From Asterochloris sp. CNOR1 (Eukaryota > Chlorophyta > Trebouxiophyceae > Trebouxiales > Trebouxiaceae), in NCBI GenBank assembly GCA_963969365.1, contig OZ017756.1, positions 2,170,001 through 2,234,000 of the forward strand: DNA of 64,000 bases. Direction: 5' to 3'. A program made the position numbers and the translations under genes. This document shows positions 1-64,000 of this stretch, one piece after another. The notes beneath the pieces are model-generated. The model made no database searches. It had not been told where the DNA came from and was given only the letters and a program-made list of their open reading frames with translations. Position 1 is the first letter of the stretch. Each line of letters begins with the position of its first letter.

Positions 1-48
1 ACTCAACATCCAGTGGCAAGTGTGATCACTTCGTTCACTGCCTCCTCC

Positions 49-361
49 TGCTGCAGAGGATGAGCCTGCCTGCGGTGCCTCTCTGGGGAATATTGCAGCA
101 TTTACCCGGGCCGTGCAGTCCTGGTGACTTGGTCTCAGTGTTGTTTGCTGCAGGATGCTGCCCTGCCTACAGCAGCTCCCTGTGGCACCTTGCAAGTCTC
201 CAACTCAGCTCTACAATTAGTCTGCTCACCTCCCCCCTGCTGTCATGAGCTACAGAGGATGAGAGTGCTGCCGCAACTCTCTGGAGGATTCTCAAACCTC
301 TACCCTGGCCAAACCTTCATGTTGGTTCCACAGACCTCCAAGACTCATTGTGCTGCTGCAG
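49..361 (+). repeat. Tandem decayed copies of the first visible exon edge
   Basis: Three segments beginning near 51, 149 and 250 resemble the live exon edge at about 354-395. Each carries a CTGCAG- or CTACAG-like acceptor followed by a GATGAGGCTGCC-like start. They are roughly 100 bp apart, have diverged and do not keep the downstream reading frame. I read them as dead tandem copies of the acceptor side of the exon beginning at 362. The earlier exons of this gene lie before the window. Confidence 0.55.
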
Positions 362-3300
362 CAGATGAGGCTGCCTACGATGCCCCTCCGGAAGACACAT
401 CTGTCTCCACGCTGGCCCAGCAGATGTCCCAGCTCATCAGGCAGGTGCAGCCCGCGGGGGAGGAGGAACGCACAGCCATGGCCGCCCTCGCCCAGGGCAT
501 TGCAGAGCAGGACGACATGGCGGTGCGCAGCCTGGCTGAGCTGATCGCAGAGCAGGAGCGGGCTGCCGCTGCCAGCCTCGCGCAGGGCATCGCGGAGCAC
601 GTGTGCGGGCCACGGGCCCGGGGAGACCCTGCCATGGAAGAGACCCTGGGAGTGGTGAGCTGCTGGGGTGAACTGGACCTCTGATGCCAGGACCTGATCC
701 CTGATGCCAGGGCTTGATTCCTGATGCCGGGGTTGCAGTCTGGCGCTGCACATCTCATCTGGGTTCTGACGTCTGACCTTCTGCCTATGAGGCATGGCTG
801 GCGGCCCTGGGTGTGGGCAAGCTACCAGGGCTTGTGGTGCCTCCAAGTACTGGTGTTGGTGGTGCAACTCAAGGGAGACCCAGCCAGAGAGCCAATCCTC
901 TAGAGTGGTAGGCACAGTTGGTACAGCATACATGGAGGAGCAAGGTGCTTTACTGCTCGCGGTGAAGCAGGTGCTTTGAGGTGGCAGCACTAGGCATTAG
1001 AGAAGCTTTGCAGGGGGCCGCTGAAGGCATGAGAGAAGTACCGTGCGTGGCCTGGTCGCACATTCGTGTGTGCCGTCCATGGGCTGTGACTGAAAAGGGA
1101 CCCGGTCAAGGATCTTCCCCTGGAGCGGGCGCCCTGACCCGGACAATAGCTAAAGGCCTGCGCTGCTCAAGATGCACTGCCACACTGCTGCAGGTGGAGG
1201 CCTTGTGCCTACAAGCGCTGCCAGCGCTGCACATGCCCCAGCACTTTCAGCTCTTCCTCCTGCTGGGTTGGTCAAAATCTTAGTGCCCCTGCTGCAGGTG
1301 GAGGCCATAGTCAATGCCTGCGAGCGGCGCCAGCGCCGCCGACGCCCCAGCAGCTCCAGCTCGGGCTCCGCTCGCGCAGACAGGATTGTGGAGCTGCTGG
1401 CTGGCCAGGGGGAGGGCCTGGCTGCAGCAGCTGAGGGGCAGGGCAGGCGTACCCCCTCCCCACAGCTGGCACGGGCCATCCAGCTGGCCAATGCAGAGGC
1501 GCAGGCCCTGCTGGAGAGGCAGGAGGAGAATCGGCGCAACAGGCGGCGCACCAAGTGAGTTTTGATAAGCTTCAGCATCTCATGCTTACCCAGGCTTGCA
1601 AGCCGGGCAAGCCTGCCAGACACAAGGCAACACACTGCGTGTCTGGCTGCCTTGTTGACCCACAGTGAGGCAGCGGGGAGCCCCATTGTCTGCCATGCAC
1701 AATCACAGAAGCATTTGCATGCCGCTGAGGGGTTCTGCTGGGCGCCCGAGAACAGACTGCCTGCTCCTCTAGCCGCCAGCGAGCTACTCTATCACTTTTA
1801 CAAGGGCCTGGCAGCTTAGTGGGGGTGCCTGCCACCATGCAAAGCTTGCCATCTGGGCTGTTGAGCCAGTGGCAGGATGTCTAGGCCGCCTGCATGTGCC
1901 TGCCAGGCGCGCACCGGCTTACTGAGACAGGCCAAGCGGCCCCTGCCTCTGCAGGCAGCCTCAGGCAGACGCGCTGCAGTTCAGCCCCCAGGTGCAGCAG
2001 GCGCTGCACCGATACCATTCGCAGAAGACCGGCCGCAGCTCGGGCAACGTACGCAGCCTTAAGAACCGTGCTGAGGGCCACAGGCAGAGGCGATCCAACA
2101 CCCCAGCCAAGCAGCACCTCATTGTGAGCGTCACGATGAGCCATGTCTGGCAAAATGGTGGCCTGACTGGGCTAAAGTTGTGCTGAGCAGTGACGCCTCA
2201 GGGGAGGCCTGCTGGTGGCAGCCTGCTGCATACGCGGCAGCAGCTTGCAGCGGCAGCCCAGGGATTGCTGCCCTCTCATATGATAACAATAGATTTGCCT
2301 GGCCCTATACACCCTGCTCAGTCTGCTTGCCATGGGCCCAGCAGCAGAGTCTGCTGCAGCAAAGCCTCCCCCCCCTCGAGGCCTGGGCACATGATGCGCT
2401 TCTACCATGCCCTGCCTGCAGGAGCAGCAGCAGCAGATCCTGGGGCAGGTTCAGCAGCGCAAGGGCCCCCAGCGGCGGGGTGCCAGCCCTGGGCAGGGCC
2501 GAGACGCCCGCTTGCGCCAGCCCTGGGCGAACTGGCCCCAGAACGCTCCAACGGCCCCCATGACCCCCACCCGCGCGAGGCCCGTACCCATGGACCCCAA
2601 CACAGGCACCCCCCGTGCCATGAGGGTCGGCTCGGACGGCGGCATGTGGTTCACCTCAGCTCCCAGCCACAAGCACACCCACAGCGCCAGCAGCACGCTG
2701 GCTCCTGAGTCAGGGGAGCTGGGGGGCGCTGCCGGGATGGAGGCCCCTCCCTCCGAGCCCGGCACGCCACGAGCGGGGCGCAGCGCATCCATGCCCCGCT
2801 TGGGGCGCCGCCTGTCAGCCCTCCTGGGTCGGGACAACAACAGGGACAGGGCGGGGGATGCTCTGGGTGCGGAGTCCGTCGCGCTCACCCCGCGAGCCAC
2901 CAGCACAACCGCCAGTCGCCCTGGGCCGGCCACAGCTGTGGCAGTGGCGGCCGTGAGGCAAGACAGGAGCGCTGCCTCAAGGCCCGGGTACGGTGCCAAT
3001 GCCAGCAGCGTGGTGGTGTCCCCATTTGCTGCTGCCGCCCAGGCGCAGGCTGGGGGGGAGGGGCTGGAGCCAGGCCCCCGGCAGGACAGCCAGTCGGGAG
3101 GCCTGGTGGGTTCCCTGCTGCGCCGAGGTCGCAGCATGGTACGCAGCGGCAGCCTGGGAGATCGGGCAGGCAGTCTGTCTGGCGGGGCGGCGCCGCTCAG
3201 CAGCGACTCCCTGAGCATGGCGGCCATTGGCGGCAGCCAGGCCGAGAGGGCTGGCTCCTTTGCCCGCCTGCGCCGCCGCCTGCAGCGCAGCAACAGCAGC

Positions 3301-5136
3301 ACCTCGGTGGCCAGCATGGGGCTGAGCCGACTGGAGACCCCACCCAGTCCCAGCTCCTCCGCTGTGCCACAGACGCCTGGCGGCAACACAGGTGTTGGTC
3401 TATATACATTTGAGCTCTGCATTTGCATGAAAGATACCTCTGAGCGCTGCCCTCCCCCTGGCATGTGTCTGCAAGCCTTATTCAACAGGACCCCCCCCCC
3501 AGAGCATGGCACACACGTGCTGCGCATGGGCACCACCCAATGCTTGCTTCTGCAGGCTCCATGCTAAGCCTGGGTCTGACTTGCCCCTGCAGAGCTGGTG
3601 CGGGCCAACAGCAGCACACGATTGGCAGGTGTGCTGGCCAGCATGAAGCGCGGGATGAGCCCCCTGCGGGGGACAAGTCCCTTCCGGCGCAGCAGGGAGG
3701 GTGGCCTGAGCCGGAGGGTCAGCAGGTCATCGCATGACAGTGAGTCCAGCAACCGTCCCAGGGATGTGTTGCGACATATAGGCTTAGGCAGGCAATCAGG
3801 CTGGCAAGCAGCAGGGATGGCACTGCCCAGATGCCTTGACTGCACGGTGCTGTACAATGTCAAAGAAGATGAAAGGCGGGCAGGTGGTGCAGCAGAAGGG
3901 CCCTCAGGACGACAGCCAACAGATCCTCGACCGTTCAAGCAGGCATGTAGCCTGAGAGGCACCCGCCCCCATAAACTGCCCCACTGGGCTGATGCTGAAG
4001 GCACGTACTGATCTGCGTGACATACGACGACAAATCAGGCTCACAGGCCTCCTCTGTGGCCAGGCCCCCTTGCTGACAGTCCAGGAGCAGGGGCTAGCAT
4101 GTGTAGGGAGCGCTCCTCAGCGCCATGCTGTCCCCTCTGAGAGCAGACCCAGGGCTCAGAGGTTATGCAACCCGGCCTTTGCAATGCTTTCCAACATACC
4201 ACTGACCTGCTGTAAACTAGTGCCTCCTGGTGACGGACAATTGTGGGAGCCCGTCAGCCGCCAGCACTTGCAATGCTTGCATTGAATGCCAAATGCCAGC
4301 CTGCCTCCTGTGACATGCTCTTGCTGAGACTTCAGGCCTGGCTACACCCAGAGTAGGGCCCCTCTTGTGCTCGGTGTTGCCCCTGGGCGGGCCATGCCCC
4401 TCCTGGTGAACCCTGGGCTCACCCTGATTGTGATAGGTGGTCACCTCACCACACTGGATCCGTGAGTAGATCCTCCACGTGCGCTTGCAGGTGAGGAGTC
4501 CCTTCCCGAGCCTGTGCCCCTTAGGATGGATGACGACATGCCAGCCCACCACTTCATGCGCCGCAGAATCATGCAGCAGAACCAGCTGCAGGAGTCCCTC
4601 GCCTGCCCGCCAGCGCTGCAGTCCAAGGGCAGCAGCGGGCGGCCACCGGCCCCCCAGGCTGGGCCCCAGGCTCAGGGTGCTGCTGTTGAACTGGGCACTG
4701 GGGCCCAGGCCAACAGCGGGTCCCTGCAGAGACTGCGCTCCAGCTGGAAGGGGAAGCTGAGGAAGTCCTTGACTGGCATGCTGAAGCGCAGCCCCTCGGA
4801 CGCTGAGGGCCCCGTGAAGGTGGGTTACTGGCACCACTGCATGCCGGCTGCAGCAACTACCTGCAGTGGATGGGTGCCGCTCCAAGCCTGATGAAGTGCT
4901 GCTCTCCTGACACTGAGGGTGCAGTGGAGGCGGGCACTCTGCAGGCATCGCTGCCTGTTGGTTTGCAGCATGCAAAATGAGCTGCTCATGGCTATAGACA
5001 GGCTGCAGTGCTGTCTCCGCCTAGCATCTTGAGCGTTTGCTGCCACCACGCTGAGGGTCAGCGCTGCACAAGGGGCGCTGCAGACTTTGAGCATTGCAGA
5101 CTAAGGGGCTGCTGCCTGCAGGCCACCAACAATTGA
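362..5136 (+). CDS. Basic Ser/Arg-rich disordered protein, 5' partial
   Basis: I do not recognise this protein. Exons by phase: 362-600, 1298-1554, 1955-2123, 2422-3391, 3593-3739, 4491-4819 and a tiny last exon 5122-5136 ending in TGA; about 707 residues are visible. The first exon encodes a charged Ala/Glu-rich helix with three repeats of an LAxGIAEQ/LAELIAEQ type, likely coiled coil. The second is Arg-rich with an LARAIQLANAEAQALLERQ helix. The 970-base exon is low complexity (Ser, Arg, Pro, Gly) with repeated R-[SR]-x-S patches such as SMPRLGRRLSALLGR, RRGRSMVRSGSLGDR and FARLRRRLQRSNSS. The next exon continues with SPFRRSREGG and RRVSRSS. The patches resemble basic phosphorylation or microtubule/membrane-binding segments, which is inference only. 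An alternative end reads through the 4819 donor to a stop at 4891. The gene continues upstream of the window. Confidence 0.6.
1185..1260 (+). repeat. Decayed copy of the start of exon 1298-1554
   Basis: The sequence from 1185 (CTGCTGCAGGTGGAGGCC) repeats the acceptor and first codons of the live exon at about 1290-1306, then diverges through GCGCTGCCAGCGCTGC-like sequence. It lies about 105 bp upstream in the intron and seems to be a dead tandem copy. Confidence 0.6.
4880..5100 (+). repeat. Decayed copies of the donor edge of exon 4491-4819
   Basis: The live exon end near 4790-4830 (CGGACGCTGAGGGCC, then a donor) is echoed near 4905 (TGACACTGAGGGTGCAGTGG) and near 5048 (CACGCTGAGGGTCAGCGC). 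The spacing is about 110-145 bp inside the downstream intron. Neither copy keeps the reading frame. Confidence 0.45.
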
Positions 5137-5752
5137 GGCAGCTGGAATTGTGGCCAAGTATCTGCAAGACGTGAGTGCTCACTGAGTGTGGCACAGTGGC
5201 TGCTGCAAGGGTTGCGTGGTGTACCCCTTATCTATTATGATGTCGAAAGGTAGCTGGCGGCTGAAGGCCTGAGCGGTGCACCTATGCCTCTGCTGATCAG
5301 ATCTTGAGTTGTGCGCGAAGTTGCAAGAATTCAGTTCCACTCCAAGAGACATTCTTCTCATCCATACCACCTTACCCACTGTCAACAGTTGCAGCAGCCT
5401 CCCTTTCATATTGACTACATACCCTTGCTTAGAGTGGCCGGCCAGTATCTGGCGCAACCCCAGCCTTTTCTGCATCTGAGAGAAGCATGACAGGCCCCTT
5501 GTACCCAGCCAACATTGCTAGGACTTGGTCACTACCACTGATGTGCAAGCTCCTGCTCCTTTCCTTCAGAGGCAGCTAGCCTCTCCCTGTCTGTGTCCAC
5601 CCCACAAGCTAAAAACAGGTTTTACAAAATTGTTCATGAAAGAAAACTGCTGGCAGTGTGTCAAGACGTGTCAAGACATGTGGATGGGGCAGGCAAGGCT
5701 AGCTTGCACTGGTGTCAAAGTGCAGCGTTGGGGAGGGGGCGCTGCTCTAGCT
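5137..5752. other. Intergenic, between convergent genes
   Basis: Apart from the poly(A) motif of the minus-strand gene at 5622-5626, I see no supported coding sequence, repeat or RNA gene here. It should hold the 3' UTRs of both flanking genes. Confidence 0.5.
5622..5626 (-). terminator. Poly(A) signal TGTAA for the minus LEA-like gene
   Basis: TTACA on the plus strand gives TGTAA on the minus strand, 127 bases after the stop codon at 5753-5755. TGTAA is the usual green-algal polyadenylation signal; its use here is inferred. Confidence 0.45.
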
Positions 5753-6770
5753 TCAGGTGCTGCGGTACTCGCCCTTCTCATCGAGGTCGTCCTTGTGCCT
5801 GTGGGTCTCATATGAGCCTGCAACACAGCGCTGGGTAAGTGGTCTGCTAGAACAAACCAGCTTGCACACTGCAGGTATGGCAACAACACAAACAGCAACA
5901 GGTCAACCATGCAAAAGAGATTCTCTCAGAAGCTCACCTGAGACACCGTGCTGGCCGCCGCCAGCCCCACCGGTGGTGGCCACGCCAGTGTTGCCCTGGG
6001 GCTGGCCAGTCACTCCCTGGGTGCCCATGCCGCCACCAGTACCACCCTGGTTGCCCTGCAGCGCAGCAGTCAAGTGCATCAGTTTGACATGAGGTGACGG
6101 TGTTGTTGAGGGCCAGTCTCCTAACAGTGTGGTGGGCCAACTGAACGTCAAGGATTCTAACTAACTTTGAGTGGGGCCACAGTGTGCAGTGGCAGGGACC
6201 AAGGAAACAGAAAGGCCTGCAGACCGGTGACTCACCAAATGGTGGTGGCCGGTGCCAGTGTTGCCTGTGGTGGGGTTTGGGCCAGCGTTGGCGCTGCCAG
6301 TCTGGGCCCTGTTCTCCATCTTGTTGCCCTGAAACAAACACAGGAGGTGATGTCTGAGGCAGCAGATCAGTTGGGTGCAGCAGATGTTGCACAGGAAGTC
6401 ATGTCAGGCAGATCTCCCAGTGCAGGCGCAGGTATAGCCTGTTGAAGCCAGGAGTGAAAGTGGACCCCTGGTGCAGGGTGCATCTTGTGGCAACCCTTCA
6501 CCCCATCAACCCCTTGAAAAGTGTCGTTAGACATGCACCGACACTGCTGGACTGCAAGGGAGGGCTGCAGAGCAAGCCCAGCGGATGAAGCTTCCGGGCA
6601 GCTGCGTGCAGCAGGCCCCTGCGGCGGAGCACACCCAGACAGGCAGGGCAGTAGCAGTCCGCAACTCAGCCGACGGGAGGGCTGGATCCGAAAGGCGAAT
6701 TGATCTCGGTGCAGCAGGTCACCTGGTTGGCCATGGCACCGCCTGCTGCTTGCTCTACGCGTCCGGCCAT
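5753..6770 (-). CDS. LEA-like Gly/Asn-rich hydrophilic protein, minus paralogue
   Basis: Four exons read on the minus strand: 6770-6723, 6328-6236, 6055-5938 and 5817-5753, giving 107 residues. The first exon encodes MAGRVEQAAGGAMANQ. The middle is low-complexity Gly/Asn/Thr/Gln sequence with NTGTGHHHL and a GGTGGGMGTQG run. The C-terminus is SYETHRHKDDLDEKGEYRST. There is no hydrophobic segment and no signal peptide. The composition suits a hydrophilin or LEA-type desiccation protectant, which is inference and not a family match. The plus-strand gene starting at 7741 ends in almost the same motif (SYETHRHKDDLDEKG), so the two are divergent duplicates. Introns sit at different places in the two genes: here one splits the codon just before SYETH. 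The start ATG opens the only exon compatible with phase. Confidence 0.8.
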
Positions 6771-7740
6771 GTTGTCTGTTGTTTCCTGTGGGTGTCTGGC
6801 TGATGCGAAAACTGCTAACTGTTTGCTTCCAAATGTTGGAAGGAAAATACGGCAATGTCAGAGAAGGCCTGCAGGCTTGGTCTGGATCGGCCTCAATCAA
6901 CATTTGAAACTGGTTTTCTGGATTCGTGCTCATCAAGAGTTGCGGGATCTCTGCCCCAGTTCACCCTGCAGTTCCCCCATCATCACTACACTCACACGTC
7001 AAGTAGAGCTGCATCTGCTGGCCATGGGCTTGCATCGTGATCTGAGTCAAGCTGGAAGCCTTATCAAACAGGAGGTGCAGCCCTAAAAACATCTGAGCAT
7101 ATCACTGAGGCAGTGCGCTTTAGGATGAGCTGGCACCCAGTCTAAAGGGCCAGTGAAGGCGGCCAATGCCCATCTGCAGTGCAGGGCATGGCAGTGGCCG
7201 CTGCTGGCTTACAAACCATACAGTATCTGGCCACTCGCCTGGCTGGGCTCAAACAGCTGTTGAACTCTGGGGGCACTAAGAAGCATCGCTGTGTGGAAGA
7301 GATGTATTGCAGGTGCAGGCATCCAAGACACCTCAGCTGTTCGGCCGGCCTGCTTGCTTGCTTTCCACAACCTGGGCCAATGAGTCCAATGGGGTGGCTG
7401 ACAAGTCAAGACAAACTCTACACTACCATGCTAGACATGTGTTCAGGATGTCAGCTGGCAGCCTCTGAATCGGCATGTTGGTCCACAGCCAAAATGAAAA
7501 TCTACATGAGCCTCCACGAGCTGGTGCATGTTTGGCTGGGCCGGGCGGTTGGGCAACCACCAACGTCTAACAGAAGTTGGTTTCAAGAGCAGATGCAGGT
7601 CAGGTCAACAACAAATCTGTGGAGCACCCTTTCGAGAATCACATATTGACAAGCTGGGATCAGCGTGCAGTTCAGACCCGTCCAAGCACCACAGAGTACA
7701 GGAGAACTCATCTACAACAGCACCTCACAGTAGTAACGAC
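6771..7740. promoter_or_regulatory. Shared 5' region of the LEA-like pair
   Basis: 970 bp separate the start codons of the two divergently transcribed paralogues. It must hold both promoters and 5' UTRs. I could not find a convincing TATA box or a repeated operator, and no exon in it is required by phase. Confidence 0.4.
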
Positions 7741-9227
7741 ATGCAGCAGGGTGAGTTCTTTCGGTGCTTGGCCCCAGCTCGATGCAGCATGCTCCTTGCA
7801 GGCTCGTACAGCGTGCATCTTGCACACTTGTGGACATTCCCTGAGAAGTGCCTCATGGGATCTAACCGCTGCGTCAGCTTCCTGCCACCTGCCTCAGTCC
7901 TGGGGGATGCTTGCAGTGTATGTTGCTCTTTTTGCACATGGAAACAGCTGCTTTTTGCACAATGCTGCAGAGCTGCTAGCTGCACCAGCTCATGTGAGCC
8001 TGCAGGCCTACCAAGGGCGTGCTGGTGGCCATCACTGCCCGTATGCCTCGCTCACCTAGTACTACAGGAGCTCACATGCCGCCAGCGGCATGTCCGGCCA
8101 GCTGGCTCTGCCGTGATGTTCACAAACCATGAGTCATCTTGTGCGCTGACAGCACTCCATGCTCATGTACAGGGTACAATGACCAGCCTGGCATGGGCAC
8201 CAACAACACAGTGGGCAACCCCCAGCGGAACATCGTGGGCACCAACCAGGGCATGAACCCAGGCATGAACACCAACACTGGCAGCACTGGCTATCCCCAG
8301 CAGCAGCAGGCTGGCGTCGGCAACACCGGCTACGAGGGCAACACTGGCATGGGGGGCAACACTGGCATGGGGGGCAACAACGCCATTGCATCCCAGGGGA
8401 ACATGGGCAGGCAGGGTGCCTCAGGTGAGGTCATGAGAGGCTCTCAATGCAGGGTTCGGCTGGGAGGCCTACACTGCACTGCCTCAGCCAACGTAGTGTC
8501 TTCTCCAAACCGGCCCCTTTATCTGAGCTGCTGGCAACTGCTTGCCTGTCTAGTGGCAGCATGTGTGTGGGGTTTTGGCAGTGCTGCCTGGTGCACCAAC
8601 TGCCATTGCCACCTGCTGAGTCTGTTGTTGAAAGTTGTGCTGCTGCAACAGCTACTTGTTCACCTTCTGAGCGGGCTTTGTCTGTCCACTGCAGGCGCCA
8701 TGGGCCCCCAGGGCGGCATGCCCGGCATGAACCAGATGGGTGCCCAGGGCGGCGGCCAGGTAAGATCTCAGCCATCACTTCTTGCGCATCTGTTGCCACA
8801 GGCAGAGCACAGCACAGCGCAGCAATGCTCAAAGCCCACCGCTGGGGACATGCTGAGCATGTGCTGTAGCCTTGCATGACATGTCTCTGCATCACTGCTC
8901 AAGTGTAGCGTCCAGGGTCTTGAGTTGTGTGTCTTTTCTGTAGGGCCACAGTGTCTCAGGCAGCTACGAGACCCACAGGCACAAGGACGGTGAGCCACTT
9001 TGACTGACGTGTCTACCTCCCGTCCAGGCAGTCTGCTCGTGACTGCACGTGCTCTTGACAGTACCTCAATGCTGCAGAGCTGCTCATGCTGCATAGGCCC
9101 GTGGTTTGCATCAACTGATGCTGCTGCTGGCTACATCTTTCTTTGGCCTGACTCACCATAAAAACACTGACCAGAACCCCTCCACCGTGCAGACCTGGAT
9201 GAGAAGGGTTCATACCAGAGCTTCTGA
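7741..9227 (+). CDS. LEA-like Gly/Asn/Met-rich protein, plus paralogue
   Basis: Exons 7741-7750, 8173-8424, 8695-8759, 8944-8989 and 9193-9227 give 135 residues. The first exon holds only ATGCAGCAGG before a GTGAGT donor, so the protein begins MQQGYNDQPGMGTNN. The body is Asn/Gly/Met/Gln rich with tandem NTGMGG and MNPGMNTNTGSTG units, then GAMGPQGGMPGMNQ. The C-terminus SYETHRHKDDLDEKGSYQSF matches the minus-strand neighbour. No membrane segment or catalytic motif is present. The likely role is a hydrophilic stress or desiccation protectant (inference). The final shared motif is split here by an intron inside the second Asp codon of HKDD, where the paralogue has none. The 10-base first exon is short and would merit transcript support. 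Confidence 0.78.
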
Positions 9228-9561
9228 GCTCAGAGCAGCAAACTCCCCTCCAACAGGCTGCCATTTGATGTGATGGTACACTTGAGAGCCGAAAGCTTGA
9301 TCTGACGTCTTCCAGCTTTTGCGCTGTTAACAGCACTGTCCATGACCCTATTGCCAAGCCATATCTGCTCATGATGCATAGGCCATCTAACGTCCCACCC
9401 ATTTGAACCATTTAAATCACCAGAATGACAAATGTCCATACATACACACATCTGTGCCTGACTTTCAACTTGGAAGTCAGGAACAGAAGGGCAGCACTAC
9501 ATGGGCAAACAGAGCAATACCAGAGGTACAAAGCAGGCATGCTTTTGCCAGAGGATACCTG
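9228..9561. other. Intergenic, between convergent genes
   Basis: 334 bp of AT-richer sequence between the stop of the plus LEA-like gene and the stop of the minus DJ-1/PfpI gene. It probably holds only 3' UTRs; I see no other feature. Confidence 0.5.
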
Positions 9562-12500
9562 TCAGGGAAGCATGCGGACTCCAAGGCTGAGAATCTCAAT
9601 CAAAGTGGCTGCAGTCAGCTCGCTGCTGGCACCATTTTGTCCAGTGATGAGGTTGCCGCAGCGCACTGCAAATGGACGGTGGTCTGCCTTCCCGCGCCTG
9701 AACACAGCACCCATCTGGAGGCATGGCACTCAGCTGTCAGAGGTCTGCTGCATATTTGACTGCACAAAGCAGACAACATGGCCTGTGGCAGCCCTGTCAC
9801 TGCAGGGCATGCAAAAGGCTGGCTTTGCAGTCGGGACAGCCCTGCAGCCAGTGACCTCCTGACGCTGTGTAACATCTGACTGTGCAGCGGCAGGTCTCCA
9901 GCAGACTGCAAGCCAGGCCCTGCACATCAGCTGCAGGAGAGTGTGCCACACAACAATATGGAGGATGGTCGGTAGCATCTGGCCCCTCAGCATGGCTGAC
10001 TCTGCAGCACATGACGCCTCCACAGGAGTGCAGGCCCAACCTCGTGTTGCAGGTGCAGGCCTGTGCGCAGCACATGGTGCAGGCCATGCAGAACTGCTGT
10101 CCTGCAGCATCTGGCTACTCATCATGAGCTGTCTCTGCAGCACAGCCCGTCTCAGCAGGGGTGCAGGGCTGACCAGCCTCTCAGGTGCAGAGTCTCACAG
10201 ACGGCTGTGTAGACTGCCCTGCAGCAAGTTGACCCCTCAGCCTGACTGACTTTACAGCACAGGTCATCCCCAGCGTTGCTCACCTTGCGCAGCTTTGTCT
10301 CGACCATGAAGGGCACCAGCGATGTCCTGCCCATTGAGGCCTCCTCTGTGTTGGTGGTGCCCGTCAGCTGCAGGCAGCCCAGTGAGCACTCTCACTTACA
10401 GCTGGTTGCAAAGTGCTTGTGATGCTACATTGACTTGTTTGTACAATCAAGCTGGGCAGTGACTGATACTGCAGCTCAGCAGGGAACTTTTCACCTGGGT
10501 GGCAGACACCAGCAGGTGGGCAGCAGGAAGGCTGCAGGATATTGAGGAGCATGCCTTGACTGGCGTTCTGTGCTGCCTGCCGCAAACACATGTTGCTGCT
10601 CAATGCTGCCACCTCAATGCGCCTACAGCCCCACTTCTGCACATGCACACTGCCCTTCCAGAACCAGATTGCACAGCCCGTCCGCCTGCAGGAAGGCTGC
10701 CCCCTCACAAGCAGTGTGCGCAGCCGCCCAGAGGCACCCCCCTGCTTGTCGCTTGCAGCTGCGCGAAGACTGGCCCCATTCCTGTTTGGCGCCTGCAGCT
10801 CCAAATCCGAGCACTTATACACTCTGGACAACTTAGGTTTCTGACAGAGCTTCATGGCACAGATAGAGCTGTGATCTGCTAAACCCTGCCTGATGACAGG
10901 ATGGTCCTGACCTACACGCAGCCCCCCAAAGGCCACCCCCACCTCCTGTTAACACAATAACACAGCCACAGCCAGCCAAAGCGCACCTCCAGGTCCCGCA
11001 CCAGCGGCTTGCATGTCCGCAGGTCCACTGCGCTGACCAGCGCTGCCAACCCATGCCCAACAGCCGCCACCAGCCTGTTGCCTCTCTGTAGCAACAACAG
11101 TGTTATAGCCTTGGGGCACGCAAGACCAAGAGGAGGTGGTAATGGCACGGCATGCAGAGCAGCTAGAGCTTATGCAGAGGGGAAGCACAAACAGGCCACC
11201 CCACCCTGGCAGCCACAAGTGGAAGGCAGGTACGCATTCATAGGCCCAGGCCTCCCATGCCGCTGTCAGTGGGTTTGCTTTGAGAGCAGTCATGCATGTG
11301 CGGCCTGCCACACCTTTTACGCAGCTGCCAGGATGCACGGTCAGTGATGTACTCACCCAGGCCTCCTCCACCAGCCTCTTGATCTCAGAATTGTAGGGAC
11401 CATCCCACATGAGGCCATGCCCATCAGCAATGTAGATTGCATCGTAGTCGCTGGCATCCAACAGCACGAGGGAGAGGGACTCGTTAAAGCGTGACAGCGC
11501 GTAGTCTGCAGGGGAGGGGGCCCAGGGCTGGGAAAGCAACGCAGCGAGCTGGGCAGCAGCATATGGGTCTGCACTTTTGTGGGCAGCGTGTGCTCTGTAG
11601 AGGAGCTGGGGCAGTGCTGAGGTGCTATGTCCTTGCCAATGCAGAGAGTCATGGCGTGTTTGACCAGGCAACGGCAGCAGTGCAGCAGCCCTCAGCAGGC
11701 TGCAGGGAGAGCCTCTTGCAATAGGGCAGACAGCCTGCAAGGGCAACGGCATCGATGGTCCCGTGGGCAGGGGGCCGCAGGAGAAGTTGTCGTTGAAAGG
11801 CAGGACTTGGTGCAGTCTGCAGATGGGCAGTCATGTTTGTGTCAACAGCACATTGCATGGCTGGTGAGGCAGAGGGCCCAGGGGCAGCAGTGCAGGGGTT
11901 GGACAGGGTGAAGTGGGACGGCGTGTTGTCTGCAGGGATGTGAGAGGGACAGAGTCAGGCAGGGGGAGCCATTCAGAGCGGTGGCGTGGCAACGGTCTGC
12001 AGGGACAGACACCACAGGGGCACAGACAGCGTGTGCGGGCAGGCCCTCTCTCTGTTTGGACATGCTGGGTCTGCAGGTACACAGGAGAGCAGAGGTCAGA
12101 CTGGTGACGGCAACTGCAGCAGCTAGGACTGGCCCATGCTTTGGCAAGCATGCACACTGCACCACCTTTGCAAATTGACAAGCACTGACAGGTGCTGGAC
12201 TGCCTGAGACAGCACGGCAACAGGTCTGGACCAGATTGCAAAGCCACATGGCCAGATGCACCCTCCAGGCTGAGGGTGGGCAGACTAGCATGTGACCAGC
12301 CTCTTGATGTTGTACCCCACCAGCAATGACAGGGAGTAGTGTGCTTCACTGCTGCAGGGTGGCCCCCAGGCTGCGGAAGATTTGAAAGCTGCTGCCACAC
12401 GATACAGCACCAGCAGCCAATGGCGGGGCCTCACCCATTACAGAGTGATCTGTGGGCTGCTGGACAGCTGCACTGCTTCTTCTGCCAGACAATATGGTGC

Positions 12501-13596
12501 AGGTGGCATGTCTGAAACCCCCGCGGGCTTACCATCGCTGAGCAGCTTCCTGACGCCAATGGTCAGGTTCTGCCCTGAGAGGCTGACTGGGTCAAAAGGC
12601 ACCTTGCCGCCCCTCACGCTGGCGATGGAGATCTGATATCCCTTGCGCTGAAAGAGGTAGTAGGCGGCGGCAAGGCTCTCCGCCCTGCACTGCGCAGATC
12701 AGCTGGCCTGGGGGAACGGCACTGTGCTGCAAGGCAGGCATCACACCTGCAAGGGCGGGCCAGCTGCATGCAGAGCAGGGGCCCTGTTCCAGTCAGGTAT
12801 GACCCTGGCTGGGCCATGCCCCTCAGGGCTCCAACTCTTTCAGTGGGCAGCTAAAACCATCCCGCATGTGATGATGTCAGCATGGTGGTGGGTGCCAGGA
12901 GCCCCTGCAGCTGCCAGCCTCTCAGCCTGGCTCAGCTGGCCTCAAGGAAGGCGTTTCAGCTGCAAAGCAATCATATGATGCATCGCACCAGGAACTCAGG
13001 CCATCCCTCAAAGCCCCACCTTGTTCTGGTGGGGCAATTACACCCTCCCTGAACCTAGTAACATCAGCAGGGCGGTGGTTGCCCCTCTCAACCTTACACA
13101 GATACATGTAAACCACGCAACCTGCTCATGGGATAGCTGGCACTCTGCTGCAGGTGTAGTCATCATGACGGTGACTGCATCTAGCTGGCTTCTGGGCCAG
13201 GCAACAGGCCCTTTGCAAGATGCCTGGCTGAGGGCATCTGCCAGCCTGCTTAGCCTTGCTGTTGGGGTGTCTCAAAGTGCTGGTGCATCTTGCCAGGTGC
13301 TCACTTGCACGTTGTGCAAGGTTGGCAGGCTGTCCCAACCTAATGCCACTGGTTCACCCTGTGGGCCAGCATGGATGGTCCCCAAGTCTCTGGACACCTC
13401 TTGCTGACTGTGCATGCCAGCACATGCCAGCTTGGCAAGCAAGGCTCCTGTTCTTGGCCAACAGGTGCCCTCACCAGGCGCCTGTGGGGTGGTCTGTGTC
13501 TCCCAGTCTGAATACGCTCGTGCAAACCATGAGGATCTTCTGGGCTTCCACATATGCACCACCGGCCAGATAGGGAGCATCTTGTTGCATCACCAT
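9562..13596 (-). CDS. DJ-1/PfpI family (Hsp31-like) protein lacking the Cys
   Basis: Six minus-strand exons: 13596-13475, 12684-12533, 11505-11357, 11085-10987, 10367-10284 and 9714-9562; 252 residues. The fold is readable in order: KILMVCTSVFRLGDTDHPTG (strand 1), AYYLFQRKGYQISIASVRGG, KVPFDPVSL, DYDAIYIADGHGLMWD (GHG at 120-122), then VAAVGHGLAAL at the nucleophile elbow, LTGTTNTEEASM, and CGNLITGQNGASS near the end. These match the Hsp31/YDR533C branch of DJ-1/PfpI (glyoxalase III or methylglyoxal-detoxifying chaperones, cytosolic). The elbow normally reads A-V-C-H-G; here codon 151 is GGG, giving Gly before His152. Cysteine-dependent activity is therefore unlikely, and a chaperone or binding role is possible. 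The start ATG lies in GCCGCCATGG. The gene shares a 112-bp upstream gap with the divergent coiled-coil gene. Confidence 0.88.
11800..12090 (-). repeat. Decayed copies of the 11505 acceptor edge
   Basis: On the minus strand the live acceptor reads CCCTGCAG then ACTACGCGCTGTCACGC. Similar edges occur near 11932 (CCCTGCAG then ACAACACGCCGTCCCAC) and 11992 (CCCTGCAG then ACCGTTGCCACGCCAC), with weaker ones near 11820 and 12073, about 65-110 bp apart. All lie upstream of the live exon in gene orientation, inside a 1027-bp intron. Confidence 0.55.
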
Positions 13597-13708
13597 GGCG
13601 GCAAAGAGCTGCAGGGGGGTGGGGACCGGTGAACCAACACTGCTTTGACTGGGTCAACACAAGGTCTGTGCCAGATTTGTCCGCGTTCGCACGCAGCCAA
13701 TCAGCACC
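13597..13708. promoter_or_regulatory. Putative bidirectional promoter, DJ-1-like / coiled-coil pair
   Basis: Only 112 bp separate the two divergent start codons. A CCAATCAG box occurs at 13698-13705, just before the plus-strand ATG. The close spacing implies a shared promoter with short 5' UTRs; no start site can be mapped from sequence alone. Confidence 0.5.
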
Positions 13709-16700
13709 ATGCCTCTCCGCCGTGAGTTTGAGGATCCCCAGATCAACCAGCCGGCTCGTTACCCCAACCTGGTCCTCAGAAAGCCTGTGCTGGCTGGGCG
13801 GATGAGGCCAGTGGGCGTCATTGGGGCCCAGTATGGCGCCAGGCTGGATGAGAGCCCCAGGAGGGCGCCCCAGCCAGGCCTTGCGGGCATGACTACTCCC
13901 GGGCTGGCCATGCCGGTGCCCAGAGGGGTCCCTGGCAGGTACTTCTACAACAGAGACGATCCAGAGGCGGAGGACATCTATCCAACAGGTGACTGAGATC
14001 AGAGTCAGCATGGCTGCCTTGATTCTGGCATAGCTCAGCAATGGCCTGGGGTAAATTGACCAGCTGCAGCAGGCCCCAAGCCGCCGCGCAGCTTGGTCAT
14101 CCAGTAGCTAATCTAAAAGAGGCCTCTGCTTTGGTTGCCAGGCCAATCAGGACTACATCAACTGTGCAGCTGCCATGCTGCTGCCTACCACTGCCTGCAC
14201 TTTGCCGCCTGCCGTGGCCCTCGTGCGTGCTGCATGTGTTGATGTGGCGGCTGACATGGCCGCCAGGCCAGGGGCATAGTCAGCATGCCACCTTGTTCTG
14301 CAGTGAAGTGCATCCATCTCACGTCAGCCTCTCAGCAGGCATGCTATAGCTCCTCTGGCAACCAGCAATAGGTGCTGCAGCACGCTCTTGTGTGGGCGCC
14401 AGCTCTGCACAAAGCAGACGGGTGCTGCCCTTCTGCTGTTCGCGCAAGTCATGCTGCCAAACACTGTCTGCCGGCCTTCAGGGGTTCCCGTTGGACTTGC
14501 CGGCTGCACCCCCCAGCCCGCTGCACTCATCACACTAGGGGCCCTCATGCTGCTCACCACTGTCTGCCTACCTGCAAGTTATCCAGGGACATTCAGTGTT
14601 TATGCCCTTCCCCATGCCCCAGTTGCGGCACTCAATTGCCACTGACACAACGTTGCACCTGCCCCTTCAGGGTTTCCCAGGGTAGACGGCCCCACCCGCT
14701 TCCCCATGCCCCATGAGCAGAGGGAAATGATCTACAAGAAGAAGCTGCTGGACCCTGCCATCGACCTGCACCCAGATGTTTCTGCCACCCTTGTGGTGAG
14801 CCTGTCGGGCATGATGCAAGCATGATGTGGGGCTGCCGTCCTCTTGGCAGGCATGCGTAGTACGGTGCAGGCTAAGATGCCACCCTCCCACCCTTTCTTT
14901 CCCGCCCTCAGCTTGCACATGCACAGGGACGTCTGGGAACACTGGCAACAATCAAGGTGTGCATCTGGTGTTCTTTTGTCAATAGACTGTGGCCTGACGT
15001 GGGAATCTGAGATATCCAGGGACCACTGTCAGAGTCCTAGGCAACAACATGATGCGGCTACATCACAGATGATAAATAGTGCTGCCTGCCTTGATCGCTT
15101 GAGCTTGGGCAAAGGGCGTCTGAGATAGCTTCATGCTGTACTGCCATGCCTGGGACTGACTTACCTGCAGCCATGTACAATGGGCAAAGTCCTCAGCTGC
15201 CTGTGGGCAAGCTGCATGCTGCATGTCAAGCAAGCTGCTCCTGCCACTGGCAAGCTGTGGGCTGCCTGTGCGTGACTGGGGCATGCAGAGAACCCGCCCT
15301 CAACTTCAGCACCTCTAGCGGGTGTGCAGACTCTGAGCCTGCGCTGGAACAGTGCTCTGCACATGGCGCAAAGGTGGGTGAGTGGGTCCATGACTAGCGG
15401 CCAGCCTAGCTGCCCTCTTCAGCTGCTGAGCATGCAGTGCTGACAGGGCTGGCCTCCTGCATTTCAGACTCCCTGCACAGGTTACCTGCTCAAGATGGCC
15501 ACAGACCTAGCATGCTTGCTGGGTTCTGCTGTATTGCCAGACTCCCCCACCCTCCTCAGCACTGACTGAAGTGCAGTTCAGCAGATGCAGGGAGGTCACA
15601 TAAGCCCTCATGTTCCAATCCTCGTTCAAGACCTTCCCTGTCTGCCTATGCATGCCGCCACTCCTGTCCATCCCTGCTGAGCAGACTCTGAGCAGTGTTC
15701 TTGATTTCTGTGTGAAAGGGGCCTTCCTGACATTCAGCAGAGCAGACTTCGAATGTCAAGAAGGCACATCTTAGGCAGACCCCACATTGGCAGCCCAGAG
15801 TGCCTGCCATGGCCTTGCCAAGTCCTGTTCAAAGGTCGTTCCACTCACAAGCAGCATGTCCCCCTGCTGTTCGTTGCTGCATGCCTTGCAGCCTCACAGT
15901 GGGACCTCCGTCCCAATTCAATGACCTTCCCAGGCCTTGCAGGATGAGCATGCACACATGAGCTTTCATTGAAGCTCCATCTGGAAATCTCTGGCTGCAC
16001 CTACAGGAGGAGCACACTGCTCAGCAGCGCACTGCATCAGCCTCCTCTACGTCACCACTTAATGCCTCCCTGCTAACCCTACAGGATGTGCATGCAGGTC
16101 AAACGGGTTTCAGCACAACCTGAATGCCCTTTCCCGTCCTTGCAGGACGAGCACGCCGCTCAGCAGCGGGCAGCCTTTGGCCCTGCCAAGATCATCCTGT
16201 CCGTCCCTGAGGTCGAGTATGCAGATGAGCTGCTGCGCAAGCAGGCCGCAAAGGAGGCCGAGCAGGAGCTGCGTGGGTACGTGCCCTCTGCAGGGATGGC
16301 CGCAGAGGCCAAGCCCCCCTCCGCAGATACTGAGCAGGTGGGTAGGTTGCACTTGGCAGAGCAGGATGGAGCAGCGGTGACAGAGCCTGGTCAGCTGTGG
16401 ATGTATTGCATGGACGGTGTCTGAATGTGATTTGCTGCCCAATGCCCAGAAGGTGTATCCCTGTGTGTCCTGTTGTGAAATGGAGTGAGCATGGGCGCAC
16501 TGGTCAGGGCCCTAAGCAGGGGTGTTGCGGAATGCAAGCACCCTTGTGCAGACACAGGACATGTAGCACCCAATGGCATGCATGAGCACTAGCATGCTTC
16601 ATGGCAGTCTGCAGGAGTCACATCCCCTTCTGACAACACTTAGCAGCACTCAATAGCAGGTCTGATTAGGGCAGAGCTTGCTGCACATCGGCTATCTGCA

Positions 16701-19700
16701 TGATGCAAAGGTGTTTGCTTCTGACATTCAGCAGGGAAGTATGGCAACGGCTGTTAATAGCGTGGTTCTTGCTGCAAATCCAGCATGTGCCGGCTCTCCA
16801 CCTTGCTGATGCACAGGCCTTCAAAATACATAGCTGTTCCTGTCACTGCCCAACAGTCTGCAATGGAAGAAGGTGTGCAAAAGTTGCTGGCCCACATTGA
16901 GCAGTAAACCCTAAACCCTAAATCCAACGCCTGCTCACCATTGCTGCAGTGTCCCTGCCTCAACCCTTGCTCCCCTGTCTGCAGTGCAGTCAGGAGCACA
17001 AGGCAGGCATATTTGCTCATTGCAGTGCCATGACCAGCTTCAGAGCTTGACCTGCAGCGCAGCCAGGCATGTAAGATGCCAATGGCAGGCAGCCCTGCAG
17101 CAGCCGGCTATCCCGCCGTGTTCCTATTCTATCCTGTGCATACCTTTACACACCAGTCATGCCCGTGCCCCTGCAGTGGAACCAGGCGCCTCCTGAACAG
17201 CCCAACTCCATACATGCTTCTGCAGAGGAGGCAGGTGCACAGGACGCTGAAGCTGATGGAGCAGAGAGCCTTCTGCAGCTTTCCGATTTGCACTTGAGTC
17301 TTTTGCTTTACCCCTGCAGTGGAATCAGGCACGTGAGATGCTGGCCCGTGTGGAGCAGGAGGCCTGGCGCCTGGCCCGCAAGAAGCAGGAGGCCGAGACG
17401 CTGAGCAACATGAGCAACGGGGCTGAGCGCGAGGCCAAGCTGGCCATGGGGCTGGCCGCCCAGAAGGAGAGGGAGGCTGCCCAACTGCCCAGCAAAACCA
17501 AGCAGGCGCTGTATGAGATGAAGTGAGTGAGCTGACTGAGTGTCTTGACTGCTTCATCTGACTTCAAGGAGGAGATGTAGGCACACAAGCTGCCCGCTGA
17601 CACCAAGCAAATGCTGTACAAACTGAAGCAAGGGGATTAGTTTGGCTGTTGGGGTTGCTCAGCTGCTGCCTGCCACCAATACCTTGGGTGGCTGCAACAG
17701 CAAGAAAGATAGTGGCGGAGCCAATTCAATCAGCCGACACAGATAACACCTACTGCTGCAATGCCTCGCTTGGGGTCGTCCTGTACAAGGCAGGGAGGGT
17801 GGAAGCAGCCCAGCTGCCTTGGCAGGACCAATCGGCTCCCGTACATGTATTGTTCTTTCTGTCGTCTCCAGCACCCTACTCCTGGTGTGCTGACCTAAGG
17901 GCACAGTGCCGACTGCAGGCTGCTGATTGCATCCTTTGCGCTGAAAGCATATGGCCCCTTAGAGTTCATGACAGCCTCCAACCCCTGAACTTGACAAGGG
18001 CAATGCTGGCTGGCTCTTTGTCCCTTCCACCGCCCTGAGGACTTACCTGACGGCCAAAGCCTCCCGCCTTCCTGGCCCGCAGGTTGCTGCTGGCTGCATT
18101 TGGTTTGCATTGCATAGGTTGGCTCAACAACTCACTCTCAAAGGTGCCCTGTAGGTTGATGCTGGCCCTTCTGGTCTGCAATGTCATGTAAGTGATCCTG
18201 ATGCTGAGTCCTGCCCACCTGCTGCCCTGCAGGGTCATGCTGGCTGATCTGAAGCATGACCTAGAGGATGCCCAGCGCAGCCTGGACGCTGCACGCAAGG
18301 AGGCCGACCTGCTGGCTGCCCAGATTGAGGAGAAGAAGATCGAGCTCAAGGTCCTGCACCGCGCAGCCTCAGCCAAGCGCACTCAGGTTGTTGAGGTGAG
18401 AGGGGCACATTCATGGGGGGCCTACGGCACTGCAGGGACACACTGCGTAGCCTCAATACATAATGCGCATGGCCATGATGGAGGTGAGGGCCTGACGCTG
18501 GCCAAGAGTTTCAGGCAGCACTGGCAGGGGTTTGCAGGACTGGCGGGCTCACTGCAGCACTGCCCTGCACGCACCACCTGCGGCTGGAAGGAAGGCCCGG
18601 CGCCACGCAGCCAGGACAAAGATCTGCTCGTCCAGGAGTCAGGCCCATCGCTGTGATGTGAGGCGTGCAACATGCCTTGTGCAAATTGTCTAACGAGGCA
18701 ACACATCCTGGCAGCCTGGATCGCTGCAGTGCCCTGCCTGCAGCTTCATTTGTTGTCGAAGACATGACTTGCTGCAACATAGATGGGCCTAGATTTGGCT
18801 GTATTGATTGATTGACGCCCTGCTTTGAGGCAGTGGTACACCAGCAGTCTGACATGGGATGTGTGCCACATTTTGTGCATTGCAAGTGTGTCTGGCTGCT
18901 CTGCAGATTGAGACGCTGCTGCGCAAGCTGCACCAGCTGCGTGAGGAGGCCCTGGCAGCTGACCGCCGCAAAGATGAGGTGGCAGCCGAGTACCGCGGCC
19001 TGGAGGTGCTGCAGGGGGTAAGCTGAGCGGCTGTGCTGCATCGTTGTGGGCTGTCATACTGACAGAGGGAGATGGTGGCAGCCAAGTACGACAATGCATC
19101 AGAAACTATGAGCAACAATGCAGCACTGCTTCTGCAGCTGCTCTACAGGATCAATGATGCCTGGAGGCAGGACTGGAGGCTGAACACCAGGCTACGCTGT
19201 TTATTTTGACAAGTCATCGTCAATCCTTCCAAGCATGCAACGCCTTGATATTTTGCGGTCCCAGACAGCGCCAAGGCTGACCTTGTTAGCCTTGCTGGTG
19301 AGCTCTTGAGCCATTCCTGTGCAAAGCTGGTGGTGAGCGCCAGCTGTGCAGCGCTGCACTGCTGCCTACCTGCTCTGCAGGTGGGCTGCCATGCACACAG
19401 CTCCAAACCCTGATTGTACAGGTGCATCACTTGCTGGCACCGGTGGAGCTTGGGGCCACATGTCTCCTGCAGCACGGGGTTCTGTGAGGCCAGTCCCCAG
19501 ATTGCAGTGCAGATGGGACATATGGAAGTGTCATGCCCCTCCTGTCTGAAGTCAAGCTGCTGGAGTTCTGTTGATGGTCTAAGAGGCCACACCCTTTCGC
19601 TGCAGCAGCGTTGCTGCTGCTCATCCTGCATGCATCAGCCCTGCTGCTGTAGGAGTCTTGAACGACTTGAGGGGCCTGCAACTGGTCCAAAGCTGTCACT

Positions 19701-22700
19701 GATGCCTGCCCATGGTGATGCAGGAGCGCAACAGGGTTCTGGAGGAGGCCCAGCGCACCTACGAGGCTGTGCGGGTGCGCCTGGACCAGGCAGCACAGGT
19801 GGGCAGCATGGCGTTGGCCCTGAGCAGGCTGCTAGCTTGCCAAGTGTGTTGTGGACACCGAGCTGGATGAGGCAGCATGTTGGCCCTCAGAGAGGCTCAC
19901 TGCTGACCATGGAGCCGTGGGCATGTAGCTGGACCAGGCAGCACGATGGGCAGCTTGGTGCTGACTCTGAGCAGGCTGCTGACTTGCCCCACCCCCACAT
20001 GCCTGGATCAAGCAGTGTGGGCAGGCAACTGCATGTTGGCCCTGAGCAGGCTGCCGCCTTTGACAGCTTGACATGTGCACATGTGCCTGGACCAAAGAAA
20101 GTGGTCTTGGGAAGGCAGATGGCTTGGAACAGCATTCCTGTGTGAATCAAGCCACATGCAGATTGATGCAATTGAGGCACACCCTGCGAGCTCGTGGGTG
20201 CCTTGGGTGCTGAAAAGGATTCCTGTGACCGCTGAGGCTGAATGGGATCTCTGAATGCCCATGAGTATCACAGTAGCTGTATGTCTGGCTGGCATACTCC
20301 GGTGGTGACGTGAACAACATTTCCCAGCCATAGTTCAAGCGCTGCCTTGTCTGTAAGGTGCAAGGATGATTGTACAAGGGGCAGGATTGCGGTCAGCTAA
20401 GGTAAAAGCCCCTCAGCCCATGTCCCATCACAGACCTGGTTGTATGGTGGCAAGCATGTCAAGTTGAACTCTCGCAGTCAGTCTTTGCAGCGCTCAATGG
20501 ACTGAGACTTGCATTACATGGTGGTGCTGTGTCTCTGTGACTGGGCTGAACAGATTGTCAGCCCAGCACCTTGGCAGCTGCCCCACTGCAGGACAGGCAT
20601 CTCAGTCCATTGATGCACACTGATATGAGGGCACGTCAAGGCAGTACTGTGTTGTCCTGCATCATTAGGCCTGTTCACGAGGCTGGCTGGTATAGTCTCC
20701 ACGCAGCGGAAAAGCACAGCACCTGAATTGCGTTATGCAGCATGAGGCACCTAATGCTGCATTGTGCAATTCAGATGCAGGGCTGGCAAGGCTGCCAGCT
20801 CAGTACCTAGCCATTGCATCAATGCACAACTGTAGTTCAGTTGGCAGGCTCTGACTTCCTGCAGCTTTGTGCTTGCTGGCGCCTTCTGAGCTGAAACTTG
20901 ATTCAGCTCAACAGGATGTGAGTAGGCAACAATACTCATTATGAGACTGAGCTGTCTGCTGATGCTGTCTGTCGCCTCTACTGCTGTGCTGAATGGCTGC
21001 CACCAAACATTCACGGTTCTGTCCATCTGTTAGGTGAGCTTGATGATGGCAACCTGAAGCTGATTGCAGGCTCAACCTGCAATCAGCTATTTCCAAGCAG
21101 TGCATTACATTGTCCAGTGCAGAGTGGGAGAGCGGCAGGGATTGGGGGGGTTGGGGTTCAGCTAGCTCAGCCTCAGCTGTTGAGTTCTGATGGAGTATGT
21201 TAGGGGCTACCACGCCTTGACGTTTGCCACACGTGGCGCCTGAGGTGAAGCAGCCATGCCGTGTGCAGCCTGGCCAACGCGCTACCTGATGCATGGCTGT
21301 GACTGACTAAGGATGGCCCTGGCCATCTTGAGCAAGCCTCCACCTGAACTGTGCGTCTCTTCCAGGAGGTATCAGCGCATGCTGACACAGTCCCTCAAAG
21401 GGTCGCACGGTTCGAGTGGATGCTCGCCAAGAGGCTCTTGTGGGTTGCACAGCTCAGCAGGCCAATTATGGTCACTGTGCTGCATGGCGTGCTTGTGGCT
21501 GACACCTGCTGAGACTATATGCACAGTCTGTGCTGGGCACCTGGGGGCTGACTCCTGCAGATTGCTCAGACAGACAATGGGCAGCCCAGCAACCGTGGGG
21601 CCCTCAGGTTGGCCTTGTTCACAATGAGATTGCGCCAGCTTGCGTCAGCCTGACAGTTCATTCGCACTCGTGTGCCATCTGGGCGCATGCCAAGGCAGCA
21701 CACCCCTTCGACAACCGCATGGCAAGGCAGCACACCCCTTCAACATTCGCACGCCACGCATTTCCACTGCAGGGCAAGAACCTTGCTTGTGTGGTGGATT
21801 TACGGTCAGAACTGAGATCAGTTCTGGCAGCATCTCCAACGCAATTGCAAGATTTCAGCACTGCACTGGAAGTGTGTGGCATGCAGTTGTGGAACGGGTG
21901 TGCTGCCTTGGCATGCACACAAATGAAAATTTTCAGAGCCTAAGCCCTGGCAGGGCCAGGCACACATCAGCCAGTCACAGCAGATCCAGGCGGAACGCAC
22001 CTAGGAGTGCATCACACAGAGACCGAAGGCCTATGGCCACATGACATATGATGTCTAACTTCTGACAAAGCTAGCAGCCTCCAAGGGGGGCCGAAGCGCC
22101 CTTCGGGGCTGTTAGGTACGCGAGAAGTTAGACGTGACACTTCCCGTGCCCACAGGCCTTCAGTCATGGTGTGCGCCTCTCCCTGCCCTGCAGCACTGCA
22201 CTAGGGCAGCACGCAATGCCGCCTCCCCGATGCACAGCCACTCTTTAGGCGTCTGCTCACCAATGTCCAGTTCCTTGTAGGCATGAGCTCAAGATGCAAT
22301 CAAGCCTGGCCTACTGCAATGCACGGCCGACAACAAGACATGAGCTGCCAGATTGTTCCATCTCTTTTGTGCAGGACTACGCCCTGGCCGTCGCCGAGTT
22401 TGAGATGGCTGACGCTAAAGCCCAGCGCGAGGCCGCCGAGGCCGCCACGCTGCGCAGAAAGGCTGAGCAGCTGGAGGGGCAGGCCATTGAGCTGGCCGAG
22501 AAGTGGACAGGTGTGCAAAACCGCAATCGGCTCCTCTTTCCTTTGTTGTGGGGTTGCACTGCATCTGTAGGTCAGCAGGCGCCAGTGTGGTGTTCTGCTG
22601 CAGTGTAAACAGATGCTGCAACATCACTGTGCAAGCAGTCATACAGCTGCTTCGAGCTGTTTGATCACCTCACACTGTGGGAGGCAGCCTGCTGCTGCTC

Positions 22701-25700
22701 AGCGTACCCAGAGCATCCCCCACAGGCGCCAGGTCTGGGTGTGGCAAACCACTCACATAACAACCCACAAAGCGATTGGGGAACTTCAGGAAAGCTTACC
22801 CTAAACCCCCCATCCTGACTGGGCAGCTACCCACTCTCTGACTGGGCAGCTGCGACTGGGAGGCCTTCCCCTTCTCTCTTGCTGCTTTTGGCAGCTACTG
22901 AGTGAGAGTTTCCTCAACCAGGAATGGCGCTTGTGTGGCATGCTGAGCAGCAATATGATGTTGTGCACTGTGTGAGGTGATCACGCAGCCTGAGTAGATG
23001 CTTGCAAAGTGAGTTCACAGGATCTGTAAACAACATCTGCAGCAGCCAAACTGCCACTGAGCAGATCGGTTGCTGTGGTGATCTGTAAAAATGATAAAAG
23101 GGCTGTGTTGATCATGGATGCAACAGCAGTATGTATGATGACAGACACACAGAGTCGCCAGCACCATCCACCAGACTTTGATTCTGCGTTCTCCTCTGAA
23201 AGGCCTTGGCTGTTGCAGGCCGACTTTTAGAATGTGCAGACAGGTGAAGCATCTTGTAGCCTATGGAATTCCTAGGGTCTCTTGCAAGCTGCCTGACGTG
23301 GCTGGATCACCAGCCACCAAGCTGGCTGAGACATATTCAGGTCCCTCTGACATGATGCATCCATGTATCCTCCTGCAGCTGTCATGGACGAAGTCCGTGA
23401 GGCTGCCCGCGAGAAGAGCAGGCTGTGGATCACTGCCCGTGAGCTTGGCTCAGCCGTCCTGCCTGACATGGACGGGGACATTGAGCTGGCGCCGCCTATT
23501 GTCATCCTGGAGCCGCCCCTCACAGTGAGCTCTAAATTGACACTTGGGATGCTCACAGCAGCAGAAGCAGGTATCAATGCGCTTCAGGAAACAGCCCTTC
23601 AGACAGCAGCCCTTATCCCATGCAAGCTGCCCTGGCTGCTGGGAAGAGCCTGAGCCGGCAGCAGCATTGCCATCTGAGCTGACAGCAGCGCTGGGCAGAT
23701 GGCACTTGTTCCTGTGGAGGCATCACACCTTCTGCTGGCTGACATGGCTGCCTGAAAGTAGCCTGACCCAGCGGCAGCATTGCCTTCTGAGCTCACAGCA
23801 GCTTAAATTGGCGTCACTGACAGCACCTTGCCCTCTGCAGGCAGTATTGATTGCCGGTGGGGAGCCTGAGCTGGCAGCAGCATTGCCACCTGAGCTTGCA
23901 GCTGCTAACAGCAGCGTGGAGCACTTCTGTGAAAGCATCACATCCTCTGCAGGCTGACCTGGCTGCCCTGGAGGAGTTTGAGGCAGCAACAGCGTTGCAT
24001 TCTGAGCTTGCAGCAGCTGTAGGCAGCATGGAGCCCTTCTGTGAAAGCATCACACCCTCTGCAGGCTGACCTGGCTGCCAGGGAGGAGCCTGAGCCGGAG
24101 GGGGCCTACACTGGGCTTGCCTACCGCAGCCTGGCTGATGAGCCCCTGGCGCCTCCACGACCCGAGTTCAGGCCCACGCGTCAGGACTTCAGCGTGGGAG
24201 TGGAGTCAAGCGTGGGCGTGGCGCCTGAAGTGCCCGGCGCCGGTGAGCATGGGTACTGAGAGTTGAGGAATGTTACCCCTATGCCTGGCTGCATGCAGAG
24301 GCCTCTGGGCTGCATGAGGATGCAGCGTGGCATGGACATGGGCAGAGGGAGGCACGTGGTGCTTGCAGTGCCTGGCTGGCATGGACATTAGCAAAGGTGG
24401 GCAGTTGGTGCTGACAGTGCCTGGCTGGCTTACAGTGCCACTGACAGTGCCCGGCGCCGCAGAGCTGCATGTCCCTGCCTTCCCCGCTGTGCACCACAGC
24501 GCCACAGCTGCTCTGAGCAACAGACGCTGTGCAGCAAGCCCATTATTTTGCAGAGGTGCCAGTTCAGCCCGCTGCTCCGCACGATTGTGCTTACCCTCAG
24601 TGCCTGCTGCTGTCGTCATTTGAAGCTTCAGGGTGCCACCAAGATCCGTCCAGCGAGATGGTTAAACCTTCTTCCTTCAGGCTCTGCACTGATGCGCTGC
24701 ACACCTAAATCAAGCTCAAGTCTCTGCCATGCCCCCAGCAATATGTCAAAACTGCGCTGCTTACTACCCAGTCTGCAGGTGTCTTGCATGTCTACCACTC
24801 TCCTACCCTGCCTCTGCCGCTGCCGTGTACAGTCAACATCCCTGCAACCCCTGCCACGTCTGAATTGGCGCCTTCCGTCCTGCATCAACTCAATCCTGAC
24901 AATTTTTGCAACCTTTTGCCTCTGTGCCACACTCTTGCAGGTACTCTCTGCACAGGTCACACTCAGGCACAGCCAGTCCACATAGCAGCACCTGTCATCA
25001 ACAACAAGCCCGCAGCCCAAAGCCATCCCTGTCTTTCCAATATCCCACCTCAACTGCAGGCGGCTTCTGCACAGTCATGTGCTGCCTGCCCCGCCCACCT
25101 TTTGCTAGTGTCGTGCAGAACTGTCGGCCCCACCTCCCTGCTGAGCCTCTGCAGGCCTCCTCCCCACTGCTGCTACCAGCATCTGCCCTCCGAGCCACAC
25201 CATGCCATCTCTGCCTCTGAACCCTCTGCCTGCAGGCGCCTTCCGCATGGTTGCTCGTGTCACTCAACTCATCTTGAGCAAATGAGTCAGACGGCCTAGA
25301 CTCCCATGGTCGCTTCCCGCATCTGTCCATCCTGCCCCCCTTTGCCACACCCTCACTTTCCCCAGCAACCCTTCTGCCTGCAGGCGTCGTCACCACTCTC
25401 GCTCCCAGCATTCGCCCAGGGACCCCATCCCCCACAACCCCTTTGCCTGCAGGCGTCTTCCGCGCAGGCCCCATCGAAGAGCCTGCTGCCCCAGCCGCGG
25501 CAGCAGCCATCATCGAGGAAGAGATCCGCATCTCAGCGGACCCCCCCCTGGACCCGACCCCCTCCCGTGCAACCACAGAGGCCCAGCCACTCGGCGAGCC
25601 CACTGCACGCCGTGCCCCATCCCACGCAGCCACAGAGCCTGTCAGCGGCATCCGCACCTGGGAGGGCCCAGACAGTGGAACTTCAGGCGACATCGGCAGA

Positions 25701-26523
25701 GGCCCGCTGGGGGCCACAGAGCGGGTGCGCTCCTTTGCACCTCGATCGTCTGAGCTGTCCATGGGCTTGAGGTGCTGCAGCATGCGTACACAATCAGAGC
25801 TCTACGCATCTGGGGCTGCCCAGGAGCTGGGGCCAGCAATGACAGGGGCTGTTAGGGGTGTGCCTTACACCTAGATGTCATGGACAATCACTCAGCCCTG
25901 CCACCACCTGCCCCCCCTCGCTCCCCCTGCTTTCCCGGCCATTCTGCACCTGCAGGGTGCTCTAAGTCTACATCTCATGGATGATCATACAGGCAGTTTG
26001 CAGCCCTAGTGGTGGCACCACCTGCCCTGCCTCCCTCCCCCTGCTTCCCTGGCCCATTTGAAAGTGCAAAGATTCACCAGCCAGCAGCTGCCCTCTGCCA
26101 CCTTCCTGGCTGATTTCTTTGTTGGAAGCCTGCCAGCAGCACCCTGCTGCTGCACCACTGTCACAGCCCAGCACAGGACTCTGTGACTGGCAGCACCCTG
26201 GAGCCATTCTCCCCCCGGGCGACAGGGCCAGCCTGTAGATCTTTTACGCTTGGCGGCCAGTGTTCAGCAGTGCTGTCCTCCAACCTGCCGGCAAGACTTT
26301 AGGCAACCTTGGCACCATTCATGCCATTTCATGCAGCGCCATCCTCCCACTCTTCCTGACTCCTGCAGGGCAACGGGCCCCCACCAGAGCCGTCCCCCAC
26401 CCTGTTACCCTGCCACGTCTTTTCATGCAGGGCAGTGAGCCCACCAGCCACCCTGTCATCCCTGAGGCGGCCGAGGGCAGCAGGGGCGGGTCAGACATTG
26501 GCAGCCCTCAGGCCGGCAGCTAG
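13709..26523 (+). CDS. Long coiled-coil protein of unknown function
   Basis: Exons by phase: 13709-13988, 14671-14795, 16146-16337, 17320-17522, 18233-18395, 18907-19017, 19724-19798, 22375-22510, 23379-23524, 24065-24242, then 25453 onward. The N-terminal about 135 residues are Pro/Arg rich and non-helical, with RREFEDPQINQPARYPNLVL and RFPMPHEQREMIYKKKLLD. Exons 3 to 8 encode long charged helices (ADELLRKQAAKEAEQEL, EMLARVEQEAWRLARKKQEA, LKHDLEDAQRSLDAARKEAD, ETLLRKLHQLREEALAADRR), clearly coiled coil. The tail is Pro/Ala/Glu rich and disordered. The 3' end is ambiguous: either exon 11 runs to TAG at 25872-25874 (676 residues), or it leaves at a GTGCGC donor after 25724 and joins 26431-26523, which ends in TAG and looks coding. 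A structural or cytoskeletal role is plausible, but no family is recognised. Confidence 0.7.
15930..16145 (+). repeat. Decayed copies of the exon 16146 acceptor edge
   Basis: The live edge TTGCAG then GACGAGCACGCCGCTCAGC is preceded by TTGCAG then GATGAGCATGC at about 15937, CTACAG then GAGGAGCACACTGCTCAGC at about 16001, and CTACAG then GATGTGCATGC at about 16079. The spacing is 60-80 bp. The middle copy keeps the CTCAGCAGCGC block of the exon but loses the frame. Confidence 0.65.
16905..16923. repeat. Interstitial telomere-like motif (CCCTAAA)
   Basis: Two perfect CCCTAAA units preceded by AAA and followed by TCC sit in the intron between exons 3 and 4 of the coiled-coil gene. CCCTAAA is the plant and common chlorophyte telomere unit. 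Two units may be chance, or a scar of end-joining repair. Confidence 0.5.
17045..17319 (+). repeat. Decayed copies of the exon 17320 acceptor edge
   Basis: The live edge CCCTGCAG then TGGAATCAGGCACGTGAGATG is echoed at 17169 (CCCTGCAG then TGGAACCAGGCGCC) and near 17051 (CCTGCAG then CGCAGCCAGGCATGTAAGATG). The copies carry frame breaks and sit upstream of the live acceptor. Confidence 0.65.
19780..20060 (+). repeat. Decayed copies of the exon 19724-19798 donor edge
   Basis: The live donor region (CTGGACCAGGCAGCACAG, then a GTGGGCAGC donor and a GGCCCTGAGCAGGCTGCT intron start) is followed by similar segments near 19861, 19931 and 20008. Each has a GAGCTGGATGAGGCAGCA-, GCTGGACCAGGCAGCA- or CCTGGATCAAGCAGT-like block and then a CTGAGCAGGCTGC-like block. 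Here the donor side was multiplied downstream of the live exon. Confidence 0.6.
22051..22135. other. Nested 85-nt hairpin (foldback element or structured RNA)
   Basis: Three stacked inverted repeats: ATGTCTAACTTCT (22051-22063) pairs with 22123-22135 (13 pairs, one G-U); CTAGCAGCC (22071-22079) pairs with 22107-22115 (one G-U); CCGAAG (22091-22096) pairs with CTTCGG (22101-22106) around a CGCC loop. It lies in a 2.6-kb intron of the coiled-coil gene on the plus strand. It could be a tiny MITE, an intronic ncRNA or a small-RNA precursor. It lacks the T-loop and anticodon layout of a tRNA. Confidence 0.55.
23640..24064 (+). repeat. Decayed tandem copies of the exon 24065 edge
   Basis: A unit of roughly 110-125 bp recurs: (T)GAAAGCATCACACCCTCTGCAG then GCTGACCTGGCTGCC, then a GAG-rich block and GCAGCAGCATTGC. 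Copies start near 23720, 23930 and 24045, with a weaker one near 23835. Only the last (exon 24065-24242) reads on to a usable donor. The copy at 23952 has intact GCTGACCTGGCTGCC but no in-frame donor. Confidence 0.65.
25225..25460 (+). repeat. Decayed copies of the exon 25453 acceptor edge
   Basis: CTGCCTGCAG followed by GCGCCTTCCGCATGG (near 25225), GCGTCGTCACC (near 25374) and the live GCGTCTTCCGCGCAGG (25443 onward) are three versions of one edge, all preceded by similar C-rich tracts with repeated CCACCTCCCTGCTG-like text. Confidence 0.55.
25870..26080 (+). repeat. Tandem duplication of about 110 bp
   Basis: The block CTAGATGTCATGGACAATCA, a CCACCACCTGCCC stretch, then CTCCCCCTGCTTTCCCGGCC (from about 25870) is repeated from about 25968 as CTACATCTCATGGATGATCA, CACCACCTGCCC, then CTCCCCCTGCTTCCCTGGCC. 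It sits in the last intron or 3' UTR of the coiled-coil gene. Confidence 0.6.
26330..26431 (+). repeat. Decayed copy of the exon 26431 acceptor edge
   Basis: CTGCAGGGCAACGGGCCCCC with ACCAGAGCCGTCCC (from about 26363) resembles the live ATGCAGGGCAGTGAGCCCACCAGCCACCCTG edge about 62 bp later. A third, weaker edge (CATGCAGCGCCATCC) is near 26332. Confidence 0.45.
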
Positions 26524-26602
26524 GATCGGCCCAGCAGGGTATGCACCCCAAGCCATGATGGCGCTGGAGGGGAGCAGCCAACCCAGAGGCCAGACAGAGG
26601 GC

Positions 26603-26607
26603 TGTAA
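26603..26607 (+). terminator. Poly(A) signal TGTAA for the coiled-coil gene
   Basis: TGTAA lies 80 bases after the TAG at 26521-26523, which supports 26431-26523 as the true last exon. Confidence 0.45.
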
Positions 26608-26851
26608 GAGAGTATGTGTACTGTGCCACCTCATGTACGACCACCGAGGCGTCCCATCTAGCCTAGCCCAATCCTTTATCTGCGGGGTGTGCAGCAGCTT
26701 GGACATTCCTCCAATGACAAGCTGCTGCACACTGCAGCTATGTTTCTGAGTTCTCTCCCCTGTGCCATGTTACAACAGTTTGCCAGGCTGGCTGAACCCT
26801 GTCTTTTGCCCCACTTTTTCAGGATATCATCAAACTGCATGGCACCTCTCT

Positions 26852-26856
26852 TTACA
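26852..26856 (-). terminator. Poly(A) signal TGTAA for the kinase gene
   Basis: TTACA on the plus strand is TGTAA on the minus strand, 170 bases beyond the kinase stop codon. Confidence 0.4.
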
Positions 26857-27025
26857 AGCGTCCACAAAGTGTAATTCTGTTATGGTAACAATAGCAGTGC
26901 TGACCGGCTTGGGACAACAATAAAGGATGTCTGTAAGGAAAAGTGAAGGGCAGTGCTAGCTACATAGTCAATGCTCCACCAATGAGGCAAGACTGGGCTG
27001 AGGCAGGATGGGACAGGCTCTGTCC

Positions 27026-34116
<7,091 letters not shown>

Positions 34117-34250
34117 GATACCTGTGCACATGCTCTGTGGTCTCAAGAATTCATTCAAGCACTCGTCTACTTGACCCTCTCAAGCTTAAATCTTCGTTTG
34201 CCACCCCGGGACGGGATGCATGGCCTTAAAGCACTCTGAGAGCAGCCCTC
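34117..34250. promoter_or_regulatory. Putative bidirectional promoter, kinase / large gene pair
   Basis: 134 bp lie between the tentative kinase ATG (34116, minus) and the proposed ATG at 34251 (plus). The spacing resembles the other two divergent pairs in the window. The middle is AT-richer (about 34140-34200). No TATA box can be placed with confidence. Confidence 0.4.
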
Positions 34251-37200
34251 ATGCAGCAGCAGTGCCAATTCAGGTGAGGCAGGATTCAAGCAATCACGCA
34301 AGCCATCACTGGCCTGTCACCGCATCTCTTGTCATGCAGAGTGCTGCTGGAGGCCAGGCTGTGTCCTGGAGCCCTATCCCACACCCCTCCACCGCCACGC
34401 CGGCCTGCATCAAGCTCAGACCCCAGCACACGGGCCGCCACGCCGCTGCCAAGCCCCGTGCTGGGGGTGCAGCACAGGCTCGCCCTCACCTATGCGCTGC
34501 CTTCAGGCGAGCAGCAGGCCAGCTCCCTGCTGGCCTCTGCTCTGCCGCCAGCAAGGCCCGAATCTGCTGCAGCAGAAAGTGCCAACATGCAGCCGGCTGC
34601 GGACAGCAGAGCAGAGGCCCCTGCAGGCATTGATGGCGCTGCTCTGAGGCCCAACGTGCTGCAGTGGAAGGCTGAGCACATCATTGCAGTGGATGAGGCT
34701 CTTGTGCGCAGCTGGGCAGGCAGCCATGCAGCCCTGCCGATTGCTTTGAAGGCTGCTTCACGGACTCAGCTGCCCCCCCCGGCAGAAGCTGCAGCTGATG
34801 CAGCCGATGCAGCCGCTGGTGGGCCTGGAGCAAAAGGTGTCACAGGCGAGGGAAAGAGGGTGTTTGATGGCTGCCATAATTGGTATCACTGTGCACAAGT
34901 CTTCTTGCCAATGTTTCTAAGGCCTGCGTGGGAAGGTGTCAGACCCTGTACATCGTATCGCTGCTATGCAACAATTGGTTTGTGATAAGCAGGTGCCCCG
35001 ATGCCCTTCTGTGCTACCCTTCTGTATGAGTTTGGCAAGAGTAGCAGTGGAGGGGCCCTTTCCTTGGCACACCTTCATGCCATCCTTACTGATTGCCAAG
35101 CTATGTCTGAGTGAGGATGGTGACCTGCACTGCAAAGTCAAGCATGAGCACCGGTGTTTGCCAAAAGACAGCCACACCAGCACCATGAGGCCCCTGCGCG
35201 AGCTTGCCACGTCACCTGCAGGCCAGTCTGTGGCAAAGCCAGCCGCCAAGGCCGGAGGCAAAGCCCTGGCTGGCGACACCGCACAGGATGAAGGCATGGA
35301 GCTCTGGGGCACAGACAGCAGCTGGGCCGGCAGCCTGGACTGCGCGGGGCTGCTTTTGGGGGACTCAAAAGCGGCGCTGCAGATTCCAGTCAGAGGAGGC
35401 GTGGTCCCGCCTGAGCTGGTCGCTTTTGAGAGCGTCACAGTTGCGGTCGAGGTGCGTGCTGGCTGCATCAAACGCTCACTGATCACTGGTGTATGCCGCA
35501 TGCATGCGCAGGGATGAGTGTGCAACTCCTGTCCCATAGGACTCTAAACCACCAGCACAGCCTGAACAACACAGTCGCAGCAGCCTGCAGGCAGTGTCTG
35601 TTGGGCAGGCTTGCTGGCATAGCAGCCTGCAGCCAACAGTGCAGTCTCATCAGCTTCCCGTGTGCAAGCATGGACAAGACTCTGTGCAAGCCTCAAATCC
35701 CCTTGCTGCCTCAATCTGAAATTTAGGCAGCCTCGCCTGCAGGTCTGGACGCTGCCGGCTGCTCTGCCCGAGCTCAGCCCTGCAGAAGCCAAGGCAGCAG
35801 CAGCCAAGGCCAAGGCAGACCCCAAGGCGGCGGCTGCAGCACAGGAGGCAGCTCTGGCAGCACTGCCTCCACAGCAAAAATGCAAGCTGCTGCCGGATGA
35901 GCTGGCGGGCAAGCTCTGTCCCCTGGTCATCACGCCTGTGAAGGTGAAGCCCCACCCCTTGGCATCTTGGTGCAATGCTTGGCCTGCAGACTGCTGCACC
36001 TGCCTGGCTTGCTGCCAGCCTTGCTGCCATGCTGCATGTCGTGCTGGGCCCTGCAGCAACCTCAACCGCAGTACTATGCACATCCAGCTCATCTCCCATC
36101 TGCACTCTCACAGACCCAGTCATGGCGTAATCCAAGCTAGACTGTGGTAGAGAACAAAGGACAGACATGCTTGGCATGTAGCAGGTTGGCGGCATCTGCA
36201 CGCAAATGAGCACTGCCTTCCTAGCCTGCACCTCCCTGCTCTCACATGACGCCTGTGGCCTGCAGGCAAGCCGACTGCCCAGCAGCCCCGCCACCACGCA
36301 ACAGCTGGACACTCAGTGCCATCCAGTGTCGCTCAGCCTCAGAATCCCGCTGCAGGGCTCGCAGATAAGCCTGCCTGCCCAGGTCAGACATGCCTGCACG
36401 TGACCTCATGGCAGCGTCGTCTGAACACAAGCATCAATCAGACTGCATGCGCCTCAAGTCAATACGTGTCCACCGGTAATTCTGCCAGTCCCCTATACAG
36501 CAGCACTCCACATCGAACGCAATCAGTTGCAGTGTCTGCCCTGCTCTGCTTCTTGCAACAGGGGGCATCTCATCTGGGACAAGGTGCAGGTTGCCAACAT
36601 CTGCCAGACTGACGTTTGTGTTGGCAGCTGCGCTGCTATGCAGGTCCTTCCTTGGCAGCAGGCAGGCAACTTTGCAGTCCGCAAGGTCCGCTTCAGCGGC
36701 TCTGTGGTGGTGCTCGCGGCAGACCTAGACATGGATGAGCTCCTGCTGGCTGTGCAGGAGAGCACGATGGCAGTTGAGGTGAGCTGCTGCTTTCGCAGCC
36801 CCTGACAGTGCGGGAGAGCACATCAGCACTTGCCATGGGGAACTTGCCGGTTGCCATCCAGAGATCTGAGAGGGATCAGCTGCAGCATGGCACGGTGGCT
36901 GGCTGCCTGTCTCAGCTGCAGGTGCAATGTCAGCAGTGCAGCAAGGCAGCTGCTGAGCGCCGACGCCTGCATGCTTTCCCAGTGTCAGTCTGCAAATACG
37001 TGGGCATCCTTTCATGGAGCTCTTGCATGCTCTGCAGCGGGTAATGCCCTGTGGAGTGCACCCCCGCACTACCCTGTATGCAGCACCAGATCTCTGATTG
37101 CTTTCGATGGGACATGTTGTAGGTGCACGACAGAGATGCTTACCCTGAGGAGGCCTCTCTGCCCACCATGCCTGCCCCTCCGGCGCCGCTGCAGTCAGCA

Positions 37201-40200
37201 AAGTCTCTGACCCCTGACAAGCCCCCCGCTGCCGGCAAGCCTGGCAAGCCTGGCACTGCCGCAGCGGCTGCGCAGTCGCCGCCGCCAAAGCAGGACGTGC
37301 AGCTGCAGGCAGAGCAGCAGCCTCCGGAGCCTGCTCCGCAGGCGGCTGCAGCTGCAGAGTATGTGTGTGGCGTGGCCAAGTGCAACCTGGCGAGCTTGGC
37401 TAAGGGGTACAGGCGCGTGGAGTGCGTGGCTGCACTGGCCCCGCTCACCACTGTCAGGGGGGCTGCTGGGCTGGACTGGCGGACACGACCTGGGCGCTAC
37501 ATGGAGGTGGGCCCTGGCTGCAATGCGATGTGCAGAGCCTGCATGTGAACATCGGCTCTGTGCGCCATGCAGCTTACATATCCCAGGCATGTGGATGTGG
37601 GCACTGTACGCATGCAGGTCCCATAGCCCATGCAGGTGCAGGAACATGCAACATGCAGTTTGCTTGATCCATCGAGTGTGAAGGTGGTTGCACCATGCAG
37701 TAGGGCGCCACCCCTGGGGTCCAGGACTAACAATCTGGGCTGCCAATTTGCGTGCCTCATCAGAGTCGCCGTGCAGTTTGCATTTACTACCTGTATATTG
37801 TAGGGCATGTATTGCTGGTATGGCTTGATGCTGAGGCCATGCTTGTTGCAAAGCAGCAGCACATCCCTGCTCCATACACTTGCGCGCCTCCCAGGCTCTC
37901 ATTGCATCGCCTGGCAGGCCGTCTCATGACATCACGTATGCTGTTCTCTGCTGCTGGTTGGCTCCACTTTCAAGGCGGTGGTGCACAATGCTGTGCTGTG
38001 CCTTTCAGTGCGTGACACCCCAGCGTCAGTGTGTGCCGACTCAGGTTGCGTGCATGCCGTTTCAGCTTCGCTGCGTGCCATCTCAGCTGTCATGCATGCC
38101 TCTGGCCGTCCAGCAGCTCCCCTTTGCTGCCCACTTCTGCAGGCTGAGTCCACGCTCAAGGTGGTGGTGCGCACTGCTGTGCCTCTGACAGACGCGCTGG
38201 CTGCTCAGCAACAGGCTGCATTGCGCCCGTATGGCCGCGCTGTCTTCTGCATGGCCTATGCGGACACCGAGGTACTGCACCACATATCAACTTTCCCAAG
38301 CATGTGTCTGTGTCAGTGTAACAGTAAGCTACATTTGAGTCGTCTGCCCGCCCAGCGTGCCCGTGCTGCAGACAGAATTCTGCTACCCAAGCAGTCTGCT
38401 TGCGCAGTGTGCTCAACTGCTGATGAGTGGCTGAGGCCATGACAGATCATGCCTTGACGCTCACAGGTTGTCTGTACATAAGCTGCGATGCCGGAGCCTC
38501 CACTCCTGCAGGGTGCCAGGCAAATGAGCCGTTCTTGCAGGGCATTGACTGTCAATCCCTTCCTGCCCACAGGCAGCGCTGCCACGACTGCTGCTTGAAG
38601 CACCAGTGCATCTTCCCCTAACGGCTTGACAGCCCCCTGCAGATGTTGCATCTGGTGGAAGGAACCATGCGGCGCCTGAATGCTGGAGTCCTGGGGTTGG
38701 ACCGCACCCCAGGGGAGCTGGCCAGGCAGAAGGCTGCTGCTGCGGCTGCAGCAGCCGCAGCTGCTGTGGCTGAGGCTGAGGCAGGTGAGCCCTTCTGCCC
38801 CCCACATCTACACAGAGTCACATGGTGCAGAGGGTGCTGCCTCCTACACAAAACCACATTCAGCAAGTCATGCTGAGCAACCACCCCTGCTGCCCAACAG
38901 GAACTGCGATGCGCTGCAGACACACACAGCATAGAGGGCACCCAGCCCAAGTGCTACAATGAAGCACAACATCCTTGCCTCGAACATGATGAAATGCTGT
39001 CTAGCGCTGAGGAACCATCACTCCACAGCCCCTGATGTGTAGAGCTGTCATTCTGTGCAGAGTCTCGCAGCGCTGAGGGGGCTTCCAGTCAGCGTTCGCG
39101 GCGCAGCAGGCGCTTGGCCTCAGCCTCCTCCAGGCCAGCCAGCACAGGGGCCGGGACAGCGGCAGGCAAAGCAAATGTGGCAGGCTCTTCTGCTACAACT
39201 GAGCCTTGGGGGGCGCCAGGGCTCAGCGTGCAGGTAAGCACCATGGACGGCTTGTGTGGTCAATGGAACACCTGCCCGTCTGCCGCTTGAATGAACTCTG
39301 CCCCTCTCCTCAGTTTGAAGCTAAGGGCACCTGGTGTGCTTCTGCTAGCAGCACGTGGAGGCATTCCTGATGTGTGCATGCGTTTGATAAGCCCAGTTTA
39401 TACAAGATTACCTACTGCAGGTGCTGCAAGCGCTCTCGACCTACAAGCTGTCAGATGAGCAGGCTGCAGACCCAGAGCTGGATGTCTTGACAGGTGTGCT
39501 GCCTGCTCAACCTGCAGGCCTGCTGATCAGTTCCTCATGCAAATGTGCCCAGACAGGTTGCTTGGCACTAGATGGGGCGCCCGTTATGGCTGCAGGCTTC
39601 CTGGCCAGCTTTTCATACAGCTGTGCCCCGGCAGGTCTAACAGCGCTGCTCTGCATCTGTTCCTCCCGGTATGTACTGGCATCTGCCTCTGGACGGCTGA
39701 TTGACTGGGCCACCTGGCACAGGCACGCTGAGCTGCATCTGCAGGATGTTGCCGTGCACTGCCAGCGGCACGCTGCTCCGCACAATTAGGAGCTGCAGTT
39801 ATCCCGCAGCAGTAAGTGCTCCAGGCAGCCATACAGCTGGGGCGTTACCAGACCTATGATGCTGTCAGCTGGCAAAGCAAGCAAGGTGGTGAAGTAAACT
39901 CCACAGATGGTGGAACACTATCTGCTGCAGGCTTCCAGCTGGTGGATGGGCAGGAGCGAATGATTGTGGTGGAGGGCCTGGCAGACAAGGCCATGAAGGT
40001 AATGGCTCAGCTGGCCACCAAGCTGCTGCAGGACAAGGCCTCCCGTGCGGAAGCTGCCCAGTCTGTGGCCGAGCGCTATGGGCAGCGGCGAGTCCTGCTG
40101 AACCAGGCTGCCAGGTCAGTCCAGGACTGTGTTGGGCCTCTGAAGTCCCTGTGTCTAAGCCTCCCCTTTACGGCCGTTCACAGCGCCATGCGAGCAGAAG

Positions 40201-43200
40201 CAGGTACGGTCAGTTTGATCCCATGAACGCATGTGATGTCGTGACGCAGCGGTGCCGCCCTTCTCCCCGTGTGCCTCTTTCTGCCTGTCAGCGCGCCTGA
40301 ATGGTGGGCTGTCTGACATTGTTTGTGAGCCCAAGCAGCCATCAGCAGTCCATGTGACATCAATTTTCTGAAGACTGAGAGCCAATGTTCTTGCAGGTAC
40401 AAGAGGCGCCTCTTCGCTGCCTTTGGCCCCAGCCTGTGGATCATCAAGCTGCGTGCCTCGCTGACGACCATTGAGGGGCAAGCCAGCTCTTTTGCTGCTG
40501 GTCAGTGTCTAGCTGACAAGGCCCCACCATCACAGAGATCACTTGCACTGCTGTGCATAGTCCTACAGATTACAGGCACTGCTGCACTGAAATCTACATA
40601 TCACATGCGCAGTTGCAGAGATTCTTACTTTGCTGGTAATGAGTAGCTATAGGGCATGCCTGCAGGAACCTGCATGCCTGAAGCTTGCCTGCAGGGAGCA
40701 GCATGCCTTCAGCTTGCCTGCCTGCACCACAGGTACTGGCCTGAGGATGTCCAAAGCACACTGGTTCACTAGGGGCCCTTTCCTGATTCCCAGACATGCC
40801 ATCAGCCGTCCAGGGTGGCATCTCTGCAGGCACAAAGCACCACAAGTGTGTGGAGGGTTTCAGTCCTTGCGTTTGGCTCCACCCTGGCTTGCTTTGGGCA
40901 AGGCAGATGCTTTCAGATGCTCACAGGCAAACATGTCTGCAGGCAGACTCCTGGGCGCTCTGCACTGACGCATCCTTGCCTCACCTGTAGCAAACTTACG
41001 TGCTGCAGGCAAGGTGCGGCCCGAGTGCGTGGAGGGGCTCAAGCGCGTGCTGGGCCTGCGCCGCGTGGCCTGGGCGCGCCAGGTGGACTCGATGATGCTG
41101 ATGCCCACCAGTGCCCAGATGGGGCTGATTGACAAGCGCTTCGGAGGCGCACTCTCGAAGGAGGATGTTTTGGTGAGGGGCGGCTCTGATGGTTGGGGTC
41201 ATATCTGCGGCACCTGGGTAATGCTTCGCCATGGCACAGCAGCAGCAATGCTGTCAAAAGCAAGGGGCAAGGTGCACTATTCCAAGGGGCTATATCAGTG
41301 GAGGAGGGGCAGCGGCAGGTGTGAAGCAAAGCGGTTCAGAGGCACATCGTCAAAGGAGGATGTCTTGTTGAGGGGCAGCTGCAATGCAGCACAGGAAGCA
41401 AGCGCTTGATGGTGCGCTCTGTCAAGAAATGACATGTGGTGAGGAGCAGCAGCAATGCAGCATGTGAAGCAAGCGGTGTCATACTGCACTGTCAAGGAAC
41501 CACGCTGTTGTGAGCGGCAGCAGAGGTGCAGCTTGTGAAGGATGCAAGTTCAGAGGCTTACTGCTCAGGTGGAGCGATTTGATGAGGGCTGCAAGCCATG
41601 CAGCGTGTGCAGCACATGGTATTGGACGGTGTGGACCCCTGATAGATGTGACCCAAAGACACCCAGTATACAGTCATTCAAGGCAGTGACTGTTGGCAGC
41701 TGTCCTTGTGCACCTGAGGGTAGAGTCGCTGAGGGCACAATCTGGAGGAGGCCATCTGCCCCTCAGCTGGACGCACCCCATCCCGCAGTGTTCACAGGAG
41801 GCTGCTTGACTTGACCAGCGTGACACTTGCACTGATGGCTCCACCAGTCACTTTGGTGTTCATACGATGGATCTCAATGCTCGGGAGACCAAGCATGGCA
41901 CGTGCAAGCAGCAGCTCATGGCTTGAGCTTTGTGCATGCAGGGCATGGTTCCAGAGCCGCTGGTGCAGTTTGACAAGGCCGCCGTGGGCGGGGGCACCAG
42001 GAACACACGCAGGAGCCTCAGCCGTGCGGGAACCTCCAGAGCCAGCACTGCCAGGTGCCTCCCTTTGCTTTGTGCTGGGACGGCTGCATGCAGCCAACAC
42101 TTTGACTTAGCAGGCCCTCAGCAGGCTTTGGCAAGTCCCCCACGAGCTTAAGGCTATTGGAGCAAGGTAGCAAAGACCCGCCAGCATGAGGAATGACGCA
42201 ATACAACTTGCATCCTACGCCATCAGGGATTGTGCTAAGCTCACTGCAGTGCTGCTTTGCCTTTGCAGCCAGGGTGACCCAGCCCCTCCAGCTCTGCTTG
42301 CCTGCAAGCCAAAATTTGCCTGCCATTGCATCCTGTGCAGCCTGCAGCAGCCGCATTGTCTCAGACAGATAGCAACTCAGCACCTTTGTACTGTGCAGGT
42401 CTGGCTCTATACAGGGCTCCACATCAGTGGGAGGCTCCACCCAGGGTGGCACCATGAGCATGGCGGCCACCTGTGCAGCACAGTCTATCGCTGCCACCCA
42501 GCATCCAGCAGACCTGCAGTCTGAAAACAGGTGCAGTGCACCAGCCTCCCCACTGCGGTGCACCGCAAAGTGTGACCACTGCAGTGCTCATGCAGCCATG
42601 CCTGAGCTACTCAGCCGAGGCAGAGTGCAGTAGTTGTGGGGTGCTCCTGGGCAGTGGACGCTGACTGGATTCAGCCCCTGCACTGAGTGGTACAGCTTTT
42701 TGTGTTGACCTCTGAGGCAGGCCACAGGCCTTGCATGTCAACTGGCAGGCCGTCACAAGGCTTGAGGACACGCTGGTGTTCCTGCTGCAGCACTGAGGGT
42801 GGGCGCACAGGGGCTGAGCCAGTGGTGGAGTGCTGGAATGATGAGTTCTTGGTGGCCAAGGCCCACGCAGATGCTCTCAGAGGCCGAGAGAATTGGTTGG
42901 CCCACAACAGGGATGCTGTGCGCCAGCTGGAGGTGGGTGGCTGGCGTTCGTGTGCAGGTTCTCTCTTGCCTCCTACTCCTGGGCTCCACAGCGCAGAGCA
43001 CAGAGGCTCTTGGATTGACACGTGCAGCCCTGCCAGTCCAGTTGGGCGGTCTCCAGCTGCTCTGCTGCAGCGGGGCTGGTGTGGCTGCTGCAGGCCTGGC
43101 AAGATAACCAGCAGCATCAGGGCAGCGGTGTGTTCTTCGGTGTCGCTGCAGTCTGTGTCGCTGTAGGCTGTCCTCCTGCAGCAGTGTCCCCACGCATTTG

Positions 43201-44655
43201 CTGCAGGCCAGCACGGAGCACAGCCACCTGCGGGAACAGTGGGCAGCGTGGAACCCCCAGCGGGCAGCTGCACAGGACCTGCAGCACCGCATCGAGGCTG
43301 GGGAGGTCAGCTATGAGGACACGGTGCAGGCGGCTGTGCAGCATAAGGGCGAGGTGCTGCCTGGCACAGTCAGCCCTCAGGAAGCCACTCGACGAGGGTG
43401 GTACGCCCACTCTGGGCCCTTCAAGTGGCCTGCGCCCAAGGCCGCACAGGTGGGGGGGGTATGAACTTACTAACACTGTCATGAGGCACCATGGTGGCGC
43501 TGCTTGGCTGTGGTGCACTGCAGAGGGTGCTGCTGTGGGTCACAGCACAGGCTGGTGTGCTTGTGCCTGGCTGACGCTGCTGAGCCAGCAGCTTTGGTGG
43601 GACAGGGCGCCCTGCAGTGCTGTCAGGTCACTAGGCCGGCAACATGATGTGCTCTGCAGCGGCCAGGCAGTCGCCCTGTGCAATGCAGATGTTCAACCAG
43701 CATCCCAAGCGGCCCTCCCAGGCGCGCATTGATGACCTAGCAGAGCCCTGGACGGACAGCTACAGCCCACAGGCTCCTGAAGAGTGAGGACTACATAACT
43801 GCTGCATAGCACGAACCTTAAATGCGACCTCACCGCTGCTTTGACCTGCTGCTGCTCAAGCCTGGCTGTTCAGCTGTCGTGAAAGGGCACAATGCATGGA
43901 AGCACAGTAGGGGTCTGTGAGCCATGCATGAGGCAAAGGCTTTGTTGCCCGCAGCTGCTGACGCTTTTTCGCCACCGCTTTGCAGGTTCGCTGCGCCCTT
44001 CCAGAGCATTGCAGTGGCCTCCAGCCTCTTCACAAAGGACCCCGAGTACTGGAAGAGTGTGCACCTGGTGGGGCAGGGTTTGGCCAGGGAACGGCAGGAG
44101 GCCAAGCAGAGGGAGCTGGACGCCTGGAAGGCAAAGGTGTGAAGATGCAATGCTGACCATGACATTGCCAGGATGCTGGCAGGGTGTCTTAGACAACTGT
44201 GCCAGCGGGCACCTTCCCTCACGTATTGGTGAGCTGTGCGCCTCCCCCACGTGTGCTGCAGGTGGTCGTGGCTGACACCTGCTTCCACAGCACACTACCT
44301 CGGCGGAGAAAGCCCAGCCAGATGGATACTGTGCAACCCATTCTACATGATCCGCCTGCTAAGCTGGGTTTCAAAATAAGCCAGGCACCAAAGGCGCCAT
44401 ATTCCATCTTCCTGGGTGAGTTGGGCTCCTGTTTTGTGCAAGCTAGCTTTAAGCAGGGGCACATCCTCAGGAGGGCATTTCTGAGCTGCAGGTGAGCCAT
44501 ATCGTGATGGCTCAAAGCCCAAGCCACAGCCTGGAAAAGAGGCAAATAAACATCTCCTGTCCCAAGGCATGCCGCAATCAGATTTCCACAGATTTATCAA
44601 GAGCTTTCATTCGAGTGTGTACAACCCTGCCCTTGCACACGGCAGTCAAGTGTGA
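34251..44655 (+). CDS. Large 21-exon protein, candidate axonemal (CFAP-like)
   Basis: Exons, all phase-consistent: 34251-34273, 34340-34836, 35222-35451, 35743-35943, 36266-36382, 36644-36778, 37123-37506, 38143-38271, 38643-38784, 39061-39233, 39421-39493, 39931-40114, 40397-40500, 41009-41172, 41942-42054, 42791-42932, 43207-43449, 43689-43783, 43986-44136, 44262-44415 and 44492-44655; 1205 residues. The N-terminus has HRLALTYALPSG and, after Ala/Lys-rich linkers, VEVHDRDAYPEEA, then CGVAKCNLASLAKGYRRVEC and STLKVVVRTAVPL. That pattern recalls the C2-like beta-sandwich of axonemal proteins such as CFAP70 or the DUF4550/CFAP92 group. Later come FQLVDGQERMIVVEGLADKA and RPYGRAVFCMAYADTE. The C-terminal half is charged and helical (WNDEFLVAKAHADALRGREN, ARERQEAKQRELDAWKAKV) and ends with DFHRFIKSFHSSVYNPALAH. 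The family call is from remembered motifs and is weak; the gene model is stronger. The first exon (MQQQCQF) is tentative. Confidence 0.72.
37955..38015 (+). repeat. Decayed copy of exon 38143-38271 start
   Basis: GGCTCCACTTTCAAGGCGG then TGGTGCACAATGCTGTGCTG repeats the live GAGTCCACGCTCAAGGTGG then TGGTGCGCACTGCTGTGCCT, about 185 bp upstream in the same intron. Confidence 0.6.
39505..39625 (+). repeat. Decayed copies of the exon 39931 acceptor edge
   Basis: CTGCAGGCCTGCTGATCAG (near 39522) and CTGCAGGCTTCCTGGCCAGC (near 39592) resemble the live CTGCAGGCTTCCAGCTGGTG at about 39925. Both sit upstream of the exon that carries FQLVDGQERM. Confidence 0.5.
41173..41541 (+). repeat. Decayed tandem copies of the exon 41009-41172 donor edge
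   Basis: The live end (CTCTCGAAGGAGGATGTTTTG then a GTGAGGGGCGGC donor) is repeated near 41345 (CATCGTCAAAGGAGGATGTC then TTGTTGAGGGGCAGC), 41420 (CTGTCAAGAAATGACATGTG then GTGAGGAGCAGC) and 41488 (CTGTCAAGGAACCACGCTG then TTGTGAGCGGCAGC). The last three are about 70-75 bp apart. All are out of frame. Confidence 0.65.
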
Positions 44656-44703
44656 AGTTCCATGTGTGTGACATGAGATCATGCAGGTTTCTGATCAACG
44701 GAC
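44656..44703 (+). other. 48-bp gap between two same-strand genes
   Basis: From the TGA of the large gene to the ATG of the oxygenase gene there are only 48 bases. No TGTAA poly(A) motif is found in the gap. That is too short for an ordinary 3' UTR, promoter and 5' UTR, so overlapping transcripts or one bicistronic mRNA are likely. Confidence 0.5.
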
Positions 44704-46068
44704 ATGGCGAAGGGATTGGACTCTGTCGAGCTGTGGCAGGAGGTTCTACCTCAAGCAATTCTGGCTGCAATGTTGAAGGATGCACAACATCTCACCGAGA
44801 GCCCCAACTTCTGGATACCGGAGGCGAGTCAGGGCAAGCGCAAAGCGCTTGCCTGGGCAATCAGCTCTTCGACTGCACATCTGCATTGTGTCACACTGCA
44901 CTCTAAGTTTGTTGCTCATGCAGGAACAGCTCGCAGAGAGCACCCAGACGTCTGCAGTGGAGTATGCAATTGGCTTGCTGTATCGAAGCATTATCAGGAA
45001 GCTCCTTCCTGAAGGCTGCGCCGGTGCTGAGTTCTGGGTGCAGGCAAGACAGCTGCTTAGCCTACGCCTGGCCCTACAGTCCAGAGGCAGCCTCAGATAC
45101 AGCAGCCGGCCTGCCTGCAGATCTACCAGCCCGGGATCGGGCTCAACTTCCACTTTGACAAGGACGAACACTGCATGAAGGAAAGGCATGAGATGCTTCA
45201 CCCAGAACTGTCCAGCATCCTGTACCTCACTGGGAGCGAGAATCCGGAGCAACAGCTAGGTGCGCAGTCCCCAGAGTGCTTGAGGGCGTACATGTCATCC
45301 TATCAACTGAGGCTCTGGTTGAGTGATCCTGCTCCTGCAGGCCCCACAGTCATTCTTGATCAGCTGTTTGACATTGAACATGGTCCCGTGCCTGACAACC
45401 CCACAGGCTGCGTGCTGGCCTGGCCAGCCGCCAACAGATACTGCATCTTTGACGGCAGGCTGGGGCACGGCGTGCTCGACTCCCCCTGCCAAGACCTGCG
45501 GGCCACACTGCTTATCAATTTCTGGCGCACCAAGCCGCAGGCGAGGCCTGGGCAGTTCCTTTGTTTTGCATCTGCTCAGCTGCTGGCATGATAACATGCT
45601 GAGCATGGCTGCCAGCTGTTTCGTTGCTGCACAACATATCTTGCATGACCGTCAAGATCGTCTTGTGTGCTGCAGGAGATCAATCTTATGAGCGGTGAAG
45701 AGCAAGGGCAGCTACGGCCAGTGGCAGACTCTTGCCAGCCCACATCCAAGCCTTCACAGTCCAGGATACCAGCCCTGAGAGTGCAGCCTGGGACAACCCC
45801 GCTGCTGGTGAACACCTTGCAGCAGTCGACTGTATTGTACGGCCAGATATGTTGACATTCCTGGAACTTTGGCACTGGTGTGCAGGTTGATGATCTGTGC
45901 GCTGCAGTGTGGCCAGGCAAAGCAGCAGCGCACTCGCTGCGTCTGGACCATCCTGGTTATGAGCTCTTTCCCCTGGATGAGGATAGCTTCCAGCAGGAGG
46001 ACGGCATGCTGCAGACCGCTGCTGCTCTGGTACCTGCTGAAGACAGCAGTGCCTCAGACGATGAATGA
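44704..46068 (+). CDS. 2-oxoglutarate/Fe(II)-dependent oxygenase-like protein
   Basis: Exons 44704-44823, 44924-45043, 45121-45259, 45341-45540, 45676-45807 and 45886-46068; 297 residues. The core double-stranded beta-helix signature is present: GLNFHFDKDEH gives His91 and Asp93, LSSILYLTG follows, then PTVILDQ, then GRLGHGVLD supplies His169, and LRATLLINFW supplies Arg180. This is the HxD...H iron triad plus the 2-oxoglutarate-binding Arg at the usual distance. The substrate is unknown (protein, small molecule or nucleic acid). The C-terminal about 100 residues add an acidic tail (AEDSSASDDE). Three of the five introns need GC donors (after 44823, 45043 and 45540). The gene sits 48 bp behind a same-strand gene and may be co-transcribed with it. 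Confidence 0.83.
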
Positions 46069-46675
46069 GTGAAACAAACATAAGGCATCAAGCATGGGGC
46101 ATCAAGCAAAGTTGCTCGATCAAGTGCAGACATTCAGATTCCAGATTTTGCCAATCACAGCGCCTCAAACTACCAAACCCTTCTGCGGCAGCATCGCATC
46201 TCGCCAGGGTGTGCCTACTCAACAGCAGACCGCCGTCGACGGTTTACACAGTTGAGGTCCGTCGCCATTCAGCTATGAACGCTTCTCACTGCTCTTGGCT
46301 GAGGAGGCAGCAGGCGATGCTGGGGGGCGCTAAGACCGTCCTTGCCAGGACACAGGCCAGGCAGCCCACCAGGCCACGCAAACACCGGACACTCGCTCAG
46401 AGCGCAGCAGTAAGCTTTTGAGCCTTACAAGCAGCCCCTGCACAACTGACATCAAGAGCTGTACCGCCTGACCCTTGGTGTGCTGCCAGCAACTATACTG
46501 CAGCCTGTTTGCTGCTGCCTGCAATCAGCTGTTTGATGTCCATACCTGTTGCCCCCATGCTGTCTTCTGTGCAGGGGCTGGCGTTTGAAAACAGCACTCT
46601 GCCAAGATTGCGCCATCTGCTGTGCACCTGCTGTGCACCCTTCGTTCGCCGTGAAATCGCTCAGCCGCAATTGTC
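46069..46675 (+). other. Spacer with a possible alternative first exon
   Basis: No TGTAA motif is seen. An ATG at 46317 (or 46275 in frame) opens a basic stretch (LARTQARQPTRPRKHRTLAQ) that ends phase 0 at a good GTAAGC donor after 46409. Phase 0 would join the next gene at its GTGCAGGAGG sequence near 46788, so this may be an alternative first exon of that gene. Confidence 0.35.
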
Positions 46676-48525
46676 ATGGCTTCCCAGCCTGCTGCAAGTT
46701 CTGCATCAGCTGCCAAAGCTCCTGCAGTGCAGCCCCACGCTTGCCACTGCCTCGACGCGCTAAACACTGCTGCCCCGAGCCTGCAGGTGCAGGAGGTGGG
46801 AAACATCACCAGTGCTACCGGCCTGGCGCGGACAGGATCCAACAAGTTCAACCAGCTGCAGCCACTGGAGGTCAGCAACTTCATCCTTTATCACTCTGCG
46901 CCCACCACTGCGCAGGGGCCCTTCTCATGTACTACCCTGCTCCATTACCTGCACATCAGATGCCATGATTTGTGCTGCTGTATGCATGGCCGCGCGAGGC
47001 CGCTGACTCATTGGCTTGATGCCACACATCACTGCCAGCTTGGCCAGCTTGCTCTATAAGCCTGCCACCAACGCACCCCTTGTTTGGGCCTCGTGAGGCT
47101 GCTCATCCCGAAGATCCCCGGGAGATCCTGACATCTGCTGTTAGTGGCGCTGGTGCAGCCGCGCATTGATCGCTCACGCTGCAAAAAACCATTGTGCCAG
47201 AGGCGGCAGCCTGGGCGAGTCCTGCCATCTGCTGCGCGTGGTGCTAGTGCAGGCTCCTGTCTTTTCCTCCAAAGCCTCAGGGACTGCACATCTTTACAGA
47301 TCTGGGGGCGATGCTGAGATCCTGGTGCAGGTTCGCATTGAGACCCTGATGCGCCAGAATCAGGAGCTGGTGAGCATGAACTCTGCGCTGGAGATGCGCA
47401 ACACCGTCCTGGAGAAGACCAATGCGGAGCTCACGACTCAGCACAGGAATGACGTGATTCGCATTCATGCCATTGAGAAGGAGGTGAGCTGCCCCAGCAG
47501 AGACATGGGTCCAGGTTTCTCGAGACCCGAATTCTGCCACCAATACCCCAAAATCACTGCCGCAAGTCTGCTGCAGGCAAGCCATTGAATGCCCCAGCTG
47601 ACGGGCCTACGCCTGCTGGAGAGGGCCCAATGTGACTGAATGCCACAGGCCTTGCCGTGTCACATGCCACGTGCTGTAATGTTGGTCCCGCAGTCCAGAA
47701 ACCCAGGGTGCTTATTGTCAGCTGCAGCTGGGGTTCATGGTAAAGGTCGAGGCTTGCTGGTCTGGAGAGTAAGTTTGAGCTGAGACCCTGCACTGACTAC
47801 AGCTGCGTGGCCTGCTGCTGACTGGCTGCGCCCTCTGTCTGCTTCAGGCCACAGAGCTGGCAAGGAAGCTGGCCGCTGCAGTCAACCGCATCCTGAACCT
47901 GGAGAATGAACTCGAGGAGGGCGGGGTCACTGACATAAAGAGCATGTGGTACTCCTTCACAGACAGCAAGAACCGCCTGCAGAGCGTTGAGGTCAGTGCT
48001 TGCGCATGGCCTCCTGTAGACAGCAAGCACTCATTGTGCTTCTGCCTGGGCAGCATGTGTTCACAGCCATGTGCAGGGCTGTTGGGGTCCACTGTGGTGT
48101 CAGATCCAGTCTCAGTGCTGCACTCAGCTCGATGCAAAAGTCTGCAGTGATGTGCTTGCAGACAGCCTCTGCTGCCGCCCACCTGCTTTGTAAGCCGCAC
48201 ACCAAGCGCTGCTGCCCCCAAGCCCCATGTAATCTTTGTCTGCTGCCCCCAGGTCATGTCGTCACGTGAGTTCCCCGCCCACTGCAGGGGCACCTCAGCC
48301 CTTGCCACCTCCCTCAGGTGTGGCACTTTTCCCAAGATCGGAAATCGCTTCCTGCAGGATGAGCTGGAAGAAGCTCGCTATGAACGCCGCCGCGCAGTGG
48401 CCGCTGCACGCCAGGACACAGAGCGCGCCTGTGCTGAAGCAGCCAGGCAGAAGGCCAACGCCGACATCCTGAGCATCATGATCATGCGCATGGTGCAGGC
48501 CTGCAAGCCCGCAGAGGGCTGCTAG
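46676..48525 (+). CDS. Small coiled-coil protein, unknown function
   Basis: Exons 46676-46870, 47331-47483, 47848-47991 and 48358-48525, all joined in phase 0; 219 residues. After an Ala/Ser-rich start, each later exon is mostly helix: IETLMRQNQELVSMNSALEM, ATELARKLAAAVNRILNLEN, and DELEEARYERRRAVAAARQD ending with ADILSIMIMRMVQACK. Heptad spacing of Leu, Ile and Met indicates a coiled coil. No family is recognised. The start is uncertain: a short intron may remove about 46727-46787, or the true first exon may lie near 46317-46409. After the TAG another frame carries a coding-looking Ser-rich tail (NSPFRRSSSSTSLLSSPVED), which suggests a frameshift or unrecognised splicing at the 3' end. Confidence 0.62.
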
Positions 48526-49242
48526 ACAACTCCCCGTTCCGCCGGTCAAGCAGCTCCACTTCGCTGCTGAGCAGCCCTGTTGAGGACCGCAAGGTCACTT
48601 CAGCTCAGTAGAGGACAACACCCGGTAGTCGCACTGCCTGCCTCACACACCCCATGATCTGCCAGCCAGTCTCCCCACCTGGCACCTTAGTGATAAGTGT
48701 TTGCTGTGTCCAGGCACCCTGCCTGGAAAGCTGAACAAGCTGTCCAGGACTGTATCAACACCACCTTGCTGGGTATGAAAAAACAGTGTGGTCATGTACA
48801 GGTCCCCCTCACACTGCCTCCTCCCGCCTTCCGTCACCCTGAAGTCCTCACTTCCCCCGACACTAACTAGCTACCCGGTCTGAGGTTGAAGCACTGCGTA
48901 TCAGCAGCTGTATCATTTGATCAATTATGTCCCTTGAGATTCTAGATTTTGCAAGCATTAGATGAACTTTTAAGGTTGCCAAAACAAGTCATCGTCTGTA
49001 AGGGAGTCTGGGAAGCCCTGCTTGATGCACAGAAGTCTCAGGCCCTGGACAGCCAAGGCTGCAGCTTCATTCAGACAGAAGGCTGTGTCAGGTTCTTTGA
49101 GGATGCTGAGCCGGGTGGTGGGCTCATTGTATAGAATGAGCTTGCACTACACTTGGCCATGGGCTTTGCGGGCCGTGACTTGGTATCAGCAATGAGCAAT
49201 GTGTAACAGCAAAGGACATACATACAGCGGTCAAGGTGGATG
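48526..49242. other. Intergenic, between convergent genes
   Basis: Its first 85 bases contain the alternative Ser-rich reading frame discussed with the previous gene. The motif TGTAA at 48997-49001 may serve that gene. A 61-codon open frame at 48949-49134 lacks support. Nothing else is seen. Confidence 0.4.
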
Positions 49243-52200
49243 TTAGACGCCAGGCCGTATCAACTCCGCAACAGAGTCATATGTGCCTAGCACTGCTCCT
49301 ATGATGCCAAAAGCCACAAGCAGTGCATCCATCGCCAGCGTAGCCCTGCTGGCAACATGTGACGATGTGAGAACCCCTTTTTTGCAAGTCATGCCAAAAC
49401 GCAGCGGCAGCTCACCAGCCTCCTTCTGATCTGAAGATGAGCATGTGACATAAGGCTGGGACTGTGAACGACAGAGTGGCACATGCACCAGAGCCAATCA
49501 ATGAAATGAAGCTGCCAAAACCTGCAGGTATGTCACTGGACATCAGCAGCCTGAGGATGTGGCCTCAGGCACAGACGTAATGGCGAGGCCAACCCAGTCC
49601 TCAGAGGTCTGCTGGGGCTGACATAAGCTGGCGAGCTCACCAGGGACTGCAACCGCCACCACTGTGGCTGTGAGCACCAGGGCAGTCCTGATGACACAAA
49701 AAGTTACATGCTTGCTGAAACTGCCGTACTTTTTACTGAACCACTCCTGCAGGGGAAGGGGAGCAAAGCTGGTAAGATGTGCAGCCAGCAGCTGCACAGG
49801 AGGCACACAAGTCCACTTCAGAAGATCAGGCAGATTTGTTTCACCAGGAGCTTGCAACCAGGCTTTACAGCACAGAGGAGATTGTGTTGGCATGCTTACC
49901 TGGGCCAGCAGGCCTCTTTCTATCAGTTCATACACTGGGACCTACAGCCATGCAAGACAAGAGGCTGGGCGCCCAAATAACTCTCCGTAAGCTGCTGCCT
50001 GTGCACACAATGCGGCGGTGTGCGCACATGATGCAGGGTCTGGCAGGTGTGCAGGGCACGATTGGGTGACTGGCATGCAGCAGGTGAGTCCCAGTGTGAC
50101 AACCGGGGCTGCTCACCATCATTATGGGAAAGGTCAGGAATAGACCTAGACACAGCAATATCTGCAGGGGCAGCATTCTGTGTCAGTGCGAGGAACGTGC
50201 AGTGACAGTCGTGACTGTCAGCCGTCATCAAATCTGTTTGGGATCAATGCCAGCTGGTCGCTGGTCCCTCCTCATTCATGGACTCTGAGCAAAACGAGGA
50301 ACAGTGCAGGGTTTTGCTGGAAAGCGCACATCCATGTATCCATCACTTGCACAGCCTCCTTGCCTGCGCAGGCTGCTCACCTTGACAAGCGTTGTGGACC
50401 AGTCTGCAGGCAAGTTGAGCGTGATGATGTCCTTGGTGTCATCCCCAAAGGCAGCATAACCGATCTGCACAGAGCACAGAGATGTTGCCCCATCTGCTAG
50501 AGGGGCAAGCACAGCAGCAGTGGCATGTCATCTGCGCTTGTGCTGCAGGCCTGCACGCTCAGCAGTAGTGACATGTCATCTGCACTCTTGCTGCAGGCAC
50601 CTGTGTGCACCATGTGCCACCAGGACTGCAGCCAGCACTGGCAAGTATGGTGGCCAGCGCCCCTTGACGCAGCGTTCAAGCTGAATGCGCATGCCCAGCA
50701 TGTGTACTGCAGCAGAGCAGGCGTTGAGGATGGCCAGGGTGCTGCTTCTGTTTCTGGCAGATGGCCTTTACATGCAGATGTACAAGCGATGGCAGTATTA
50801 CCGCCCCAAAGCACAGGAAGATGGCTGAGCTGTGGAAGGCATCAGGCACAGCTCACTGGCATGTGCTGGCAGAGCGCTCACCGCTCCAAGACTCACTGAC
50901 TTGGCTGCATGTGTGCCTTGGGACTCTCGTCATGCAGGCCGGCATATATTGGCAGCATGAGCAATGTGCTGTGAGCCAGGCATGACTTCAGCAGCAAGCT
51001 GGCATTTGCTGGCAGCGTGCTCACCGCCCCAAAGCCCAAGAAGATGGCTGTGATAAGGGCAATAGTCCCGGACAGCACGGGCCCAAAGTGTTCACGCTCC
51101 TTCATGCTGGACTCAATGGGCAGTATCATGCCCACGCCCTCATAGCAATACTGCAGGCAGGGCATATGTAAGGCACCAGCATGCTGCCACACTCTGCTGC
51201 AGTGATGTGTTGACGCCCTTATAGCAGTACTGCAGCAAGCGTGCCTCAGGGCCTGGCTGCTGAAGCCCATCTCCTGCCCAAGCATCCACCAGCTGCACCG
51301 CTTTGCAGACCTTGGCAAATGCCTCAATTGCACCCCTTTGCGCCATTCTGCAGCTGCACTTTTTTTCGCTTACCCTTTGCAGGAGTTTGCAGGAGATCCG
51401 TGACATGTCATGTGCAGCAGACAGCTGCAGAGGACGATCTCCATGCAGAGCTTTGCTGTTGCCCTCCTGCAACTCCAGCAATGGCAGGCAGCAGGCCGCG
51501 CTGCGGGCTATTGACTGTTCTGAGACCCTGCCACCTTCAGGAAAGCAGGCCTGGGTAGAGCCCGCGCTGCCAGGCAGGCGACAGAGCAGCTGTCAACATG
51601 CTGCAAGCAGTCAGCTCACTATGACGACGCCAAACAGGAAAGGCAGGCTGCCCAGGGAGCTGAACAGCCTGATGTGCGTCCCCTTCTCCAGCCGGCCAAA
51701 CTCGTCCCACACCACCACCAGGATGCCTGCAGCATGGCAGACAGGGACTCGGCAATTCTTCAAGAGGCTCTCAAGCAGAGATGACATCCCGCAGCAGTAT
51801 GGAAAAAGTACTGGCCAGCTGGTGCCCTGCATGGCTACAGGGCATGGCCATAGAGCATGTCATGCTGGAATCATATCTGCAGCTGCAAAGGGGAGAAATG
51901 GTGCCTCAGGGCACAGGAGGCAGGGGGCCTGCCGGGTGGTGAGGCGAGGAGCCTATGACACATCGATGTCAAGCTCGTGTGCAGGCCTGGCATCCAGCGG
52001 GGCAGGGACAGCAGCACACCAGGCAGTTAGCCTGGAGCTCCTGCAAGTCTGGTGGGCTGACTTCTTCTTTGGCAGGCCAGGCAAGGCACACCAGAGATGT
52101 TGACAGCCTCAGCAGTCTAGCTGAAGGGCGCTGGGAGTGCAGCCCCATCGATGGCCAGGGTGAGAAGAGCAGAGGCCGCTTGCTGAGCCCAGATCAGGAC

Positions 52201-54724
52201 GTGCCTGGCAAGTGTGCTCCCCAGACAGCAAACATGTCAGCTGCTGGAGCGCACCACAGATATTGGCAGCGTCGGCGATCAAGCTGAAGGGTGCCAGCGC
52301 GTGCACCCCCCTCAGCATGGCCAGGGCCACCAGTATGGGGCCTGCCGCCAGGATAAAAAAGGCGGGGTCCTTGTTGGTCAGCGTGGTCAGATTCTGCCCA
52401 ATGAAAATCAGATACGCCACGCAAAAGCCTGCAGGAGAGAGGTGCGCTCCAAATGCAAACATGAGCTTGCCAGATGAGGTGTGGTAAGAATCTGGAGGCC
52501 ATGCAAGACCCTGCAGCAATTCAAACGCAGCTCAGCACTGTGGCTTGCTTCTGCCCAAGCAGGCACCCGAAAGAAATTCAAGGGCGGCTGTATCATGCGT
52601 TGTCGTGCATACCTTCAACGTGAACACTGTACCAGAACATGGCATGGGCAAGAACTCTGGGTGCCTGACCACATGGCTGCCTGGTAAGCTGCAAGTTGCT
52701 TAAGGGCAGTCCACAAGTGCCAGCTAGAGGCCTAAGGGCTCAGCACTGTGATGACACTCTGGAGCCCCGACGCGCGGCAGGTCGCAGGAGCCTGCAGTCA
52801 TCAGGCTGTGCAGTTGTCCGGCAACCTACCCATCTGGGACATGATGAGCAGCAGCTCCACGAGGAGCTGCCCTGGGCGCCCTAGAGTGTGGCGCACCACC
52901 TCACTGTAACTGACCACCGCTGCAGCCTCCAGCCGCCGCTTGCACTTCACCTGCACAAGCGCGTGCAGGAGGCAGCTTTGAGGAGTGCACTAGTGGCAAC
53001 AGGAAGGTGCGCTGCCTGCTGCAGGCAGGCAAGGACAGGCTCGGTACCAGTGTCAATGTTACGCTGGGCAAGGAGTTGATGTCTACCAGTGCCAAGCAGC
53101 CCAGGAACTTGGAAGCTCAAATGGCTGCCAGCATGTCGCCAATCAACATGAAGACACCTGTCCCCTTGGGTGCAGCATGCTGCCAGTCAACATGGATGGC
53201 ACCCAGTCTCTGCAGGCCGCCCATGCTTGTTGCTGGCATGCATGGCTCTTTAGGTGCAGTCTGCTCCTGGAGGAAGCGGGCCAGCATGCAGCACGCACAA
53301 CTCAAGCAGCTTCTGACAAGGGGCCCTGTCAGAGCACGGCCTCTGTATGGTATTGAAGCATGGAGGCCCCTGGCACATGCACACACCTCTGCAAAGCGGC
53401 ATTTTGCTCAGGGCTTCAGCATTGCTGCCATGCAGCATGCCCTCCTCAGTGGCATGAGCCCCACCAGCAGCATCATGCAGTGCAGGTTGAGGCCAGCCAC
53501 GAGGAGCATGAAGATGCCACCCTGTAGCAGTCCAGTCCTCTGAAAGGCATGGGGCAGGCCCAGCACGCCCGCCCCCACGAAGCTGATGAAGAGGTTGCCT
53601 GCACAGCACACTTGTTGCGTCTCAGTGAGTCAGGAGATGATCAGCAGAGTCTGCATGACTCCCCCATCAGCAGGACCGCCCAACCTTCAAGGATTTGGCG
53701 GGGACTCACCACCGCTGCGACCAGCATGCTGCCAGCCACAGCGCTGCACATCTTCAGCACACTGTTCCAGTGCAAACTCACCAGCCACTCTGAGCTTTGA
53801 GCTGCGGCCGCCCTCCTCCTGCAAGCAGGCAACTGCACTCCTCAAGATTGCGCCACCCTGTGGAGCAGTGCCTTCCAGGCAACAGTGCCTTCCAGGCAAC
53901 ACCCAGCTGCAAAGCCATGGGACCAAGTGGCGCAGGCGTCTGGCTTGCTATTTTGCAGTGGCGTCAGGGGAGAGGGGGGGAGCCAAGCACCACCAAGGAT
54001 GCCAGCTTGTGCCACTGCTTGCAGGCGTCCATGGCAGGCGTCACTGCCTGTTGGTGGCCACCCGCCCTGCACCGTTGCCATTGCATCCAGCTGATGGTCT
54101 GCAGTCACAGCTGCAGAGAGGCTGCAGGTCCAGATACGACAGCACCAGACGCCACCTGCGCTGCTTGATTGATGCCACATGTCTCCAGCACAGCAGGCAG
54201 ATGCTGCTGGCTTTGTAAGTGCAGGATGAGACAGCAATGCTTGCCTTGATGGCGACACTGAGCTTGACATCATTGTCTGCATGGTGCAGCTGACGCAGGG
54301 GATCTGCCCTCAATATGTGCTGCCTGCCAAGGCCTTGAGGGCCACAGTGGCCACAACAGGTACATCGGTGGCCAGCTGCCCTACTTTGTGCAATTGCCAT
54401 GTGTGACCAGCACCCTGCCTGCTGGGCACTGCTGGCACTAAAGGATCAGGCAGCTTGCCTCCACAATGACATTGGCCTCCACATCACTGTCAGCATGGCG
54501 CAGCAGGTGCTGGGCTGTGTGGTCATCCTCTACATCCCTGTTGGACCCTGCGCCCTCCTCTGAGAGCGCCAATTGGCCATCCAAGGAGCCCTGCAGGTGG
54601 CGAGGCAGGCTGCATTTCTGTGCATGAGGTGCATTTCAGGTCAAAGTCAAGCAGACCTTACCGCAGGCTCGATCTGCTTGTTGTACTTGGCTTTGCTCCT
54701 GGGGTGGAGGTTGTCTGAGGGCAT
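49243..54724 (-). CDS. AAAP-family amino-acid transporter (vacuolar AVT3/SLC36-like)
   Basis: Fourteen minus-strand exons: 54724-54662, 54590-54459, 53818-53782, 53598-53465, 52950-52830, 52428-52255, 51726-51620, 51150-51025, 50464-50381, 50161-50117, 49941-49900, 49746-49641, 49521-49416 and 49345-49243; 459 residues, normal for the family. The soluble acidic N-terminus (MPSDNLHPRSKAKYNKQIEP, then EDDHTAQHLLRHADSDVEAN) precedes the hallmark first membrane helix GNLFISFVGAGVLGLPHAFQ. Then come VSYSEVVRHTLGRPGQ, VAYLIFIGQNL, SSLGSLPFLFGVVIYCYEGV, GMILPIESSMKE, IGYAAFGDDTKDIITLNLP, GLFLTFPIMMVPVYELIE and GSFISLIGSGACATLSFTVP. About ten or eleven helices are expected. Proton-coupled export of neutral amino acids from the vacuole is inferred from the family. 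One intron (after 54459) has a GC donor. A 69-bp intron precedes the last exon. Confidence 0.9.
50480..50600 (-). repeat. Tandem duplication of about 60 bp in a transporter intron
   Basis: GGCATGTCATCTGCGCTTG then TGCTGCAGGCCTGCAC (from about 50523) is repeated as GACATGTCATCTGCACTCTT then GCTGCAGGCACCTGTG (from about 50570). It lies in the intron upstream of exon 50464 and carries no coding frame. Confidence 0.6.
50795..50830 (-). repeat. Decayed copy of the donor edge of transporter exon 51150-51025
   Basis: CCGCCCCAAAGCACAGGAAG then ATGGCTG matches the live CCGCCCCAAAGCCCAAGAAG then ATGGCTG at 51024-51050 (complement of the AIFLGFGA end plus donor). It lies about 225 bp downstream in gene orientation. 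Confidence 0.65.
51195..51245 (-). repeat. Decayed copy of the acceptor edge of transporter exon 51150
   Basis: On the minus strand TGCTGCAG then TACTGCTATAAGGGCGTC parallels the live CTGCAG then TATTGCTATGAGGGCGTG. It would encode YCYKGV against YCYEGV. It lies about 80 bp upstream of the live exon in gene orientation. Confidence 0.7.
54240..54312 (-). repeat. Decayed copy of transporter exon 54590-54459 end
   Basis: On the minus strand this reads LRQLHHADNDVKLSVAIK followed by GCAAGC. It parallels LLRHADSDVEANVIVE followed by GCAAGC in the live exon. The unusual GC donor is copied as well. Phase rules out its use between the two live exons. Confidence 0.6.
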
Positions 54725-54824
54725 TACTGGTCCATTTCCTCATGCGTGGGGGGAATTAACGGGTAATCTAAAAGCAGGGCAAGCAAGTGGGCATCCGAGT
54801 CTGTTGCTCCTGATCTGCTGAAGC
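54725..54824. promoter_or_regulatory. Putative bidirectional promoter, transporter / coiled-coil pair
   Basis: Exactly 100 bp separate the divergent ATGs. The centre has an AT-rich stretch (GGGAATTAACGGGTAATCTA, about 54751-54770). This is the tightest divergent pair in the window and must share control sequence. Confidence 0.5.
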
Positions 54825-57800
54825 ATGGCTGGCCTTGACCCCACAAAGAAGCGCAGCAGCGGGTTCTTCAAGTCGGTGTTCGGCGGAGCTGGCAAGGACG
54901 GCAGGTTGGATGAGAACGTTTCGCAGGTACTTCCTTTCAGTGTGGAGTGGTATCTGTGAGACTCTCAACAGGTTGTAAGCATCTTGATAAAATCTGAACT
55001 GAGTCTCACACCTAGGTGCACCTCTTGCGCTGCCACTCCAACAGCAGGCTCACAAAAGACTCAACACATTGGACGGACCGCAGCAGCCAACATGGGTCAG
55101 CTCATGTCACAACTGCCTGCCTGCCTCACGCCCTGACACGAATTTTGCCCCTCCAGACCCTGCCTGCCTGTTGTCACTCCTCCTCCGTGCCGCCCTGCAG
55201 TCTGGCACCCCCCACTCCACAGCCAGCGCCCAGAATGGGGGCGACTTCCCCGCGGAGCAGGGCTCCACGCTGCAGTCACAAAACAGCGGCGCGGACGACA
55301 TAGCCCCCAAGACGCGTTCCCCTGAGAAGGAGGCCAGCCTGGACGGAGCTGCCATGGAGCGCACTGCTGCGGCCAGCCAGAACTCCACCCTGGCTGCTGC
55401 GCTGGCGGAGGCCAACGCGCAGAGCAGCGAGGCCACTCCGGCACACGTTTCTGCAGGTGGGAGAGGGTTTCAAGGCCGTGTCTGTCGCTGCTCTGCACAG
55501 ACAGCTTGGGTCTAGCCAGTGGGTGAGTCAGATCACATGCTGCATGCCTCAGCAAGCGCCCTGGAGTGCACTGCGGAAGCCAGGGGCAGCCAGAGGCAGC
55601 CATGCAGGGCAGTCATGTGATGACCATGCCCATCTGTGCAGGTGGGAAAGCTGCATGCCACAGTAAGCATGAAGGCTGCGCCAATGCAAGCTGAGCCTGC
55701 AGGCTCACACACCCAGTGTTCCAGCCAGGGCATCCGGGGCCCCTTTTCAGGTCTTCACCTTGCATGCTGGCCAGCTGGTGGAGCCAATGCATAGAGCAGC
55801 CGGTGGCTGAGGGCAGCTCTCAGCGCTGGCTCAGTCAACCTGACACTGCTTCACAGCAGCACCTCAGCTTCAAGGCCAGCAACATGAAGGTGTGCACTGC
55901 ACAGCTTCTGGACCTTGGGCTTACTGTGGTCTTACCCGCAAACCTGTCCTTCCTGCAATGCAGGCGCCCAGCAGGTAGCCACTCAGGACAACAATGAGAG
56001 CGCCTACAGGAATAGCTGGCAGTATGCTGCTGAAATGACGCGCAAGGCTGAGATGGAGGCTCAGATGGCGGAGCTGAAATCCCAGGAGGCCTACAAGTGG
56101 TGCGTCGCTGGTTTTGGGGGTTGTAAGGCTGTTGCAAGGGCTGATAAGTGCTTGTAAACACAGTTGCAGAGCAGGAGTCTCAGTTGGCCTCCCACGTAGT
56201 GAGTGGCCTGTAAAGAGGTCTGTCTTTTGGAAGTGCTCAGAGCACCTTCAACCAGTTGTGTTGCCCAGGTATATCAGGAGACATGCCAGTGGGAAACGGC
56301 CTGCTTGGGGTTCAGATCTGGGTAGAGAGGCGCCCACTGCAGCCCTTTAGAAGGGGCAATGTGTACAGCTCAGTTCAGGAGCATGCCAGTAGTGAGTAGC
56401 CTGCCCTATACAGGGCGCGGGACACTGCGCCTAGTGGCTGGCAGGCGCTCCTGCATGCGAGATGCCTGCGGATGGTGGTCATTGCCTGATCAACAGCGGA
56501 GCTGACAGTGTCTAAAGAGGCCGATTCAATGCACCAGGGTCGCCCTGTGCACCGTGCTGAACCACTGCATCCTCATGAGCAATGCTGCCGTGTAGCCTGC
56601 TGAGGGGCGTAGAGGCTGCCAGCCTGCAGAGAGGCGCCAGCAGGCCCCATGTGGGTGCCCCCGCACGGAGGCTGCACACCTTCGCATGACGGCCTTACAG
56701 GCAGCAACTGCCCATGCAGGAGGCCCAAAACTTGCGATTCATCTGTGGCTTTCTTTGCTGCATCCTGCAGGGCCTCAGAAGCTGCCCAAGCGCAGTGCTG
56801 CAGAGGGCCATGCTTGCTGCAACTGGCTGCACATAGCCGCGAAGCCTCTAGAGCCGAGCATGGCAACAAGTCTTGCAGTTCAGCTGATCATTGAAACTCA
56901 TTGCAGCTGTGCAGGGACGCGAAGGCTGCCGCTTTGTGGGAAGTCGAAGCTGAGGAGGGTCATGCCTGCTGCTACTAGGCCAAGGCTGCACACTTACAGT
57001 TGTTGTGCAAGCCCTGCAGGGCGCCAATGGCCACAAAAGGCCGGCGCAGCGCCAAGCATTGCAGCCCAGCTGGCATGTAAATGCTGGTGCATCCTGCACC
57101 AAGCATGCTGTTTGTTGTCCTGCAGCCTCCAGAGAGCAGAACTCCGCTTTCATCTTCCATGTTCAAAGCCCAGCCACAGTTTCAAGCTCGCTGCGTCCCT
57201 GCAGGGCAACAGAGGCTGCCAATGCGCAGCGCGAAGCTGAGGAGGCCCATGCCCGATACGATCGGGCCAAGGCACGTCTGCGTGCACTGGAGGAGGAGAA
57301 GGCCCAGATTGCAGACAAGGCAACTGCGCTGGACCGCAGCCAGCAGTCCATCACGGCCAAGGAGGCAGACGTGAATGTGCTGCAAAGGTGAGGGCGGCTC
57401 ATCAACCTGAATTTAGTGAATTTGTTGGGTTGAGCGGGTCAGCATGGCTCTGAGAAGTTTGCTTTGGCCAAGGTGGCCAGCTGCAGCCAGGGACCCATAA
57501 CAGCATCAGCAGTCGAATGTGGCAGTTGCCGCAGACTTGTGATGTTGGTCTGGGGTTGGGTGGTTCATCGTGGGTCTAATCACTGTAGGGTGAGACCTCT
57601 AGAGCTGCATGGGATTGCTTCGTAAAGTCTTCAAGATTCTAAGCTCGAGACATGTCATGTGTTGTCGATGCCTGCAGGGAAGCTGAAGATGCGGCGGCGA
57701 TTGCTAGGACACGCTACGACGAGGCCAAGCAGCAGCGCGAGGTGGCTGAGGCGAAGAACCAGAGCTTCAAGCAGCTGGAGCAGCAGCACCTGTCCAGTGA

Positions 57801-60800
57801 GTGGCTCTTCCTGCAGACATGCCTTGTGGGCCACCCACCTGGTGGCAATGTTGTTCACTGTAGCCAGTTGGGTGCTGCCTTATCTACTGGTGGCCATCGC
57901 TGCACCATACATCACAGCCATGGATGCTGCCTTGCAATTTGACTTGTCCTCAAGATGCTGCACATGCCCTGCATGGAATTCTCCGTGGCCCCTTCTGCTC
58001 TTATGAAGGCGCCTGCGCCTGCAGAGCTAGATTCTGCAGGTCAGTGTGCTCTTTACTGGCCATGCTGGCCATGCAAGAGGAGGTGGTCCCTCAAGCCCCC
58101 TTTGCGTGCCACTGCAGCAATTCACACTCACTGGAAGTCCTTATTGAGTGGTCCACTCCTGCTCCCTGGCTAGATACTCATCTGATGTCTGCCCCTGTAG
58201 CCCTGGACAAGCAGAAACAGCTGTCTCTGCAGCAGTGACACAGCTGCAGGGACCTGACAGCTACAGTGCCCCCATGCTGAGGATGGGGACGGTCTGCCCC
58301 TGTAGCCATGGCAAACACATCTGCCGCTTGACCTGACACTGAGCTTTGCAAGTATGCCCCCTGCAGCCTTGCACAGGCAGGAGGAGGTGGAGGCCCAGCT
58401 GCATTGCATTCAACCCGCATGCACTCATATCTGTGTCTTAACCTCACACTGAGCTCTGCCCTGTGCCCCCTGCAGCCCTGGACAAGCAGAAGGAGGTGGA
58501 GGCCCAGCTGCAGGCGCTGTCCCTGGAGCACCAGGAGCACAATGAGAGGCTGGAGAAGGGGCGAGGCCTGGTGCAGGTACAGCAAAAGATACCTGTCAGG
58601 GTTCAATATGCGGCCTACCTGTGCAATGCATGGAGACACACCGCACAGCTCGCTTGAGATGGTGCTGGTGCGGCACATTCTGGTGCCTCTTTTGGGGCCT
58701 TGTGTGGCATGCCAAGTTTTTTACTTCCCTCAACATCCTGGAGGGGTGTACTGCCATCCAGCAGCATTAGGCACGCCTGGATCTTTGTGTATCTACAGGT
58801 CTGCCGCTTGTCGAGTAGCTGCCCTGCAACCAAGCGGCAGACCTACAGGTGCACAGGCTACCGCCAGCAAGCTGACATCCAGATGCAAAAAGGATGCCTG
58901 GGCCATCCCTTTCCCCTCTGAAGGGCTGCATTGCCCGGGTCACAAGATGCCAGCCATGCTTCACAGGCTGCGCAGCAAGCCTGCTGGCAGGTTTCAGTGG
59001 TACTGCAGAACAACCATGGCCTGGCACTGTGGGCTTCAGCTTCTGATGCTGAGGCGCTGCAGTAGCTTGAGTGCAGAGTAGGCTGTTGCACTACTCCATT
59101 GGGCAATATTCTGCTTCCTCTGACTCCAGGGTCATGCTGCTTGCCCTGCAGGCCCGCAACATGACGGTGGGTGAGGCCCAACAGCTGGTGGAACGCAAGA
59201 GGCAGGAGCTGGCAGAGGCCGAGGCCGTCCTGGAGTCGCGGCAGCAGGAGCTGGCGGCTGCGGTGGTAGGTCTCCCATTTGCAAATCAGTGTGCAGGCAC
59301 CCCTCCACAGGATGGAGCGGAGGGCTGCATGCTGCTGGTGATGTGCGGCGCTGCAGGCACGTGACCTGCTGGTTTGCGGACACCATCACTGTTGTTCCTG
59401 CTGCACTTACCTTGGTCACTCTGCAATGAGCAGGCAAGCATGTGCTTCCCACAGGCGATATTGTGCCAACCTTGCTCACCGTCTATGCCCTGCCTTGCGC
59501 ACAGCCGCTGCAACCTTCTGTCACCCCTATTGCCTGCAGAAGCAGGCCCATGAACATGAGGAGGCCCTGAATGCTAAGACAGAGGAGCGGGACACGCATG
59601 AGCAGACAGTCGCATCAACGCGCAGCCAGGTCACCTCCCTGCATGAGCAGCGTGATGTCGCTGCCCAGGAGGCTGCTGCAGCCCAGGCCCTGATCAGAGA
59701 CAAGGCGGACGCAGCCAAGGTGGAGCGCGAGAGGTGAGCAATGTGGCTGATGTCCTGGCCGACACCCAGACGTGTTTATTTATCTTGATTTCCAGGGAGA
59801 CACCACGTTGGGCGCCTCAAAGCCCGCGCGCAAAAGCACTGCCTAAGCTACGACAGAGCCAAAGGGCATTGTACCCCAGCCTCGCAAGTACTGAACACCT
59901 GGAAGTGGCTGAGGTCCACATCCAGCAAACACATCTGCATGCACAGGAGGGGCTGCGGCTGTGGCTCCTTGCACGCTGGGTCAAAATCCTTTTCCCTCGC
60001 AAGTGAGGAGGCGCCCTTTCGTTACTTCTGTACAATCTACCCCTTCAGCGCTGCTGCCTCTGTCAGAAAGTGCTGTAGGCACCTACTGCCTGTGCTGGAG
60101 GGCCATGCCACTTTCCTTCCTGCTGCCCTTCTTGTCACCTTCCAACTGTACCACTACCCTGCAGAGCGCTGCAGCAGAAGGCTCGGGTGGACCAGGCCCT
60201 GATCGAGCTGGACCAGCAGCGTGCGGCCCACATGAAGCAGGACTCTGAGCTGCAGGAGGCACGGGCAGTGGCCGAGAAGAACGCGGCCAACATCCAGCCT
60301 GTCAGGTAGTGCCACATTGCTGTGTTGATGTTGGCTTTGGCCCATCTGAAAATAGCCCCCTCAGGTCCCTGCACTTCAAAGCAAGCTGCCATCAACATCA
60401 GGCCATTTGACTAGCCATGGATCTGGGGTCGCATGGGACACTGGTGGCTGTGTACTTGTCTGAGTGCTGCTGGCACCTTTATATGGCATGTGTGGAGGAG
60501 CTGTAGGGTGGCTTTAGGGTGATTTGAGTGCCTTGACCAGCAGCGAATGCCCCTGTTACATGGTGCCTTGTGCTCGCAATTGAGGACACAGCCCTATTTG
60601 AACATGCCATGGTCCTGCTGTGTTGCGGGCCATCGCCTTCAGAAAGCTGCTTGAGGCCCTGCAGCCAAGGGTACTTACCACATGAGGAGTCTGTGCTGCA
60701 TGAATCACAGTAGCTGGCCCCACAACACTCGCCAATTCCCAGGATGCCGTCAGGCTGCCTCCATGGGGCTGACGCCCGCCAGGCAATCACCAAGTGTGTC

Positions 60801-61961
60801 ACTGTTTTCTTACAGACAAGTCCCTCACTGATGGCGTCTGCCTGCAGGGGTGGGGCAACCACCTACTCAGCTCCAGTTGTGACTCAACTGCCTGCGATGC
60901 AGGGATGAAGCCAACTTCAATGCCAGGCAGGCCAATGCGAAGTATGCAGAGGCCCAGGAGAAGAGTGAGGCCTGGCTCAAGGCTAAGGGCGAGGCACAGG
61001 AGCACAAAGGGCGCTGGTCAGAGTACTGGAACCAGGCCAAGGTGGGCAATACACTGACTGCCTGAGTAGCTGAGCTGAGACATCAGAGGGCACTTTTGGT
61101 GGGTCTGCCCATGGCGTCGCTGAAAATGGTCATAGCCTGGGAAACCCACAGGGTGCTGCTGCTGCTGTGATCAAGAGCATCAGGAGAAGCCAAGGCGGGC
61201 AGGACAGTGGGATGGGCACGGTGGCGGGTGGCTGAGCTGGGACCTCAAGCGGGCACTTTAGGGGGCCTGCCCGTGGCTTTGCTGGGTTTGGTCCCTACTG
61301 AGGAGGCACAGACAGCTGCTGCTTTGTAAAAAAAATGGTGAGCTGAAGAAGAAGTCCAGATGAAGTTGGGCAATGACAGCATGCTTCTGCTGAGCTGGCA
61401 CACAAGCAAGCGTCTGCTGAGCTGGCACACAAGCGGAGCTGCATTCCCTCTGCGCACGCAGCCTCCCGGAGGCACAGCGCTTGCCCCACTGCTGCCTGCC
61501 TGTCGGCCGGCCGAGAGCAAGTTGGCACCCCGGTTGACTCAGACTTCAGGAGCAGTCGTGCTCCTGTCTGACATGTGCTGCTGCCTGCAGGCCAGCATGC
61601 GGTTACTGCTCCACTCACCAAACAGTTCCTGCTCGCCTGTCTGCCTGCAGCAAGCCGGCAACCTCTGCCACCCAGGAGTCCAGCAGCGCTTGTGGTCTGG
61701 TTTGAGGCCAAACCTGGTGCCGCCTGCAGCCAGCAGCCTGGCATGCACAACCAGCACGCACTTTTTCTTGCCACCCCACCACAGCTGACGTTGCCTGGCT
61801 GCCTGCCTGCCTGCCTGCAGCAAGCCGGCGACCTGGGCGATTCTGAGTCCAGCAACAAATTCAAGAGCCTGGAGGACAAGTTGGCCGAGGTGGGGCAGGG
61901 CCTCAAGGACAAACTGTCGCCGCGAGGAGGGTCTCCCGGCGGCGCGACGGCCCACATGTAG
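54825..61961 (+). CDS. Coiled-coil protein with repeated exon modules
   Basis: Exons 54825-54926, 55201-55456, 55964-56099, 57205-57387, 57678-57796, 58476-58576, 59152-59265, 59540-59733, 60165-60305, 60903-61041 and 61821-61961; 541 residues. The start MAGLDPTKKRSSGFFKSVFG is a short basic amphipathic segment that could bind membrane or microtubules. Residues about 35-120 are a disordered Ser/Ala/Glu linker. The rest is nearly continuous charged helix: YRNSWQYAAEMTRKAEMEAQ, AQREAEEAHARYDRAKARLR, RTRYDEAKQQREVAEAKNQS, LVERKRQELAEAEAVLESRQ, QALIELDQQRAAHMKQDSEL and FNARQANAKYAEAQEKSEAW. Exons 4, 5 and 10 begin with related EAxxAxAxYxxAK modules, so exon duplication built part of the coil. A Gly/Ser tail ends SPGGATAHM. 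A structural scaffold is likely; no family is recognised. Confidence 0.78.
56765..57000 (+). repeat. Two decayed copies of exon 57205 acceptor edge
   Basis: The live CTGCAGGGCAACAGAGGCTG then CCAATGCGCAGCGCGAAGC is echoed at about 56766 (CTGCAGGGCCTCAGAAGCTG then CCCAAGCGCAGTGC, with GCCATGC beyond) and about 56908 (GTGCAGGGACGCGAAGGCTG then CCGCTTTG, GAAGCTGAGGAGG, GGCCAAGGC). The second copy has an in-frame TAG before GCCAAGGC. Both are inside the 1.1-kb intron upstream of the live exon. Confidence 0.75.
58190..58420 (+). repeat. Decayed copies of exon 58476-58576
   Basis: The live CTGCAG then CCCTGGACAAGCAGAAGGAG then GTGGAGGCCCAGCTG is preceded by CTGTAG then CCCTGGACAAGCAGAAACAG (58195 onward), CTGTAG then CCATGGCAAAC (58300), and CTGCAG then CCTTGCACAGGCAGGAGGAG then GTGGAGGCCCAGCTG (58365 onward). 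Spacing is about 70-110 bp. The first two have lost the AG context of a normal CAG acceptor (TAG instead), and the third is frame-broken soon after. Confidence 0.8.
61575..61695 (+). repeat. Decayed copies of the last-exon edge (61821)
   Basis: CTGCCTGCAG then CAAGCCGGCAACCTCTG with CCAGGAGTCCAGCAGCGC (from about 61641) mirrors the live CTGCCTGCAG then CAAGCCGGCGACCTGGG with TGAGTCCAGCAACAAA. A shorter edge (CTGCCTGCAGGCCAGC) is near 61582. Confidence 0.7.
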
Positions 61962-62985
61962 AGGGAGCAGACAGCAGCTGTGGTAAGCCTTGTGGAAGGC
62001 CTGCTGCCTATGGCGCCTTTCAAGTGAGCAGGCTTAGTTGCTCACCTAGAGGGTCTCCAGGTGGAGCAGTGTACCTGTAGGCAGACGAAAACACCCATGA
62101 GACGGTGAGCTGTGCTGAGTGTCTGGAACTGCTGAATGCCTCTGGTGGTCTTCACGGCGTGCCAGCGGTTGAGAGAAGGTGTCTTTAAGCTGGAGGTGGT
62201 GGTCTGTTGCCCTCTTGCAAGCGTGCTTTGCATTTGACTGGGCATTGCGAGGGTCCCCTGGCGGTGCAGCACATTGTAGAAGGGCAGTGAGAAGCCCAAC
62301 CTTCAGTCTGGCCTGTACTGCGCCCTCTGTGGCCAGGTCTGTGCAGGTGATGAGGCCAGCCCAGTCATGATAGTGAACCTCTGACCCTTCTGCTTGTCCG
62401 GCCTCTTGTGCTGGGGGCCACCACTCTCCCACTACTGCTCCCAGCTGTGTACTTGGTCCTCTCATCCACTGACATGCTGTCTGCAGGTGACTCTTTGGTA
62501 TCTGATTGCCAGCTGGCAGGTAGCCTGGCAGGCATCGAACCCCCCACGCCTCGTACACATCTCTAGAACGACGCGAATACAACAGCTTTGGGCGCCTTTG
62601 TCACATTGTGTCCTTTGCATTTGAGCCCGGCGTGAATATTGACTGCCTGACAGCTTTGAGTCAGACGTGATGAGGTTGCATCTACAGACCGGGCCCCAGC
62701 ATATGCTTGCATGGTTCACACTTAACGCTGGAACAGGGTCTAACAAAGGCCTCCAACATGCTTGCAGCTGGTATCTTTGCTGCAACCACAGGACACACCC
62801 TTCAGTGCACCCGCCATCAAACTGGTGGTTTGCAAGGATTGATCTGCAGATCTGCAGTTGTGAGGCAGGCAAATCTCTTATGGCTGATGAGGCAAATCTC
62901 CTCATCCAAGAGTACACAGTGACTTTAAGACAAATAAGAAAACGTCGACTTCTACGCCAGAAGGTCTCGAGATGTCACAGCGAAG
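61962..62985. other. Intergenic region of about 1 kb
   Basis: This lies between two same-strand genes. It should contain the 3' UTR of the coiled-coil gene and the promoter of the MORN gene. Open frames on either strand here are not supported by splice phase or composition. The stretch 62880-62985 may be 5' UTR. Confidence 0.45.
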
Positions 62986-63956
62986 ATGGCCGCCATCTTC
63001 ATAATGAAGTCAGACCAGAAGAGTTCTGACGCAGGCAGAGTAGTTCACACCCACCCAAATGGTATGGGTGCTGTCGTGATTGCTTTGCAACTTAGCGCCG
63101 GGCCCGGCTCAAGGTTCATGCACTCTGCCCCTGGGGCAGGTGACAGATATGAAGGTGAATTCAGCGAGGGCATGGTGAACAGCAGAGGCATTTATACCTG
63201 GGCCAATGGTATGTCTCGTGGTTCCTTTGGGACTGAATGCTGGTCCTGACTCAGTGTCCATGCACCCTGCAGGGCAGCTGCCCTGCAGGAGGCAGGTATG
63301 AGGGCGACTTTAAAGAGGGTAAAGAGAGCGGCAGAGGAGTCAAAACCTGGGCCAATGGTATGTGCCATGTGGTGCCTTTGAACTGAGCGCTGGCCTTGCC
63401 TCAGTGTCCTTGCACTCTTTCCTGTTAGGAAACAAGTATGATGGCGAGTACAAAGATGGTAAAAAGCATGGCAGAGGCGTTTTCACCTGGACTGAGGGTA
63501 TGTGCCTCATGCTTCTTTTGGTACTGAGTGCTGGCCCTGACTGAGCTTGACAGTGTCCATGCACTCTGCTCTACAGAAGGCAGGGTCGGCCCTTACTTGA
63601 GGTATGCAACCGTATGCATGCCTCCTATGAGGGTAGCCTCATATGAGGGCGAGTACAAGAATGGCACCATGGATGGCAGATGTGTTTTCTATGGCGTTGA
63701 CGGTGCGTGCGTGCCATGTGGTTGCTCTAGGACTGAGCGCTAGCCCTTACTCTGTGTCCATGCACTCTGCCCTGACAGGGACTAAGTATGAGGGCGAGTC
63801 CAGAGAGGGCAGAGGAGTATTCACTTGGGCTGATGGTAAGTGCCACGTTGAGCCCCTCTGAGTGGTGGCTGGCTATGACCCCACATGCATGTCTTCTCAT
63901 TGTGTACTACAGGAGAACAGTTTGTCATAGTACTGACGGAGAAAAAGACGGGGTAG
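62986..63956 (+). CDS. MORN-repeat protein, possibly continuing past the window
   Basis: Exons 62986-63061, 63140-63208, 63289-63357, 63429-63497, 63577-63702, 63779-63835 and 63913-63956. After MAAIFIMKSDQKSSDAGRVV come five MORN motifs, one per exon: RYEGEFSEGMVNSRGIYTWA, RYEGDFKEGKESGRGVKTWA, KYDGEYKDGKKHGRGVFTWT, SYEGEYKNGTMDGRCVFYGV and the shortened KYEGESREGRGVFTWA. MORN repeats form beta-hairpin arrays found in ciliary, cytokinetic and phosphoinositide-linked proteins. All internal introns are phase 1 and 71-80 bp. Three consecutive exons are exactly 69 nt. The fifth exon is longer because its normal acceptor is lost and an upstream one is used. The last exon given ends in TAG but looks like a frame-broken MORN unit, so the real transcript may skip it and continue outside the window. 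Confidence 0.8.
63062..63912 (+). repeat. Tandem MORN exon-plus-intron cassettes (about 150 bp)
   Basis: Each intron begins GTATGT or GTGCGT, contains an (A)CTGAGCGCTGG(C)CC-like core and ends with a CAGTGTCCATGCACTCTGC-like tract before the acceptor. Exon and intron therefore duplicated together as one unit. At least six related introns are visible (63062-63139, 63209-63288, 63358-63428, 63498-63576, 63703-63778 and 63836-63912), with decreasing conservation towards both ends. Confidence 0.8.
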
Positions 63957-64000
63957 AGCAAGCAGCTCTGCTCGTCCAAGCGTGAAGGCTGCCCACAGGT

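Follow-up and report, generated by a model that had tools for sequence, protein, structure and literature searches.

Tandem exon duplication is a known kind of in-frame exon multiplication. Earlier work reportedly calls internal duplications that carry splice signals widespread, and is said to count duplicated introns and exons in use rather than dead intronic edges. In the parts of the potato RdRp report that deal with its duplications, a tandem duplication across the intron-exon structure produced a duplicate that became a new intron and exon, and a separate 83-bp tandem duplication lies entirely within an intron of that gene (PMC4974935). The passages on intron gain in a Drosophila study attribute intron gain and sliding to regional tandem duplication, with proto-splice sites creating new introns (PMC2891723). 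Our literature search returned no description of dead intronic exon edges as a genome-wide habit; the search was incomplete, and one may exist. Here we describe an alga whose introns hold such decayed edges.

The window is the whole 64,000-nucleotide stretch of DNA that was analyzed. A gene finder was self-trained on 254 kb, made up of the window, 10 kb of flank, and 18 further 10-kb pieces, one per chromosome-size contig. It returned 327 introns with sharp splice signals in this sample (consensus AG/GTGAG at donors and TGCAG/G at acceptors in the HMM gene models), and two training starts gave a nearly identical outcome. Eleven HMM gene models overlap the window; a further gene, with an array of MORN exons at ~63.0–63.9 kb, was missed by the gene finder, and some first exons in these ab initio models are doubtful. 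Each junction probe comprised 75 bp on each side, and an edge copy is a match in the junction's own adjoining intron that crosses the splice site with z>4. Introns yielding a target shorter than 60 bases were dropped from the junction-probe tests, those below 110 bp before one of the counts, and those below 361 bp for counts of edges versus interior points.

Junction probing of the 254-kb sample revealed an edge copy at 66 of 610 junctions (37/308 acceptors and 29/302 donors), versus 1/610 with swapped introns, 2/610 with inverted sequence, and none with shuffled or reversed sequence. Intronic exon-edge copies are real and also occur outside the window; across the whole sample, 32 of 61 multi-exon genes have them. 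The first-pass annotation had described a window-wide habit of introns holding decayed neighboring exon edges with their splice sites, in at least seven of 12 genes. This description holds: seven of the 11 models are affected (g0, g4, g5, g6, g7, g9, and g10), intron matches to flanking exons number 66 against none in shuffled introns, and the habit extends beyond the window. An earlier run with different random nulls gave 38 acceptor and 29 donor copies (n=67). In most distance bins, direct 10–14-mers less than 400 bp apart outnumber both their inverted counterparts and those in an order-4 Markov control, and inverted 10–14-mers lead only at 1–10 bp and in two small bins; a few long arrays probably dominate these counts, which were not used for spacing. 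Direct, nearby, same-strand copies exceed the inverted and swapped controls, as expected of local tandem duplication remnants.

The window and its flanks contain 20 edge alignments, 18 of which have their live junction inside the window. A rerun adds g3 to the affected window models; z near 4 varies with the random nulls. g11 is a flank gene. The 18 junctions and the exon array are as follows.

48..391 (+): g0 acceptor 362; live edge 353–391, intronic copy 48–86, AG retained; z 7.8
1158..1351 (+): g0 acceptor 1298; live edge 1263–1351, copy 1158–1242; z 13.4
4776..4970 (+): g0 donor 4820; live edge 4776–4855, copy 4886–4970, GC replacing the live GT; z 9.5
12813..13083 (+): g4 donor 12888; live edge 12813–12896, copy 13000–13083; z 4.7; doubtful 6-bp first exon
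15935..16168 (+): g4 acceptor 16146; live edge 16077–16168, copy 15935–16029; z 8.0
17168..17330 (+): g4 acceptor 17320; live edge 17311–17330, copy 17168–17187, 19/20 identical; z 4.1
19745..20063 (+): g4 donor 19799; live edge 19745–19841, copy 19892–19988, another at ~20001–20063
23593..24120 (+): g5 acceptor 24065; live edge 23990–24094, nearest copy 23878–23982, others every 103–113 bp; z 38
25149..25463 (+): g5 acceptor 25453; live edge 25378–25463, copy 25149–25246, additional copies
27750..28056 (-): g6 (kinase) donor 28027; live edge 27959–28056, copy 27750–27841 without donor; z 9.0
37881..38182 (+): g7 acceptor 38143; live edge 38072–38182, copy 37881–37996 without AG; z 17.5
39472..39636 (+): g7 donor 39494; live edge 39472–39558, copy 39549–39636; z 6.4
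41134..41614 (+): g7 donor 41173; live edge 41134–41185, copy 41329–41380, then 71-bp tandem units; z 15
50826..51050 (-): g9 (amino-acid transporter) donor 51024; live edge 50972–51050, copy 50826–50907, GTGAGC intact; z 8.6
54173..54514 (-): g9 donor 54464; live edge 54395–54514, copy 54173–54300; z 9.7
56891..57273 (+): g10 acceptor 57205; live edge 57181–57273, copy 56891–56986; z 13.0
58187..58512 (+): g10 acceptor 58476; live edge 58421–58512, copy 58311–58403, another from 58192; z 28.3
61629..61854 (+): g10 acceptor 61821; live edge 61799–61854, copy 61629–61685; z 10.2
63034..63915 (+): MORN-repeat exons arrayed in tandem and separated by short introns; units mostly 140–150 bp, three exons matching PF02493

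A copy occurs for 58/351 on the intron side of the junction, versus 5/636 on the other side, in line with the earlier rule that acceptor copies lie upstream and donor copies downstream of the live exon. Given that hardly any surviving copy is found on the exon side, the spliceosome appears to favor the exon-proximal site. Spacing ranges from 64 to 390 bp, with a floor of ~63 bp imposed by the test, and thus extends beyond the 60–200 bp first claimed. Introns with an edge copy have a median length of 590 bp, versus 327 bp for those without, which agrees with the claimed intron lengthening, but longer introns also give more room for matches. The positional duplication profile peaks at the exon edge, reaching 10.8–13.6% in the 20 bp nearest acceptors and donors, and drops to ~2% some 80 bp into exons. 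Judged from sequence, edge duplicates would lengthen introns and leave the protein unaltered.

The copies differ from duplicated whole exons in their side and in their frame, with a shift divisible by 3 in 23/67 edge copies versus 20/25 distinct exon-exon local duplications. The latter, together with the MORN array, which is in-frame exon multiplication, bear out the claim that exons are multiplied in frame. Codon changes in edge copies comprise 88 synonymous, 313 nonsynonymous, and 6 stops, against 85, 319, and 11 in simulation. The coding signal follows the same pattern, with a score of 0.375 for live edges, 0.168 for copies, 0.181 for simulated neutral decay, and -0.292 for introns. The copies look non-coding: they are frame-neutral, mix synonymous and nonsynonymous changes at random, and appear to carry the coding signal of neutral decay.

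Past tandem duplication, exon-proximal splice choice, and neutral decay of the intronic copy together probably explain the edge copies. Segments of ~60–400 bp would have been tandemly duplicated many times in the genome's past, roughly ignoring gene structure. Where such a duplication spanned a single exon-intron junction, survival of the gene would depend on splicing staying with whichever junction adjoins the remainder of the exon. The second copy, an exon edge with its splice site, would end up within the intron, which gains one unit. This copy would then decay neutrally, and the live edge would remain constrained. With a single free-drifting partner, edge copies would stay recognizable longer than interior copies, making edges stand out. 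The copies, their excess over controls, their position, their decay as non-coding sequence, and the accompanying interior duplications were observed; we infer that the event was tandem duplication, that exon-proximal site choice was the filter, and that slower decay produced the edge excess.

Local direct duplications occur at 11.6% of sample points in introns, 10.3% in exons, and 5.2% in intergenic DNA. Duplicated points amount to 35/176 at acceptor edges, 23/175 at donor edges, 33/508 in intron interiors (taken two per intron, hence non-independent, which makes the p-values of this comparison optimistic), and 3/120 in intergenic DNA, a ~2.5-fold excess of edges over interior. Edge copies belong to a broader local duplication that fills the interiors of introns as well, which tells against the specificity for exon edges first proposed. 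An edge-seeking mechanism is unnecessary, since simulations in which the live copy decays more slowly yield an excess of 1.2-fold (paralogue-like constraint) to 2-fold (frozen live edge). The observed excess is larger than that simulated with paralogue-like constraint, and tandem units are rarely clean; both run against our explanation. Such units are seldom visible because the aligned length is often well below the shift, with a median ratio of 0.71 at ≥85% identity (seven pairs) and 0.39–0.67 in older classes with at least 36 pairs.

The age structure is anomalous. Pairs with a shift below 50 or an aligned length below 40 were dropped, leaving 292, or 257 after overlap removal, of which only seven are young (identity ≥85%). 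One row (shift 31, identity 1.00, at ~40.5–40.7 kb of the window) was a self-alignment artefact; it did not enter these counts, and taking it out did not alter the conclusion from interior pairs. Density per unit divergence is 42 at ≥85% identity versus 532–1291 per class between 65 and 85%; the youngest pairs are 13 to 31 times rarer than the 70–85% classes, which makes the 'steady' mechanism of the first-pass annotation doubtful. Its overall interpretation survives for live-edge duplicates, their intron side, and their non-coding decay, but not for edge specificity; exclusive use of the outer splice site is putative. Exon-part minus intron-part identity is -0.019 (95% interval -0.048 to 0.006), versus +0.04 to +0.065 in simulated constrained ageing, and the change ratio at third codon positions is 1.02 (interval 0.87–1.19), versus ~1.4 simulated at f=0.7. 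That exon parts are no more identical than intron parts, and that third positions show no excess, also weighs against our explanation. Because young pairs are few, divergence is about the same in exon and intron halves and at all three codon positions, and the live edge seems unaltered, ageing may have been non-gradual, through an ancient burst of 60–400-bp tandem duplication, now nearly stopped, or error-rich copying at birth; we regard this as unlikely. Genome-wide frozen synonymous sites were rejected as the cause of the anomaly, since third positions (0.817) equal introns (0.818) in the one usable paralogue segment, on C6. The substitution spectrum has no strong C-to-T skew, and a RIP-like bias was rejected.

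Alternatively, the copies could be functional and kept by selection, whether as alternative splice sites (acceptor or donor) or as mutually exclusive exon edges. Splice scores fall within the live range for 27/38 acceptor and 18/29 donor copies, and stops are slightly scarce (6 versus 11.2 ± 3.1 simulated). However, a good score means little because sites reaching at least the 5th percentile of live acceptors occur in introns at 8.3 per kb; only 6/67 copies have an open reading extension to the live site whose length is a multiple of 3, and codon changes and coding score match neutral decay. We consider function distinctly improbable. Selection retaining acceptor copies was rejected: TGCAG persists in 28/38, close to the fraction of 0.72 predicted when a single copy drifts freely (p 0.86), a value derived from interior pairs keeping TGCAG in 89/173 (111/207 before removal of short shifts and overlaps). 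Neither counter-selection of donor copies (17/29 retain GT, versus ~0.69 expected; p 0.23 or 0.32) nor a difference in retention between acceptor AG and donor GT (p 0.056) was established.

Duplication might instead be targeted to junctions through transcription or splicing, for example by R-loops, or by a CTGCAG palindrome that promotes recombination at acceptors. The acceptor-edge count relative to the interior exceeds the slower-decay simulation, and introns are rich in CTGCAG (3.6 per kb). Yet interior and exon-only duplications are common, donors are enriched too though their consensus lacks CTGCAG, and the excess shrinks under strong constraint on the live edge, leaving targeting a slim prospect. 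Dead acceptors were rejected as the source of the CTGCAG richness, as TGCAGG occurs at 2.15 per kb in sense versus 2.46 per kb in antisense introns.

Intron birth or movement is a very improbable origin. Duplicated AGGT could make introns (the Rogers model), or repeated acceptors could let the boundary slide, and the splice consensus suits proto-splice sites. Homology between donor and acceptor regions of the same intron is nevertheless at chance, with 5/314 at rank 0 of 100 and ~3 expected; old births would be invisible to this comparison. Among the best candidates from window positions 1–40,000 searched against the alga's own genome, seven short or paralogous matches were found and no introner family. 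Finally, an artefact of low-complexity sequence or of ab initio models, which did miss the MORN gene and left some first exons in doubt, is scarcely credible given the near-empty controls, full kinase and amino-acid-transporter domains in two of six scanned models (g6 and g9), and the near agreement of the training starts.

If the pattern is general, about one junction in 10 in this alga records how its intron grew, and the origin of intron length becomes countable. The duplicated sites would be natural experiments on spliceosome site choice, and the apparent lack of young copies calls for an explanation, either a burst that can be placed in time or an atypical mutational process.

The alga resembles the Drosophila cases described in the passages cited above in having tandem duplications with exonic sequence, one copy of which becomes intron, and differs in having no excess donor-acceptor homology within an intron (PMC2891723). 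With the potato RdRp duplications, as set out in the parts cited, it shares local tandem duplication carrying a splice site and exon edge; there a new intron and exon resulted, whereas the alga's duplicate decays inside the old intron, at roughly one junction in 10 (PMC4974935). The MORN array likens the alga to tandem exon duplication, since it multiplies exons in frame, whereas each edge copy includes a single splice site and the copies have no frame preference. Duplications spanning a splice site are already known as a kind of event; their density, their one-sidedness, and the scarcity of young copies are less expected.

The 56.4-Mb genome comprises 21 contigs, 18 of them chromosome-size; it is alga-like, and the genes of the window are intron-rich. 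Gene models were built ab initio by a purpose-written small hidden-Markov gene finder trained on 254 kb (the window with 5-kb flanks, plus a 10-kb piece of each of 18 contigs). Training from two different starts nearly converged (327 versus 323 introns, identical signals), with a donor consensus of AG/GTGAGY and an acceptor consensus of (Y)CTGCAG/G; the first start, used for all later counts, gives a median intron length of 377 bp. The acceptor core CTGCAG is also a palindrome, with a density in the 254-kb sample of 3.6 per kb (introns) and 2.0 per kb (intergenic DNA), against ~0.3 per kb calculated from base composition alone. Twelve models (g0–g11) lie in or around the window, g11 outside it. 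Six models were scanned with Pfam: g6 has a full kinase domain and g9 an amino-acid-transporter domain, the match of g3 falls below the family cut-off, and g4, g8, and g10 have no domain match. The neighboring, opposite-strand models at window 5753–6770 (-) and 7741–9227 (+) have the near-terminal stretch SGSYETHRHKDDLDEKG in common and are likely an inverted gene duplication.

Introns hold decayed duplicates of adjoining exon edges, splice site included (edge copies). We aligned 75 bp from each side of every predicted exon–intron junction to its own adjoining intron, using 60 random crops from introns of other genes as the null and calling alignments that crossed the junction at z > 4. This revealed edge copies at 37/308 acceptors and 29/302 donors. 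Controls (n = 610) gave one match in swapped introns, two in inverted, and none in reversed or shuffled introns; against these, the 66/610 for own introns bears out the first-pass annotation in so far as introns contain copies of neighboring exon edges. At least one edge copy is present in 32 of 61 multi-exon genes; outside the window, 15 of the 18 stretches sampled carry one. Among the 20 edge alignments listed for the window and its flanks, 18 have the live junction inside the window, carried by g0, g4, g5, g6, g7, g9, and g10; with 7 of the 11 models overlapping the window affected, the earlier count of at least seven of twelve genes was fair. The shift between live edge and copy is 64–390 bp, the floor of ~63 bp being set by test design. 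A shorter-probe test agrees: 60/312 acceptors and 41/312 donors beat all 60 nulls, as did 31/312 intron and 34/488 exon interiors, with a chance expectation of ~1 in 61.

Duplication is not confined to exon edges. With sliding probes, 11.6% of sample points in introns, 10.3% in exons, and 5.2% in intergenic DNA show a local direct duplication; inverted matches reach ~1% per side. The profile is highest on the exon side at acceptors and donors alike (10.8–13.6% within 20 bp), compared with ~3–9% in introns and near 2% in exon interiors. In the edge-type test, random intron-interior points scored 10/254 and 23/254, and intergenic points 3/120. The resulting edge excess is ~2.5-fold (58/351 edges versus 33/508 interior points, p 5e-6, an optimistic value with two interior points per intron). 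For introns of at least 361 bp and a fixed 300-bp target, copies lie upstream of 35/176 acceptors and downstream of 23/175 donors, and on the wrong side of 3/320 acceptors and 2/316 donors (p ~4e-22). The placement first described, acceptor copies upstream and donor copies downstream of the live exon, thus holds at 58/351 versus 5/636 on the other side, although this one-sidedness is partly unavoidable because wrong-side copies would mostly land in coding sequence.

The edge copies look non-coding, in keeping with their earlier description as dead. Exon-part differences are about equal across codon positions (205/800, 176/804, and 192/795). Codon changes number 88 synonymous, 313 nonsynonymous, and 6 stops, matching the 85, 319, and 11 obtained by mutating live codons randomly with the observed spectrum. 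Coding scores are 0.375 for live edges, 0.168 for copies, in line with 0.181 for simulated random mutation, and -0.292 for introns, the live edge outscoring its copy in 48/67 pairs. Shifts are divisible by three in 23/67 edge copies versus 20/25 distinct exon–exon local duplications. AG is retained in 31/38 acceptor copies (p 0.57 for neutral decay of one copy) and GT in 17/29 donor copies (p 0.32), a neutral-decay level given that TGCAG is also well retained in interior pairs (89/173). Twenty-seven of the 38 acceptor copies score like live acceptors, and introns contain 8.3 acceptor-like sites per kb regardless of copies.

From these sequence comparisons, the most likely origin is tandem duplication over one junction, with the exon-proximal edge kept in splicing and the other drifting. 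Such a duplication would create two edges; the spliceosome would keep the one adjoining the rest of the exon, leaving the protein unchanged and the intron one unit longer, and the unused edge would drift. Exon definition is known in other eukaryotes and, with the mostly short exons predicted here, would favor the exon-proximal edge. Edge pairs would also stay detectable for longer because the live partner is constrained. Averaged over equal ages, simulated detection of interior pairs is 0.40; for edges it rises to 0.48 if constraint is that of one real paralogue pair and to 0.81 if the live side is frozen, and the ratio grows with age (0.73 versus 0.48, then 0.20 versus 0.11 in successive bins). 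The observed excess is closer to the frozen-edge simulation, and therefore an edge-seeking duplication mechanism, a possible but unlikely contributor, is not needed beside slower decay of the live edge.

Two results speak against this ageing explanation. In simulated ageing, identity of the exon half exceeds that of the intron half by 0.04 to 0.065, versus an observed difference of -0.019 (interval -0.048 to 0.006), and the third-position change ratio is ~1.4 (at f = 0.7) versus an observed 1.02 (0.87 to 1.19). Synonymous sites are not generally frozen, since third positions resemble introns in a 950-bp piece of g7 (window 36369–37340, introns included) whose 79% identical copy on another contig, C6 (L022 1630–2589), has diverged like a coding paralogue (introns 0.818; codon positions 0.855, 0.918, and 0.817). 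Any of three things would explain the mismatch: edges placed wrongly, weak constraint on exon ends, or fast change of the copy at or soon after its birth.

The duplications are mostly old. Of 257 distinct pairs, selected for a shift of at least 50 and an aligned length of 40 or more, just 7 reach 85% identity, or 42 pairs per unit divergence, against 552 (80–85%), 797 (75–80%), 1291 (70–75%), and 532 (65–70%); about 10% of older pairs may be chance matches, judged by inverted matches. Young pairs comprise 5/60 edge, 3/97 intron–intron, and 0/17 intergenic pairs. They are scarce although detection is best for them (0.91 or more in the simulation's youngest bin), so the process does not look like the steady lengthening mechanism first proposed, unless copies already differ when they arise or the assembly collapsed near-identical ones.

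Recent intron birth from a duplicated AGGT is disfavored as the source, as within an intron the donor region and the acceptor region show no homology beyond chance (5/314 at rank 0 of 100). Exon multiplication by in-frame copies, also anticipated, does occur, as in an array missed by the gene finder:

Window 63034–63915: MORN-repeat exon array with short introns, unit mostly 140–150 bp

Its apparent donors, such as GGTATGTGC, are unlike the genome's usual GTGAG.

Tandem duplication across gene structure is already known. It is described over intron–exon structure in potato (PMC4974935), as is intron gain through duplication in Drosophila (PMC2891723), and a review (PMC3488318) refers to Zhuo 2007 and Gao and Lynch 2009. 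Here it probably left dead exon edges inside introns, distinctive in their frequency (~11% of tested junctions), their one-sidedness, and their mostly old age.
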